Assembly: GCF_003797945.1 (NCBI RefSeq)
Contig: NZ_RKKU01000008.1
Span: 62,001 to 126,000 of the forward strand
Source: Pseudomonas neustonica
GTDB taxonomy: Bacteria > Pseudomonadota > Gammaproteobacteria > Pseudomonadales > Pseudomonadaceae
Direction: 5' to 3'
DNA length: 64,000 bases
The position numbers and the translations under genes are program-made. Of this stretch, positions 1-64,000 are shown one piece after another (the first letter of the stretch is position 1; every line of letters begins with the position of its first letter). Under the pieces are notes generated by a model, which had not been told where the DNA came from, did no database searches, and worked only from the letters and a program-made list of their open reading frames with translations.

Positions 1-288
1 CGCCCAGCCAGCTATAGCCCGATCCACATGCCCAAAAACACCGCCGCTGGCGTGGTTATTGGCCTGTTGGGTGCGGTCTTCGGCTTTGCCATGGTTTGGC
101 ATATCTGGTGGCTGGCTGGTTTGAGCTTTATTGGCATGGTCGCCACCTTCATCGCTCGCAGCTACAACCAGGACGTTGATTACTACGTGCAGCCCGATGA
201 AATCGAGCGCATTGAAAGCCAGCATCACGCGCGCTTTGAAGCGCACGGTCAAACGCTGAACACCACCTCATTTGCAGAGCAGGTTTAA
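1..288 (+). CDS. cyoB: Cytochrome o ubiquinol oxidase subunit I, C-terminal end (partial)
   Basis: The reading frame is open from base 1 and ends at TAA 286-288, giving the last 95 residues of a protein that starts outside the window. It opens with [10 protein letters not shown], the conserved sequence before the last membrane segments of CyoB, followed by a hydrophobic stretch rich in Trp ([10 protein letters not shown]) and a polar tail. CyoB is the haem-copper catalytic subunit of cytochrome bo3, which oxidises ubiquinol, reduces oxygen and pumps protons. The catalytic His ligands lie upstream and cannot be checked. cyoC follows after 3 bp, so this is the normal cyoABCDE order. Confidence 0.93.
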
Positions 289-291
289 ACC

Positions 292-912
292 ATGTCGACG
301 GATGTAATGAGTTCCCATCACGCCGCAGGCCATGACCACGAGCATGACCACGACAGCGGCGGCAACACGGTATTCGGTTTCTGGTTGTACCTGATGACCG
401 ACTGCGTGCTCTTTGCCAGTGTATTTGCTACCTACGCGGTGTTGGTCAACCACACCGCCGGTGGCCCCAGCGGCAAGGACATTTTTGAATTGCCCTATGT
501 GCTGGGCGAAACCTTCCTGCTGTTGATCAGTAGCTGCACCTACGGCTTCTCCATGCTGGCAGCCCATCGTGGCGCCAAGAGCCAGGCGCTGGCCTGGCTG
601 GGTGCGACCTTCCTGCTTGGCGCCGGATTCATCGGCATGGAGATCAACGAGTTTCATCATTTGATCGTTGAAGGTTTTGGCCCTGATCGCAGCGCCTTTC
701 TATCGTCGTTCTTTACCCTGGTCGGCATGCATGGTCTGCACGTCACCGCGGGTCTGGTCTGGATGCTGGTACTGATGGCGCAGATCAAGACCCGTGGCCT
801 GACCAGTCAAAACAACACGCGCCTGATGTGCCTGAGTCTGTTCTGGCACTTCCTGGATATCGTCTGGATCTGCGTGTTTACCATTGTCTATCTGATGGGA
901 GTTGCCGCATGA
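292..912 (+). CDS. cyoC: Cytochrome o ubiquinol oxidase subunit III
   Basis: A 206-residue membrane protein of the haem-copper oxidase subunit III family with about five membrane segments. The N-terminus is soluble and rich in His (HDHEHDHD, about residues 14-21), then [23 protein letters not shown] forms the first helix. The motif [16 protein letters not shown] (around 140-155) and the C-terminal [17 protein letters not shown] are typical of CyoC. The subunit has no redox centre and stabilises subunit I. The ATG lies 3 bp after the cyoB stop, and the stop overlaps the cyoD start as ATGA, which suggests translational coupling. Confidence 0.96.
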
Positions 913-1247
913 GTCACGCATCTACTGAGACCGGCGCAGGGCACGGCAGTTACGGGTCTTACGCGATTGGTTTTGTGCTGTCGGTGATCCTCACAGTGAT
1001 CCCGTTCGGCATGGTCATGAGTGGTAATTTCAGCCGCGAGACGGCACTGATCAGCATGCTGGTCATGGGCGTTGTACAGATTGTGGTGCATCTGGTGTGC
1101 TTCCTGCACATGAACACCTCCTCGGAAGGCCGGTGGAATCTGTTGGCCTTCCTGTTCACCGTACTGATTATCGTCATGCTGGTGGGCTTGGCCATCTGGA
1201 TCATGGTCAACGCCGACATGTTGATGATGCCCTGGATGTTCAAGTGA
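909..1247 (+). CDS. cyoD: Cytochrome o ubiquinol oxidase subunit IV
   Basis: A 112-residue protein with three predicted membrane helices, the usual size and topology of CyoD, the small accessory subunit of cytochrome bo3. The motif [13 protein letters not shown] in the middle helix is the family hallmark. I chose the ATG at 909 because it overlaps the cyoC stop by four bases and gives the normal CyoD length; a longer frame exists upstream but only re-reads cyoC. The stop TGA in turn overlaps the GTG start of cyoE. Confidence 0.95.
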
Positions 1248-2134
1248 AGCTAAAACGCTATCTGTTGATCACCAAGCCGGGGATCATCTTCGGCAACCTG
1301 ATCGCGGTGGCCGGGGGATACTTCCTCGCAGCGCAGGGGCAGATTGATCTGACCCTGCTGCTGGCCACCGTGGTTGGTTTGTCGTTGGTGGTTGCCAGTG
1401 GCTGCGTGATGAACAACTGCATCGACCGCGATATCGACGGCCACATGCAGCGCACCCGCGAGCGGGTTCTGGTCACCGGGCAGATTTCCTTGCTCGCGGC
1501 CATGACCCATGGCCTAGTGCTGGGCGTGGCCGGCTTTGGCCTGCTGTGGTGGTTCACTACCCCCATCGCTACCTTGCTGGCGGCCTTTGGTTACATTATC
1601 TATGTGGGCTTCTACAGCCTTTGGCTAAAGCGCACCTCGGTCTACGGCACGCTGGTGGGCAGTCTCTCCGGCGCGATGCCACCGGTAGTAGGCTACTGCG
1701 CCGTCACCGGTCAGTTTGATACCGGCGCCGCCTTGTTGCTGCTGATCTTTTGCCTGTGGCAAATGCCGCATTCCTACGCGATCGCGATTTTCCGCTTTGA
1801 CGATTACAGCGCCGCGGGGATACCGGTGTTGCCGGTAAAAGAAGGCATCAAGGTCGCCAAACAGCATATCGTCTGGTACATAGTGGCGTTTGCTGGCGCA
1901 GCACTGATGCTGTCGCTCTCCGGCTTTGCCGGTTACGGCTATCTGGTGATTGCGCTGCTGGTGAGCATCTGGTGGCTGGTTATCGCGCTGTCGGGCTACA
2001 AGCAGGAAGTGGACGATAAGGTGTGGGCGCGCAAGTTGTTCGGCTTCTCGATTATCGCCATTACCGCGCTGAGTCTGATGATGTCGATCGACTTTCGGGT
2101 GTTGCCCACGCAGGCACTGTTCGCTGCGCTCTGA
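1244..2134 (+). CDS. cyoE: Protohaem IX farnesyltransferase (haem O synthase)
   Basis: A 296-residue UbiA-family prenyltransferase that attaches farnesyl to haem B to make haem O, the cofactor of the bo3 oxidase encoded just upstream. The first Asp-rich motif is [19 protein letters not shown] (about residues 45-65), which binds Mg-diphosphate, and [20 protein letters not shown] is the next conserved loop. The rest is a bundle of about eight to nine membrane helices. I chose the GTG at 1244 because it overlaps the cyoD stop and leads into [18 protein letters not shown], the family's normal N-terminus. This is the last gene of the operon; a strong terminator follows. Confidence 0.95.
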
Positions 2135-2150
2135 TTCTGTGTCTGGCATT

Positions 2151-2188
2151 ACAACAACCCTCGCCACGTGCGGGGGTTGTTGTTTTTA
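2151..2188 (+). terminator. Rho-independent terminator after cyoE
   Basis: A 14-base stem (2151-2164 with 2170-2183, one T-G mismatch) with a 5-base loop, ending in a run of T. It lies 17 bp after the cyoE stop and closes the cyo operon. It also lies just beyond the stop of the convergent hydrolase gene. Confidence 0.85.
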
Positions 2189-2197
2189 GCTCTCCAG

Positions 2198-3166
2198 TCA
2201 GACCGCTAGAAACGCCAGCATGGCCGCATTAACATCGGCGGTCGCCTCGCTTTGAATCCAGTGCCCCTTGCCCTGCAGCATTTTAATCTGCACATGGGGT
2301 AAGCGATCACTCATCATCTCCCGTAGCTTGTTTTCACTTGCGCCCTGAATGGTCATATCGGCGCTGCCAACAATGAACAATACCGGGCAGGTGATCGGGC
2401 TATCGCGCCAAGGCAGCATCAGTCGCCAGTTTTCATCAAAATTGCGGTAGTAATTGATGCCGCCGGCGAAGCCGCTGTGGCGGTAAGCATCAATGTAGTA
2501 ATTCAACGCCTCATCGGTCACCCAGTCCGGCTGCTCGGTGGGCTTGCCCAGGCGACCAATCCAGCCGCCTCCTTCCTTGGTAGAACGGCCCAACAGGGGA
2601 GGGTCGCGCGGTGTATCCGGTGAGCAGTAAAGCGCACGCAGAATGCCCTCAGGATCGGCATCGAACTCGGCTTCCGCGACCCCAGGCTGCTGAAAGTAAA
2701 TCTGGTAGAAAAAGTTCTCGCCAAAATACCCACGCAAAAACTCAATCGGCGGAACGTCGGCCACCGGCCGCAGCGGCACACTCATATTGATCAGTCGCGA
2801 CACCATCTCTGGATGACGCTGGACGAACTGCCAGCAGTTGATCGCGCCCCAGTCGTGACCGATCAGCAACACCGGCTCACCCGCGTTGGCTTGCTCTACC
2901 AGCTCCTGCATAAAGGCGCAGATGCGCACCACGTTGTAGTCACTGATCTCGGGCAAAGACGCGGTCTCGCCAAAGCCCGGCATATCCGGTGCTACGGCCC
3001 GATAACCGGCGTTAGCCAAGGCAACCATCTGCTCACGCCAGCAGTACCAGCACTCCGGCCAACCATGAATAAAGAGGGCAGCCGGGCCTTCGCCAAGTGT
3101 CGCCACGCGCGTTTGCAGACCTGTGATCTGCCAGGTTTCCAGAGCGATGTCATTGACGCTGTACAT
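2198..3166 (-). CDS. Alpha/beta hydrolase, epoxide-hydrolase-like
   Basis: A 322-residue alpha/beta hydrolase. It has the oxyanion-hole motif HGWPE (about residue 34), the nucleophile elbow GHDWG (about 103-107, Asp as nucleophile) and a C-terminal GKGHWIQ carrying the catalytic His. An Asp nucleophile flanked by HGWPE and W is the pattern of soluble epoxide hydrolases, which open epoxides to diols through an ester intermediate; related haloalkane dehalogenases share the fold. The cap region has several Tyr that could be the epoxide-activating pair (for example NYYIDAYRHSGF). No signal peptide is seen, so it is probably cytoplasmic. It stands alone, convergent with cyoE. The substrate cannot be told. 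Confidence 0.85.
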   Translation of the reverse strand: MYSVNDIALETWQITGLQTRVATLGEGPAALFIHGWPECWYCWREQMVALANAGYRAVAPDMPGFGETASLPEISDYNVVRICAFMQELVEQANAGEPVLLIGHDWGAINCWQFVQRHPEMVSRLINMSVPLRPVADVPPIEFLRGYFGENFFYQIYFQQPGVAEAEFDADPEGILRALYCSPDTPRDPPLLGRSTKEGGGWIGRLGKPTEQPDWVTDEALNYYIDAYRHSGFAGGINYYRNFDENWRLMLPWRDSPITCPVLFIVGSADMTIQGASENKLREMMSDRLPHVQIKMLQGKGHWIQSEATADVNAAMLAFLAV

Positions 3167-3300
3167 CAGGCTTCCTTATTTTCAGCTGCCGATTGGCGAA
3201 GGTATCTGAGTACCGCAGCGCTCGCGGCTGGGTCAAGACCTACATCCTTGTTGAATATCGCGTTATGGAAATCACTGAGGTCAGGGTGGGGCTTGTTAAA

Positions 3301-3315
3301 TGTTATGTTATAACT
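3301..3315 (+). promoter_or_regulatory. Zur-box-like operator upstream of the COG0523 gene
   Basis: The sequence TGTTATGTTATAACT matches the gammaproteobacterial Zur consensus TGTTATANTATAACA (recalled from the literature) at 12 of 14 defined positions. It ends 51 bp before the start of a COG0523 GTPase, a class often repressed by Zur with zinc. The match is by eye only. Confidence 0.55.
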
Positions 3316-3366
3316 ATAATTGCGCTCGTCTTTCTGACTTCAACTACCTGACTGGACTATTCCCTA

Positions 3367-4578
3367 ATGCCTGATCGACTCCCCGTAACCGTGCTCTCCG
3401 GCTTTCTAGGTGCCGGTAAGAGCACACTGCTGAACCAGATATTGAAGAATCGCGAAGGGCTCAAGGTCGCGGTTATCGTTAATGATATGAGCGAGATCAA
3501 CATCGATGGCGGCGAAGTACAGCGCGACGTCAGTCTCAATCGCGCTGAAGAAAAGCTGGTGGAGATGAGCAACGGTTGTATCTGCTGCACGCTGCGCGAA
3601 GACCTGCTGGAGGAAGTAGGGCGCCTGGCAAAAGAGGGACGCTTTGATTATCTGCTGATTGAGTCAACCGGCATTTCTGAGCCGCTCCCGGTTGCCGAGA
3701 CCTTTACCTTCCGCGACGAAAACGACACCGCACTGGCGGATATCGCGCGGCTCGATACCATGGTGACCGTGGTAGATGGGCTGAGCTTTCTTGCGGATTA
3801 CCAACAATCCGAGAGCCTGCAGAGCAGGGGAGAGACGCTGGGCGAGGATGACGAGCGCTCGATTACTGACCTGCTGGTAGAGCAGGTCGAGTTTGCCGAT
3901 GTGCTACTGATCAGCAAAGCAGACCTGATTTCCCAGGCCGCGCGTGAAGAGCTAGCCGCCATCCTGCGCGGGCTCAATCGTCACGCGAAAATCATTCCCA
4001 TGGTCATGGGCCAAGTGCCCCTGAAGGAGATACTCAACACCGGCCGTTTTGACTTTGATCGCGCCGCACAAGCACCCGGCTGGCTGCAGGAGCTGCGCGG
4101 GGAGCACGTACCGGAAACCGAGGAGTACGGCATCGCTTCGACCGTTTACCGCGCGCACAAACCCTTCCACCCGCAACGCTTTTACGACTTTATCAGCAGT
4201 GAATGGAAGAACGGGCGCTTGCTGCGCTCCAAAGGTTTTTTCTGGCTGGCGAGCAAGTGGCACGAAGCGGGGAGCTGGTCTCAGGCTGGAAGCCTCATGC
4301 GCTATGGCTTAGCGGGTCGCTGGTGGCGCTTTGTCGATCGCAAGCACTGGCCGCAAGATGCCGACACCCTGCAGGAGATCATGAAGCACTGGCGCCCGGA
4401 GACCGGTGACTGTCGGCAGGAGCTGGTCTTTATTGGGCAGGGCCTGGACGTTGCCAGGTTAAATGCGGACCTGGATGCCTGTTTGCTGACAGATGAAGAA
4501 GAACAACGTAGCCGTGAATACTGGCTAACGCATGCTGATCCTTTTGGTGATTGGACGCAGCAAGCTGCCGCGCACTAA
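3367..4578 (+). CDS. COG0523 family GTPase, probable zinc metallochaperone
   Basis: A 403-residue G3E-family P-loop GTPase of the CobW/COG0523 group. The Walker A is GFLGAGKST (about residues 12-20), the metal-binding motif is CICC (C-x-C-C, about 72-75), the Walker B region is [12 protein letters not shown], and the base-recognition motif is SKAD (the family usually has NKxD or SKxD). A CobW C-terminal domain follows (about 255-380). Members hand metal ions to client enzymes in a GTP-dependent way. No His-rich tail is present, unlike cobalt-dedicated CobW. With the Zur-like box upstream and no cobalamin genes nearby, a role in zinc starvation (ZigA/YciC type) is the best inference. Confidence 0.85.
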
Positions 4579-4721
4579 GTCTACTCGTGCTACAACTGCT
4601 CGAACGCGCCCGGATCTGGTTATGGACGGGCGCACGGCGCGGTGATTTCTCTGGTCTGGGCGTATACTCTAGCAATCTGCGTATTCCGGCCAATGTCTTA
4701 CAAAGGCAGACTAGGTAAATC

Positions 4722-5966
4722 ATGAGTGAGAGCTTCAATAGTATGACCGGCGTTGCAGCGGCGCTTGGCATAGGCATGCTGGTAGGCTTCGAACGGGAGC
4801 GGCGCAAAGGGCAGGGTGAGAGCCGCGCCAGCGCAGGATTGCGCACTTTCACCATAAGCGCATTACTAGGTTATGTGGCGATCAAGGTTGGTGGCGCTTT
4901 ACTTTTGGCCATCGCAGCAGGCGGCCTGGCGTTGCTGGTTGCCGTCGCTTACTGGCGTAGTCAGAGCAAAGATCCAGGCCTGACTAGTGAAGTTGCGCTA
5001 ATAACCGTGCTGGTGCTGGGGGCTCTATGCAGTACCGAGCCGCGGCTAGCCATCGCACTGGGGGTAATAGTTGCCGGGTTGCTGGCTTATCGACAAAAGC
5101 TGCACGATATTGCGCTTGGCCAGTTGACCGACGGAGAGATTCGCGACGGGCTGATCTTGCTAATCGCTGCGCTTGTATTGTTGCCCCTGGCTCCTGACCG
5201 CTATATCGATCCATACACCTCGATCAATCCCCACACAATATGGACCCTGACTGTTCTGCTATTAACGCTCGGCGCAGTTGGGCATATTGCCGTACGCATT
5301 CTGGGCACCCGTTACGGTTATGTCATCAGCGCAATTGCCTCAGGGTTTGCCTCCAGCACAGCGACCATAGCGGCGATGGGTAACTTTGTAGCCAGCCAGC
5401 CAGGCAACATCAGAACGTTAGCGGCGGCGGGCATTTTTTCCAATCTGGCCACCATGGCGCAGGTCGCCCTGATCCTTGGCGCCGTCGATATCAGCCTGTT
5501 GCGACCAATCTGGATTCCGCTGCTATGCGGGGCTGTAGCTACCGCGATCTACGGCCTGTGTCTGATGCGTTCGCCGCGCGATGGCGAGGTTAATGATGAG
5601 CCCGTCAAGGCTGAAGGCGCCTTCAGTCTCAAATTGGCCTTGATCGTGACGCTTACCATGACCGGCATTACGTTTCTTTCCGCCGTCATGCTCGACCAGT
5701 TCGGCCAGGCCGGAGTGATGATAACCGCAACATTGACTGGCTTTGCCGATGCTCATTCATCGACTGCCTCCATTGCAGCGCTCGCCAAGTCAGGTCAATT
5801 ACCGATTACTGCCATCGTAGCGCCAGCGCTTATCGCTGTGAGCAGCAACTCAGTAAGCAAATGCGTAGTTGCCTGGATAAGCGGCGGACGCCAGTTTGCG
5901 ATGTACGTGATCCCAGGTCAGGTGTTGCTCACGCTGGCGATGTGGCTGGGGGTATTATGGTCTTGA
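4722..5966 (+). CDS. MgtC/SapB-DUF4010 membrane protein
   Basis: A 414-residue polytopic membrane protein. Residues about 8-135 form an MgtC/SapB-like domain with the signature GIGMLVGFERERRKGQ; residues about 180-400 form the DUF4010 region with GFASSTATIAAMG and GFADAHSSTASIAAL. About a dozen hydrophobic helices are visible. The function of this fused family is not established; MgtC proteins have been linked to Mg limitation and to ATP synthase. The ATG at 4722 has a weak AGG about a dozen bases upstream. The gene stands alone and converges on the GGDEF-EAL gene. Confidence 0.85.
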   Translation: MSESFNSMTGVAAALGIGMLVGFERERRKGQGESRASAGLRTFTISALLGYVAIKVGGALLLAIAAGGLALLVAVAYWRSQSKDPGLTSEVALITVLVLGALCSTEPRLAIALGVIVAGLLAYRQKLHDIALGQLTDGEIRDGLILLIAALVLLPLAPDRYIDPYTSINPHTIWTLTVLLLTLGAVGHIAVRILGTRYGYVISAIASGFASSTATIAAMGNFVASQPGNIRTLAAAGIFSNLATMAQVALILGAVDISLLRPIWIPLLCGAVATAIYGLCLMRSPRDGEVNDEPVKAEGAFSLKLALIVTLTMTGITFLSAVMLDQFGQAGVMITATLTGFADAHSSTASIAALAKSGQLPITAIVAPALIAVSSNSVSKCVVAWISGGRQFAMYVIPGQVLLTLAMWLGVLWS

Positions 5967-6045
5967 AGCAAGAGGCAAGAGGCCAGCCATGAGATGGAGC
6001 ATAAACAGAGTTACCTTGACTGACGTCCTTTGATACCCTATTTAA

Positions 6046-6061
6046 CATAATATATATTATG
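6046..6061. other. 16-bp perfect AT-rich palindrome between convergent genes
   Basis: CATAATATATATTATG is a perfect 16-bp palindrome in the gap between the MgtC-like gene and the GGDEF-EAL gene, which face each other. It lacks the GC stem of a terminator. I can assign no function. Confidence 0.4.
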
Positions 6062-6132
6062 CGAAGTAATGCGTTTAGTCTGGCGATGCCATAGTGGCCA
6101 ATCTCCTTGCAGGATTGGCTGCTATCCAGAGA

Positions 6133-8028
6133 TCAGGAAGCGACTTGTGCATAACGCAAGAACTCGGCTGCTGGCATTGGCTTGGCAAAATAGTAACCCT
6201 GCCCATAGTCGCTGCCCAGCGATCTGAGTATGTCCTGGGTCTGTTGGTCCTCAATGCCTTCAGCTATGGTTTCCAGGTTCAAGCTGTGCGCCATTTGAAT
6301 CACTGCTTTGACGATAGCGAGGTTTTGTTCGTTCTCGTTGAGGTTGAGGACAAAGGATTTGTCGATCTTCAACTTGTCGACCTGAAAGCGCTGCAGATAA
6401 GACAGGTTCGAGTACCCGGTACCAAAATCATCAATTGCGAGTTTCACCCCTAACCGCTTTAGGCTTTTCAGCCTTTGCTGAAAACTGTCGGACTGCTCCA
6501 GAAGCATGGATTCAGTTAATTCGAGCTCCAGCATCGATGGCGCTAAACCGGTACTCTCAAGCGCTTTATGGATAATGCTCTCGAGGCTGCCACGCTGAAA
6601 TTGCACTGCGGAAAGGTTGACCGACACCACCAAGGCATCGCAGCCGCTGTTATGCCACTTGGCTGCTTCCTGGCACGCCTCATCCAGAACCCACTCGCCA
6701 ATCCCGGCAATCAACCCTGACTGTTCAGCAACTGTAATAAAAACATCTGGCCCCAGCAGGCCTCGTTGCGGATGCTGCCATCGCAGTAATGCTTCTGCGC
6801 CAATCAGTGCGTTGTTCTGCAATTGCACTATCGGTTGAAAGTATAAAACGAATTCACCACGCGCTAACGCTTGTCGCAGATCCTGCTCAAGGCCGAGACG
6901 TTCGTGGGTATTGGTGTTCATGCGCTCGTCGTACAAGCAGAATGTATCTCGGCCCATTAACTTAGCCTGCTGGGTGGCCAGCTCTGCCTTTTGCAGTAAG
7001 ACAGCAAAGTCATCACCGTCGCCTGGATAGAACGCGATGCCAATGGACAGCGACGTGCACAGCTGCATATCGCTCAAGAAAATAGGCTGGCTAGCAGCAT
7101 GCTGTATGCGCCGCGCAACCGCTATCGCCGTTTCTTCGCAATCCAGGTCGGAGAGGATTATAAGAAATTCGTCACCGCCCTGGCGGCTAACTGAGTCAAT
7201 ACCGCGAACGGTAAGCTCGAGCCTGCTGGCCACCTCTCTGATCAGCTCGTTACCGGCGGCATAGCCAAGTGAATCATTGATCGTCTTGAAGTTGTCGATG
7301 TCGACAAACAGCAGAGCAAGCTGACCACCCTGCCCCTTGGCGCGATCAATGGCTTGCTGTACCTGTATCTCGATTGCCTGCCGGTTAGGCAGGTCGGTCA
7401 ACGGATCATGGTCAGTCATGTGCGAGATACGTGCTTGTGAACTGCGGTAGCGCACCATCTCCTGATGCAGCTGGGTACGGGTGCAACGTAAATCACGCAG
7501 GAGTAAAGCAATTGCAACAGCAGCACCTATTAGAATGCTGCTGACCACCACAAGTCGGCCGACGCCTATCGCGACTGGCTCATAGACTTTAAGCTCTGTC
7601 ATTGATGCGTAAGTGATAATCGCTACAACGCTCAGCATTATGCCGGTGAGCAACAGGAACAAGCGTTGAGAAGCAACTGACCCTGCAACGGCCAGTATTA
7701 CAGGGAACGCCAGCAACGCGCCGCTATAGAGCCCCTGACTGTGCCACATCGACAGGCTAACGACAGCAGTAATGGACAACAGCACCATGGCTACCGGCAA
7801 ATCAACCAAGCCGAATCTCGTCAGCCGTGGCGCGAGCATGATGACAGCGATGGCTGTTAGCACTAAAGCCGTGTCAAACCACTGGCCAATGCTGATTGTA
7901 CGCAAAGCGATGACGACCAGAATGACTGCCTGCATATTTGCAATGAACCGTAATCGCTCAGCTTTTTGCGATTGTATCTTGCTGGCTAGCAGTGACTCCA
8001 AATCCTTTTCTAATTGCACCTCAGGCAT
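6133..8028 (-). CDS. Membrane-bound GGDEF-EAL protein (cyclic-di-GMP turnover)
   Basis: A 631-residue protein with an N-terminal membrane region of five to six helices (about residues 30-185), a GGDEF domain (about 210-370) and an EAL domain (about 385-625). The GGDEF motif is intact (RQGGDEF, near 283). The EAL domain keeps EALLRW, the TESMLLE segment, DDFGTGYSN and KIDKSFV, so the phosphodiesterase site also looks complete. It could therefore make or degrade cyclic-di-GMP. I chose the ATG at 8028 (MPEVQLEKDLE), with AAGGAAG upstream; a start at 8196 would add 56 residues that look unlike a domain. No recognisable ligand domain is seen besides the membrane bundle. Confidence 0.9.
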   Translation of the reverse strand: MPEVQLEKDLESLLASKIQSQKAERLRFIANMQAVILVVIALRTISIGQWFDTALVLTAIAVIMLAPRLTRFGLVDLPVAMVLLSITAVVSLSMWHSQGLYSGALLAFPVILAVAGSVASQRLFLLLTGIMLSVVAIITYASMTELKVYEPVAIGVGRLVVVSSILIGAAVAIALLLRDLRCTRTQLHQEMVRYRSSQARISHMTDHDPLTDLPNRQAIEIQVQQAIDRAKGQGGQLALLFVDIDNFKTINDSLGYAAGNELIREVASRLELTVRGIDSVSRQGGDEFLIILSDLDCEETAIAVARRIQHAASQPIFLSDMQLCTSLSIGIAFYPGDGDDFAVLLQKAELATQQAKLMGRDTFCLYDERMNTNTHERLGLEQDLRQALARGEFVLYFQPIVQLQNNALIGAEALLRWQHPQRGLLGPDVFITVAEQSGLIAGIGEWVLDEACQEAAKWHNSGCDALVVSVNLSAVQFQRGSLESIIHKALESTGLAPSMLELELTESMLLEQSDSFQQRLKSLKRLGVKLAIDDFGTGYSNLSYLQRFQVDKLKIDKSFVLNLNENEQNLAIVKAVIQMAHSLNLETIAEGIEDQQTQDILRSLGSDYGQGYYFAKPMPAAEFLRYAQVAS

Positions 8029-8206
8029 ACAGCGAAGGCTTCCTTGATGACGACGCTTGGTGGATCGAAGTACATCCAAACCGCGAACGCTAACCAATAG
8101 CATATAAAGTGCGCAAGCCCCTTTCTTGGGCGGCAAATGGTCTATGCAGAGCAAACCTATATAGAATGCGGCTTTGTGCCAAATAATGGGCGTCAAAATA
8201 AAGTTA

Positions 8207-8228
8207 AATGGTTTGCTAGCAAACCATT
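8207..8228. promoter_or_regulatory. 22-bp perfect palindrome, candidate operator
   Basis: The half-site AATGGTTTGCT is followed directly by its exact reverse complement. It lies between divergent promoters, as expected of an operator for a dimeric regulator. No T run follows, so it is unlikely to be a terminator. Confidence 0.5.
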
Positions 8229-8306
8229 CGTTAGCAGTGGCTGGTTAGCAGATTTGCTTTTACCGGTTGCGGATTTGCACAAAGCTGCGGAAGATTAGGG
8301 CTACGT

Positions 8307-8354
8307 TACGCGCGAAGACACCGGTTCAACTACGCGCGAAGACACCGGTTCAAC
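8307..8354 (+). repeat. Two perfect tandem copies of a 24-bp unit
   Basis: The unit starts TACGCGCGAAGACACC and ends GGTTCAAC; copies occupy 8307-8330 and 8331-8354 with no mismatch. The pair lies 33 bp before the amidohydrolase start, in its leader. Exact identity suggests a recent slip or duplication. Confidence 0.9.
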
Positions 8355-8386
8355 GTCGAATAAATACAAGAATAAGAGAATCAAGA

Positions 8387-9718
8387 ATGTACAGATTACG
8401 GTCCCGATTGGCGCTATTTATATCACTAAGCTTATTGCCGGCTTTTTCAGCTTCCGCAGAAGCGCTCTCTTTGAATGATCGCGCCTTGGCGGCAGCCGAG
8501 CAGCTCAGCGACAAAGCCATTGCCTGGCGCCATGACATTCATCAGCATCCAGAGCTGGGTAATCAAGAGACGCGCACCGCGGCACTGGTTGCCGCGCATT
8601 TGAGCTCCCTGGGTATGGAAGTCGAGACTAACGTAGGTACAACTGGAGTAGTCGCATGGCTAAAGGGCGGCAAGCCCGGACCGGTGGTAGCCTTGCGTGC
8701 AGATATGGATGCGCTGCCAGTTAAAGAGGCAACCGCCCTGCCCTATGCATCGAATACACGGCAAATGTATCTCGGGAATGAGCAGGATGTAATGCATGCC
8801 TGCGGGCATGATGCGCATGTGGCGATTCTAATGGCTACTGCAGAAGCGCTTGCAGGGATGCGTGAAAGTCTGCCTGGGAGCGTGAAGTTTATCTTCCAGC
8901 CAGCTGAAGAAGGCCCCAGCGATTATGTTTACGATGGTGAGCGTTACTTTGGCGCGCGGCAGCTGGTTGCTGAAGGCGTTTTGCACGATCCCGCTGTGGA
9001 TGTCATTTTTGGCTTGCATGTGACCGCCGCCCTTCCGACCGGCATGATCGCGTACCGCAGCGGTCCGACTATGGCCAGCTCCGGCGACTTGCATATCAGG
9101 GTCAGGGGCAAACAAACCCATGGCGCCCAGCCATGGGACGGGGTTGATCCTGTACTCGCCAGCGCGCAGATAGTCACGGCGCTACAGGGCGTGGTAAGCC
9201 GTCAGACGGATATCATGCAGGCGCCCGCTGTGGTCAGCATAGGTACAATCAATGGCGGTACTCGGCACAACATCATCCCTGATGAGGTGACCATGAGCGG
9301 CACCGTGCGCACGTTCAATGACGCAGTGCAGGCGCAGGTCAATGAGCGCATCAAAAACACGGCCGAGCATGTTGCTGCCGCCTCAGGCGCGACTGCTGAG
9401 GTCAATATCGTGCAAAACTACGCGACAACGGTGAACGACCCAGAGCTGACTGCGCAAATGCTGCCTACCCTGCGGCGTGCGGCTTGGAATATTGCCGAAA
9501 CGCCCCTGGTGACCGGGTCTGAAGATTTCTCCTACTACGCCAAGGAAGTACCAGGGATGTTCTTTTTCCTCGGTGTCACCCCCACCGATAATCTAGGCAA
9601 GGCAGCACCAAACCATTCACCTGGTTTTTTGGTGGATGACCAAGCGTTGGTGACGGGTATCAAGGCGATGACGACGCTCACAACTGACTACCTGGAACAC
9701 GTGGCTCAGTCCCAGTAA
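8387..9718 (+). CDS. Exported M20 family amidohydrolase
   Basis: A 443-residue metallopeptidase of the M20/M40 amidohydrolase group (hippurate or IAA-amino-acid hydrolase-like). Residues 1-25 (MYRLRSRLALFISLSLLPAF, cut near ASA-EA) form a signal peptide, so the enzyme is periplasmic or exported. Metal-site motifs are visible: LRADMDALPV, MHACGHDAH, QPAEEGP, then FGLHV in the dimerisation-lid region and VTGSEDFSYYA near the end. These enzymes cleave amide bonds of N-acyl or N-aryl amino acids with two bound metals. I chose the ATG at 8387 because it begins the signal peptide and has AAGAGA upstream; a longer frame upstream only covers the tandem repeat. The substrate is unknown. Confidence 0.88.
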   Translation: MYRLRSRLALFISLSLLPAFSASAEALSLNDRALAAAEQLSDKAIAWRHDIHQHPELGNQETRTAALVAAHLSSLGMEVETNVGTTGVVAWLKGGKPGPVVALRADMDALPVKEATALPYASNTRQMYLGNEQDVMHACGHDAHVAILMATAEALAGMRESLPGSVKFIFQPAEEGPSDYVYDGERYFGARQLVAEGVLHDPAVDVIFGLHVTAALPTGMIAYRSGPTMASSGDLHIRVRGKQTHGAQPWDGVDPVLASAQIVTALQGVVSRQTDIMQAPAVVSIGTINGGTRHNIIPDEVTMSGTVRTFNDAVQAQVNERIKNTAEHVAAASGATAEVNIVQNYATTVNDPELTAQMLPTLRRAAWNIAETPLVTGSEDFSYYAKEVPGMFFFLGVTPTDNLGKAAPNHSPGFLVDDQALVTGIKAMTTLTTDYLEHVAQSQ

Positions 9719-9887
9719 GATTATTCGTGCGGCATGCAGGCGGGCCAGGCACAGTCGGCATTGCTTCACGTTACTCACACCACAGCAGAAGTCAGCTCAT
9801 CTGCAATATAGCGCTGCAACAACCGTATTAGCGAACTATCATAGGCAACAGGGGACATTCCATATTGCCATTATAAGTAGTCAGACT

Positions 9888-10666
9888 ATGCTCAACCGCC
9901 CAAGCGAGTCGCCGTTCAATTTGGGCCACGCCATATTCAGCAAAAAGAATACCTTGGCGTGGTTCGTGCTCGCAGTTGCCCTTTTGACTACGTTGCTGGC
10001 CTGGCAATATCTACACACGCGGGAACAGGCATCGGCCCAGCGTCAATTTGAGATAGTCACAAGCGATATTGCCTCATCAATACGCAAGCGGATGGTCGAT
10101 CACGAGCAGATTCTGCTTGGTGCCACCGGACTTATTGACGCCAGCGAAGTGGTCACCCGGCAAGAGTGGAAGCGACAAATAGAGCGCCTGCGTTTGGCTG
10201 AGCATTACCCCGGTATTATGGGAGTGGGTTATTCCGCCGTCATTGCGCCCGAAAATCTCGCTGCATTTGAAGCTGATGTGCAGGCTGAAGGCTTCCCCGG
10301 TTTCCGCGTTCACCCTGAGGGAGAACGCGCTCTTTACACTTCAATCCTGTTTCTTGAGCCCTTTTCTGGCCGAAACCTTGCCGCTTTCGGCTTTGATATG
10401 TACTCGGAGCCAACCCGACGCCAAGCAATGCAAGCGGCTGCAAGTAGCGGCCAAACTCGAGTAACAGGTGCCGTCAAACTGCTGCAAGAGACCCATGGTG
10501 AGGTTCAGGCAGGCATTCTTATGTACGTGCCTGTCTATACGTCAGAGCGCTCCTTGGCCACGGATTCATTGCGCAACTCGGCGCTTAAGGGCTTCGTTTA
10601 CAGCCCCTATCGCATGGGGGATTTGCTCGATGGCATACTCGGGGAGGAAAACGTTCGGATTGACTA
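9888..10666 (+). pseudogene. 5' fragment of a CHASE hybrid histidine kinase gene, cut by a transposon
   Basis: The fragment encodes about 259 residues: a membrane helix (LAWFVLAVALLTTLLAWQYL, about 25-45) and most of a CHASE sensor domain (about 75-259), ending RGFVYSP-like sequence FVYSPYRMGDLLDGILGEENVRID. The frame stops at TAG 10665-10667, formed by the last bases of the target site plus the first base of the transposon. The rest of the gene is at 28467-30246. Joining base 10666 to 28467 restores an uninterrupted frame of 853 codons including the stop (VRID-YRLTD across the joint). CHASE domains bind small ligands outside the cell. The fragment lacks all kinase parts, so it cannot signal alone. 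Confidence 0.93.
10662..10666. repeat. Target site duplication GACTA, left copy
   Basis: GACTA directly abuts the left inverted repeat and is repeated at 28462-28466 directly after the right inverted repeat. Five bases is the normal duplication length for Tn3-family transposition. Confidence 0.95.
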
Positions 10667-10701
10667 GAGGGTCCGACGGTATCCTGGAAAAATCCGCCAA
10701 A
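10667..10701 (+). repeat. Left terminal inverted repeat of the Tn3-family element
   Basis: The 35-bp end begins GAGGGTCCGACGGTATCC and ends TCCGCCAAA. It differs from the right end at positions 8, 14, 17 and 25 only. The tnpA stop is 78 bp inside it. Confidence 0.95.
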
Positions 10702-10778
10702 TCAACCCTAAGTGTCTGAATTTAAAGGGAATATCCGGGGGTGTTCGTTATCTGGCATTAAGCACCACCATTATCGGG

Positions 10779-13766
10779 CTAACTTATGATCTTGGCGTTA
10801 AAATTCAGGGGTTGGACCTTGCGTCTCAAATCCAGGGTGTAGTCGCCAAAGCGGTTGATATGGGCCGTGCGGTACGGCGATAGCCCGCCCAAAACCTCCT
10901 TGGTGAGGCCTTGCCCGTCGTCGGCAAATGTTTTTAATGCCTGCGTCATCTGTTCGACGTTGTGCAGTATGACCATGTTGGCTACCAGCTGATTGTATTT
11001 GACGACCTTGCGCTGCTCGTGCCGGATATTCTCCGCAATGATCCCCTGCCCACCGAAAAACAACCACTTGGTAAAGTTGTTAAATTCTTCACTCTTGTTA
11101 GTAGCTGAATGGATGGTCTCGCGCAGTTCAATTTCATCAATGTACCGCAGTAAGAACAGCGTTCGAACCACTTTCCCGAGCTCTCGGAAAGCGAAATACA
11201 GCTTGTTTTTACGGCTGTAAGTTCCGAGACGGCGAAGGATTGTGGAAGCGGTAATCTGCCCTTTCTTGATAGAGACGGCGACTCGGAGCATGTCGCGCAA
11301 ATGGGTTTCGATCAACTTGAAATTCACGTGCCCTGTAAACAGTGAATCGATATTTTGGTAACGGTATCGCTTATCGGGTCGGCACAGCGTCAGGTCTTGG
11401 ATGTTGCGGATGCGCGGCATCAGATTAATGCCCAGCAGATAGGCCAACCCGAACACAGGGTAGCTCTGCGCCTGAGTATCACCGTGCAGTGTATCGGGCT
11501 GGATGTCGGACTTATTACTCATCAGCCCGTCGAGGATGTAAACGGCTTCGTACACCCCGCAGGGAATAAAATGGCTAAACAGCGCAATGTAGGTGTCGGA
11601 TACGTGATAGTAACCAATGCCGCCGTAGCCCCCATAGCGGATGTGGTATTCGGAGAGCAGATTCTGCTCATAAAGATCCCACTTGGTACCGTCTGCCGAG
11701 ACGTGGCGGCCGGTACCCCAGTATTTTGGCAAGTCGAACTTGTTGTAGGCGTTCACCACCTGAACGATGGCTTTATCCAGTCGTTCCTCGGTTGCGTGTT
11801 TGAGGTTGAGCCAGGCTACTTGCCGCGAGCTGATGCCTTTGATGGAACGCGCTGTCTGTGTGGGCCCCAGGTTGCATCCATAGCAGAACAGGGTTGTGAT
11901 GAATCGCTTCTGGGCTTCGTTCAGGCGAGACTCGTTGCCCGACAAGGGCGTGAAGTTGCCGTGTAAATTGAGCCACTTTTCGGTATCGGTTAATACATCG
12001 ATGATGCTGGTCTGCGGAAGAGTTTGGGTGATGAGCTCGTCGAGCTTTTTCAATTCACTGGTGGGTAGTTCAGCCTTGTGTCGGCGTAACACCAGTCGCC
12101 CATTTTGGATGTCCGCGTGCAGGTTTTTCGGGAACCGTTCATCTACCCTCCGGGAGGCCTCTGTAAGCAGGTCTTTCAGATGGACGCAAAATGCCTTGGG
12201 CTCGCTCAGCGGTAACTCCACCTGCTGGGCGTACTCCTCAAGCTCCGCATCGAGTGTCTCATCATCAATCAGTTGCTCCCGATAATCATCAAATTGGGCA
12301 CTGTGTGGTATGTGAAGATCGCCCGATGACAGCTCCTGTTTGATATGGATCAGTATCCACAACTCCAGGTACTTGCGGTGCAATAGATCATAGTCACCCG
12401 ACTGTTCGGACTTAATGAGCACCAACTTTCGCCACTTCTCCGGCATCCAGCCGGGGTCAAAGGTTTCGCCCATGGTGTCGCTGGCAGCCGCGATTTTAAT
12501 GTACTCTGCACGGCTCGGCTGCAGAGAGCGAAAGAGCGTAAGCAACGCGTTTGAGCTGGTATCGTTGGAAGTGGATTTGAGTTCCAAAATGGTAAGGCAA
12601 TTGAACAAGAGTGCCCGCTTCTGGCGATAGGGTGCGAGCATAAAGGGAAAGTAATTGTTGCCGGAATAAGCCATGTGCTCGTTGCAGCGGTCGATCAGCG
12701 TACCGCTGTTTTCGCCAATGATGTCCTCAATCGAGGACAAGCGCTGTTGCTGAGAGGTGTCTTGTTCGTAGGCTGTCAGCACATCCTTAAAGGTCTCTAT
12801 CAACCGATCAACGTGTTTTTGGTGGTCCAGGAGGTATTGCTGTAACGCCGCCTGGGCGTGACTTTCCATGGCGCGAACCATACGGATGAGCAGTTCGGCC
12901 ACATCATCAAGCGCCTTGCTGTGTTGATTGCGCGTCAGGATGACCGCCAATGCATAACGTTTATTGAATTTCAGGTCGGCCATCTCGGTCGCGTTCAGCG
13001 CACGCGCCTCCAACGCCAGCTGCCGGTGTTTGACGATAGGTAACTTGATCGCAGGCATCTCTTCGCCAAGCGTCTGCAGCCAGTGCACATGCTGAAGATA
13101 GCTACGCACCTCCTTGTTGCCGGGGCGCTTCGGTTCGCGTTTGAGAATATGCCAGGCACTGTAGGTCTGGCCGTTCGGTGAGAGCAGCTCATTAATCTTC
13201 TGCTTCGCCTCGTCAGTAAGCTGGGAGGTGATGGCGCTAAAGCAGCGCTCGTTCACGTGGTTCCGTGCACGCCGTGCCGTACGTTTCAGAACGGTGAAAC
13301 CCGGCAACTCAAAACGATGGCGCACCAACTCTTCGAGCATGACGTTCACGATGTCCGCAAGCATTTCCTTGGTTTCCGCCGCATCCAGAGCAATCTCGTA
13401 AAGCCACTTATTGTCGGTGCCCGCCAAGGGCTTAACATCCAGGTAGGTCCGGATCTGCCTCAGGTGTCGGTGCTTGGCCCCGGATCGGTCGTACTGTAGG
13501 AGCTGCGTTTGGGTCGGAAGCTTTCTAAACTGACACTGGAGACCGACATGCTCAATGATTTCCCGTGGCACCGCCGCGAGGGACTGAAAATAGCCCAGGC
13601 GCTGAAAGAGCTTAAGATGAAGCAACAGACCCAATCGGGCCACCGGTGTTTTGGCCAGTCGACCCCAGAGCTGCTCAGTGTCGGACGGCGTATAGGATTC
13701 TTGCAGCTCTTTTTCGGTGATTTCGGATTTCAGCCGCGGGTAGGCTGTTTCGTGCAGGCTGCTCAT
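10779..13766 (-). CDS. tnpA: Tn3-family transposase
   Basis: A 995-residue transposase, the usual size for Tn3 family TnpA. The N-terminal part (about 1-170) is the DUF4158-type end-binding region; the C-terminal half is the DDE domain. Catalytic residues can be placed in SADGTKWD (Asp near 690), HGDTQAQ (Asp near 762) and NKSEEFNNF (Glu near 892). The frame is full length and undamaged. TnpA pairs the two 38-bp-class ends and inserts them replicatively, leaving a cointegrate that must be resolved by a recombinase. The gene reads toward the left end; the recombinase gene lies 18 bp upstream and is probably co-transcribed. Confidence 0.96.
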   Translation of the reverse strand: MSSLHETAYPRLKSEITEKELQESYTPSDTEQLWGRLAKTPVARLGLLLHLKLFQRLGYFQSLAAVPREIIEHVGLQCQFRKLPTQTQLLQYDRSGAKHRHLRQIRTYLDVKPLAGTDNKWLYEIALDAAETKEMLADIVNVMLEELVRHRFELPGFTVLKRTARRARNHVNERCFSAITSQLTDEAKQKINELLSPNGQTYSAWHILKREPKRPGNKEVRSYLQHVHWLQTLGEEMPAIKLPIVKHRQLALEARALNATEMADLKFNKRYALAVILTRNQHSKALDDVAELLIRMVRAMESHAQAALQQYLLDHQKHVDRLIETFKDVLTAYEQDTSQQQRLSSIEDIIGENSGTLIDRCNEHMAYSGNNYFPFMLAPYRQKRALLFNCLTILELKSTSNDTSSNALLTLFRSLQPSRAEYIKIAAASDTMGETFDPGWMPEKWRKLVLIKSEQSGDYDLLHRKYLELWILIHIKQELSSGDLHIPHSAQFDDYREQLIDDETLDAELEEYAQQVELPLSEPKAFCVHLKDLLTEASRRVDERFPKNLHADIQNGRLVLRRHKAELPTSELKKLDELITQTLPQTSIIDVLTDTEKWLNLHGNFTPLSGNESRLNEAQKRFITTLFCYGCNLGPTQTARSIKGISSRQVAWLNLKHATEERLDKAIVQVVNAYNKFDLPKYWGTGRHVSADGTKWDLYEQNLLSEYHIRYGGYGGIGYYHVSDTYIALFSHFIPCGVYEAVYILDGLMSNKSDIQPDTLHGDTQAQSYPVFGLAYLLGINLMPRIRNIQDLTLCRPDKRYRYQNIDSLFTGHVNFKLIETHLRDMLRVAVSIKKGQITASTILRRLGTYSRKNKLYFAFRELGKVVRTLFLLRYIDEIELRETIHSATNKSEEFNNFTKWLFFGGQGIIAENIRHEQRKVVKYNQLVANMVILHNVEQMTQALKTFADDGQGLTKEVLGGLSPYRTAHINRFGDYTLDLRRKVQPLNFNAKIIS

Positions 13767-13784
13767 GGCTCACGCTCGCTCCAG

Positions 13785-15026
13785 TTAGTCCCACGTCGTC
13801 CCAGTGGCAGGATTCATGATTGTCGCCTCGAGCATGCACTGGTGGTCATTGGCTAAGGCGTGCATTTGCGCGAGCAGCTCATCCAGAACCTCATCAAGGT
13901 GCTCCGGGCTGTCATGTGTGATTGTGATGTGATACTGCGTTCCTTGCTCATTGAGCCTGGCCATGGCCCAGTTGGCAAAGCACACGCGCTCGATAAGCTC
14001 ACGGACTTTCTTTATGCTGCGCACTTGGCTGTTATAGCGCTCCAACCGAAGGGTCACCTCCAGCAGTGTCGATTGCGCCAAAGAAGGAGCGGCCTGATGG
14101 CCTTCCAGGCTCTGCTCTATCCGATGCTGGGCGAACGGGTCAGGTGCATCGATGTAGCGCATTGCGGAATGAACGTCTCGCCATCCCACATACTCCATCA
14201 AAGACTTTGTGTCCCAGCGCTGGCCATTGGCCCAGCTCGCAAACCCTCGGCGCAAAGAGTGGCTGCTGAAAGCGTCTGAGCCCTCTATGCCTGCCGCTTG
14301 GCAACAGGATCTGACGATGGTGATGATACTGTTCGGATGCAGAGCTTCATTCGCAAGTTGGCCCCAACGGTTAATGGCCCGAAATACCGGCCCTTGCTTG
14401 ATCTGTGCCGCGTTAGTCCATTCCAAATAGGCTTCTACAGGACACAGTTGCCTGAGGGCCGGCGCTTTGAAGTAACGCCCTTGCCCGGAGCGGTCGCTTT
14501 TGGTGCGGGGCAGGTAAATCTCCATGCCCGAGCCAGGCTCCACCTGAATATGCTCCGCATGGAGCCGCCCCAACTCGTCGCTGCGAAAGGCCCGCCAAAA
14601 ACCGATCAGCATAAGTGCTTTGTTGCGAAGCGGTTGCAATGGCAACCGGTGTGTATCTTGTCGAGCAATCTGCTGGTCCAGGTGCGATACGATGGCCGTC
14701 AGCTGCACCAACTGGAGGGGTCTGGCCCGCTTTTCTGGGGCAGGGTGCAGTTCGGCAATGCCCTTGAGCACCTTTTTAACATGCGGTGCTTTGGTAGGAT
14801 CGGGAAAACCTTGCTCAAGGTGCCAGGCCGCCAGACCCGCCAGTCGTTGGCGCAGGGTGTTTAGTGAATGAGCGCGCGCGTGGTCAACCAGGTAACGTGC
14901 AACACTGTCGGCCGTGGCCGGCAGAAACCCGCCCCATTCGTCCTCAAAGTGGCGGACTGCTCCTTGGTAGGCTTTGCGAGTATTGGCGCGGGTGCCCGCG
15001 CGTATGTAGTGGTCAATGCTGCTCAT
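13785..15026 (-). CDS. Tyrosine recombinase with C-terminal extension, candidate cointegrate resolvase
   Basis: A 413-residue tyrosine site-specific recombinase. A SAM-like core-binding domain (about 1-105) is followed by a catalytic domain with Arg in FWRAFRSDELGRL (near 145), HSLRRGFASW (His and Arg near 256-259), the VGW pattern in place of GH, and the Tyr in HSAMRYID (near 290). About 115 residues follow the catalytic Tyr, much longer than usual, with a helical stretch (LLEVTLRLERYNSQVRSIKK) and an end rich in His and Glu. Tn3 elements of the Tn4430 and Tn4651 types resolve cointegrates with tyrosine recombinases, so this is the likely resolvase; no recognisable res site lies directly upstream. 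Confidence 0.85.
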   Translation of the reverse strand: MSSIDHYIRAGTRANTRKAYQGAVRHFEDEWGGFLPATADSVARYLVDHARAHSLNTLRQRLAGLAAWHLEQGFPDPTKAPHVKKVLKGIAELHPAPEKRARPLQLVQLTAIVSHLDQQIARQDTHRLPLQPLRNKALMLIGFWRAFRSDELGRLHAEHIQVEPGSGMEIYLPRTKSDRSGQGRYFKAPALRQLCPVEAYLEWTNAAQIKQGPVFRAINRWGQLANEALHPNSIITIVRSCCQAAGIEGSDAFSSHSLRRGFASWANGQRWDTKSLMEYVGWRDVHSAMRYIDAPDPFAQHRIEQSLEGHQAAPSLAQSTLLEVTLRLERYNSQVRSIKKVRELIERVCFANWAMARLNEQGTQYHITITHDSPEHLDEVLDELLAQMHALANDHQCMLEATIMNPATGTTWD

Positions 15027-15049
15027 GCCGACCTTTTAATTTTGGCGAA

Positions 15050-15484
15050 TTATGGACTTAGCGTCCCCAGTATTTCCAGAGCCGCGACGTCGAACGTATA
15101 GACGCCTTCAAACGCTTGGCCCCACTCGCGTGCTTGGCGCATGGCTTTATTCACAACGAGTGCGTCGGGAAAGTCAGCGCTCTTTTTCTTGCCACCGACC
15201 TTCACCGGCCGCGCCTTCTTATAGTCATTCAGAGCACGCCACACAGTCTGCCTATCCTCAAAGACAATGTTCGGCTCTGCAAACAGCGCACTGATCACGC
15301 CAGCAATGGCCTCGCGGTCAAGCTTGTAGCGCTTACCCGTTAGAACCCACATTGTCTCCACCAACACGACATCCGTCACCAGAGCGGGTACAGAGCCCGT
15401 GATCAGTGATACGGCCTTATGCGACTGAGCCTTATCGTCCAGCAGTAGGTAACGAAGCAGCACATTGGTATCAATGGCAATCAC
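15050..15484 (-). CDS. PIN-domain toxin (VapC type)
   Basis: A 144-residue PIN-domain protein, the usual VapC length. Acidic active-site residues are visible in IAIDTNVLLRYLL (Asp near 5), VVLVETMWVL (Glu near 44) and SADFPDALV (Asp near 105), with FDVAAL near the end. VapC toxins are Mg-dependent ribonucleases that cut tRNA or rRNA. Its start overlaps the stop of the antitoxin gene by four bases, the normal toxin-antitoxin arrangement. It sits between the recombinase and the metal cargo, so it may stabilise the element or its host replicon. Confidence 0.85.
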   Translation of the reverse strand: MIAIDTNVLLRYLLLDDKAQSHKAVSLITGSVPALVTDVVLVETMWVLTGKRYKLDREAIAGVISALFAEPNIVFEDRQTVWRALNDYKKARPVKVGGKKKSADFPDALVVNKAMRQAREWGQAFEGVYTFDVAALEILGTLSP

Positions 15485-15702
15485 GCACCGATACCGTTTT
15501 GGCGGGAATCGTCCTCACTCACCTGGCGATCCACACGGATGCCCTTGAGAATCCCGCGCGCGGCTCCTGAGACCTTTTTGATGATGGTAATGTGGCCATC
15601 GTTGTCCACGTAGCTGTCGTATTCATCACCAGGCTCAATGCCCGCCAGCCGACACTGATCCACAGGCAAGGTGATTTGTCGTTTTGAGCTGACTTTTGGC
15701 AT
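15481..15702 (-). CDS. AbrB/SpoVT-type antitoxin
   Basis: A 73-residue protein with a swapped-hairpin AbrB DNA-binding domain at the N-terminus (MPKVSSKRQITLPVDQCRLAGIEPGDEY has the conserved sequence S-x-K-x-Q-I-T-L-P and G-I-x-P-G-D) and a charged C-terminal tail that would wrap the PIN toxin. Antitoxins of this type bind both their toxin and their own promoter. A short inverted repeat (CTTTAC/GTAAAG) lies just upstream. Confidence 0.85.
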   Translation of the reverse strand: MPKVSSKRQITLPVDQCRLAGIEPGDEYDSYVDNDGHITIIKKVSGAARGILKGIRVDRQVSEDDSRQNGIGA

Positions 15703-15712
15703 GACTAGAACC

Positions 15713-15737
15713 CTTTACATTAATCAATAGAGTAAAG
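15713..15737 (-). promoter_or_regulatory. Candidate autoregulatory operator of the toxin-antitoxin pair
   Basis: CTTTAC at 15713-15718 and GTAAAG at 15732-15737 form an inverted repeat 11 bp upstream of the antitoxin start, where AbrB-type antitoxins usually bind. The arms are short, so this is a candidate only. Confidence 0.4.
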
Positions 15738-15823
15738 ACTACCGGCCTCTTTGCTTCAGGTCAAGAAGTAAAGGAAATGGCGCTGACCTCGATCTAAACC
15801 CTCAGACAGGGCGCACTCGCTCT

Positions 15824-15851
15824 ACAAAACCGATTGATCATCGGTTTTTGT
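15824..15851. promoter_or_regulatory. Inverted repeat upstream of the BlaI-like gene, candidate operator
   Basis: ACAAAACCGAT (15824-15834) is repeated in inverse as ATCGGTTTTTGT (15840-15851) with one extra T, around a 5-base centre. It lies 48 bp before the GTG start of the BlaI-like regulator, and could be its own operator. It does not match the classical TACA-N2-TGTA CopY box. Confidence 0.5.
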
Positions 15852-15899
15852 GCTTCTATACTCTAGCTCATCTTCTCACGACCCGTCGCCGGAAAACCT

Positions 15900-16319
15900 G
15901 TGACTCAAGACACCCCTGATAAACTTGCCATTCCACCATTAGGCACTCTCGAAGTAGCGGTGCTGGTACATCTGTGGCGAGTCCCGGAGGCGTCCTCCAA
16001 AGAGGTACATGCTGCCATTGGTGTGGCGCGCGGCATTTCAGTGAATACTGTGCAGTCCACATTGGAACGGCTGTATCGGAAAAAGCTGCTAAAGCGCTTC
16101 AAGGCTAGCCATGCATTCCGGTATGCCCCACAGATGGCCCGTGAGCAGCTGGTAGCCGGTCTGGTCAACGAGGTGCTCAGCCGCTTCGGCGGCGATACCG
16201 CTTCTTCGCTGGCGGCGTCCGTCGAAGCGGCGAATTGGCTGAACGAGGAAGCCTTGCATACGCTAGAGGCTGAACTTAAAAATATGCGTACGCGCGGCGA
16301 AGCTCTTCATGTGCGGTAG
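15900..16319 (+). CDS. BlaI/MecI/CopY-family transcriptional regulator
   Basis: A 139-residue protein with a winged helix of the BlaI/MecI/CopY (penicillinase repressor) family: LGTLEVAVLVHLWRVPEASSKEVHAAIG, then the recognition helix region ISVNTVQSTLERLYRKKLL. The C-terminal half would hold the dimerisation helices. BlaI and MecI are inactivated by proteolysis from a BlaR1 sensor, and CopY by metal; here no BlaR1-type protease gene is adjacent and no Cys-x-Cys metal motif is seen at the C-terminus, so the inducing signal is unclear. The start is GTG with weak upstream GGAAAA. It lies between the toxin-antitoxin pair and the metal genes, and is the only cargo regulator in the element. Confidence 0.8.
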   Translation: MTQDTPDKLAIPPLGTLEVAVLVHLWRVPEASSKEVHAAIGVARGISVNTVQSTLERLYRKKLLKRFKASHAFRYAPQMAREQLVAGLVNEVLSRFGGDTASSLAASVEAANWLNEEALHTLEAELKNMRTRGEALHVR

Positions 16320-16331
16320 CATTTTTTGACC

Positions 16332-16868
16332 TTACAGATGGCTCGACAGGATCCAAACACCGGCTCCGATTAGTGTCAGCCCGTCTAAGATCTCGGTCTT
16401 TTGGCCAATTAACGATCCAATTGCCCGTCCCAACATCACTCCAAGCGTAACCATAACGGTCGTCGCCAGACCAATCAGGGCCGCCGCAGTTCAGATGTTG
16501 ACGTTGATGAATGCCAGGCCAATACCTACAGCCATGGCATCCATGCTCGTGCCGATGGCTGTCAAAGAAACCTTGAGAAATGACTGCCTGGAGGGCTTCG
16601 ACACTTCTTCAGCGCTGGGTTTCAGGCCTTCATAAAGCATGTGCAGCCCTAGAGCAACCAATAGCGCAAACGCTATCCAGTGATCCCACGCCTCAACGTA
16701 AGTCGATGCCGATTTACCAAGCAACCAGCCGACTAAAGGTGTTGCTGCTTCAATTGACCCAAAGATAAGACCCATTCGCAGGGCTCCGCCCGCCCCTTTG
16801 CTGATCGCGGCGGCAAAGGCATCGGTGGACATCGCAAGGGTAAGCAAAAGGAGAGCAATCGGGTTCAT
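16332..16868 (-). pseudogene. mntP: Manganese exporter MntP, broken by one in-frame TGA
   Basis: The frame encodes a 178-residue MntP-like protein with six membrane helices if one internal stop (codon 126, TGA at 16491-16493) is read as Trp. The first 125 residues contain both copies of the Asp motif ([15 protein letters not shown] and [13 protein letters not shown]), and the part after the stop ([22 protein letters not shown]...) continues the family without any shift. A single TGG to TGA change explains this. MntP exports Mn2+. As it stands, the last two helices are lost and the gene is probably inactive. A sequencing error or a suppressor could also explain it. Confidence 0.85.
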
Positions 16869-16954
16869 GCGGTCTGCTCCGGCCGGGCGACTCGAGTCTA
16901 CGAAAGACCCACACGCCCGACTTCCGGCATGGAGCTATCGATGGTCTCGCCAAC

Positions 16955-16999
16955 CGAGAGGTGTTTGCACCATTGCGTCCCAAGGTCCACCACCTCTCG
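16955..16999. other. Hairpin-forming repeat in the mntP/czc divergent region
   Basis: CGAGAGGTG (16955-16963) and CACCTCTCG (16991-16999) are exact complements around a 27-base loop that itself holds GGTG-TTTG-CACC. It is 87 bp from the mntP start, so it could be a leader RNA structure or a protein-binding site. I could not match it to the yybP-ykoY manganese riboswitch by eye. Confidence 0.4.
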
Positions 17000-17029
17000 A
17001 GATTGGGGAAACCGAACAGAATGCGGGTT

Positions 17030-17059
17030 TTGACCTAAGGGTTTCCTTAGTGGTAGTGT
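17030..17059 (+). promoter_or_regulatory. Candidate metal-responsive promoter of the czc operon (MerR-like layout)
   Basis: A -35 hexamer TTGACC (17030-17035) is followed by a dyad CTAAGG-GTTT-CCTTAG (17035-17050) and a possible -10 TAGTGT (17054-17059), spacer 18 bp. A dyad filling the spacer next to TTGACC is the layout of MerR-family metal promoters. The first gene of the operon starts 33 bp after it. The element has no merR-type gene, so the regulator would be elsewhere or of another family. Confidence 0.5.
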
Positions 17060-17092
17060 CCCGGCCTTAGTTTGGAGAGTCTGTCCGCTTTG

Positions 17093-17455
17093 ATGAAGAA
17101 TCGTTGGGTAACAATCGTTTTAGCACTGGTGATTGCTCTGCAGTCACTGGCGGCTATTGGCGATACAAACCAACCTCATTATTCCACGACGCCTCATCAT
17201 GATCACGAGCACTCTCAGGAAGTGGCCGTAATTGACTTTAGCGCTCTGGGTACAGAGTCGTCTTCCTTCTTGTCTGACTCTTCACCGGACCACTCGTCGG
17301 ACCATAGCCATCAAAACCATGCCCACTTTCACGTAGTGCTGGTGAGCGTGGCAACGGATATTGTCATTTCGGCAGGCGGTCAGCTTCTGTCCGCCTACCA
17401 AGCCAGCCATAATTCCGTCACGTCACCCTCTTTGTTCCGCCCTCCTATCGCATAA
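17093..17455 (+). CDS. Small His-rich exported protein at the head of the czc operon (CzcI-like position)
   Basis: About 120 residues, starting at ATG 17093 (MKNRWVTIVLALVIALQSLAA), which opens a clear signal peptide; an earlier TTG at 17072 is less likely. The mature part is rich in His and Asp/Ser (TTPHHDHEHSQE, then DHSSDHSHQNHAHFH), which suits periplasmic metal binding. The C-terminus ends SLFRPPIA. In czc loci a small exported protein called CzcI often precedes czcCBA and ends in a similar Arg-Pro motif; length, position and His content match, but the sequence resemblance is modest. The gene probably shares the promoter at 17030 with czcC, 60 bp downstream. Confidence 0.7.
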   Translation: MKNRWVTIVLALVIALQSLAAIGDTNQPHYSTTPHHDHEHSQEVAVIDFSALGTESSSFLSDSSPDHSSDHSHQNHAHFHVVLVSVATDIVISAGGQLLSAYQASHNSVTSPSLFRPPIA

Positions 17456-17515
17456 TCCTACGATCTATCCCGCTCGGGACACACTTACCATTTAGATCTT
17501 CGTAGGAGAAGCTCC

Positions 17516-18817
17516 ATGCTTTTTTGCAAGCCCATGGAAACTGGGCGGCGTTTACAGCCGCGCCAGAGCTATTTTCAAATATTGTTTCTGTTCACATTGG
17601 TGTTCAACGTTACCACTACTCACGCTGAAGAGAGGCCCATCAGCCTTGCCGACGCGCTGTCCCGAACAATGGCGCAAAACCCCAGTCTGCAGGTGTTTGA
17701 CTTTCGACTGCAGGGGCTCGAGGGACGCCGACTGTCAGCCGATCAGGCACCGGCCTATGTGGCGGGGCTGGAGGTGGAAAATGTCCTCGGTAGTGGTGAC
17801 CTTAGGGGGGCTGACAGGGCCGAATACACCTTGTCGCTTTCTTCGGTCATTGAATTGGGAAGCAAGCGTCAGGCTCGTACTGGCGTTGTGAACTCCCGAT
17901 ATGACCTCGTAAAGGCCGAACGGGAAGCCAAGACTCTGGAACTTTTGGGCGAGGTGACGCAACGCTATGTCGCCACTCTGGCTCTGCAGAAAAAGCTCGA
18001 TTTATCCGCTCAGGCCATGGCGTTGAGCGAGACAACCCTGAACACAGTTACCCAACGCGCCAAACAGGGCGCTGCACCTGAAGCCGAAGTTTTACGCGCC
18101 AAGGCGGCTCTTGCCCAAAGCCAGCTCGCCCACGACGCTCTGCAAACCGAGTACGAGAAGCGGAAAGTGGCACTGGCCTCACTGTGGGGGGAAACACGGG
18201 TGGATTTTCAGCGGTTGCAGGGCGACCTGTTCCGGTTTGAGCCTAGCGAGCGGTTCGAGGTGCTCTACCAGCAAGCGCGGGAGAGCCCAATGATTCGAGT
18301 CTATGCCAGCGAGCGGCGTATGCGCGAGGCTGAGATCCGCCTGGCACGAAGCCAATCGGAAAGTGACATTCGCTGGCAGCTTGGTGCTCGTCGTTTCGAG
18401 GAGTCGGGTGAAGCTGCGCTGGTGGCGGGAATATCCGTGCCGCTGTTTTCCGGATCTCGAAACCGGGGTGAGGTGCAATCGGCCATGGCGGCACGCAATG
18501 AGGTGGAGTACCGCCAACAGAGCGCGCTACTGAAACTCCACTCCCTCTTGTTCGAGGCTTTTCATACCCGTCAACAAAACATTGATGCGGTTGAGCGGCT
18601 GCGCTCCACTGTCCTGCCCGATCTCACGAAAGCCCTCGAGCTTACCCAAAAAGCCTATGAGCGCGGCCGCTACAGCTATGTTGAGTGGACCGCCGCACAG
18701 CGTGAACTGCTTTCGGCCCGCGAGGCACTCGTCGAAGCAGCCGCAACGGCGCTGCTCAATCAAGCTCTTATCGAACAGCTCACGGCGCAGCCCATGACTC
18801 AAGGCCACGCCCGCTAA
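17516..18817 (+). CDS. czcC: Outer membrane channel of the CzcCBA cation efflux pump
   Basis: A 433-residue TolC-family outer membrane factor. After an exported N-terminus (FQILFLFTLVFNVTTTHAEE) come two outer-membrane-efflux repeats (about 45-220 and 240-425) with long helices such as LLGEVTQRYVATLALQKKLDL and the turn PEAEVLRAKAALAQSQ. It forms the exit duct that docks on the inner-membrane pump CzcA through CzcB. GTAGGAGAA precedes the ATG at 17516. czcB follows after 22 bp. It is called CzcC from its operon position and from the HME1-type CzcA; CusC-like proteins are similar in sequence. Confidence 0.88.
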   Translation: MLFCKPMETGRRLQPRQSYFQILFLFTLVFNVTTTHAEERPISLADALSRTMAQNPSLQVFDFRLQGLEGRRLSADQAPAYVAGLEVENVLGSGDLRGADRAEYTLSLSSVIELGSKRQARTGVVNSRYDLVKAEREAKTLELLGEVTQRYVATLALQKKLDLSAQAMALSETTLNTVTQRAKQGAAPEAEVLRAKAALAQSQLAHDALQTEYEKRKVALASLWGETRVDFQRLQGDLFRFEPSERFEVLYQQARESPMIRVYASERRMREAEIRLARSQSESDIRWQLGARRFEESGEAALVAGISVPLFSGSRNRGEVQSAMAARNEVEYRQQSALLKLHSLLFEAFHTRQQNIDAVERLRSTVLPDLTKALELTQKAYERGRYSYVEWTAAQRELLSAREALVEAAATALLNQALIEQLTAQPMTQGHAR

Positions 18818-18839
18818 CCAAACACAGGATTATTGAACC

Positions 18840-23194
<4,355 letters not shown>

Positions 23195-23521
23195 CGAACC
23201 AGCAGGCTCCGGGCACGCCTGGAGCCTGTTTCCGCAAGGAAACCCTGACGGGCGCAGCACAACTGTGGGCGCGCCCGCCACTCAATTCCATAATCACATG
23301 TGATTACTTCGATCACCTCCAAAAAAATTGAAGGTATTATGCTTAAACTCCTACCTGAATCAGTGACTCCGCTCGAATATAGCACCCTGAGCCTTGGTTG
23401 GCTCACGCCTAACTCATTTTTGAAGCCAGTTTGGTTGTGTTGAGAGCACGGTCGTCATTCTACCGATTGTAACGGCTGCAAACCGGCCCTGCTTTGATTA
23501 AATATCGATCAAATTGTGATT
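23195..23521. other. Gap between czcA and the IS1380-family insertion
   Basis: No convincing gene. A 7-bp GC-rich stem (AGGCTCC with GGAGCCT, about 23203-23228) lies soon after the czcA stop and could end transcription, though only a weak T-rich stretch follows. The rest is probably the remnant of the spacer that joined czcA to the hupE-like gene before the insertion. Confidence 0.5.
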
Positions 23522-24983
23522 CTCAGGCACGGGCGATCTGCCCAACAAGATGATCGGGGTGAGATCAAGCAACGAATCGATCTGAGTTGTCTACCCGGGA
23601 GACGAAAGGCCTCGATAGAGGTCACGATAAACGACAAAACCCGGGCAATGGCGGCCAAAGCGCAGGAACCGTTGCCTACTGCTGTGGATCAGGCGACAGG
23701 CCATGTACATCAGCTCCTGCATCACGGTCCTCAGGCGGCGGCGTTTGGCCGGGTGGCGCACAGGTGCATCCGGGCCGGTGAGCCTCAGTCCCATCCAGCG
23801 CAGTACGTTGTAGCCCAGCGTTGCAAATGCCATCACCAAGTTGTTGGTGGCGAACTTGCCAGAAGGCAAGCGCTCCAGATCCAGATCGGTTTTGAACTCA
23901 CTGTGGAACTGCTCACTGGTGGCATGATCGCAATACAAGTCTATAACCTGCTGGTTGCTGGCAACACTCACTGGCAGTGATGTCACCCAGCCTTCCAGAC
24001 TGACTTCCGGTTCCAGATATAACTGGCCCTGCGCATCACTGGTGCGAACCGTCACTTTGACGACCCGGCGAATGCCGGGTTCGTCCGGTAGTTCTTCCGA
24101 CAGAACCGCTTCCATTTTGCCGCAGCGGCCCAGCGTCCAGACTTGCTGCTCCTGAGCTTTGTCAGCCCAGACCAGAGGGTCTTGTTTACGAGGATTCCAC
24201 TTGATCAGGAAATCCACTTGTTCTTGCTGACTCAGAAAATCCCGGTTGTCGCGGGCATCGTGGGCACTGTCCAGACGCAGCAGGATGGGCGAACCAGTCA
24301 GTGACCGGGCCCGGGGTAAGACGCGTTTCAACGTTTCCAAAAAACCGTTATTGGCGTGTTGGCTGCCGGGGCGCAGTTCACACCCTAGACACCAGCCTTC
24401 CTGACCAAGGTAAGCAGCAATGGGCGCATAGCCGTCGTGCCCCTTGTAGGTGTAACTGACGCCTTCCTTGTTCGTCTGACTGTTATCCATAGGGAAAACG
24501 TCCATGTCCAAGGCCACATGCCCCATTTTCAGGGGAGAAACTGGGGCTTCGACGGACTTCAAAAACTCACAGCTGGCATCCTCCAATAAGGGCGTGAGCG
24601 CCTGGGCATCTTCATCAAATCGCTGCCGTAATCGGGCCGAGGAGGGCGATTGTTTAATCCCCATAGCGTCTTTAAAAAAGGGATCTGTACGCGCTGACTC
24701 CACGGCCTCGAAATCGCTCTTGCCGAGCGTGATCAAGCCCAGATAGGTCCGGATCAGGTCGATGTTCGGAATACCGTGACGCTTGACCACGGTGCGGGCG
24801 GTTTGGGGCAGCGACGTGTGCCGATTCAGGCAGTGGCCCACCAGAGCCAGCCCGCCGTGGGGAGTGTAGACTTCGGTCTTTGATTGCTGGAGGGTGAAGG
24901 TACGCATGGGCCGATGCACTGACTGGGTGAATGGATGTCAGGTGCGATTATACTGCTTCAGGCCTTGCGGTTGCAGGTCTGGG
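23522..24983 (-). mobile_element. IS1380-family insertion sequence (ends tentative)
   Basis: A single transposase gene fills this stretch. I place the ends by a possible 4-bp duplication GATT (23518-23521 and 24984-24987) and weak end similarity (CTCAGGCACG at the left against CCCAGACCTG read inward from the right, 6 of 10). This gives 1462 bp, slightly short for the family, so the limits may be off by tens of bases. It separates czcA from the hupE-like gene and reads against both. Confidence 0.55.
23591..24919 (-). CDS. IS1380-family transposase
   Basis: A 442-residue DDE transposase of the IS1380 (DDE_Tnp_1-like) group. Recognisable parts are the N-terminal TPHGGLALVGHCLNRH, the first acidic block VALDMDVFPMDNSQTNKEGVSYTYKGHDGYAPI, then ILLRLDSAHDARDN, and the late YCDHATSEQFHSEFKTDLDLERLPSGKF carrying the catalytic Glu, followed by the family's ALGYNVLRWMG-like segment. 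The frame is complete, so the insertion may still be active. An internal ATG four codons in (MRTFTLQQSKTEV) may be the true start. Confidence 0.92.
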   Translation of the reverse strand: MHRPMRTFTLQQSKTEVYTPHGGLALVGHCLNRHTSLPQTARTVVKRHGIPNIDLIRTYLGLITLGKSDFEAVESARTDPFFKDAMGIKQSPSSARLRQRFDEDAQALTPLLEDASCEFLKSVEAPVSPLKMGHVALDMDVFPMDNSQTNKEGVSYTYKGHDGYAPIAAYLGQEGWCLGCELRPGSQHANNGFLETLKRVLPRARSLTGSPILLRLDSAHDARDNRDFLSQQEQVDFLIKWNPRKQDPLVWADKAQEQQVWTLGRCGKMEAVLSEELPDEPGIRRVVKVTVRTSDAQGQLYLEPEVSLEGWVTSLPVSVASNQQVIDLYCDHATSEQFHSEFKTDLDLERLPSGKFATNNLVMAFATLGYNVLRWMGLRLTGPDAPVRHPAKRRRLRTVMQELMYMACRLIHSSRQRFLRFGRHCPGFVVYRDLYRGLSSPG

Positions 24984-24999
24984 GATTAAATTAGACCGT

Positions 25000-25881
25000 G
25001 TGAAGTCACGGATTCAGGTCCTAATTATCATCATTACGTCCCTTGCCAGTGTTGCGGCCTGGGCGCATGGCATGTCGGCGGAAGACCAAGCCCGGATACT
25101 CAATGCGGGCTACCTGGAATACATTCGGCTTGGCGCCACCCATATGCTTAGCGGCTATGATCATTTGCTGTTTCTGTTCGGTGTTATGTTCTTTTTGACG
25201 CGCTTTAGCGAGATCATCAAGTTCATCACCGCCTTCACCATCGGTCATTCCATTACCCTGGTGTTCGCCACACTGTTCGGAATTACCGCCAATTACTACC
25301 TGATTGATGCGGTGATTGCGCTGACCGTCTGTTACAAAGCCTTCGACAACCTCGGCGGCTTTCAGAAACACTTGCAAATGAAATCCCCGAACCTGACCTG
25401 GATGGTGTTTGCCTTTGGTTTGATCCACGGGTTTGGCCTGTCCACTCGGCTTCAGCAGTTGCCGCTGGGCGACGATGGTCTGGTGTTCAAAATATTATCG
25501 TTCAATGTCGGCGTCGAAGTGGGACAGATTGTGGCTTTGAGCATCATGCTGGCCGTGCTTATGGTGTGGCGAAAAACCGCATCGTTTGAGCGCTTCAGCA
25601 AAGCTTCCAACGTGGGGCTGATGCTTGCCGGTGGTCTGTTGCTGCTGATGCAGTTACATGGGTTTCAGCACACGCAGTACCCGGATGATTTTCCGCTCAA
25701 CCGGGATGATCACCAACATACCCACGAAGACATGGCGGATAAAAAAGCACCGCTATCGAGCTACCCAAGACGCCTCGAATTACGAGGGCCATCCGCCGAC
25801 ACAGAGGGCGAAGAGCCGGCTGAACAAGCCAGTGAACCTGAAGTCCATCGCCACGAGGACGGTGAACCCCACTCCCATTAA
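25000..25881 (+). CDS. HupE/UreJ-2 family membrane protein
   Basis: About 293 residues of the HupE/UreJ_2 type. The motif YIRLGATHMLSGYDHLLFLFGVMFFL, then FTIGHSITL and FGLIHGFGLS, place it in a family proposed to move Ni or Co; seven membrane helices fit. The C-terminal tail is long and rich in His and acidic residues (DDHQHTHEDM, VHRHEDGEPHSH). I favour the GTG at 25000 because it opens a signal-like segment (VKSRIQVLIIIITSLASVAAWAHG); a frame from 24931 would begin inside the IS. The IS ends only about 16 bp before this start, so the original leader is probably lost. It likely belonged to the czc operon. Confidence 0.78.
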   Translation: MKSRIQVLIIIITSLASVAAWAHGMSAEDQARILNAGYLEYIRLGATHMLSGYDHLLFLFGVMFFLTRFSEIIKFITAFTIGHSITLVFATLFGITANYYLIDAVIALTVCYKAFDNLGGFQKHLQMKSPNLTWMVFAFGLIHGFGLSTRLQQLPLGDDGLVFKILSFNVGVEVGQIVALSIMLAVLMVWRKTASFERFSKASNVGLMLAGGLLLLMQLHGFQHTQYPDDFPLNRDDHQHTHEDMADKKAPLSSYPRRLELRGPSADTEGEEPAEQASEPEVHRHEDGEPHSH

Positions 25882-25906
25882 TCATATTAAACTTCGAGGA
25901 ACCCTT

Positions 25907-26257
25907 ATGAAGCTCTTTACTGCCATTTTCACACTTGTTTTATTGGTCGGATCTCAACAGGTGCTTGCACACAGTGACCATGCCCATAAGTCGATTTCAG
26001 AAAAATCGGCGCTTGAGCGTGGCAGAGCGGCAACTATGCAACTAACCGAAAAAGACGCAGGCTTAGGCTTCGGAAAGCTTCCCGAAAGCTGGGAGGTAGT
26101 TCCTGAAGACGCCGTAAAAATCCATAAGAAAGGCAGCGGTTATTTCATCGTATCGGTCACCAATCGGGCTGAAGCTCAAACACTTTACGTGCTCCTATCG
26201 AGTGACGGGGGAGTTTACGATGTAAATTTTACGGGTGAATTCGACGGTTTGGAGTAG
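25907..26257 (+). CDS. Small exported protein, DUF6488-like
   Basis: A 116-residue protein with a signal peptide (MKLFTAIFTLVLLVGSQQVLA) and a mature N-terminus HSDHAHKS that could bind metal. The middle (LPESWEVVPEDAVKIHKKGSGYFIVSVTNR) and the end (GGVYDVNFTGEFDGLE) resemble DUF6488 proteins found in metal loci; I know of no tested function. The ATG at 25907 has GAGGAA upstream, 25 bp after the hupE-like gene. I suggest a periplasmic metal-binding or sensing role from context only. Confidence 0.65.
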   Translation: MKLFTAIFTLVLLVGSQQVLAHSDHAHKSISEKSALERGRAATMQLTEKDAGLGFGKLPESWEVVPEDAVKIHKKGSGYFIVSVTNRAEAQTLYVLLSSDGGVYDVNFTGEFDGLE

Positions 26258-26264
26258 AGCATAC

Positions 26265-26624
26265 ATGACATGGCATTGGATCATAACCAAATATCTGATT
26301 ACCGCCGCCGTCGTGGTAGTGGTTTCCGAGGTCGCCAAACGCAGCGACAAGCTGGGCGCTTTGGTTGCGGCATTACCGTTGGTGACGATTCTGGCGCTGA
26401 TTTGGTTGCACGTAGAAACGCACTCGACAGAAAAAGTGGCGAATCACGCTTGGTATACGTTCTGGTACGTGGTGCCGACACTTCCGATGTTTTTAATATT
26501 TCCGACGTTGCTGCCCCGAATCGGCTTTTGGCCTACGCTGTTAGCCAGTGCTTTGGTGACCGCAGCCTGTTTTTGGCTATTTTCGTTACTGGTTGGGCAG
26601 CTTGGCATTGAATTGAAGCCGTAG
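26265..26624 (+). CDS. DUF3147-like small membrane protein
   Basis: A 119-residue protein with four hydrophobic helices (LITAAVVVVVSEVAKR, ALPLVTILALIWLHV, WYVVPTLPMFLIFPTLLPR, ALVTAACFWLFSLLVG), the pattern of DUF3147. Function unknown. I chose the ATG at 26265 (MTWHWIITKYL), 7 bp after the previous stop. With the two genes before it, it forms a three-gene cassette attached to the czc operon, which suggests a shared role in metal handling. Confidence 0.65.
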   Translation: MTWHWIITKYLITAAVVVVVSEVAKRSDKLGALVAALPLVTILALIWLHVETHSTEKVANHAWYTFWYVVPTLPMFLIFPTLLPRIGFWPTLLASALVTAACFWLFSLLVGQLGIELKP

Positions 26625-27022
26625 GGAGTGTTACCAGCGTTTTTGTCGAACGAACATCCGCAAAACGGGGCGAGTGTAACGCTGGCCTCGTTCGCGGTTC
26701 CCGTAGTGTGGGCACAATTCAGAGCGGTGCAAGACACTTTTGAGTTATTCCCTTGAGTACAATCGAAAAGAGCTGTCCTAATTGACAGAGCCGCTGTAGC
26801 GTCAATTCGACAATTACGTCCAGTTTGGCCTCTTGCAACGTGTCTAAATAGACTCCATCTGTACGCATTTTGGCGTCGAGCTGAAGAAAATTCACCCTAA
26901 CATAAGATAATCTATTATTATCCTGTGTCATATCTAAGCTATACAAAGTCTAAAGCACGAGCTAAAATCGTATGTATATACATAGTGCGTAATACAGTAC
27001 GAAATAAGCAGGAGGGAATTCC
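26625..27022. other. Intergenic region upstream of the KfrA-like gene
   Basis: No convincing gene. A weak frame of about 70 residues on the minus strand (26719-26931) has no ribosome site and no family likeness. A perfect 14-bp palindrome TATGTATATACATA (26971-26984) and GATAAT/ATTATC half-sites (near 26906-26922) lie just upstream of the KfrA-like gene and could be operators, or part of a recombination site. A good AGGAGG precedes the ATG at 27023. Confidence 0.5.
26971..26984. promoter_or_regulatory. 14-bp palindrome, candidate KfrA-like operator
   Basis: TATGTATATACATA is a perfect palindrome 39 bp upstream of the KfrA-like start. KfrA-type proteins repress their own promoters, so autoregulation is plausible. 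Confidence 0.45.
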
Positions 27023-28042
27023 ATGGCACGTGGCGGTATCAACAAAGCACTGGTGACCAGGGCCCATCAGGCCGTTCTAGCCAGGGGGGAAAACCCCTCC
27101 ATTGACGCGATACGTATAGAGCTCGGTAATACCGGCTCCAAATCAACGATTCATCGCTATCTCAAAGAGCTGGAGGAGGAGGCGTCCACCAGACTCGACG
27201 ATGAGGCCCTATTGAGCCAGCCCATTAAGGACCTCATTGCGCGCCTGGCATCGCGCCTTCAGGAAGAGGCCCACGGCATCGTCGAAGAGAGTAAAAGCCG
27301 CTATGAACACCAGATCAAAGAGCTCTCTGACCGCTGCACCGCGCTCACTCAAGAGGCTGGCCAGCTGGGCGATCAGCAGAAAGTGTTGGAATCGCGCCTT
27401 GATGAGACGAGTGCGCAACTGGCTGCCAAATCCGCAGCCTGCGATGCCTTAGATAAACAACTCAACGAGGCGGGTCAGCGCGAGGCCAGCACGACGGCGC
27501 TGCTCAAGGAAAAGCAGGCTCATATCGAATCCCTTGAGGAAAAGCACCGTCACAGCCGGGAGGCACTGGAGCATTATCGTGAATCGGTGAAAGAGCAGAG
27601 GGATCAGGATCAGCGCCGGCATGAGCAACAAATTCAGCAGCTTCAGGCCGAGATTCGCACGTTAAACCAGACAATCTCCGTCAAGCAGGGCGACCTGACC
27701 CAGCTCAACAAGGATAACGCGCGCCTGGTGAGCGAGTTGGGCGCTGCGCGCAAAGCAACACAGGACCTCGAATCGAAGCTTAATCGGACTGACGCGAAGC
27801 TTGAAGATGCCAATAAGCAATTGCAAACCCAGACGACGGATCTGCAGCAGTACGCCGACAGCGCTCAGCGCCAGGCCTCGCAAATTGATGAGCTGACGCA
27901 ACGCCTTGAATCGGCGCAAAGCAAGGTGCAAGATTTTACCGTCAGCCAGGCCAAACTGGAGACTGAGCTATCGGTTAAGAACGATATGATTGAGCGCCTA
28001 ATGGCTGAAAACCGGCGCCAATATGACGCACCGGCTACGTAA
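27023..28042 (+). CDS. KfrA-like coiled-coil DNA-binding protein (TnpT-like candidate)
   Basis: A 339-residue protein with an N-terminal KfrA-type helix-turn-helix domain (about 5-75: GGINKALVTRAHQAVLARGENPSIDAIRIELGNTGSKSTIHRYLKEL) and a very long coiled coil (about 85-330) rich in Gln, Glu and Lys. The end is a short conserved-looking tail LSVKNDMIERLMAENRRQ. KfrA is a plasmid-stability protein and repressor; in the Tn4651 group of Tn3 transposons a similar protein, TnpT, assists the TnpS tyrosine recombinase. As this element has a tyrosine recombinase but no serine resolvase, a TnpT-like role is likely. It sits alone at the opposite end from tnpA. Confidence 0.8.
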   Translation: MARGGINKALVTRAHQAVLARGENPSIDAIRIELGNTGSKSTIHRYLKELEEEASTRLDDEALLSQPIKDLIARLASRLQEEAHGIVEESKSRYEHQIKELSDRCTALTQEAGQLGDQQKVLESRLDETSAQLAAKSAACDALDKQLNEAGQREASTTALLKEKQAHIESLEEKHRHSREALEHYRESVKEQRDQDQRRHEQQIQQLQAEIRTLNQTISVKQGDLTQLNKDNARLVSELGAARKATQDLESKLNRTDAKLEDANKQLQTQTTDLQQYADSAQRQASQIDELTQRLESAQSKVQDFTVSQAKLETELSVKNDMIERLMAENRRQYDAPAT

Positions 28043-28340
28043 GCGGGAGGTGATCCAGAATTACTTATTGGCTGTCCCAGATTTTCCTTTGAAATCAATG
28101 AGATGCAGAGTTAGTGGCTGAATTTTACAGTTTTACCGACCGGCCTCAAACTGGAGGCGGAGCTATCGGTTAAGAACGAGATGATTGGGCGTCTAATGGC
28201 TGAAAAGCGGCGTCAACACGACAAACCAGCCACTTAAGGAACGGGGCTACAGAGCCTTACAAGGTTTTCAGTATTTCCACTTGCAATCAACGATATACAG
28301 AACATTCGGCTAAATTTAGCACTATTACCGGCCGCACCTC
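27934..28340 (+). repeat. Degenerate tandem repeat of about 195 bp covering the KfrA-like 3' end
   Basis: Unit A (27934-28130) spans the last 36 codons of the KfrA-like gene and its downstream spacer; unit B (from 28131) repeats it with many substitutions, and a third start (ACCGGCCGCACCTC, about 28325-28340) begins again. Offsets are 197 and about 192 bp. The coding part of A and B is clearly similar, the spacer less so. Confidence 0.8.
28131..28237 (+). pseudogene. Decayed second copy of the KfrA-like C-terminus
   Basis: This is the coding part of repeat unit B. It still reads LEAELSVKNEMIGRLMAEKRRQ and ends at its own TAA (28235-28237), but it has lost two bases near its left edge relative to unit A, has no start and no upstream part. 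It is a relic of a duplication or of replacement of one KfrA-like tail by another. Confidence 0.8.
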
Positions 28341-28365
28341 GTGAAGAGCGTAGGGGAAGGTATCA
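28238..28365. other. Non-coding spacer at the right end of the transposon
   Basis: Spacer part of repeat unit B and the start of unit C, then a strong Shine-Dalgarno-like AGGGGAAGG (28352-28360) directly before the ATG at 28366. I see no gene. Confidence 0.5.
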
Positions 28366-28426
28366 ATGAAAGATCAAGGGTTTCTGAATAGCGAAAATAT
28401 TTTTGTTATCAATAGCTTATCTCAAC

Positions 28427-28461
28427 TTTGGCGGATATTTCCAGAATCCCGTCCGACCCTC
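28427..28461 (-). repeat. Right terminal inverted repeat of the Tn3-family element
   Basis: Read inward from the right, it begins GAGGGTCGGACGGGATTC and ends TCCGCCAAA, matching the left end at 31 of 35 positions. It is also read as codons in the fused kinase frame. Confidence 0.95.
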
Positions 28462-28466
28462 GACTA
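28462..28466. repeat. Target site duplication GACTA, right copy
   Basis: Directly follows the right inverted repeat and equals the left copy at 10662-10666. Confidence 0.95.
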
Positions 28467-30267
28467 CCGCCTAACGGATATAACCACGGCTGATGAGTCG
28501 CAGTTACTGTTCCAATCCTACGGCGACGAAAACGCCAGCGAGCCATTATTTACTCGTGAGCTCGTGTTGGATCTTTATGGTCGTAAATGGCAGATCGACT
28601 TCAACAGCACGGCCGAGTTTGATTCCAGTTTGCCTGGGCACGCCTTGATGCTGGCAGCGGGTACCTGCATCTCGTTGATGGTTTTCTTATTGGCGTCCTT
28701 GCTGACACTGAGGCGTGATCAGGCTGAAGCATTGGCTTCGCGCATGACGCAAAAGCTGCGCGCCAGTAACGAAGCCTTGCAACAAAGTGAGGAACGTCAG
28801 CGCTTGGTGCTTAAGGGCAGCAATGATGGTTGGTGGGACGTCAATGTTGAAGAGTGGCGTTTCATCGCGTCTGCCAGGTCGCTGGAAATGCTGGGTTATC
28901 CGCAGCAGCGTGGTTTCCAGGCACTACATCGATGGCAATCGGTTATTGCTCCCACAGCTCGCCATGCCTTGCTCACCGAGTTGAAGGAAATAATTGAGTC
29001 TGATGCGGTGTCCTTTGCTCTGGAAACCCGTTTTACTCACAAAAATGGTGAAGAAGTGCCGCTGTTACTACGCGGAGCTATCCAACGTGATGCTCAGGGT
29101 AAGGCAGTCAGAGCAAGCGGAACCATGTTGGATCTGACTGAGCAGAAGCGCGTCGAGGCAATGAAAAGCGAGTTTGTCTCTACTGTTAGTCACGAACTGC
29201 GCACACCACTGACATCTATTTCCGGGGCGCTCGGCATAGTCAATAGTGGTTCTCTTGGTCCGGTGCCGGACAAAATACAGAAAATGCTGGAGATCGCTCA
29301 CGCCAATAGCCTGCGTCTTAACCATCTGATTAACGACCTGCTCGATATGGAAAAGCTCGCAGCGGGAAAAATGTCACTGGATATGCGCGTGCAGCGGATA
29401 GACACATTGGTAGATGAGGCCATTACCGCAAATCAGGCCTATGCAGAAGTTCATGGAGTCGAGCTGAACCATAGTGATGCGGAGCCTTACTGGGGCAACG
29501 TCGACGGCAACCGATTGCAGCAGGTCATAAGCAACTTCTTATCCAATGCGATTAAGTTCTCACCTCCATCCGGGCAAGTAACGGTGCAAATGCAGATCCG
29601 AAAGGATCAATTGCGTGTGAGCGTTACTGACCAGGGCAGCGGTATTCCAGAAGCATTTCAAGCACGTATTTTCGGTAAATTTGCCCAGGCAGACGGTGCG
29701 GATAACAGACAGAAACCGGGTACTGGACTCGGGTTGGCTATTTGCCGTGAACTCATGTTGCAAATGGACGGTGCGGTCGGTTTTGACTCGCCCCCTGGCC
29801 AAGGGGCTACATTTTGGTTTGAGTTGCCATTGGCCGCTGATCCGAGCACGGATGACAGCATAGCTGCCAGTGATTTGAACGTTAGCGTTCTGGTCTTGGA
29901 AGATGATGAAACGGCCGCGCAGTTCATGGACCTGCTCTTGCGCCGCGGTGGCTATGAGCCGGTTATCGCCAATAACCTGCGCCAGGCAAAACAGTTGCTG
30001 GAGGAGTCAACGCCCTGTGCATTGGTTACCGACTTACGCTTGCCTGATGGGCATGGTCTTAGCCTGATCAGAGAGCTTCGCCAACGCAAGGAAACGCATC
30101 ACCTACCGGTATTGGTGGTGTCGGCCTACTGTGATGAGGGGCAGCGCCTGTTGGATAGCAACGTAAAAGGTATTGCCTGGCTGGATAAACCGGTCGACGA
30201 GTCCAAGGTGGTACCGCTCCTGATGGGCCTGATCAAACGTATGTAGATGTCATCAAGCAGGAGCTAA

Positions 30268-30296
30268 ATGGCGGAGTGCCGGTGGCGCTCCGCCAT
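30268..30296. terminator. Hairpin between the convergent kinase and tpx genes
   Basis: ATGGCGGAG (30268-30276) and CTCCGCCAT (30288-30296) form a 9-bp GC-rich stem with an 11-base loop. The T run is weak on both sides, so termination may be inefficient. It lies between two converging genes. Confidence 0.6.
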
Positions 30297-30306
30297 GAAT
30301 CAAAAC

Positions 30307-30804
30307 TTAAAGAGCAGCCAGGGCCGCATCATAGTTGGGTTCGTGGCCAATCTCGCTGACCAGTTCGCTGTGCAGCACTTTGTCATTCTCATCCAGCACA
30401 ACCACTGCTCGAGCAGTCAGTCCTGCCATGGGGCCATTTTCAATATCAACGCCATAGTCGCGGATGAACTCACGGCCGCGCATAGTCGAAAGGTTGACCA
30501 CATTTTCCAAACCTTCTGCGCCGCAGAAACGCGCCTGGGCGAAGGGCAAATCGGCGGAGATGCAGAGTACAACCGTGTTTTCCAGAGCGCTGGCCTTGCT
30601 GTTAAAGGTACGCACTGAAGTCGCACAGGTGGGTGTATCAACACTGGGGAAAATATTCAGAATCTTACGCTTGCCGTTGAGGCTGGAAAGGCTGACGTCG
30701 CTCAAATCCTTGGCTACCAGACTAAAAGCAGGTGCGCTATCGCCCTTGGCCGGGAGTTGACCGCCAACAGAAATGGGATTACCGCGCAATGTTACGCTAG
30801 ACAT
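30307..30804 (-). CDS. tpx: Thiol peroxidase
   Basis: A 165-residue atypical 2-Cys peroxiredoxin of the Tpx type. The peroxidatic Cys is in [10 protein letters not shown] (about 60) and the resolving Cys in [10 protein letters not shown] (about 94); the N-terminus [15 protein letters not shown] is characteristic. It reduces hydrogen peroxide and alkyl hydroperoxides with electrons from thioredoxin. AAGGAG lies a few bases before the ATG. It is a single gene, converging on the kinase remnant. Confidence 0.95.
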
Positions 30805-30903
30805 GGTGACTCCTTATTGATGCCTCAGGCTTTGCACAATGCTGAGCCCGCAGGTGAAATAGCAACCCGTCAGGGCTGCCATGGTGACTGGTAATAGCTT
30901 GTC

Positions 30904-33900
30904 TCAGAAGTCGATACGATAGAAGAAATCCAGCGAGCTGGCAAAGCCGCTGATGGCTTCCAGATAGAGTCGTCTGGTCAGGTCGTAACGCAATGCCAAC
31001 TGGTTTGCTGGCTCAAACACGCCAACACCATAACGCACACTGAGTTTGTCGGTGATGCTGCCACTGGCAACGACTTGGGTGCTGGTACCTGAACCTTCGG
31101 ACTCAACGGCGAAATCCTCCAATCCCAAGGTGTCACCGATCTTCTGGGTGATCGGCGCCGTACCTGCGAGCCCCAGCGCCAGAGCGGCCTGACCTACCAT
31201 ATTGCTGTCGCCCTCCTGGCCTAGCGGACGCCCCAGAACCAGATACGACATCGCCTCCTGCTGTGACATGGGCGGCTCAGAAAAAACGGTTGTGCTGGGG
31301 CTGTTGGCGTTGCCAGTGAGGCGCAATCCGGCAACCACCTCATCTACCTTGCGGATCGCTTCAATATTCATGTAAGGCTGGCTGATTGGACCAGAAAATA
31401 GCAGGATCGCCCGTCTTAAGGTCAGATCCTGCCCCAGCCGCTTGATACGGCCATCGAGTATGCGTAGATCGCCATTGGCGGTCATGTTTTCGCGCACGGC
31501 CAGCTGGCCCTTCAGGCGTCCGGTCAGCCCAAATGCAGAAAGCCGCAGTTGGTCACCTATTACCAACTGAATCCGAGCGGTAACTTCCAGCGGCGACTCG
31601 GTTTTCTCTGCAACTTGCTGGCCGACGATCACAGTGTCGTCCGAAACTCTCACTGCCTGTGCCGGTAGCTCGCGCACCGTTATATCGCCTTCAGGTATGG
31701 CGACCTTGCCGCTCACATGTAACGCATTTTGCCGTAATCCCAGCTGTAGCTCAGGACTTACCAATAAGTGGGCATAGGGCTCTACCGTGACGGGCAGCGA
31801 GCTGCCAATGAGCTCAAGGTTAACATCGAGGGGCGCCCAACCAACCTCACCCACCAGCTTTCCAGTACCTTTTTCGCCACTGCTCCAGTTACCGTCAATG
31901 CTTGCGCTCTGCCCCTGAACGCGTATATCAGCAGTGAGCTGCTCCAGACTAATGGGTAGCGATGGACCGCTCGCATGTCCATTTGTCAGGCGTAATTGGC
32001 CGTTGACGATAGGCTCACGCAGTACACCACCCAGCTCCCCCTGCCCGTTCAACTGTCCTTCCAGCCGTTGTACTTGAGCAATAAAGGGGCGCATAACATC
32101 AAGCTTTAACCCGGTTATTTGATAAGCGCCAGTGAGGGCTTGTTTGCCGCCTGGCTCCTGCACCTGGGCCTGGATGTTGAGTTGGCCAATGCTGTCACTT
32201 TTAAGTACCAAATCAGCATTGGCTGTCCTCGCCTGTAAACGAGTGGTTAATTCGAGCAGCTGATAAGGAAAGTCGACGCTTTGCTCTTCTTCAGTAACCT
32301 GAATAAGACCGTCCGCGCTGCGGATGCTGACATCGGCGATGGGAGCCTTGCCGACTGCCTGGCTGAACTCTATCCTGGCATTCAGCAAGGCCTGCCAGTC
32401 TATATCCTCAGGCATCCAGGGCTTAAGCGAAGCAAGATCAAAGTCCTGTAGCGTCATGGCGAGGTTGCGCTCAGGCATCAGCGTTTGCTGCCCGTTGAAA
32501 CATAGTTGTGATTTGGCATGCGACCAGCAGTGCTCGCTCAGTTGCAGGCGTCCTGAAGCCATTACATAGCGCAGGTCCGCGCTATTTTGTAGCGTCCAAT
32601 CGAATTGCTGGTAAGCAATGGCGCTCTGCGTCAGTTGCCCTTGCCACTGTCTGGCATTAAGGCTGCCGCGCAGGCGCGCTGTGGCGTCGACCAGCCCCTC
32701 AGTCAAATCCAGGGTCAGGCTGTGGTTGGCTCGGTTGCCATCAAGTTCAAGCTCAAGGGTGCCGAAGTCACTGTTACCGCTGCGCAGCCCTGCCGCCTTC
32801 AATTGCAGGCTAAGGGGCAAATCTTCAGAAACACGAACACGTCCAGCCAGGGTCAGAGCGTCTACGCGTGTATCTGCATAACCTGCGTCTTCACCAGCCA
32901 AGCTGAGCTCAATACCCGGGGCTTTTTCCGTTCCGCTGAAGGTGGCACGGCCTTGCAATGAGCCTCGCAGCTCTGGCCAGAGCGTGGCGAGCCGGTCCAG
33001 CTGGATATCCAGATAGCCGCTGACCTGGTTGCCCCACTGCCCTTCCCCGCTAATGCGGTTGTCACCCTGGCGCAGCAGCAGGTCGCTGATTTGCCATACG
33101 GATTGGCGTTTGTCGACTTGGCCTTGTGTTGCCAATGGCTGTTGACGCAGGCTGCCATCGATATCCCAACGGGCCTGTAGCTGCAGTATGTCTGCCTCGA
33201 GACTGCCTTCGCTGGTTAATTGCCCATTGAGCTTGCCAGGAAGTTGCGCCACAAAGATACCCGGGTTCAGGTCTTGCAGCTGAAACTCGCCATTCCAGGC
33301 GATCGCCGGACTCAAGGTTAAATCCACCGTGCCGGACGCACTACCGGCATCGGTGCTGAGCTTCAGCGAGGCGATAGTCAACGCCTGCTGATCGCCTTTG
33401 GCGCTGAGGTCAATATCGATACTCTGACCGGCGACGCCGGTCAGGCGAGCCTTGAGGTCGCTGTTTATCTGCTGGTCCTGCAGACTGGCTTGCATGTCCA
33501 ACTGCTGCAAGGTTACATCGCCCAGGTCTTGCGGATAGAACCACTGCCATGGAAAGGCTTGCTGCAGACTGAGCTGCGCGCTCGCAGACAGTGTGCTCTC
33601 CCAATTTGCATCGGCTTTCAGGTGCAGTTTGCGGGCTGGCTCATCAGCCACAATCAACAGCAGATCGGCATTACGGACGCCGGTCGTCTCGGCCAGCGCC
33701 GAGAGCGCCAGCTTCACCTTGCCGCCCTGCCCTGGCAAGGTGGCACTGCCCTTTATCGCGTATCCATCCTTGAGATCACCCTCTGCGTCCAGCACCAAGT
33801 CATTCAGCGTCAAGCCCTCTGGTAGCGTCTGCGCTGCCAGAAATGCATCTCCTTGCCAATGCAGGTTAGCCGGCAGTTGGGTATCCAGCACTGCAGCCTC

Positions 33901-34608
33901 GGCTTGTAGTTGGCCCGATAGGTAACCACTGCTATCTATCGTCAGCTGTAGCTGCTTTTTTAGTGCCCCGCCGATCTGCAGATCAAGCGACCACTCGCGT
34001 GAATCTACCGGCGGCAAGTTGATCCGTCCACCCAGGGTCAGCGGCCAATCGTCTTGCATTTGCAATGCGCCACTGAGCTTCCAGTTCAGATCAGGTCCAA
34101 CGCCGGAGAACTCACTGATAGCGAGTTGATCTCCTTTGGCATTGGCTTGCAGGATCAAGTCACTGAGCAAGGTCTTTTCGCCATCAAGCGAAATACGGTC
34201 AATACGAACGTCATCAAGCTCGATAGCTAGCGGCAGGCTAAACTCAGGCAAGCTGAACGGCTCGTTGGTTTTTGCCTCCTCAGTGGACTGGCTAACAACG
34301 GTGATGCTGTGACTGTGGAGGCGGTCTATGCACAGTCGCATCCCCAGCAAGCATGACGGTGACCAAGCAAAATCAAGCTGCTCAACGTCCAGCATCAGGC
34401 TGGTGTCGTGCCAAGCGATCTTGTCAAACTGCCAGCCATGCCAGAGGTCTCCGCCGACAAAGGCGAGTTCTAACCTTGGCTCCAGCACTTGCGCTTTGTT
34501 GAACAGCCAGCGGTTGAAACCTTCGCTGCCCAATAGCAAAAACACCAATAGCAGCAAAGTGACCAATGCCAGTACTGTGCCCAGTAAAGCTTTCAATACA
34601 AGGCGCAT
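30904..34608 (-). CDS. tamB: Translocation and assembly module subunit TamB
   Basis: A 1234-residue protein of the AsmA-like/TamB superfamily. Residues about 7-27 (LKALLGTVLALVTLLLLVFLLL) form the inner-membrane anchor; the long middle is repeated beta-strand sequence that forms a hydrophobic groove across the periplasm; the last 350 residues are the TamB (DUF490) domain with QEAMSYLVLGRPLG and the end YLEAISGFASSLDFFYRIDF. With TamA it helps place proteins, and probably phospholipids, in the outer membrane. Its start overlaps the tamA stop by one base, so the two are an operon. Confidence 0.93.
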   Translation of the reverse strand: MRLVLKALLGTVLALVTLLLLVFLLLGSEGFNRWLFNKAQVLEPRLELAFVGGDLWHGWQFDKIAWHDTSLMLDVEQLDFAWSPSCLLGMRLCIDRLHSHSITVVSQSTEEAKTNEPFSLPEFSLPLAIELDDVRIDRISLDGEKTLLSDLILQANAKGDQLAISEFSGVGPDLNWKLSGALQMQDDWPLTLGGRINLPPVDSREWSLDLQIGGALKKQLQLTIDSSGYLSGQLQAEAAVLDTQLPANLHWQGDAFLAAQTLPEGLTLNDLVLDAEGDLKDGYAIKGSATLPGQGGKVKLALSALAETTGVRNADLLLIVADEPARKLHLKADANWESTLSASAQLSLQQAFPWQWFYPQDLGDVTLQQLDMQASLQDQQINSDLKARLTGVAGQSIDIDLSAKGDQQALTIASLKLSTDAGSASGTVDLTLSPAIAWNGEFQLQDLNPGIFVAQLPGKLNGQLTSEGSLEADILQLQARWDIDGSLRQQPLATQGQVDKRQSVWQISDLLLRQGDNRISGEGQWGNQVSGYLDIQLDRLATLWPELRGSLQGRATFSGTEKAPGIELSLAGEDAGYADTRVDALTLAGRVRVSEDLPLSLQLKAAGLRSGNSDFGTLELELDGNRANHSLTLDLTEGLVDATARLRGSLNARQWQGQLTQSAIAYQQFDWTLQNSADLRYVMASGRLQLSEHCWSHAKSQLCFNGQQTLMPERNLAMTLQDFDLASLKPWMPEDIDWQALLNARIEFSQAVGKAPIADVSIRSADGLIQVTEEEQSVDFPYQLLELTTRLQARTANADLVLKSDSIGQLNIQAQVQEPGGKQALTGAYQITGLKLDVMRPFIAQVQRLEGQLNGQGELGGVLREPIVNGQLRLTNGHASGPSLPISLEQLTADIRVQGQSASIDGNWSSGEKGTGKLVGEVGWAPLDVNLELIGSSLPVTVEPYAHLLVSPELQLGLRQNALHVSGKVAIPEGDITVRELPAQAVRVSDDTVIVGQQVAEKTESPLEVTARIQLVIGDQLRLSAFGLTGRLKGQLAVRENMTANGDLRILDGRIKRLGQDLTLRRAILLFSGPISQPYMNIEAIRKVDEVVAGLRLTGNANSPSTTVFSEPPMSQQEAMSYLVLGRPLGQEGDSNMVGQAALALGLAGTAPITQKIGDTLGLEDFAVESEGSGTSTQVVASGSITDKLSVRYGVGVFEPANQLALRYDLTRRLYLEAISGFASSLDFFYRIDF

Positions 34609-36317
34609 TACAGCTCTGGCCCCATGGAGAAGTGAATACGAAAGCCCTCTTGCGGATCAGATAGCGAGCGCGCCAAATCGACCCGCAACGGACCAATAGG
34701 CGACACCCAGCGAATGCCCAAGCCTACGGCGGTTTTAAGTGGATCGGTCGGCGAATCCACGGCATTACCGTAGTCGACAAAGGTCGCTGCCCGCCAACGA
34801 TCAATGAACTCATACTGGTACTCCAGCGTTGAGGCCATCAGGTAGCGCCCGCCCACGGTATCGCCGGTATTGTCTACCGGTGACAGCGTTTGATAGGCGT
34901 AACCTCTGACGCTCTGATCGCCACCGGCGAAGAAACGCAGAGAGGGTGGGATGCTGCTGAAATCATTGGTGGCGACGGCGCCTAATTGCAGGCGAGTCAG
35001 AAACCGGTGCCGATCAAATACCGTATACAGCCCTTTGGCCTGAGCCATTACCCGGGCAAAGTCGACGGTAGAAAGAACACCTTCCTTCGCTCCCTGGACA
35101 TCAAGCAGCATGCTGTAACCGCGTGCCGGATCGATACCGCCTGAGGTTCTTGTGCGTTGCAGCGCCAAACTGGGGATCAGCAGGTTACTTGTACCTGAGT
35201 CATCACCCAGGGAGAACACCTCATTTTGCAGCCGCAAACCAAGCGTGCGTTCCCAACCATTATCAAGGCGCTTGCGCAGTTCAGCCCCCACCGCAAGGCT
35301 GCGTGTCTCGACATTGTCTATATCTTCGTTCTGCCAACCGACGAAATAACGCAGGTTGCTGGTCAATGGCGGATCCAGTGGTACCTGATAAAAGGCACTG
35401 ATCTGCTGCCTCGGGGCGGACAGCTCCGCACTGGCACCGCGGCTATGTCCTTGCGCGTTGAGCCAATGCTGATCCCAGGTTGCTTTGGTTCGCACGCCAA
35501 CGTCGGTTGAAAATCCGCCACCAAATCCCAGCGAGTTGGGATCTCTTGCTGTCAGTTCAACTTCTACCGGAATAGTCCCGCCGGTGGCTTTATCCGGAGG
35601 AGCGATGACTTGAACGCCGCTAAAGTAGCCACTGGAGAGCAGGTCCTGATTAAACTGCCCTACCAGATCGGCGTCGTATGGCACGCCGGGTTTGAAGGGG
35701 ATAAAACGATCCAGCAGCTCTTTGCTGAAAGGTGTTTCTGAATAGCTCACCTCGCCAAGCTTATAACGTTCACCCGTCAGGTAGGCGATGTCGATATCTG
35801 CCTGGTTGGCATCTGGATTGACTCTCAGCTGGTGCTTGAGGTACTGCCCGGAAAAATAACCGTATCGCAGTGCTCGGTTGCTGATCTGCGACTTAATGCT
35901 TTCGTAGTTGTCATGATTGAGCCGCTTTCCAGGCGCCAGACCGTCAGGCAGGGTAAGCGTAAATGCATCGGTGCCCCTGCCTTCGCCTTGAATATCAATA
36001 TCGATTGCGTTGATCCGTACTGGCGTGCCGAGATCAACCTTGATGGTCAGCGTTGGATCTTGTTCGCTGCCGGACACAGCCAGATAGTTGCTGCTGTGAT
36101 AATACCCTAGAGCCTGTGCTGCACGGGTTGCCTGCTTGTCAGCATGCTCAAACAAGCGTCGCAGCTCATCAGGACTCTGCGCCTCGACCGGGCCGATATA
36201 AGCTTCGATATTGTCTTTAACCGCTCGATTCTTGGGCTCGACCTCAACCACCAAGTCAGCCCAAGCGGTTGGGGCAAGCAATATCAGACCTAGCAGTAGT
36301 GGATTGGGTCGGGCCAT
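34608..36317 (-). CDS. tamA: Translocation and assembly module subunit TamA
   Basis: A 569-residue Omp85-family outer membrane protein. A signal peptide (LLLGLILLAPTAWADLVVEV) is followed by three POTRA domains (about 22-260) and a 16-strand barrel with the conserved FFAGGDQSVRGYAYQTLSPVD loop motif (VRGY is the Omp85 lid-lock signature) and a terminal RIHFSMGPEL. It works with TamB, encoded directly downstream. The gene diverges from xthA across 146 bp. Confidence 0.94.
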   Translation of the reverse strand: MARPNPLLLGLILLAPTAWADLVVEVEPKNRAVKDNIEAYIGPVEAQSPDELRRLFEHADKQATRAAQALGYYHSSNYLAVSGSEQDPTLTIKVDLGTPVRINAIDIDIQGEGRGTDAFTLTLPDGLAPGKRLNHDNYESIKSQISNRALRYGYFSGQYLKHQLRVNPDANQADIDIAYLTGERYKLGEVSYSETPFSKELLDRFIPFKPGVPYDADLVGQFNQDLLSSGYFSGVQVIAPPDKATGGTIPVEVELTARDPNSLGFGGGFSTDVGVRTKATWDQHWLNAQGHSRGASAELSAPRQQISAFYQVPLDPPLTSNLRYFVGWQNEDIDNVETRSLAVGAELRKRLDNGWERTLGLRLQNEVFSLGDDSGTSNLLIPSLALQRTRTSGGIDPARGYSMLLDVQGAKEGVLSTVDFARVMAQAKGLYTVFDRHRFLTRLQLGAVATNDFSSIPPSLRFFAGGDQSVRGYAYQTLSPVDNTGDTVGGRYLMASTLEYQYEFIDRWRAATFVDYGNAVDSPTDPLKTAVGLGIRWVSPIGPLRVDLARSLSDPQEGFRIHFSMGPEL

Positions 36318-36463
36318 GCGCTCCTTCCTGAACTTTGCAGCGGAGCAATGCTAACATGCCCGGCATTGCCAATTAGGGTCTTTATAGCTGTTTTAATTGA
36401 AAACATTCATCTTCGCACTCGTCTCATCGCAGAACGCCGTGCGGCCTCCTTCAGGAAATACTC

Positions 36464-37279
36464 ATGAAAATAGTCTCTTTCAATATCAACGGCCTGCGAG
36501 CGCGTCCTCATCAACTGAGCGAGATTGTCACCCAACATGCGCCTGATGTTATTGGCCTGCAGGAAACCAAAGTAGACGATCCGCAGTTTCCGCTGGAGAT
36601 GGTCGAGAAACTGGGATACCACGTTTACTTTCACGGTCAGAAAGGTCACTACGGTGTAGCGCTGCTGTGTAAAGAAGAGCCGCTGTGGGTGCGCAAGGGA
36701 CTACCAAAAGACAATGACGAGGCGCAACGACGAATGATCAGCGCTGCTATACCCTGCGCTGACGGTAAGCCCCTGTTTGTGTTCAATGGCTACTTCCCGC
36801 AAGGTGAGAGCCGTGACCACCCTACCAAGTTCCCTGCCAAGCAGAAGTTCTACGCTGACCTGCAGGCACACCTTGAGCAGGATTTCACTGCCGATCAGCG
36901 CATTATTATCATGGGGGATGTGAATATTTCTGATACTGACGCTGATATCGGTATCGGCGCCGATAATGCCAAACGCTGGTTACGTACTGGCAAGTGCAGC
37001 TTTTTGCCCGAGGAACGCGAGTGGATGCAACGCCTGAAGGCCTGGGGCATGGTCGATACGTTCCGGCATCTGCACCCCGAGGTGAACGATAAGTTCAGTT
37101 GGTTTGACTACCGCAGCCGCGGCTTTGAAGACACGCCCAAGCGTGGGCTGAGAATCGATATGATCATGGCCAGCCGTCCCCTACTGGACCTCTGTACAGA
37201 AAGCGATATCGATTACGCTATCCGAGCAATGGAAAAGCCCTCTGACCATGCGCCGATCTGGAGTAACTTCACACTCTAG
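36464..37279 (+). CDS. xthA: Exodeoxyribonuclease III
   Basis: A 271-residue AP endonuclease of the exonuclease III family. Active-site motifs are visible: FNINGLRAR (Asn), [10 protein letters not shown] (Glu), [22 protein letters not shown] (Tyr), [13 protein letters not shown] (Asp and Asn), and the final KPSDHAPIW (Asp-His). It cuts DNA at abasic sites and removes damaged 3' ends during base excision repair. The ATG has CAGGA upstream. A bidirectional terminator follows. Confidence 0.95.
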
Positions 37280-37284
37280 ACAAA

Positions 37285-37317
37285 AAAAGCCCGGGCGATA
37301 TAACCGCCCGGGCTTTT
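37285..37317. terminator. Bidirectional terminator between xthA and clpA
   Basis: AAAAGCCCGGGCG and its exact reverse complement flank a 7-base loop, giving a 13-bp stem with A and T runs on the two sides. It serves both converging genes. Confidence 0.93.
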
Positions 37318-37332
37318 TAATCACCGGCCTGT

Positions 37333-39600
37333 TCAGGCCAACTCAGCTTCCGGCACTTCTATCTCCAGCTCACCATCACGCAAGGTAATGTGAACTGTAC
37401 CGCCATGCTCAGCTAGGTCACCAAACAGAATTTGCTCAGCCAGTGGCCGCTTGATCTTGTCCTGGATCAGCCTTGCCATCGGGCGCGCACCCATCAACGG
37501 ATCATAGCCGTGCTCAGCCAACCAGTTACGGGCTTCCTCATCGACCTCCAGCAACACATGCTTGTCTTCCAGTTGTGCCTGAAGCTCGGTTAGGAACTTG
37601 TCGACCACAAACTTGATGCTGTCGTGGGTCAGGCGGCCAAACTGGATGATGGCATCCAGACGATTGCGAAACTCCGGCGTGAAAGACTTCTTGATGATTT
37701 CGGTGCCGTCTGCGCTGTGATCCTGATGCGTGAAACCAATGGACGCACGCGTCATGCTCTCGGCGCCGGCGTTGGTGGTCAGCACTATGATCACATTGCG
37801 GAAGTCCGCCTTGCGCCCGTTATTATCGGTCAGGGTGCCGTGATCCATCACCTGCAGCAGCAGGTTGAAGACCTCGGGATGCGCCTTCTCGATCTCATCC
37901 AGCAGCAACACGCAGTGCGGGTTCTTGGTCACAGCCTCAGTCAGCAGACCGCCCTGATCAAAGCCAACGTAACCGGGCGGTGCGCCAATCAGGCGAGATA
38001 CGGTGTGGCGCTCCATGTATTCCGACATGTCGAAACGCAGGAGCTCGACACCCAGGCTTTTAGCCAGTTGACGGGTTACCTCGGTCTTGCCCACACCAGT
38101 GGGCCCGGCGAACAGGAAAGAACCAACCGGCTTATCGGCCGACTTCAGGCCCGCTCGGGACAGCTTGATCGCCGTCGACAGCGCGTCGATAGCGGTATCC
38201 TGACCAAAAACCACCAGCTTGAGATCGCGGTCGAGATTCTGCAGCAGCTGTTTGTCGCTCGACGACACATGCTTTGGCGGAATACGCGCGATCTTGGCAA
38301 CGATGGACTCAACTTCAGCCACATCAATAAACTCTGGCCGGTTTTCTGGCAACTGCAGGCGCTGATAGGCGCCTGCCTCGTCAATGACGTCAATGGCCTT
38401 GTCGGGCATATGACGATCATTGATATACCGGTCCGCCAGTTCTGCGGCAGCCTTAAGTGCTTCATCGGTATAACGAATACTGTGGTGATCCTCAAAACGG
38501 CTCTTAAGCCCTTTAAGTATCTGAATGGTATCGCTCACCGAAGGCTCGATCACATCCACTTTCTGGAAGCGCCGTGCCAAGGCACGATCCTTCTCGAAGA
38601 TGCCGCGAAACTCTTGATAAGTCGTGGAGCCAATACAGCGAATCTCGCCGGATGACAGCAACGGCTTGAGCAAATTCGACGCATCCATTACGCCGCCGGA
38701 TGCGGCACCGGCACCGATAATAGTATGAATTTCGTCGATAAAGAGAATTGCATGTGGACGCTTGCGCAGTGCTTTGAGTAGAGCCTTAAAGCGCTTCTCG
38801 AAGTCGCCACGGTATTTGGTTCCGGCCAGCAAAGAACCCAGATCTAGAGAATAAACCACCGCCTCAGACAGAATGTCAGGTACTTCGCCATCGACGATAC
38901 GCTTGGCCAGCCCTTCTGCAATGGCGGTTTTGCCCACGCCCGCCTCACCGACCAACAGGGGATTATTCTTGCGGCGACGCATCAAAATCTGCGCTACCCG
39001 CTCAACTTCGGTTGCGCGGCCAACCAGAGGGTCAATCCGCCCCTTGCGCGCCTGTTCATTCAAGTTGCTGGCATAGGACTCAAGCGGGTTGCTGGCGGTT
39101 GCACCTTCGCCACCCTCATCATCCATAGGCTCCTGATCTTCACCCATTGATTCAGCATCACCCGGCACCTTGGAAATGCCATGCGATATGAAATTGACGA
39201 TATCAATGCGAGCGATTTGTTGCTGCTTAAGGAAGAACACAGCCTGGCTTTCCTGCTCGCTGAATATAGCGACCAGCACATTGGCGCCGCTAACCTCGCC
39301 TTTGCCTGAGCTTTGCACATGAAAAACCGCACGCTGCAGTACGCGCTGAAAACCCAGAGTAGGCTGGGTTTCGCGTTCATGATCCTGCTTGGGGATCAGT
39401 GGTGTGGTGGAATCAATGAATTCGGTCAGCTCACGGCGCAACCGGTCCATATCCGAGCCGCAGGCGTTAAGCACGTCAATCGCGGCCTGGTTATCCAATA
39501 AAGCCAACAGTAGATGCTCTACTGTCATAAATTCGTGGCGTTTGTTGCGCGCTTCCTTGAACGCCAGGTTCAGGGTGATCTCGAGATCTCTATTGAGCAT
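37333..39600 (-). CDS. clpA: ATP-dependent Clp protease ATP-binding subunit ClpA
   Basis: A 755-residue Hsp100 ATPase. The N-terminal Clp repeat (1-145, [32 protein letters not shown]) binds ClpS; the first AAA+ domain has Walker [14 protein letters not shown] (about 213) and the second [13 protein letters not shown] (about 493) with [15 protein letters not shown] as its Walker B. There is no long ClpB-type middle coiled coil. ClpA unfolds substrates into ClpP, which is not in the window. GAGGTGG precedes the ATG. clpS lies 36 bp upstream on the same strand. Confidence 0.96.
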
Positions 39601-39636
39601 GTTGCCACCTCATATCACGCGATAATAATCGCTTTG

Positions 39637-39999
39637 TTACGCTTCCCGCTCAATCTGACACATCAGCGGGTGTTGGCACTCCTTTGCGTACTCATTCACT
39701 TCAGCCGCCTTGGTCTCGGCGATATCCCGGGTGTAGATACCGCAAACCGCTCTGCCCTCAGTATGCACCTTCAGCATGATCTGCGTAGCACTTTCGCGGT
39801 TGTGCGAGAAAAAACCTTCCAGCACCTCAACCACAAAGTCCATTGGGGTGTAGTCATCGTTCAGCATGACCACTTTATAGCGCGAAGGCGGCTTTAGCTC
39901 GGGCTTGCTGGTCTCGACCGCAAGGCCGTGATCGTCCTCGTGCTCAGGCGCGCCTGAACCTTCGATTAAGGTTAGTTGAAATTTCGTCATTGAAAACAT
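39637..39999 (-). CDS. clpS: ClpS adaptor protein
   Basis: About 120 residues of the ClpS family. The N-degron pocket and ClpA-binding region are recognisable ([24 protein letters not shown], then [26 protein letters not shown]). ClpS brings proteins with bulky N-terminal residues to ClpAP. I favour the ATG at 39999 ([11 protein letters not shown]) by comparison with other Pseudomonas ClpS; an ATG at 40020 would add seven residues and neither has a strong ribosome site. It lies upstream of clpA and divergent from cspD. Confidence 0.94.
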
Positions 40000-40219
40000 A
40001 GGTCGCTTGGCTGTTCGCATTGGTAAATAGGCCGCTCATCGCAAAAGTGCGTACTGGCACACAGCTTGTCTGAGGCTGGCTTGACTTACCTCGATTAGGT
40101 GATAAAAAGTGTAATAGTGCTTGACTGATCAGTCACGAATTAAAGTTCCTACCTGTTCTCAGTCTAGGCACCGTAGGACGCACATTCACATGAAGTGACG
40201 GTTATCAGAGGGATGCAGT

Positions 40220-40489
40220 ATGGAGAACGGTAAGGTCAAATGGTTCAACAACGCCAAAGGGTACGGTTTCATTGTAGCCGATGGACGGGAAGAAGACCTT
40301 TTTGCACACTATTCAGCTATCCAGATGGATGGTTACAAAACGTTGAAGGCCGGGCAACCGGTACAATTTGACATCATCCAGGGCCCCAAAGGACTACACG
40401 CGGTCAACATTCAATGTCCAGAGCAACAAGCTAGCAAGAAACAACTGGAAAATGAAGATGTTTCAGCCGAAACAGTGACGAACTACTAG
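40220..40489 (+). CDS. cspD: Cold-shock-domain protein, CspD type
   Basis: An 89-residue protein with a single cold-shock domain (about 1-68): GKVKWFNNAKGYGFIV contains RNP1 (KGYGFI), and DLFAHYSAI contains RNP2. The C-terminal tail of about 20 residues is polar (EQQASKKQLENED), as in CspD proteins, which bind single-stranded nucleic acid and can inhibit replication in stationary phase. AGAGGGA precedes the ATG. The cspD-clpS-clpA neighbourhood is the standard order. Confidence 0.9.
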   Translation: MENGKVKWFNNAKGYGFIVADGREEDLFAHYSAIQMDGYKTLKAGQPVQFDIIQGPKGLHAVNIQCPEQQASKKQLENEDVSAETVTNY

Positions 40490-40511
40490 CGTCCTGACCT
40501 GATTCCAGTGC

Positions 40512-40546
40512 ACAAAACAAAGCCGGCGTTAGCCGGCTTTGTTTTG
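40512..40546. terminator. Bidirectional terminator between cspD and icd
   Basis: ACAAAACAAAGCCGGC and GCCGGCTTTGTTTTG form a long stem around a TTAG-type loop with A and T runs outside. It serves cspD and the converging icd gene. Confidence 0.92.
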
Positions 40547-40604
40547 CTTTCAGCACGGTAAAAGGACGAGCAGGCTCGCCCCTTTCCTCGCTGCGTTACT
40601 GCTT

Positions 40605-41861
40605 TTACATGGACGCGATCAAATCGTCGCCGAACTCGGAGCACTTGCGCAGTTGTGCGCCTTCCATCAGTCGCTCAAAGTCGTAGGTCACTGTCTTGTT
40701 GGCGATAGCGCCTTCAGTGCCCTTGATGATCAGGTCAGCCGCTTCTACCCAGCCCATGTGACGCAGCATCATCTCTGCAGACAGGATCAGTGAACCGGGG
40801 TTTACCTTGTCCTGACCTGCGTACTTGGGTGCCGTACCGTGAGTCGCTTCAAACATGGCGATAGAGTCGGACAGGTTGGCGCCAGGTGCGATGCCAATGC
40901 CGCCTACTTCAGCCGCCAGGGCGTCGGACAGGTAGTCACCGTTGAGGTTCAGGGTGGCGATCACGTCGTACTCGGACGGACGCAACAGAATCTGTTGCAG
41001 CATGGCGTCAGCAATCACGTCCTTGACGACGATATTCTTGCCGGTCTTGGGGTTCTTGAACTGCATCCAGGGACCGCCATCAAGCAGCTCGGCGCCGAAC
41101 TCGTCACGGGCAATTTCATAGCTCCACTCTTTGAAGGCACCTTCGGTGAACTTCATGATGTTGCCTTTGTGCACGATAGTGACAGAGTCACGATCGTTAT
41201 CTACAGCGTACTGCAGAGCCTTGCGTGACAGACGCTTGGTGCCTTCCTCGGAAACCGGCTTGATACCGATACCGCACATGTCGGTAAAACGGATCTTGGT
41301 TGCGCCCATTTCTTCGGTCAGGAACTTGATGACTTTCTCGGCTTCTGGAGTACCAGCCTTGAATTCAACGCCCGCGTAGATATCTTCGGAGTTCTCACGG
41401 AAGATAATCATGTCAACGTCCTGGGGCTTCTTGACCGGGCTAGGTACACCGGTGAACCAGCGAACCGGACGCTGACAAACGTACAGATCCAGCTCTTGAC
41501 GCAGTGCAACGTTCAGCGAACGGATGCCACCACCTACTGGTGTAGTGAGGGGGCCTTTGATCGAGACAACGTAATCCTTAACCGCTTCCAGGGTCTCTTT
41601 TGGCAGCCAGGTATCCTGATCGTAAACCTGGGTGGCTTTCTCGCCAGCAAACACTTCCATCCAGGAAATCTTGCGCTCGCCGCCATAGGCCTTTTCGACT
41701 GCAGCGTCGACGACCTTTATCATTACCGGGGAAATATCAACACCGATGCCATCTCCCTCGATATAAGGAATGACAGGGTTGTTGGGTACATTCAGGGAAA
41801 GGTCGGCATTAACAGTAATTTTGTCGCCGCTTGCCGGCACTTGGATCTTTTGGTATCCCAT
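40605..41861 (-). CDS. icd: NADP-dependent isocitrate dehydrogenase, homodimeric type
   Basis: A 418-residue enzyme that converts isocitrate to 2-oxoglutarate. It carries the active-site Ser region of phosphorylatable ICDs ([26 protein letters not shown], with Ser near 115), the metal-site [14 protein letters not shown] and the typical signature [26 protein letters not shown]. The NADP specificity loop ([21 protein letters not shown]) is present. It starts ATGGGATACC with GGAG upstream. This enzyme competes with AceA (50291-51889) for isocitrate. The monomeric Idh that neighbours icd in P. aeruginosa is absent here. Confidence 0.95.
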
Positions 41862-41957
41862 TTTTGACTCCGTGTATGTTGTCGTTGCAACTAGTAGCCT
41901 GCGGGCGGGTAACCCATAGGCACTGAATAAGAATACGGATTTTGAGCTGCCGTATTG

Positions 41958-41974
41958 TTGTAGTTTTCCTACAA
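41958..41974. promoter_or_regulatory. Inverted repeat TTGTAG-N5-CTACAA upstream of icd
   Basis: A perfect 6-bp dyad with a T-rich centre, 97 bp upstream of the icd start. It resembles my memory of the RccR (RpiR family) operator of Pseudomonas, which controls glyoxylate-shunt and gluconeogenesis genes; I cannot verify the consensus here. Confidence 0.5.
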
Positions 41975-42061
41975 AAAGTCACGCATTTTTGTTCAAACCT
42001 ATTGCTGTGGCCCGGATGCTTACGCTCTCAAGTGCCTATTCACAGCAAAAAACGGTAGGTG

Positions 42062-42088
42062 TGTAGTAACACTACAAAGACACTACAC
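42062..42088. promoter_or_regulatory. TGTAGT-N14-ACTACAC motif upstream of icd
   Basis: Half-sites TGTAGT (42062-42067) and ACTACAC (42082-42088), with a further ACTACA between them at 42071. The same arrangement with the same 14-bp gap lies upstream of aceA at 49864-49890. It is about 200 bp upstream of the icd start. Confidence 0.6.
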
Positions 42089-42211
42089 GCCTTCGACTAT
42101 CAGAATCCTAGTCGCTTTTGCTGTCAATGCTAGTCTTGCTTTATCCATTCGCGTGATGGTTCACCCAACAGCGGCTTTGCGCTACCCTATGCCACCGTTG
42201 GAGGGCCCATC

Positions 42212-42646
42212 ATGCGTTTCACTCCCCATCTTACCGTTGCCTGTATCGTTGAAGACAACGGCCGCTTTCTGATCGTAGAAGAGCACCGCGATGGTCGGTT
42301 GGTGCTTAATCAGCCAGCAGGTCATTTGGAGTCAGGAGAAACCCTGCTTCAGGCAGCAGTGAGGGAAACCCGGGAAGAAACCGCCTGGAGCATCGAGCTC
42401 GTTAGCGTGACAGGGCTGTACCTGTTTACCGCAGCCAATGGTACAAGTTACCAACGTACCTGCTTCTTTGCCAGGCCACTAAAGTATGACGCCGATCAGC
42501 CATTGGACGACGGTATTGTAAGAGCGCGCTGGATGACCCTTGAAGAAATCAATCAGGAACGCCATAAACTGCGTAGCCATCTGGTGCTCGATTGCATCCT
42601 CGACTACCTGAACAAACCGCACTACTCACTGGATTTGATTCGTTGA
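42212..42646 (+). CDS. nudJ: Nudix hydrolase, NudJ-like
   Basis: A 144-residue Nudix protein. The Nudix box is [20 protein letters not shown] (G-x5-E-x7-R-E-x2-E-E, about 33-52). NudJ hydrolyses nucleoside and thiamine diphosphates, and its gene lies before mnmA in many gammaproteobacteria, as here (1 bp gap). GGAGG is present nine bases before the ATG. The substrate cannot be told from sequence. Confidence 0.88.
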
Positions 42647-42647
42647 C

Positions 42648-43781
42648 ATGAACACCTATACCGCCAAAGCACCTGATCAAACTCGCGTCATCGTCGGTAT
42701 GTCCGGCGGGGTCGACTCCTCTGTATCTGCGGCGCTGCTGCTGGAGCAGGGCTATCAGATTGAAGGCCTGTTCATGAAGAACTGGGACGAAGACGACGGC
42801 ACAGAATATTGCACCGCCATGGATGATCTGGCTGACGCCCAGGCGGTCAGTGACAAGTTGGGCATCAAGCTGCACACGGCGAACTTTGCTGCTGAATACT
42901 GGGATAATGTGTTCGAACATTTTCTTGAAGAGTACAAGGCGGGACGGACCCCCAATCCGGACATCCTGTGTAATCGCGAAATCAAATTTAAGGCTTTTCT
43001 CGATTACGCCCTCGCCCTCGGCGCCGACCTGATCGCGACCGGCCACTACGTCAGACGCGCCGAACGAAACAATCAAACGCTGTTGCTGCGTGGTCTTGAT
43101 GGCAATAAAGACCAGAGCTATTTCTTGCACGCAGTAGGCGCCGAGCAGATTGCGCGAACACTCTTCCCTGTCGGTGAGCTGCAGAAGCCTGAGGTCCGGC
43201 GTATTGCCGAGAAGTATGAGTTGGCCACCGCGCGCAAGAAGGACTCAACCGGCATCTGCTTTATTGGCGAGCGCCGCTTCAGTGATTTCCTCAAGCAGTA
43301 TCTGCCCGCTCAGCCGGGCGACATTCAGACCACCGAGGGCGAGGTTATTGGTCGCCATCATGGTTTGATGTACCACACCATTGGCCAGCGCCAGGGTTTG
43401 GGAATCGGCGGCTTGCAAGGGGCCAGTGATGAGCCATGGTATGTCTTGAAAAAAGACCTGAGCAATAACGTGCTGGTGGTCGGTCAGGGCAACAATCATC
43501 CCTGGCTGTTTGCAAGCGCCCTCACTTGCTCGACAATTTACTGGGTTAACCCAGAGCCGGCTGCGCGCGGCTCGATTCGGGTCACGGCTAAAGTACGCTA
43601 TCGGCAGCCTGACCAGAACTGCCTGTTGGAGCCAACAGCAGACGGGTACCGTATTGTGTTTGATGAACCGCAACGGGCGGTTACCCCAGGTCAGTCAGTG
43701 GTGCTCTATCAGGGTGACGTTTGCCTTGGCGGCGGCGTTATTGAAACGGCTGAGCCGGCCTTTGACGAGCGTGCAGCATGA
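42648..43781 (+). CDS. mnmA: tRNA-specific 2-thiouridylase MnmA
   Basis: A 377-residue enzyme that makes the 2-thio group of 5-methylaminomethyl-2-thiouridine at the wobble base of Lys, Glu and Gln tRNAs. The PP-loop is GMSGGVDSS (about 18-26); catalytic Cys residues are in [13 protein letters not shown] (near 108) and [11 protein letters not shown] (near 205). It takes sulfur from the TusBCD/TusE relay and uses ATP. It overlaps hflD as ATGA. Confidence 0.96.
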
Positions 43782-44398
43782 GTAATATCCGTGATCAGGC
43801 CATTGCCTTGGGCGCCATTTTCGAGGCTGCCCTGCAGGTAGATAAGCTGGCGCGCAGCGGTAAATCAGCAGAAGGTCCGACGGCGTGTCTGGCGAGCAGT
43901 ATTCTGATTACCTCGCCCGATGACGTGCTCAGTGTCTATGGCGGCAGCACACACCAGATTCGCAGTGGCTTGCAGGCGCTGGAGGCCATGTTGGAACGCG
44001 ATACAGCTGCCTTGCAGCGTGATGCCTTGCGCTATGTTATGAATCTGCTGACGCTAGAGCGGCAGCTCGCAAAACGCAGCGACATGCTGCAGGTCCTTGG
44101 CCAACGTATCAGCCAGACTGAACATCAAGTCGAGCATTTCGGTATTTTGCATGACAACGTGATGGCCTCGCTTGGCGCCACTTACCAGGACACCCTCAGT
44201 ACGTTACGACTGCGTATTCAGGTACAGGGCGATATGCGCTACCTGCAACAACCCGATACGGCCAATCGCATACGCGCGTTACTGCTTGCCGGTATTCGCG
44301 GCGCAACCTTGTGGCGTCAGGTCTGCGGTCATCGCTGGCAGTTGCTATTTCAGCGAAAGAAGCTTCTGGACGCTACCCGAGCCCTACTGCGTGGTTGA
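43778..44398 (+). CDS. hflD: High frequency lysogenization protein HflD homologue
   Basis: A 206-residue, mostly helical protein of the HflD family, found directly after mnmA in most gammaproteobacteria. Features include [19 protein letters not shown] and the closing [33 protein letters not shown]. In E. coli HflD interacts with lambda CII at the membrane; the normal role is not settled. Start and stop overlap the neighbours, which suggests one operon. Confidence 0.93.
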
Positions 44399-45269
44399 AC
44401 TCGTCCGTCAGGACAATCCGCGCCAGGGCGCAATGCTACTGGCACTATCAGCGCTCCTGTTTGCGATCATGGGCGTGCTGATTAGAGAGGTGTCGGTCGG
44501 GGTCAATAATGAAACGGTGGTCTTCTTCCGCAACCTGGTAGGCGTGCTGTTCTTCCTGCCAATGATGTTGCTGAAGGGGTTTGCGCCCTTCCGTACCCAG
44601 CGCCTTCGCAATCACTTTCTGCGGACTTTTTATGGTCTAGGAGCAATGTATTGCTTCTTTTACGCAATTGCCCACCTGCCGCTGGCAGACGCCATGGTGT
44701 TCACCTATGCGGCACCGGTATTCACCCCCTTGCTCGCCTGGTGGTGGCTACGCGAGAGCCTTACGCCGCGAATTATCGGCGTAGTGCTGGTCGGTTTTGT
44801 CGGCGTGCTACTGGTGGCCAAGCCCACCGGGTCACTATTTGAACCCAAGGCGTTAGCCGGAGTGGCGGCAAGTCTGCTGGCGGCGGCAGCCTTCGTGTCG
44901 ATTCGAGCGATGAGCAGTAGTGAGCCAGCCAGCCGCATCGTATTCTACTTTGCAACCTTCTCAACGCTGCTTTCTGGCATACCTATGCTGTGGGCCTGGC
45001 AGGTGCTGACCCTGCACCAACTGCTGTTGTTGCTGGCAGTCGGACTGGTTGCGACTACCAGCCAACTGGTGATGTCCAAGGCCTATGCATTGGCGCCGCC
45101 CGGCAAAATAGGGCCGTTGAGCTATCTGGCTATCGTTTTCTCCGGTGGCTTTGCCTGGTTCCTCTGGGGCGAAATGCCCGGGGTGTCGTCATGGGCTGGC
45201 GCAGGGCTTATCTTCGTGGCTAGCCTGCTGAGTATCTCCAGCTCGCCGAAGCAGGCCAAAAGTGCGTGA
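44391..45269 (+). CDS. EamA-family drug/metabolite transporter
   Basis: A 292-residue membrane protein with ten predicted helices and two EamA repeats (about 15-145 and 160-285; motifs FYAIAHLPLADAMVFTYAAPVFTPLLAWWWLRE and YALAPPGKIGPLSYLAIVFSG). Members export amino acids, nucleotides or other metabolites; the substrate is unknown. I chose the GTG at 44391 ([19 protein letters not shown]), which overlaps hflD by 8 bp and keeps the NPxxGA start common in the family; the first ATG, at 44433, would give 278 residues. Confidence 0.85.
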   Translation: MVELVRQDNPRQGAMLLALSALLFAIMGVLIREVSVGVNNETVVFFRNLVGVLFFLPMMLLKGFAPFRTQRLRNHFLRTFYGLGAMYCFFYAIAHLPLADAMVFTYAAPVFTPLLAWWWLRESLTPRIIGVVLVGFVGVLLVAKPTGSLFEPKALAGVAASLLAAAAFVSIRAMSSSEPASRIVFYFATFSTLLSGIPMLWAWQVLTLHQLLLLLAVGLVATTSQLVMSKAYALAPPGKIGPLSYLAIVFSGGFAWFLWGEMPGVSSWAGAGLIFVASLLSISSSPKQAKSA

Positions 45270-45281
45270 ATTGGTGTATGA

Positions 45282-46694
<1,413 letters not shown>

Positions 46695-46795
46695 CTTTTA
46701 ACGCGGACAACTGAGCTCGGATCAGCAAGCAGGCCAACGCAGAAATCAACTGCTAGGCTCTAAGTATCGATCCGTTCTTCAGCATCGCACCACAA

Positions 46796-46818
46796 CGCCC
46801 GGGTCTGCCGGGCGTTTG
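46796..46818 (+). terminator. Terminator after purB
   Basis: CGCCCGG (46796-46802 region) pairs with CCGGGCG around a short GTCTG loop, followed by TTTGCTATTT. It lies about 100 bp after the purB stop and just before the RoxA-like start. Confidence 0.75.
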
Positions 46819-46839
46819 CTATTTCAGGATTGGATACTT

Positions 46840-48012
46840 ATGAGTTCAGAATTTGATGCGTTACTCGGTGATGTTGGTGTGGAACGCTTTCTTCGTGAGT
46901 ACTGGCAGCGCAAGCCACTGCTTATTCGCCAAGCCATTCCAGGCTACAGCAGCCCCATTGAGCCAGACGAGCTAGCCGGCCTGTCGCTGGAGGAAGAAGT
47001 AGAGTCACGTATCGTTATCAAAAACGGCGGCCACCCTTGGGAGCTGCGGCGCGGCCCCTTTGCTGACGATGACTACAAGGCGTTGCCCGAGCAGGACTGG
47101 ACGCTATTGGTACAGGCAGTGGATCAATTTGTACCGGATGTTGCCGAGCTGTTAAAACGCTTCCATTTTCTACCAAGTTGGCGCATTGATGATGTAATGA
47201 TCAGTTATGCCACACCGGGCGGTGGCGTTGGACCACATTTCGACAATTATGATGTGTTTCTGCTGCAGGCTGAGGGCAAGCGGCGTTGGCGTATTGGCCA
47301 ACACTGCAACAGTACCAGCGCGCTTCAGGACAACCCGGACCTGCGTATTTTGCGTGATTTTGAGTGCCAGGACGAATGGGTGCTTGAGCCCGGCGATATG
47401 CTCTATATCCCGCCAGGTTTTGCCCATGATGGTATTGCCGAGACCGACTGCATGACCTATTCCATCGGTTTTCGCGCACCGAGCCATCAGGAAATTCTGG
47501 TGCACTTTACCGACTACCTCGCTAGCGAGCTCAGCGAAGATGCTCGCTACAGTGACGCGGGTCTCAAACAGCCACAAGACCCAGCTGCCATTGATGAAGA
47601 ATCCGTTGATCGTCTGCAACGAAGTATTCTTGAGCTGGTCCAAAACAGGGAAGCGTTGGCGACCTGGTTCGGGCGTCACATGACAGAAACACGCTATCCT
47701 GAACTGGCACAAAGCTATATTGATGATGAAGCAGATCTGCTGGAAGGGCTGAATGCTGGCATCGCCTTGCTGCATAACCCCAGTATTAAACTGGCGTATC
47801 GCGTTGCAGCCGATGGTTCGGTTCAGCTGTTTGCCAGCGGCGAACATTGCACCGTACCGGGTGCCTTGCTGCCGTTAGTACAGCAGATCTGCAATCAGAG
47901 TTATTTGACGCCGCAAGCGCTTGAGCAATGGCATGAAAATGCTGAGGCCATCGAGCTATTGGAGCAACTGCTAGCGAAGGGGTATCTCCTATTGGAGGGG
48001 GATGATGAATGA
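46840..48012 (+). CDS. Cupin-type ribosomal protein oxygenase, RoxA/YcfD-like
   Basis: A 390-residue JmjC/cupin 2-oxoglutarate and Fe(II)-dependent oxygenase. The iron facial triad can be placed in GPHFDNYDVFLLQAEGKRRW (His-x-Asp near 133-135) and IPPGFAHDGIA (distal His near 195). E. coli YcfD hydroxylates Arg of ribosomal protein L16; this homologue has the same length and domain order, with a C-terminal winged-helix part. I chose the ATG at 46840 (MSSEFDALLGDVG), with AGGATTGG upstream. It overlaps the next gene by about ten bases. Confidence 0.88.
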   Translation: MSSEFDALLGDVGVERFLREYWQRKPLLIRQAIPGYSSPIEPDELAGLSLEEEVESRIVIKNGGHPWELRRGPFADDDYKALPEQDWTLLVQAVDQFVPDVAELLKRFHFLPSWRIDDVMISYATPGGGVGPHFDNYDVFLLQAEGKRRWRIGQHCNSTSALQDNPDLRILRDFECQDEWVLEPGDMLYIPPGFAHDGIAETDCMTYSIGFRAPSHQEILVHFTDYLASELSEDARYSDAGLKQPQDPAAIDEESVDRLQRSILELVQNREALATWFGRHMTETRYPELAQSYIDDEADLLEGLNAGIALLHNPSIKLAYRVAADGSVQLFASGEHCTVPGALLPLVQQICNQSYLTPQALEQWHENAEAIELLEQLLAKGYLLLEGDDE

Positions 48013-49021
48013 GATACACATCACTACGGTAGATTGGGTAAATGGTAAAGCGCTCCGCGATATTCGCCAGCAGGTATTTATCGACGAGCAACAAGTGCCG
48101 GCCGACCTGGAGTGGGATACACAGGATGAGAGTGCTACCCATTTCCTGCTCTACTACCAGGCTCAACCTGCTGCGACGGCTCGACTGCTAAGCGACGGCC
48201 ATATTGGTCGCGTTGCTGTATTGGCGCACTATCGCGGTCTGGGCCTGGGCGCCGCTATCATGCGGCATGTGATGGAGTACGCTCAGACTAGCGGAATGCG
48301 CGAATTGATTCTCTCGGCCCAGGTTCACGCCGCTGCGTTTTATCGCAAGCTTGGCTTTGTTTGTTGCTCAGAGGAGTATGAAGACGCGGGGATTGCTCAT
48401 CAGGACATGTGCTGGCAGGCAAGCGATCAGCTGAGCGCTGTGGCCACGGTCGAGCTGGCCGATATCGAGTTTCAATCGCCGGGGCGCTTCGATATCAGCA
48501 ACCCCGAGTTCAATCGCGAGACTGTCCAGCCATTAGCCGAAGGCGACGCCGAGTTGCACTCGGTGAGTGGCGCTATTGCTTGCGAACAGGTTACTACGCT
48601 GGTAGATCAGTGTCGGCGCAGACTGCGAATCTACTCCCCTGAACAGGCCCGCTGGCTGTTCAACCAGCGAGGCTTTATCCAGGCCTGCGAGCGCCTTATA
48701 GCGCGCGATCCAAAAACAAGGATACAGATACTTCTGCAGTATGTGGACAAGGAGTTTCTGCAGGGGCGCACGCTGCTGAGCCTGGTTCATCGCTTTCCAA
48801 GTCTGTGCGAAATTCGCTGCCAACATCCCGACCTGACAAAGAACAAGTATGTGCAGATGACAACGGACTCACAGGGTTTTTTCATGTTGCCTGACTGCCG
48901 TGTGCGAGAAGGCTTTGTGCGTCAGTACACGCCTGATCAGGTCAAGCGTTGGTCCAGCCAGTTCGATGAGCTTTGGGCCAGTAGCCAAAGTGATCCCGCC
49001 ATCCGGAGATTTCTACTATGA
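48002..49021 (+). CDS. GNAT N-acetyltransferase fused to a C-terminal domain
   Basis: A 339-residue protein. Residues about 5-145 are a GNAT domain with the acetyl-CoA loop VLAHYRGLGLGAAIMRHVM and a FYRKLGFV segment; residues about 170-335 form a second domain (TTLVDQCRRRLRIYSPEQARWLFN) seen with such GNATs in Pseudomonas, of unknown function. ATG codons at 48002 and 48005 are both possible; GGAGG ends a few bases before. It overlaps its neighbours on both sides, so it is translated with them. Confidence 0.82.
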   Translation: MMNEIHITTVDWVNGKALRDIRQQVFIDEQQVPADLEWDTQDESATHFLLYYQAQPAATARLLSDGHIGRVAVLAHYRGLGLGAAIMRHVMEYAQTSGMRELILSAQVHAAAFYRKLGFVCCSEEYEDAGIAHQDMCWQASDQLSAVATVELADIEFQSPGRFDISNPEFNRETVQPLAEGDAELHSVSGAIACEQVTTLVDQCRRRLRIYSPEQARWLFNQRGFIQACERLIARDPKTRIQILLQYVDKEFLQGRTLLSLVHRFPSLCEIRCQHPDLTKNKYVQMTTDSQGFFMLPDCRVREGFVRQYTPDQVKRWSSQFDELWASSQSDPAIRRFLL

Positions 49022-49839
49022 AGCCACGTGCGTTTATCAAGCTGATCAGCTGGATGTGCCTGTCTATTGTCGTGCTCTATGCCAACGCCACACCCACCAC
49101 AGAAATCGTCCCGCTATCATACAACATGGCAGAGGATGTCATTCCTGCTCTGCAGCCCATGCTGCGCTCAGATGAGCGCGTTTCTGCGTATGGCAATCAA
49201 CTGCTGATTCGTGCAGAACCTGCGCGGATCGTTGAACTGAAAGTCTTGCTTGAGCAGATTGACCAACAGCCTTCACGTCTGCGTATCAGCGTGTCCAATA
49301 GTGGCAGCAGTAGCGGAGTTGAGCGCGGATATCGTGTCGATGGACGTATAAGCACTGGTCCGGCGGATATCATCATCGGTAATGGCAGCAAGGGTAATCA
49401 AGCCAGAATAATCAACCGCCAGACACGCTCTGCGGATGATGGCGTGAGACAGGTAGTCGCTAGCGAAGGCTATCCCGTACTGATTCAGAGCGGACAGAGC
49501 GTGCCCTTGACCACGCGCACTACCGACGCTTACGGACGGATTGTTGAGCAAACCCAGTACCAGAACGTCACCCAGGGATTTTACGCAACAGTGCGGCTTA
49601 ACGGCGAGATGGCGACCATTACCTTGAGCGCCAATAACGATCGGCTGAACCGCAACCACCAGGGCGTGATTGATGTCCAGCGCGCCGACACGGTGGTTAC
49701 TGCGCGGCTTGGCGAGTGGGTCACCGTCGGCGGGCTGGATGATTCCGATAGCCGCAATGGTGCCGATATAGGCCGCAGTATCTCTACGCAGCGCCAATCC
49801 AGTGGCAGCATTCGCCTTATGGTAGAGCGGCTTAACTAA
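49018..49839 (+). CDS. Exported secretin N-terminal-domain protein
   Basis: A 273-residue protein with a signal peptide (LISWMCLSIVVLYANATPT) and a secretin short domain (about 27-85: IVPLSYNMAEDVIPALQPMLRSDERVSAYGNQLLIRAEPARIVELKVLLEQID), the N1-type fold of secretins. The rest has Ser/Gly/Asn-rich beta sequence but lacks a secretin pore. It shares its operon with the GNAT gene through an ATGA overlap. Function unknown; it may bind a periplasmic partner. Confidence 0.78.
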   Translation: MKPRAFIKLISWMCLSIVVLYANATPTTEIVPLSYNMAEDVIPALQPMLRSDERVSAYGNQLLIRAEPARIVELKVLLEQIDQQPSRLRISVSNSGSSSGVERGYRVDGRISTGPADIIIGNGSKGNQARIINRQTRSADDGVRQVVASEGYPVLIQSGQSVPLTTRTTDAYGRIVEQTQYQNVTQGFYATVRLNGEMATITLSANNDRLNRNHQGVIDVQRADTVVTARLGEWVTVGGLDDSDSRNGADIGRSISTQRQSSGSIRLMVERLN

Positions 49840-50290
49840 GCTGTCTGTCAGTGCCCTCATCTATGTAGTGCGCTAAAAAAAACACTACACCTGATTGACT
49901 TATATGCCTTGAGGTCTCATTATTGCCTCGCTCCCGCTAGCCAGAGGCCTCAGATAGGTCTCCGAGTCGAAGCCAAAACCAACGGCCCGACACGTGTCTT
50001 TACCGCTCACAAAGCTGTTTGACGAGGTGGCGACTGGAACGAAAGTTGTCCTGAGGGACGGGGAAGCGATTTAACGTAGGTAATGGTGTTCAGCAGCTTA
50101 AGTCCGCGATAACGGAGACGTTGTCTTTTTGGTGACTTATTGCCTGAAGTACCTTGCCACACCCCCCCTCCTCTAGCATTTCGCCAGTCTCCTCCTTTTT
50201 TAGTCAAACGTTGTTTAAGTGGTTTTGCGGCCAGCGGAGCATGGGTCGACAAATCGTGCTGAACCTAACGCAAACTTTGAAGGATGGACC
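49840..50290. promoter_or_regulatory. Long leader region upstream of aceA
   Basis: No gene. It has the TGTAGT-N14-ACTACAC motif at 49864-49890, then about 400 bp of unassigned sequence and a C/T-rich stretch (50160-50200). GAAGGATGG lies just before the aceA start. The length suggests a long 5' UTR or several promoters. Confidence 0.6.
49864..49890. promoter_or_regulatory. TGTAGT-N14-ACTACAC motif upstream of aceA
   Basis: TGTAGT (49864-49869) and ACTACAC (49884-49890) with a 14-bp A-rich gap. The same motif and spacing lie upstream of icd. It is about 400 bp before the aceA start. Confidence 0.6.
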
Positions 50291-51889
50291 ATGTCAGCTT
50301 ATCAAAACGACATCAAAGCAGCTGCCGAGCTGAAAGAACAAGCAGGTAGTGGCTGGAGCGCTATCAACCCAGAATCCGTCGCTCGCATGCGTGCGCAGAA
50401 CCGCTTCAAGACCGGTCTGGATGTTGCCAAGTACACCGCGGCTATCATGCGCAAGGATATGGCTGAATACGACGCCGACTCCTCTGTCTACACCCAGTCT
50501 TTGGGTTGCTGGCACGGCTTCATCGGTCAGCAGAAGCTGATCTCCATCAAGAAGCACCTGAAAACCACTAACAAGCGCTACCTGTACCTGTCTGGTTGGA
50601 TGGTTGCTGCACTGCGCTCCGAATTCGGCCCGCTGCCAGACCAGTCCATGCACGAGAAAACCTCTGTGTCTGCGCTGATCGAAGAGCTTTACACCTTCCT
50701 GCGCCAGGCTGACGCTCGTGAACTGGATCTGCTGTTCACCGCCCTTGACGACGCTCGCAAAGCCGGTGACAACGCCAAGGCTGCTGAAATCCAGGCTCAG
50801 ATCGATAACTACGAAACTCACGTTGTGCCGATCATCGCTGATATCGACGCTGGTTTCGGTAACGCCGAAGCGACCTACCTGCTGGCCAAGCAGATGATCG
50901 AGGCCGGTGCTTGCTGCATCCAGATCGAAAACCAGGTTTCCGATGAGAAGCAGTGCGGCCACCAGGACGGCAAAGTAACCGTTCCTCACTCCGACTTCCT
51001 CGCCAAGATCAACGCTGTTCGTTACGCGTTCCTCGAGCTGGGCGTTGACGACGGTGTTATCGTTGCACGTACCGACTCACTGGGTGCTGGCCTGACCAAG
51101 CAGATCGCTGTTACCAACGAGCCGGGCGACCTGGGCGACCAGTACAACGCTTTCCTTGACGGCGACTACATCACCAGCGCTGACGACATCAACAACGGCG
51201 ACGTTGTAATCAAGTCCAACGGCAAGCTGCTCAAGCCCAAGCGTCTTGCTTCCGGTCTGTTCCAGTTCCGCAAGGACACCGGTATTGACCGCGTTGTTCT
51301 GGACTGCATCACCAGCCTGCAGAACGGTGCTGACCTGCTGTGGATCGAAACCGAGAAGCCGCACGTTGGCCAGATCGCTGAGATGGTTAACCGTATCCGC
51401 GAAGTGGTTCCTAACGCGAAACTGGTTTACAACAACAGCCCGTCCTTCAACTGGACCCTGAGCTTCCGTCAGCAGGCATACGATGCGATGGCTGAGGCTG
51501 GCAAGGACGTTTCTGCCTACGACCGCGCCAAGCTGATGAGCGTTGAGTATGACGAAACTGAACTGGCTCAAGTGGCTGACGAGAATATCCGTACCTTCCA
51601 GGCTGATGCAGCCCGTGAAGCAGGTATTTTCCACCACCTGATCACTCTGCCGACTTACCACACTGCTGCGCTGTCTACCGACAACCTGGCAAAAGGTTAC
51701 TTCGACAAGGAAGGTATGCTGGCTTACGTGAAAGGCGTTCAGCGCGAAGAAATTCGCCAGGGCATCGCCTGCGTTAAGCACCAGAATATGGCTGGCTCCG
51801 ATATCGGCGACAACCATAAAGAGTACTTCGCTGGTGAAGCTGCTCTGAAAGCGGGTGGTAAAGACAACACCATGAACCAGTTCGGCTGA
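50291..51889 (+). CDS. aceA: Isocitrate lyase
   Basis: A 532-residue isocitrate lyase of the longer bacterial class. It splits isocitrate into succinate and glyoxylate, the first step of the glyoxylate shunt. The catalytic loop is KQCGH (about 219-223, Cys as the base), and GCWHGFIG, DIDAGFGNAEATYLL and YNNSPSFNW are conserved substrate-site segments. I chose the ATG at 50291 with AGGATGG upstream rather than an upstream GTG. Codon use is highly biased toward optimal codons, which suggests strong expression and explains a long shadow frame on the other strand. A strong terminator follows. Confidence 0.97.
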   Translation: MSAYQNDIKAAAELKEQAGSGWSAINPESVARMRAQNRFKTGLDVAKYTAAIMRKDMAEYDADSSVYTQSLGCWHGFIGQQKLISIKKHLKTTNKRYLYLSGWMVAALRSEFGPLPDQSMHEKTSVSALIEELYTFLRQADARELDLLFTALDDARKAGDNAKAAEIQAQIDNYETHVVPIIADIDAGFGNAEATYLLAKQMIEAGACCIQIENQVSDEKQCGHQDGKVTVPHSDFLAKINAVRYAFLELGVDDGVIVARTDSLGAGLTKQIAVTNEPGDLGDQYNAFLDGDYITSADDINNGDVVIKSNGKLLKPKRLASGLFQFRKDTGIDRVVLDCITSLQNGADLLWIETEKPHVGQIAEMVNRIREVVPNAKLVYNNSPSFNWTLSFRQQAYDAMAEAGKDVSAYDRAKLMSVEYDETELAQVADENIRTFQADAAREAGIFHHLITLPTYHTAALSTDNLAKGYFDKEGMLAYVKGVQREEIRQGIACVKHQNMAGSDIGDNHKEYFAGEAALKAGGKDNTMNQFG

Positions 51890-51926
51890 TAGCGGACCGG
51901 TATCCCGGCCGAGAGGCCTTGGTGTA

Positions 51927-51959
51927 GAAAAGGGGCTACCTTCGGGTAGCCCCTTTTTT
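51927..51959 (+). terminator. Terminator after aceA
   Basis: AAAAGGGGCTACC and GGTAGCCCCTTTTTT form a 13-bp stem around a short TTCG-type loop with a T run. Classic intrinsic terminator. Confidence 0.95.
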
Positions 51960-52034
51960 CTATCTCGTATTGATTGGCTCAGGTAGAATGCGCGCCAATC
52001 TACCTCCTCTGCTCTACTCAACTAGGCTTTTGTT

Positions 52035-52481
52035 ATGGCACGTCTGCAGCTCGAATTCCCGGAAAACCAGTTTTATTTCACGACCCAACTAACGGTACGT
52101 ATCACCGACATAAACTCGGCCAACCACTTGGCCAACGATTCGATGATCTCTATGATCTCCGAGGCGCGTGCCCGCTTTCTTTACCAATTTGGTATTGAGG
52201 AAGTCAGCGAGAGAGGCGTAGGCATTATCGTCACCGACCTGGCTACGACCTATCTGCGTGAGGCCTTTGCAAGAGACGCACTGGTTTTTGAGGTAGGCTT
52301 GATGGATCTCAACAAATACGGTGGCGACATCATCTTCCGTATCAGCAAGTCCGGTAATGGTGAGCAGGTTGCGCTGGCAAAGTCAGGCTTCGTGTTTTAT
52401 CACTTCGAGAGCTCAAAGGTACGCCCAATGCCGGAAGATTTCCGCGTTCGCTTCCCCGGTGTAAACTCACTGGAAGAGTAA
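52035..52481 (+). CDS. Hotdog-fold acyl-CoA thioesterase
   Basis: A 148-residue single-hotdog protein of the 4-hydroxybenzoyl-CoA/YbgC thioesterase group. It has TVRITDINSANHLANDSMISMISEARARFLYQFG, where Asp-x-Asn-x-x-x-His replaces the usual Asp-x-x-x-x-x-Tyr pattern near the active site. The substrate is unknown. The gene lies between two terminators and forms its own unit. Confidence 0.82.
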   Translation: MARLQLEFPENQFYFTTQLTVRITDINSANHLANDSMISMISEARARFLYQFGIEEVSERGVGIIVTDLATTYLREAFARDALVFEVGLMDLNKYGGDIIFRISKSGNGEQVALAKSGFVFYHFESSKVRPMPEDFRVRFPGVNSLEE

Positions 52482-52505
52482 CTGGTTACCTAAAGATATA
52501 AGCAT

Positions 52506-52537
52506 AAAAAAACCCGGCCTAAGCCGGGTTTTTTTGG
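52506..52537. terminator. Bidirectional terminator between thioesterase and oprF
   Basis: AAAAAAACCCGGC and GCCGGGTTTTTTT flank a CTAA loop, with runs on both sides for the two converging genes. Confidence 0.95.
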
Positions 52538-52549
52538 TCTGGTACGTTA

Positions 52550-53506
52550 TTAACGTACTTCAACTTCTGCTTCAACTTCTGCTTCAACGCGGCGGTTCAT
52601 TGAACGGCCTTCAGCAGTTGAGTTGTCAGCAATCGGACGAGCTTCACCGTAACCGGCTGAGCTTACGCGCGAACCATCAACGCCTTCACCGATCAGTGCT
52701 TCGCGGACAGCATTGGCGCGACGCTCAGACAGGTTCTGGTTGTAGCTATCGCTACCGACGGAGTCAGTGTGACCTTCAACGGTAGTAGTCACGGAAGGAT
52801 AAGTCTTCATGAACTCAGCCAGGCTCTGGATGTCTTGACGGTATTCTGGACGGATAGTGTCCTTGTCAAAGTCAAACAGCACGTCCAGTTCTACGCGAAC
52901 TGACTGCATTTCAGGTGCTGGCTCTGGCTGTGGCATTGGTGCAGGAGCAGCGGCAACGACGGGCTCTTCTTTCTTGGAGCCGAAGTTGATGCCCAAGCCT
53001 ACGCCAGCCTGCCATTCGGTGTTGCCATGGTCAAAGCCATACAGCGCATCAAGACCAGCCTTCACGAAGAAGTTTTCGTTCAGGTAGTTTTTGATACCAA
53101 CGCCGGCCATAGCCATAGTGGTGCGATCGTCTTGGCTGGTACCGACTTGCTCAAGCTCTTGGTGAGCCAGGCCAGCGGATACGTAAGGACGGATATTGCT
53201 GTTGCCAAAGTGATAAACCGCTTCAACCTGAGCCAGTTTGCCGTCGAGGTTGGTGTTGGTGCTATCGTCTTCCAGGCCTTTGTACTTACCCAGGCCAATG
53301 TTAAGCAATACGTCATCAGTAACGAAGTAACCGAGGCTACCACCCACCAGGGTGCCGTCGTTCATGTCGTATTTGCTGTCGCTGAAGTAGCGATCCGCGA
53401 AAGCTTCTACTTCCACAGAACCCTGCTGGCTCATTGCCATCGCAGGAATGCTGGAGGCAGCAATCACAGAACCAACAACGATACCCACAGTGTTTTTCAA
53501 TTTCAT
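52550..53506 (-). CDS. oprF: Outer membrane porin OprF (OmpA family)
   Basis: A 318-residue protein. Residues 1-24 are a signal peptide (VGSVIAASSIPAMAMS), about 27-180 an eight-strand beta barrel, then an Ala/Pro linker (VVAAAPAPMPQPEPAPEM) and an OmpA C-terminal domain (about 205-318) with the peptidoglycan-binding NQNLSERRANAVREAL and TVEGHTDSVGS. OprF anchors the outer membrane to peptidoglycan and is a slow porin. The tail ends with the repeated VEAEVEAEVEVR, matched by a 12-bp DNA tandem repeat at 52561-52584. It follows sigX on the same strand, the standard SigX-OprF pair. Confidence 0.95.
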   Translation of the reverse strand: MKLKNTVGIVVGSVIAASSIPAMAMSQQGSVEVEAFADRYFSDSKYDMNDGTLVGGSLGYFVTDDVLLNIGLGKYKGLEDDSTNTNLDGKLAQVEAVYHFGNSNIRPYVSAGLAHQELEQVGTSQDDRTTMAMAGVGIKNYLNENFFVKAGLDALYGFDHGNTEWQAGVGLGINFGSKKEEPVVAAAPAPMPQPEPAPEMQSVRVELDVLFDFDKDTIRPEYRQDIQSLAEFMKTYPSVTTTVEGHTDSVGSDSYNQNLSERRANAVREALIGEGVDGSRVSSAGYGEARPIADNSTAEGRSMNRRVEAEVEAEVEVR

Positions 53507-53596
53507 TATTGAATCCCCATCAAATCCATTAGGACGTTAACTTTACGTAAAGCTCTTGTGTAGTATAACTGAAATACACTAACAACTATACAAGCC

Positions 53597-54181
53597 TTAT
53601 ATAAAAGGACTGTCAATCTGATTACGCAGTTTTTCCAGTGCTCTTTTATAGCGCATTTTGGTCGCGCTTAATCCCATGCGCATAATATCGGCAATTTCTT
53701 GGAACTCAAGTTCCGCAACAAAACGCAAAACCAGTATTTCTCTATCAATAGGATTGACGTGAGAAAGCAGTGCATTCAGCCCTGGAGCCTCTCCTGCAAT
53801 GGGCTCTGGCTCGATCGCCTCGTCCTGGTCATCAAGGCTCAAGGCGTCTAGCAGGCGCCTTTTCCGCTTTTCTTTGCGGTACTGAGTGATGCACTCATTG
53901 TAAGTAATGCTATATAGCCAGGTTTTGAACTTAGCCTTTCCTTCGAATTGCTTAAGGCCGTGCAAGACTTTCAGCATGACCTCTTGGCAGACGTCATCCG
54001 CGTCCCTTTCGTTGCCTAGATAACGCGCGCACACATTAAAAAGCGTCCGCTGATAGCGACGCATGAGCTCTTCATAGGCAATAGTAGTGTGAAGCAGTTC
54101 AACTTTTGCAGCGTTGACCAAATCTTCATCACTCAGTGTTGCCGGATTATAGCGGCGGCGAGGCTCGTTACGACTGGTCAA
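53597..54181 (-). CDS. sigX: ECF sigma factor SigX
   Basis: A 194-residue extracytoplasmic-function sigma factor with region 2 (ELMRRYQRTLFNVCARYLGNERDADDVCQEVMLKVLHGL) and region 4 (LVLRFVAELEFQEIADIMRMGLSATKMRYKRALEKLR). These match Pseudomonas SigX closely, which drives oprF and membrane fluidity genes and needs no dedicated anti-sigma factor gene here. cmpX is directly upstream and oprF downstream, the standard order. Confidence 0.95.
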   Translation of the reverse strand: MTSRNEPRRRYNPATLSDEDLVNAAKVELLHTTIAYEELMRRYQRTLFNVCARYLGNERDADDVCQEVMLKVLHGLKQFEGKAKFKTWLYSITYNECITQYRKEKRKRRLLDALSLDDQDEAIEPEPIAGEAPGLNALLSHVNPIDREILVLRFVAELEFQEIADIMRMGLSATKMRYKRALEKLRNQIDSPFI

Positions 54182-54220
54182 GGCTTGGGTATCTTTGCTG
54201 CAAAACAGAGGTAATCACGA

Positions 54221-55042
54221 TCAACGGGACACTTTTTCAGACGTCAGGGTGTTATTGGCAATGGAAACCAACTGTCCGTCGTCAGTCAATATCGAGGTTT
54301 TGACCGTGCCAATTTCTTCAATGCTACCCTCCAGCTCGCCGACAGTGATCCGGTCGCCTACCTCATACAGTTCACGCACATAAATACCGGCAATGATCTG
54401 GCTGACCGTTTGCTTGCTACCCAAGCCGAGCGCGAGCGCTGCGGCACCACCAAAGGTGATCAGCACAATGCCGATGACCATGTTCAAAAGGGCCGTCTCG
54501 ATCTGCAGCTGGCCTATGGCAAGCGATACGGTAATGATGACCAGTAAGCCCTGGACAAATCGGCCCAAGCCACTCGCGTAATCAACGCCCATGCTTTCAG
54601 CTGCACCGCGCACTACGCCGTTCACCAAGTGCGAAAGAAGAAGCCCTGCCAGCAGTATTAGCGCCGCGCCAAACACTTTGGGCAAATAGAGAGTGAACAC
54701 ATCCAGGGTAGAAGATACCCGCGCCAGTCCAAGGGATTCCGCGGCCGATACAATAAAGGTGAGAACGACAAACCAGTAAACCACTTTGCCGATGATCACC
54801 GATACCGAGGAAGTGATGCCTGCGCGTGCCAGCATCTTGTTGACACCGGCGCCGCCCATTAAGCGATCCAGTCCCAGCTTGGCCAAGCCTTTGCTAAGCA
54901 CCGCATCAACTACCTTGGCGATAACAAAGCCGAGCAGGATAATAAATAACGCTGCAATGAGGTCAGGTACAAAAGAGGCAACCTTGCTCCACAAGGTGGT
55001 CATCGCGGCAACGAAACTCTGGCTCCAGACGTCAAATTCCAT
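54221..55042 (-). CDS. cmpX: MscS-like mechanosensitive channel CmpX
   Basis: A 273-residue MscS-family membrane protein. Helices include FVPDLIAALFIILLGFVIAKVVDAVLSKG and VVYWFVVLTFIVSAAESLGL; the MscS beta domain is IIAGIYVRELYEVGDRITVGELEGSIEEIGTVKTSILT. CmpX adjusts membrane tension and affects SigX activity in P. aeruginosa. The gene sits between cfrX (12 bp upstream) and sigX (39 bp downstream), so the three are likely co-transcribed. Confidence 0.92.
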   Translation of the reverse strand: MEFDVWSQSFVAAMTTLWSKVASFVPDLIAALFIILLGFVIAKVVDAVLSKGLAKLGLDRLMGGAGVNKMLARAGITSSVSVIIGKVVYWFVVLTFIVSAAESLGLARVSSTLDVFTLYLPKVFGAALILLAGLLLSHLVNGVVRGAAESMGVDYASGLGRFVQGLLVIITVSLAIGQLQIETALLNMVIGIVLITFGGAAALALGLGSKQTVSQIIAGIYVRELYEVGDRITVGELEGSIEEIGTVKTSILTDDGQLVSIANNTLTSEKVSR

Positions 55043-55054
55043 GGTGGTCTCTTA

Positions 55055-55309
55055 TTAAATATCGTTTTCAGGTTGGACTGCAGTAACACTTCGCTTCACC
55101 GGTTTTAGGTGGCGCGCTCCACGTGCGCCACCCTCGGACAAGACCCAGCCCCAGCGAGTGAACAGGTTGATCAGGTCAAAAACCCCACCGCGAATGTGAG
55201 CCTTGTGCAGCACTTGATCCAGGCGGCGATCTTCTCGATCAGCTCCCTGATATTCGCCATCGTCTTGCAGCAGATGACGCAGCCTGCTTTCTAAGGGATC
55301 TTCAGACAT
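55055..55309 (-). CDS. cfrX: Small conserved protein, CfrX-like
   Basis: An 84-residue protein with no clear domain. It begins MSEDPLESRLRHLLQDDGEYQGADREDRRLDQVLHKAHIRGGVFDLINLFTRWGWVLSEG; its position directly before cmpX-sigX-oprF and its size match CfrX of P. aeruginosa. AGGAGG lies close to the ATG. Function is unknown. The CorA-like gene cmaX, next in P. aeruginosa, is not here. Confidence 0.8.
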   Translation of the reverse strand: MSEDPLESRLRHLLQDDGEYQGADREDRRLDQVLHKAHIRGGVFDLINLFTRWGWVLSEGGARGARHLKPVKRSVTAVQPENDI

Positions 55310-55398
55310 GTTGCCTCCTGGGAAAAGCGCACAGCAGATGCGCCAAGGGGGAAGACTGGCGCGTCTTCCCCCTTGTCAGCAACATGCGCAGCTACTAC

Positions 55399-55884
55399 TT
55401 ATTCCGGCATGCTCAACGCTGTAGGCGATACGATTATGCCGTTATTATCTGCATAGACGTATTCACCAGGCTTAAAGGTCACTCCGGCAAAGCTGACCGT
55501 GATATTGAGATCGCCAATGCCACGCTTGTCAGTCTTCATCGGGTGACTAGCCAGCGCCTGAATCCCCAGCGGGGTTTGCGCCAACACATCTACGTCGCGC
55601 ACGCAGCCGTAAATGATAATGCCCTCCCAGCCGTTTTTAGCCGCTTTTTCAGCCAGCATATCGCCCAGTAGGGCTCTGCGAAAAGATCCGCCGCCATCGA
55701 CGACCATGACTTTTCCGCGGCCATCCTGATCGACTTGCTCTTTGACGATAGAGTTATCCTCATGGCATTTGACCGTAACGATCTCACCGCCAAAGGAGTC
55801 ATGGCCGCCAAAGTTACTGAAAATCGGCTCAACAACATCTACGTCCGGGTAGGCATCGCATAGATCTGGCGTTACATAATGCAT
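55399..55884 (-). CDS. rraA: RraA-family protein (RNase E activity regulator / HMG aldolase fold)
   Basis: A 161-residue protein of the RraA family. It has [58 protein letters not shown], and [10 protein letters not shown]. In E. coli RraA binds and inhibits RNase E; in Pseudomonas the same fold includes 4-hydroxy-4-methyl-2-oxoglutarate aldolases, and the GDMLA-x-GxVRD metal-binding pattern leaves either role open. AAGGAG precedes the ATG. It sits 35 bp after ppsA on the same strand. Confidence 0.9.
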
Positions 55885-55919
55885 TGCGTTCTCCTTGAAG
55901 ACTGGATTTGCAGTTGCTC

Positions 55920-58289
55920 TTACTTGCCATTCTCGGCCAGGAAGAACCAGGTGTCCATGACCGAATCAGGGTTCAGTGACACGCTTTCGATGCCCTGATC
56001 CATCAGCCATTGGGCTAGATCAGGATGATCCGAAGGTCCTTGACCGCAAATACCAATGTACTTGCCTGCATCGCGGCATGCGGAAATAGCCATGCTCAGC
56101 AACTTCTTCACCGCCGCATTCCGCTCGTCAAACAGGTGCGCGATGATGCCCGAGTCGCGATCCAGGCCCAATGTCAGCTGAGTCAGGTCATTGGAGCCAA
56201 TAGAGAAACCGTCAAAGTGTTCAAGGAACTCATCTGCTAACAACGCATTGGCGGGCAGTTCGCACATCATGATCAGGCGCAGGCCATTCTCGCCACGTTT
56301 CAACCCATTCTCGCCCAGCAGCTCTACTACTTGCTTGGCTTCGCCGACGGTGCGCACGAAGGGAATCATGATCTCGACGTTGGTAAGGCCCATCTCGTCC
56401 CGAACACGCTTCATCGCGCGACATTCCAGCTCAAAGCAGTCACGGAAAGAGTCGCTGATATAGCGCGAGGCGCCCCGGAACCCAAGCATCGGATTTTCTT
56501 CTTCCGGCTCGTACAGACGGCCACCGATCAGATTGGCGTATTCGTTGGACTTGAAGTCCGACATGCGCACGATGACCTTTTTCGGCCAAAAGGCTGCAGC
56601 CAATGTGCTGATACCTTCAACCAGCTTGTCAACGTAGAAGCCGACCGGGTCGTTATAACCGGCTATGCGCTTTTGCACGCTTTCCTTGACGTCTGCGGGC
56701 AGGCTGTCAAAGTTCAGCAGCGCCTTGGGGTGAACGCCAATCATGCGATTGATGATGAACTCCAGACGCGCCAGGCCCACACCTTCATTCGGCAGGTTGG
56801 CAAAGTCGAAGGCTCGATCCGGGTTACCCACGTTCATCATGATCTTGAACGGAATGGGCGGCATGGCATCAACGCTGTTCTTCTTGATGTCGAACGACAG
56901 CTGACCAGAATAAATAAGGCCGGTATCGCCTTCAGCACAGGAAACAGTGACTTCCTGACCTTCTTTCAGCTCGGTTGTAGCGTTACCACAGCCGACCACA
57001 GCGGGAATGCCTAGCTCGCGAGCGATAATCGCAGCGTGACAGGTACGACCACCACGGTTGGTCACGATGGCACTGGCACGCTTCATGACAGGTTCCCAGT
57101 CGGGGTCGGTCATGTCGGAAACCAAAACGTCGCCAGGCTGAACCTTGTCCATTTCTGATACATCGTTAACGATGCGTACAGGGCCAGCACCAATGCGCTG
57201 ACCGATGGCACGACCTTCAACCAGAACGGTACCCTTCTCTTTCAGCAGGTAGCGCTCCATGACATTGGCGGTGGTGCGGCTCTTCACTGTTTCAGGACGC
57301 GCCTGAACGATATAAAGCTTATTATCGTCGCCGTCTTTGGCCCACTCGATATCCATTGGGCGGCCATAATGCTGCTCAATGATGACCGCCTGCTTTGACA
57401 AATTAACGATCTCTTCGTCAGTCAGGCAAAACCGACTGCGCTCAGCCAGGTCGACATCAACGGTTTTAACTGAGCGGCCAGCCTTGGCTTCATCGCCATA
57501 CACCATCTTGATCGCTTTACTACCCAGATTGCGGCGCAGGATTGATGGACGGCCAGCAGCCAAAGTAGGCTTGTGAACATAGAATTCGTCAGGGTTGACT
57601 GCACCCTGCACTACCGTCTCCCCTAGGCCGTAGGCGCCAGTAATAAAGACGACGTCGCGGAAGCCTGATTCGGTATCGAGCGTAAACATGACACCCGCAG
57701 TACCGGTCTCAGAACGCACCATGCGCTGTACGCCAGCAGACAGAGCGACCAGTTTGTGGTCAAAGCCCTGATGCACGCGGTAAGAGATAGCGCGGTCGTT
57801 GAACAGCGAGGCAAATACTTCCTTGGCGGCGTAAATCACGTTATCGACGCCGCGGATATTCAGGAAGGTTTCCTGCTGGCCAGCAAAGGACGCATCCGGA
57901 AGGTCCTCTGCTGTCGCCGAGGAGCGCACGGCAACGGCCAGGTTCGGGTTGCCGTCCGACAGCTTGGCAAACTCGTCACGAATGGCCTTGTCCAGCGCAG
58001 GCGGAAAATCAGCCTCCATCACCCATTGGCGGATCTGCGCGCCGGCCTGAGCCAGAGCGTTCACATCATCGACATCGAGCTTGTCCAGGACAGCATTGAT
58101 GCGGTCGTTGAGGCCACTTTGCTCGAGGAACTCGCGATAGGCGTCTGCCGTGGTGGCAAAGCCGCCGGGAACCGAAACACCGGCATTGGCCAGATTGCTG
58201 ATCATTTCGCCGAGAGAAGCATTTTTGCCCCCGACCCGCTCTACATCGTCAACGCCCAGCTGCTCGAAGGACACTACGTACTCTAACAA
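55920..58289 (-). CDS. ppsA: Phosphoenolpyruvate synthase
   Basis: A 789-residue enzyme that makes PEP from pyruvate and ATP for gluconeogenesis. Domains are the PPDK/PEP-binding ATP-grasp (about 1-340), the phosphohistidine domain with [23 protein letters not shown] (catalytic His near 425) and the C-terminal PEP-utilising barrel with [17 protein letters not shown] and the late [15 protein letters not shown] chose the TTG at 58289 because it is followed by [11 protein letters not shown], the family's N-terminus (MVEYVVSL in P. aeruginosa), and has GGAGAGA five bases upstream; a start at 58367 adds unlike sequence. Divergent from its regulator ppsR. Confidence 0.95.
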
Positions 58290-58445
58290 GGTGATCTCTC
58301 CGTCAATCAATGAATTAGTCGGCGACCGCAACGGGCTCGACTGGTTTGCCCGCAACAAATGCGCCACAATGCCGTTTTACGAGTGTGTCGGGCCTGAGCT
58401 CACAATCACGCTCTTCATGGAATACGACATCTTAAGGCTTCGCGA

Positions 58446-59264
58446 ATGAAACGCACTGCTTTTTTCATTTCTGATGGCACCGGCATTACTGCCGAAACGC
58501 TAGGTCAGAGCCTGCTGGCTCAGTTTGAGAACATTCAGTTCACCAAGCTGCTGCGGCCCTATGTCGATACCGTTGAAAAAGCGCGAGACATGGTACAACA
58601 AATCAATGCTGCTGCCGAGAAAGATGCAGAGCGCCCCATCATTTTTGATACCGTGGTCAACAACGATATACGTCAGGAATTGGCTAAATCCAGCGGCTAC
58701 ATGATTGATATCTTCTCTACGTTCCTTGCCCCTCTGGAGCAGGAGTTGGGCGACGGCTCGTCCTATTCGGTAGGCAAAACCCACTCGATTCAGCACAACA
58801 CGCACTACAAAGACCGTATTGACGCGGTGCACTACGCCATGGATAACGACGATGGCGCCAGGACACACCATTACACTCAGGCCGACATCATTCTGGTCGG
58901 GGTGTCACGTTGTGGTAAGACACCAAGCTGCCTTTATCTCGCTTTGCAATACGGCATTCGCGCAGCGAACTATCCCTTGACCGAAGACGATATGGAGAGC
59001 CTGCAGCTGCCCAAGGCGCTGAAGGAAAACAAGGCCAAGCTCTTTGGTTTGACGATTGATGCTGAGCGTCTGGCCGGTATCCGTAACGAGCGTCGCCCTA
59101 ACAGTCGCTACTCCAGCTTTGCCCAGTGTGAGTTTGAAGTGCGCGAAGTAGAGAATCTTTTCCGTAAGGAAAACATCCCCTACATCAACTCGACTCACTT
59201 CTCGGTTGAGGAGATTTCAGCCAAAATATTGATGCAGATGGGTATCGAGCGACGCTTGAAGTAA
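58446..59264 (+). CDS. ppsR: PEP synthase regulatory protein (kinase/pyrophosphorylase)
   Basis: A 272-residue PSRP protein of the DUF299 family, which phosphorylates PpsA on Thr with ADP and reverses it with phosphate, so switching PEP synthase off and on. The N-terminus is [23 protein letters not shown] and the P-loop is GVSRCGKTP (about 153-161). It lies divergent from ppsA with about 155 bp between, the standard arrangement. Confidence 0.95.
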
Positions 59265-59282
59265 CACCTTCAAGTTGTTGTT
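59255..59282 (+). terminator. Hairpin at the ppsR stop
   Basis: CTTGAAG (59255-59261) and CTTCAAG (59268-59274) form a 7-bp stem across the ppsR stop codon, followed by TTGTTGTT. The stem is short, but position and T-rich tail fit a terminator. Confidence 0.65.
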
Positions 59283-59290
59283 AAATATAA

Positions 59291-60319
59291 CTATCCATTT
59301 AACCATTGGCGCAAGTCATTCGGCGATTTGCCTGTCAGGCGTTTGAGAAAACGCCTGAAGTTGGTTCGATCATTGAATTGCAGATAACCCGCGACATCCT
59401 CATTGGTCATACCCCGGCAGAGATACAGATCCAGAGCGATAATGGTGCGCGCACGATCCAGCTGGGCCTGGAACTGGGTGCCCTCGCGCTGAAGACGCCG
59501 CTTGAATGTTGCGGTACTCATACCAAAGTCTGCGGCGACTTGTTCCATACCAGTCAACTTAGATATGTGTGTCGCCAAATACTCATAAAGCGCATCAGTG
59601 AAGCTATCGGGGGCAGGCAGCTGCGACAATTGCAGCCCTGCTTCCTGCTCGGCGATGCGCCCCACTACGGCTGAAGACGGTAGAGCCTTGCTGACAAACT
59701 CGCGCGGTATTCGCATGAAGCTGACAGGGCTTTGAAAACGCAGATGTTCCCCCAGGTGCACCCAATATTGCTCGATATAAGCCGGCTCAGAGTGAGCCAG
59801 GTGATAATGCCAGGGCAGATTGGGCCCGCCTAACTGACGCGCCAGTGCAGTCACCGCTACCATACTGGACTCGATGAGAAACTGCCGATTTTTCCCGGCA
59901 TTGAAGCTATCCAGCCAATAAACGTAGACCGACTGTTCATCCATCCGCAGGACTGGCGCACTTAACGGACTCAGTAGCACCTTGTATTGCTGCAGGTGCT
60001 GTAACGCCTGCAGTAGTGTGTCCGCATGCCACAGCATGTTGCTCGCTGCGCCGTAATGCCCGGGTAGTAACTGCTGCCCATACAGGAAGCCGCTGTCGTC
60101 CGCTCCCAGTAACAAGCGACTATTATCGATCAGACGGTGAAACTGGTTCGCGCTGATGTGCGGGTCGCCGCTGAGCAGGTCGTCATAGAACAATCCGGTT
60201 CCCTTCAGCAGGTGATGGCTTTCTATTCCGCGCGACAGGGCCAGATCAATCAGGTAGGCAGGCTGTGCTCTGGCGGAAATAAATCGCGTCTCGCAGTCCA
60301 GCCAGTTAACCCTGCTCAT
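59291..60319 (-). CDS. AraC-family regulator with Arabinose_bd-type N-terminus
   Basis: A 342-residue regulator. Residues about 15-210 are the N-terminal domain common to OruR/ArgR-type AraC proteins (ARAQPAYLIDLALSRGIESHHLLKG); residues about 235-340 are the AraC HTH pair with MEQVAADFGMSTATFKRRLQREG and DVAGYLQFNDRTNFRRFLKRLTGKSP. I chose the ATG at 60319 because it overlaps the previous stop (ATGA) and gives a normal length. The target is unknown; co-transcription with a degenerate GGDEF protein is notable. Confidence 0.85.
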   Translation of the reverse strand: MSRVNWLDCETRFISARAQPAYLIDLALSRGIESHHLLKGTGLFYDDLLSGDPHISANQFHRLIDNSRLLLGADDSGFLYGQQLLPGHYGAASNMLWHADTLLQALQHLQQYKVLLSPLSAPVLRMDEQSVYVYWLDSFNAGKNRQFLIESSMVAVTALARQLGGPNLPWHYHLAHSEPAYIEQYWVHLGEHLRFQSPVSFMRIPREFVSKALPSSAVVGRIAEQEAGLQLSQLPAPDSFTDALYEYLATHISKLTGMEQVAADFGMSTATFKRRLQREGTQFQAQLDRARTIIALDLYLCRGMTNEDVAGYLQFNDRTNFRRFLKRLTGKSPNDLRQWLNG

Positions 60320-61239
60320 GCGCCCGACCTGGCCAGCTGCGGACCTTGCTTGGCTCGCGCCATCACAATATTGAGGCGTTTTAACAGAGAGCTGGCATCC
60401 TCCTGTCGAGCCATCAAGGCAACCGCTGTCGCTTTGAGCGTTATCCGCTCGCCTTGCCCTGCGGTTTTCAACGCCAGATGAGCCAGCGAATCCGATAACT
60501 CCTGTGCCAGCACCTGAGCTTGAGCCTCCAGCGTAGAAGGTAGCAGGATGATGAACCGATCTCCCGCTAACCGGCAAAGCAGGTCGTGGCTACGCAAGTT
60601 CAGCACTATTTGCTGGCTTACCAGCTGCAATACGCGATCGCCTTCACGCAGGCCATGCTTGTTATTGACGGCACTGAAGTCATCCAGATCGAGCATCACC
60701 AGAGACAAGGGTTCGGCACGCTCCTGCGCTTCCGGCATGGCTTGCTCCAGTTGCCGTTGGAAGTACCGTGCATCACCCAAGGGGGTCAGCTTGTCGAATT
60801 GTCGATGTTCGCGGAAGTGCCGCTCGCGATTGATCATCTGTGCACTGATCGCTAACTGCTCAAAATGCCAGTGATAGATACCCAGTGTCAGCAGGATAAA
60901 GCCAATCGGCATGGGCGCCGATTCCAGCCAATGATCTAGCGTCATGGTTTCAGGCAGTGCGATAAATTCATCCAGACTATCCATCCACAAAGAGCAGAAC
61001 AGGCACGCCAGGCCAAAAAAGAGCAGATTAGTCACGCGGCCGGCCGGCCGACCTTTCAACAATAACCAGGCCCAGACCAGCACCAGTAAAGCTGAACCAC
61101 CCTCGCCTGCTATATCAGTCCAGGACCAGATTTCCATTGGCTTCAGCTCACCCAAGCTGAGGTAGAGCAATGCGCCAGCATTAGCTATTACCAGCAAGGT
61201 AAGTAACTTGAATCTATGCAGCGTGAGCATGGAGTACAT
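60316..61239 (-). CDS. Membrane GGDEF protein with degenerate AGDRF motif
   Basis: A 307-residue protein with about five N-terminal membrane helices (about 5-130) and a GGDEF-fold domain (about 150-295). The signature reads LAGDRFIILL, so the first Gly and the Glu of GGDEF are replaced (AGDRF); the Mg-binding Glu is missing, so diguanylate cyclase activity is unlikely. It may be a GTP or c-di-GMP sensor or a partner. No RxxD inhibitory site is evident. I chose the ATG at 61239 with AAGGA upstream; a TTG at 61260 is possible. Its stop overlaps the AraC gene start. Confidence 0.82.
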   Translation of the reverse strand: MYSMLTLHRFKLLTLLVIANAGALLYLSLGELKPMEIWSWTDIAGEGGSALLVLVWAWLLLKGRPAGRVTNLLFFGLACLFCSLWMDSLDEFIALPETMTLDHWLESAPMPIGFILLTLGIYHWHFEQLAISAQMINRERHFREHRQFDKLTPLGDARYFQRQLEQAMPEAQERAEPLSLVMLDLDDFSAVNNKHGLREGDRVLQLVSQQIVLNLRSHDLLCRLAGDRFIILLPSTLEAQAQVLAQELSDSLAHLALKTAGQGERITLKATAVALMARQEDASSLLKRLNIVMARAKQGPQLARSGA

Positions 61240-61260
61240 CGAAAAGACATCCTTGAGCAA

Positions 61261-61567
61261 TATGAGGCTTAGGACATCAGATCAATATGACGATCAGGTT
61301 TCAGTGCGTGGGTCATTTCAGCTCATATTGATTTGCGCAGGTTCATGATTAATTGCCTCAATACGCCGACCAAAACCGTAAGACGGGGCCTGTACAGGAG
61401 GTAATCAATGGCTTTCGGGGGTGATATCAGCTCAATTGCAGCCGCAACAGGCCTTATTTTGCCCCAAATTCTCACCAGCCAAATTCACTGTCACAGAACC
61501 GACACAAGGCCGACCTAAGGTCCTCTCCCATCAGGGCAAACGCCCATTTGTCAGCAGAGGATTTTTC
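61261..61567. promoter_or_regulatory. Divergent control region before the TonB receptor
   Basis: No gene. It separates the divergent GGDEF gene and TonB receptor gene. Near its right edge, 11-bp-phased repeats resemble a Pho box (61488-61516). AGAGG precedes the receptor ATG. Confidence 0.5.
61488..61516 (+). promoter_or_regulatory. Candidate Pho-box-like phased repeats
   Basis: CTGTCAC, CCGACAC and CCGACCT occur at 61488, 61499 and 61510, exactly 11 bp apart. The Pho box is 11-bp repeats of CTGTCAT. Only the first copy matches well, so this is weak. Confidence 0.3.
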
Positions 61568-64000
61568 ATGTCAGTCAGCAAATCATTATATCTCGCCGGC
61601 TTTCGCTGTTCCGCCTTGGCGCTTTCTGTTGCTTTCAGCGCCCAGGCATCTGCCGCCGGTGCGACGCCAGAAGTGGTTAACGTTATTGGCCAGGGCGCCC
61701 AATTGGAGCAGGCGCTGCAGGATCAGCGGATGTCCGACAGTGTAGAGAGCGTGGTGCACGCGGATGCCATCGGGCAGCTACCGGACGACAACGCAGCTGA
61801 AGCGCTTCAGCGCGTTCCAGGCGTCTCGGTCGAGCGCGACCAGGGCGAAGGACGTTTTGTCAGAGTACGCGGGCTGGGCGCCGATCTAAACTCGGTCACT
61901 ATCAACGGCACTCTGGTGCCAGCGCCGGAAGATGACCGACGTGCTGTAGCCCTGGATGTACTGCCAAGTGAGCTGGTGCAGTCGCTATCGGTGGTCAAGA
62001 CCCTAACGCCGGATATGGATGCGAACTCGTTGGGCGGCACAGTCGAGGTAGAAAGTCTCTCCGGCTTTGATCATCCCGATACTTTCTACAGCCTTTCGAG
62101 CGAAGCCAGCTACAACGACAACACCGGCAAGACCAGCCCCAAGGTATCCGGCGCTATCAGCAATCGCTTCAGCGTTGGCCAGGGCATCGATAACTTCGCT
62201 GTCGCTGCAGCCTTGAGCTGGGAGGATCGCACTTTTGGCTCGGATAACGTCGAAACCGGCGGTGCCTGGGATTTTGACGACGCCAGCGGTGCGCGTTTGG
62301 AAGAGTTGGAAGAGCGTCGCTATGACATCAGCCGCAAGCGTTTGGGTGCTGGGCTCAACTTTGATTTCCGTCCAGATGAAGACACAGACCTATATCTGCG
62401 CACTCTGTACAGCCGTTATAAAGATACCGAGACTCGCCAGGCGAACGTGATCGAGTTTGCCGATGCTCAACTGCCAGGCGAACGCGGCGATGCTGAAGGT
62501 ACCCGCGAGGTTAAGGATCGTTCCGAAACCCAAGAGATTAAAAGCTTTGTTTTGGGCGGCGAGCGTCGCATAGGGGATTGGACTCTCAGCAGCCAATATG
62601 GCTACAGCGAAGCAAGTGAAGATAGCCCGTTGCATATTCCTGGTTCAAAGTTTGTCGGCAACAGCGATTTTTCCGATGCAGGTTATGACAGTAGCCGCGA
62701 GCCCAATGTAAAAATCAGCGACGCCGTTTATCAGGCCGGTAATTTTACTCTTGATGAAATTGAGCGTGAGAAGCAGCTGACTACGGATACAGAACAGAAT
62801 ATTCGTATCGACCTCACCCGTGACTATTACTGGCAGGATTTGGCATCCCAGGTCAAATTCGGCACCAAATTCAGCACCCGGACCAAGGACAATGATCTTG
62901 AAGTATGGGCCTATGAAGACCTCACCAACGCAGGCTTCACCATCGATCAGTTGAACCTGGCCAACTTCGTCAACGGCAATGGCAAACTCGGGCCTGAAAT
63001 CGACGCTGGTGCTCTGGAGCAGCTGATTGCAGGCCTGAACCCGGCGGACTTCTATGACGCCGAGCAGTCGCGCATCAACGACTTCAGCATTGAAGAGAAT
63101 ATTAACGCCGCCTACATCATGAACACCGTCGATATTGATGATCTGCGCATCATTGCTGGCCTGCGTTACGAAGGTACCCGCCTTAAGGCGAAAGGTACCG
63201 GTATTAATGATGGGTCCTTTGAAGCGGTCAATGAACGCAACGACTATCATCACTGGCTCCCTGGTCTGCATGCCATTTATCAGCTCAATGACAGCAGCCA
63301 GTTGCGTGCGGCCTGGACCAATACGGTAGTGCGTCCCACATTCGGGCAGCTATTCCCGGGCTTTGTAATCGATGGCGATGAGGCGGAATTCGGTAACCCG
63401 CAGCTGGATGTTCTGGAGTCCAGCAACTTTGATCTTGGCATTGAGCACTACATGGGCAAAGCCGGCGCCGTATCGGCCTTTGTGTTCTACAAGAATATCG
63501 AGAACTTTGTTTACTCCGCGGACCTGGCGGGCACGGGCGAGTACGCCGCCTTTGCTGAAGCCAAGACCTATGCCAATGGCGACAAGGCTGATGTATACGG
63601 CCTTGAACTGGCCTACTCGCAGCAATTCGAATGGCTACCAGCACCCTGGAATGGTCTGCTGCTCAGCGCTAACGGCACCTTTACCCGCTCTGACGCCGAC
63701 ATCGAGCAGTTCAACCCCGATACCGGCAACATGACCAGCCGCAGCATCAGCCTGCCGGGACAGTCAGACACCAGCGGTAACCTGACTCTAGGTTGGGAAA
63801 ATGACCGCATGAGCCTGCGCGTTGCGACCAACTACCAATCGGACTACCTGGACGAAGTCGGCAATGTGCTTGATAAGCGCTATGACACCCATGTGGACGA
63901 CCAGTTCTTCGTCGATATCAGTGCTCACTACTTCCTGACCAAGCAGCTGCAGGTCTTTGTCGAAGCGCAGAACATTACCGACGAGAGCTATTACGCCTAC
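61568..64000 (+). CDS. TonB-dependent outer membrane receptor (partial, runs off the end)
   Basis: The frame is open from ATG 61568 to the last base, 811 codons without a stop. A signal peptide (LYLAGFRCSALALSVAFSAQASA) is followed by the plug domain (about 50-165), with AIGQLPDDNAAEALQRVPGVSVERDQGEGRFVRVRGLGADLNSVTINGTLVP, the arrangement of TIGR01782-type receptors, and a long barrel. TIGR01782-type receptors are TonB-driven importers for diverse substrates; some lie next to phytase or chitinase genes. The substrate cannot be known without the genes beyond the window. No N-terminal signalling (STN) domain is present. Confidence 0.93.
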   Translation, partial: MSVSKSLYLAGFRCSALALSVAFSAQASAAGATPEVVNVIGQGAQLEQALQDQRMSDSVESVVHADAIGQLPDDNAAEALQRVPGVSVERDQGEGRFVRVRGLGADLNSVTINGTLVPAPEDDRRAVALDVLPSELVQSLSVVKTLTPDMDANSLGGTVEVESLSGFDHPDTFYSLSSEASYNDNTGKTSPKVSGAISNRFSVGQGIDNFAVAAALSWEDRTFGSDNVETGGAWDFDDASGARLEELEERRYDISRKRLGAGLNFDFRPDEDTDLYLRTLYSRYKDTETRQANVIEFADAQLPGERGDAEGTREVKDRSETQEIKSFVLGGERRIGDWTLSSQYGYSEASEDSPLHIPGSKFVGNSDFSDAGYDSSREPNVKISDAVYQAGNFTLDEIEREKQLTTDTEQNIRIDLTRDYYWQDLASQVKFGTKFSTRTKDNDLEVWAYEDLTNAGFTIDQLNLANFVNGNGKLGPEIDAGALEQLIAGLNPADFYDAEQSRINDFSIEENINAAYIMNTVDIDDLRIIAGLRYEGTRLKAKGTGINDGSFEAVNERNDYHHWLPGLHAIYQLNDSSQLRAAWTNTVVRPTFGQLFPGFVIDGDEAEFGNPQLDVLESSNFDLGIEHYMGKAGAVSAFVFYKNIENFVYSADLAGTGEYAAFAEAKTYANGDKADVYGLELAYSQQFEWLPAPWNGLLLSANGTFTRSDADIEQFNPDTGNMTSRSISLPGQSDTSGNLTLGWENDRMSLRVATNYQSDYLDEVGNVLDKRYDTHVDDQFFVDISAHYFLTKQLQVFVEAQNITDESYYAY

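Follow-up and report, generated by a model that had tools for sequence, protein, structure and literature searches.

What kind of element splits a sensor kinase gene in Pseudomonas neustonica: one transposon, or a unit put together from several? The window, i.e. the whole stretch of 64,000 nucleotides analysed here (contig NZ_RKKU01000008.1, positions 62,001 to 126,000), had previously been read from sequence as holding one complete Tn3-family transposon. Completeness holds for the outer unit, but a simple single transposon does not agree with the two inner right ends and the chimeric tnpS inside it. We favour, with a probability of roughly 0.78, the origin of a hybrid from at least three related transposons by nested insertion and subsequent deletion between two tnpS genes. 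Features are listed in Table 1.

Table 1. Features of the split kinase locus and the inserted element (positions in the window)
Feature	Position	Strand	Basis
Sensor kinase gene, 5′ part (CHASE), ended by a TAG made by the insertion	9888..10667	+	ORF; Pfam CHASE 9.3e-57
Target-site duplication GACTA, left copy	10662..10666		sequence
Outer left terminal repeat, IRL-A	10667..10701	+	inverted-pair comparison
tnpA, Tn3-family transposase, 995 aa	10779..13766	-	Pfam DDE_Tnp_Tn3 7.1e-148; NCBIfam Tn3 transposase above cut-off
tnpS 3′ part, C-terminal tail of about 110 aa, tnpA lineage	13785..14117	-	
tnpS 5′ part, Cre-like tyrosine recombinase core, residues 1-303	14118..15026	-	Pfam Phage_integrase 5.1e-12; Cre matches
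PIN-domain toxin-like gene	15050..15484	-	Pfam PIN 1.5e-06; 87% to L069
AbrB-type antitoxin-like gene	15481..15702	-	NCBIfam AbrB domain 1.8e-05, below cut-off; 96% to L069
BlaI/CopY-type repressor	15900..16319	+	Pfam Penicillinase_R 2.2e-19
MntP-like fragment without C-terminus	16491..16868	-	NCBIfam MntP model positions 1-133 of 188, below cut-off
czcCBA-type RND metal efflux operon (genes 17516-18817, 18840-20072, 20084-23194)	17516..23194	+	CusA/CzcA family, 1536.7 bits
IS1380-family transposase gene in cargo	23591..24919	-	NCBIfam transpos_IS1380 2.5e-105
HupE/UreJ-like, DUF6488 and PRK09272-type genes	24931..26624	+	domain matches
rst accessory palindrome (GATAATC..ATTATC)	26906..26922	+	conserved columns upstream of tnpT, 16-element alignment; position from the sequence
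rst core site (palindrome ATGTATATACAT with its flanking repeat)	26970..27006	+	16-element alignment; position from the sequence
tnpT, KfrA_N-type coiled-coil helper of TnpS	27023..28042	+	Pfam KfrA_N 1.6e-24; 94% to L069
Inner right terminal repeat C, Pseudohongiella/Gilvimarinus-type right end	28113..28147	-	
Second tnpT 3′ end, remnant of element B	28148..28238	+	85% to intact tnpT
Inner right terminal repeat B	28305..28340	-	91% over 45 bp to G023 tnpA-element end
Outer right terminal repeat, IRR-A	28427..28461	-	inverted-pair comparison
Target-site duplication GACTA, right copy	28462..28466		sequence
Sensor kinase gene, 3′ part (PAS, HisKA, HATPase, REC)	28467..30246	+	ORF, domain matches

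The exact limits claimed for the Tn3-family element were confirmed at 10667-28461 (17,795 bp), with GACTA on both sides and terminal repeats matching at 31 of 35 positions; three further bases all mismatch (31/38). A comparison of the 600 bp beyond tnpA with the remainder of the region gave the outer ends as its best inverted pair, which is also the one that bears identical 5-bp flanks. Removal of 10667-28466 on paper leaves 2559 bases, coding for 852 residues and one stop, so the two halves rejoin in one frame without a lost base or a frameshift, as had been proposed.

The kinase locus was searched for in 37 other genomes (24 of the same genus, 13 of the same order), and the seven best-placed loci were tested against the joined 852-residue protein. 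It aligns unbroken across the junction in six of them, all of the same genus: five match nearly full length (L002-L006; 73, 59, 59, 58 and 57%) and one over residues 1-713 (L007, 48%), while the seventh (L008) matches residues 444-845 only. An insertion at the junction was sought in the six same-genus relatives and none was found, in agreement with the proposed earlier intact CHASE-PAS-HisKA-HATPase-REC gene. In the closest relative (G010) the single-copy site reads ATTGGTTATCA, compared with ATTGACTACCG in P. neustonica, so the duplicated bases are no natural repeat in that genome; no empty site with exactly GACTA turned up. Separately, in two Gilvimarinus genomes the best kinase matches are partial (37 and 41%). 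A 16S comparison with eight named genomes gave 90% for two Marinobacter and one Pseudohongiella, a short match for Duganella, and none for the two Gilvimarinus, Idiomarina and Noviherbaspirillum.

The kinase gene is indeed split, as the sequence-only reading held, but this need not equal full loss. The TAG that stops the 5′ half is formed by the final two bases of GACTA and the first base of the transposon, while the 3′ half is open in frame from an ATG at 28366, within the transposon. A purine-rich stretch accompanies this ATG, which leads in frame into the PAS-HisKA-HATPase-REC half and may serve as its start. A search for a sigma-70-like promoter on the + strand of 28040-28560 gave no match. 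The suggestion of a recent event, drawn from the lack of decay, is not established: open halves set no more than a bound on the age, and divergence from G010 is of similar proportion in the two (5′ half: of 254 codons, 106 with silent and 67 with amino-acid changes; 3′ half: 259 and 165 of 593). Nor can the insertion into the kinase gene be placed before or after the formation of the hybrid.

The outer unit has the marks of the Tn3 family: a DDE transposase in the 950-1000 aa class, terminal inverted repeats in the range of 35-40 bp, and a 5-bp target duplication. In 19 other regions scanned for ends, identical 5-bp flanks were found in five (L059, L061, L062, L064 and L065) and an end pair lacking them in three (L060, L067 and L069); L063 extends to its contig ends, and no end pair was found in the remaining 10. 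A tyrosine recombinase gene adjoins tnpA, tnpT (+) diverges from tnpS (-) with 12 kb between them, and a putative rst with two palindrome pairs, recognized on sequence alone, lies between the two genes beside tnpT. Its core site is least conserved in L064 in the 16-element alignment. By this gene content the element is classed as TnpS/TnpT (Tn4651-like), and its tnpS and tnpT enclose czc-type cargo. Ends of the IS1380 element were not resolved around the cargo transposase gene. Inspection by eye disclosed no evident shared recombination site at the left cargo border (P. neustonica, L069, L077 and L078) or at the right one (P. neustonica, L069 and L077). When 72,556 plasmid records were searched for near-identity to the complete element, 10 were returned, each covering at most about 1% and none reaching 80%, and Rfam at gathering score had 0 matches in 9000-31000.

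Modules of the element differ in their affinities. The stretch of TnpS up to residue 303, together with TnpT and the toxin-antitoxin pair, shares 87-96% identity with an element of Pseudohongiella (L069). The TnpS core is 93-95% identical to that element and to those of two Gilvimarinus genomes (L077 and L078), and TnpA is 46-47% identical to the same elements. Along the DNA, 40-bp bins are 85-100% identical to L069 starting at 14140, and none before that point exceeds 55%. Only for the Pseudohongiella element could the whole of TnpT be compared, since the Gilvimarinus loci end there, leaving a 117-aa piece (88%) in L077 and none in L078. AU tests, based on quick trees and on groups named after earlier trees had been seen, rejected one clade of P. 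neustonica with L069, L077 and L078 for TnpA (p 1.8e-84; one identical row set left free) and a clade of P. neustonica with L059-L061 for the TnpS core (p 0.00011). As judged from these comparisons, TnpS is chimeric, its last 110 residues and TnpA coming from a lineage other than that of the core.

The same pairing was followed across the group. A contig scan for TnpS/TnpA elements kept 80 of 130 relatives; of 80 loci with TnpS and TnpA matches, 58 in which the neighbouring TnpA is full-length were taken alongside P. neustonica, and 28 of these 59 elements were kept once near-copies had been removed. Among the 28, all 147 pairs whose TnpA identity is 50% or more agree in tail, and 80 of the 134 pairs whose core identity is 70% or more differ in it. 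Tail changes number 2 on the TnpA tree and 6 on the core tree. TnpT tracks the TnpS core (rho 0.76, Mantel p 0.0005) and does not track TnpA (0.09, p 0.24) in 16 elements, a set which includes L069 and L079 (one contig in two collections) and the near-copies L060 and L061. Because the tail goes with TnpA and TnpT with the core, the exchange point lies inside tnpS. In this group, the units of exchange are TnpA with the ends and the TnpS tail on one side, and the TnpS core with TnpT on the other.

On its right side the element carries three stacked right ends, at 28461, 28340 and 28147. Ends C (28147) and B (28340) differ from the Pseudohongiella end at 5 and 9 of 36 positions, and five letter-shuffled 64-kb copies held no end match at up to 14 mismatches. 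In an end profile built from eight ends, among them the G023 end that resembles B, ends C and B score 36.1 and 41.3, and the best score in 30 letter shuffles is 9.9. Homology to L069 spans 26859-28149 (92%), passing through the terminal repeat of C, which is one base short relative to L069; immediately after this repeat the homology resumes with a second tnpT tail. From tnpT tail to end there are 104 bp in C and 102 bp in B, and the end of B resembles that of a tnpA element in another genome of the genus (G023). Two further candidates fell below the profile threshold and were rejected as ends: 10711-10746, a subterminal 14-mismatch match next to IRL-A, and a weak end-like stretch seen by eye near the right end of L059.

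We infer the following order of events. An outer transposon A, contributing the ends, TnpA and the TnpS tail, would have entered the kinase gene by paste-and-copy transposition with 5-bp target duplication. A related element B would have inserted 121 bp from the right end of A, before or after that event, and element C, of TnpS/TnpT type and with PIN-AbrB genes, into the tnpT tail of B. The tnpS genes of A and C, in direct orientation, would then have recombined, with deletion of everything between them. This would leave tnpA and the outer ends of A, and the recombinase core, toxin-antitoxin pair, resolution site and TnpT of C, with the cargo lying between C-derived parts and the chimeric tnpS as the join of A and C. 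The outer ends would still mobilise the whole unit, and TnpS with TnpT would resolve cointegrates at the rst beside tnpT. No left end of B or of C is present, so nesting is visible on one side only, with no inner target duplications to compare. A search of 36 other genomes of the genus returned no further long match to the stretch from tnpT to the right end, and a search of 390 genomes of the same order returned a single further match, at 90% (G134), to that from tnpS to the toxin-antitoxin pair. The hybrid was seen in the P. neustonica genome alone, hence no intermediate is known.

The explanations weighed against this origin are not fully exclusive, and their odds need not sum to one. Import of the core-to-TnpT block from a separate element C by double homologous exchange (gene conversion), with neither nesting nor deletion, would place the left junction at a homologous codon of tnpS, where it is found, and would suit the repeated re-pairing of tail and core across the group. 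The right junction is however non-homologous: the terminal base of C abuts the interior of another tnpT tail, which is explained by transposition and not by crossover, and we regard double exchange as unlikely. A single ordinary Tn4651-like transposon, in which the inner end-like sequences and the second tnpT tail are due to chance or local duplication, is highly improbable. The outer unit is complete in ends, duplication, tnpA, tnpS, rst-like site and tnpT, and a 92-bp tail duplication could be of local origin, but the two inner ends lie far above shuffles, each about 103 bp past a tnpT tail, and the AU tests, which place the TnpS core and TnpA in separate clades, count against this reading.

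One-ended Tn3-family events leave one exact end and one internal junction, the trace expected had C used its right end alone, with the other junction wherever copying stopped. The left junction instead keeps the reading frame and meets the homologous codon of another tnpS rather than a random site, and such an event seems slightly less credible still than the single transposon. We place at the same very low level a misjoin of two transposons of this genome, a concern with an assembly in 77 contigs, and so probably of short reads. No reciprocal parts are left over: the assembly has one other TnpA match (54% identical), and the tnpS to toxin-antitoxin and tnpT to end stretches are each matched once. 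Nested insertion followed by deletion between the tnpS genes is preferred.

In Tn4651, TnpS is about 323 aa long and so would lack the tail carried by the P. neustonica protein. Tn4651, of plasmid pWW0, is the source of the TnpS/TnpT rst described between both genes in the available parts of PMC7157771 and PMC3606827. The placing of czc-type cargo between tnpS and tnpT is already published: TnXocp1 of plasmid pXOCgx01 has czcCBA among its passengers there, according to the accessible part of PMC4619425. By the description in that part, TnXocp1 also has linked tnpA-tnpS, an rst with accessory and core palindromes, and 34-bp ends; the P. neustonica element differs from this description by a PIN-AbrB pair lying upstream of tnpS, by the chimeric structure of tnpS itself and by the stacking of inner right ends. 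TnXax1 shares TnpS/TnpT resolution and ends that start with GAGG (sections of PMC4619425 and PMC7157771). In its accessible sections, PMC7157771 gives TnHdN1.1 as the sole TnpS/TnpT element with a toxin-antitoxin pair in the authors' 190-element collection; that pair is PIN_3-RHH_6 between tnpS and tnpA, whereas the P. neustonica pair is PIN-AbrB, upstream of tnpS.

The TnpS tail was also detected on long serine resolvases, with profiles significant in both directions; 10 of the 42 tail-bearing TnpS served as seeds of the tail profile, the other 32 being independent of it, and the four serine proteins were chosen via tail searches. L193 is without a Pfam domain of its own. The ISXc5, Tn5044 and Tn1412 resolvases are long serine resolvases of the extension-bearing kind. 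In the proteins examined here the extension is homologous to the TnpS tail, and the catalytic domain is serine, not tyrosine. An extension of ~110 aa at the C-terminus of long serine resolvases is described in the available part of PMC12217951; no report of a tail common to serine and tyrosine resolvases was found in print. The tail gave no match in PDB up to E 1, none in Pfam (best 0.042, unrelated), and none in NCBIfam or PHROG.

We give even chances to the view that transposon resolvases have in the ~110-residue tail a portable accessory domain: attached to serine and tyrosine recombinases alike, it would pass on together with the transposase side in TnpS/TnpT transposons and mark a recurrent crossover in tnpS that re-pairs transposition and resolution modules. 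If true, the tail would be a shared resolution control or tethering domain, independent of recombination chemistry. Its presence on both resolvase classes would make their common ground testable by tail deletion. The element itself offers a readable case of part swapping in the Tn3 family, showing what stays together and where the joins can fall.

Removal of 10667-28466 from the window leaves one frame of 852 residues plus stop, and the observation of a transposon that splits a sensor kinase gene, made in the sequence-only reading together with the duplication of GACTA at both edges, is confirmed. The limits of the element are exact, and its ends match at 31 of 35 positions. Searches of 37 other genomes gave seven best-placed kinase loci that were tested. 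In six, all of the same genus, an uninterrupted relative aligns in one piece across the junction with no insertion in any of them (0/6), which upholds the proposed earlier intact gene; in the seventh, the match is confined to residues 444-845. The closest uninterrupted relative, in genome G010, is 73% identical over residues 6-852, followed by 59, 59, 58, 57, and 48% in the other five (48% refers to residues 1-713). DNA flanking the transposon on both sides is colinear with G010 at 71% (9808-10636 and 28573-31000). Against a natural repeat as the source of the duplicated bases, G010 carries single-copy ATTGGTTATCA where the genome holding the window has ATTGACTACCG. A recent date of insertion, as also suggested there, is possible.

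The kinase gene is interrupted, and its PAS-HisKA-HATPase-REC half (28366-30246) is in frame with an ATG at 28366, located in the right end of the transposon and preceded by AGGGGAAGG, a purine-rich stretch. The 3' part of the kinase, devoid of the CHASE domain, may therefore still be translated from this codon.

Gene content assigns the element to Tn3-family transposons of the TnpS/TnpT kind (table), and the core of TnpS matches Cre in PDB. The two-palindrome site upstream of tnpT, which resembles the resolution site rst, can be aligned in 16 elements, with the weakest core in locus L064. This architecture is already known, as TnXocp1 is described with czcCBA among the cargo that separates tnpS from tnpT (PMC4619425). 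A survey of toxin-antitoxin pairs in Tn3 elements lists one TnpS/TnpT element with such a pair, which differs from that in the window in type and place (PMC7157771). Because tnpA, tnpS, and tnpT are all open, and the outer ends and the rst-like site are present, the outer unit may, judging from its sequence, still be mobile.

Features of the transposon and its surroundings in the window
Feature	Position	Remark
Direct repeat GACTA	10662-10666 and 28462-28466	both edges
Transposon (A)	10667-28461	17,795 bp
tnpA	left side of element	995 aa
TnpS	left side of element	tyrosine recombinase
PIN and AbrB genes	tnpS-tnpT interval	
BlaI-type repressor	tnpS-tnpT interval	
MntP fragment	tnpS-tnpT interval, 16491-16868	
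czcCBA-type efflux operon	tnpS-tnpT interval	
IS1380 transposase	tnpS-tnpT interval	
HupE/UreJ-like, DUF6488, PRK09272-type genes	tnpS-tnpT interval	
rst-like site, two palindromes	~26906-26922 and 26970-27006	16-element alignment, positions read from sequence
TnpT	right side of element	KfrA_N domain
Right end of element C	28113-28147	
Second copy of last 92 bp of tnpT	28147-28238	
Right end of element B	28305-28340	

When 15722-26858 was compared with elements of Pseudohongiella nitratireducens (L069) and Gilvimarinus xylanilyticus (L077), the backbone was found to be shared, while the DNA between is without notable similarity. Borders of the dissimilar stretch adjoin abrB and rst (the G. algae element, L078, was compared at the left border only), as if cargo had been replaced as a block between them. 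In the MntP-like gene, roughly the C-terminal third of the NCBIfam model is missing, so this gene is probably a relic carried in the cargo. Elsewhere in the genome that includes the window there is another Tn3-family tnpA, 54% identical (G000 contig C27, 2065-5034); its end at 2006-2040 shares all 35 bases with that of L064, from a genome of another family.

Residues 1-303 of TnpS are 95% identical to G. xylanilyticus, 93% to G. algae, and 93% to P. nitratireducens, yet identity between the window TnpA and those of the same three elements is just 46-47%. For TnpT, identity to the P. nitratireducens protein is 94%; the G. xylanilyticus locus breaks off after a 117-aa piece (88%), and that of G. 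algae stops short of TnpT. The nearest TnpAs, in loci L059 and L060/L061 (68%), are accompanied by TnpS cores of 58 and 70% identity. The TnpS tail of ~110 residues is common to these loci and the window, and missing from the three donor-like elements. DNA identity to L069 in 40-bp bins is 85-100% starting at 14140 and does not exceed 55% at lower coordinates, placing the switch inside tnpS. AU tests, which used quick trees and groups defined once earlier trees had been seen, rejected a grouping with the donors for TnpA and one with L059-L061 for the TnpS core. The tail domain was also observed fused to serine recombinases (L187, 7265-8158; L192, 1468-2523) and on a short open stretch (L193, 1447-1863); ParA-like genes adjoin the latter two loci, and likewise a Vibrio mediterranei plasmid example.

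Two further right ends are stacked inside that of A. Homology to L069, which lies on the same contig as L079, is unbroken over 26859-28149 (92%) and runs through the right terminal repeat of L069 itself, revealing the end of C. Directly after it follows the second tnpT tail, 85% identical to the intact gene, and then the end of B; spacing between tail and end is 104 bp in the first case and 102 bp in the second. The end of B lies 121 bp before the outer end, and is 91% identical over 45 bp to the terminal sequence of a tnpA element carried by the same-genus genome G023, in which the TnpA match begins at residue 91. With a profile built from eight such ends including that of G023, the inner ends score 36.1 and 41.3, whereas 30 letter-shuffled versions of the window gave 9.9 at best. 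In L065 (19404-19612), from another genome, a long-TnpS element has a short-TnpS-type end ~137 bp beyond its own, so insertion of the two kinds close together is not confined to the window.

An assembly error might, in principle, have produced the chimera, but reciprocal pieces, sought in the assembly, were not found. As a proposed origin, B would have inserted into A near its right end and C into B, also near the right end, and recombination between two tnpS genes would then have removed the intervening material; we infer both this order of events and the deletion step.

The break between core/TnpT and tail/TnpA observed in the window is general. Lengths of TnpS from match start, in 80 loci and the window, fall into two groups, 247-335 (n = 39) and 413-425 (n = 42, tail-bearing). 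In the 59 elements with adjacent full TnpA, tail state changes twice on the TnpA tree and six times on the TnpS-core tree, and in AU tests the TnpA data are consistent with a single clade of tail-bearers (p 0.449), which the core data reject (p 1.9e-41). Among 28 non-redundant elements, differing tail state was detected in 0/147 pairs whose TnpAs share 50% identity or more, and in 80 of the 134 pairs whose cores share 70% or more. In 16 elements, among them one locus present twice and two that are near-copies of each other, TnpT identity tracks that of the TnpS core (rho 0.76, Mantel p 0.0005) and does not track that of TnpA (rho 0.09, p 0.24). On a plain reading, TnpA has to match its ends, and the TnpS core has to match TnpT and rst; viable crossovers would accordingly be those that separate these two units, inside or after tnpS.
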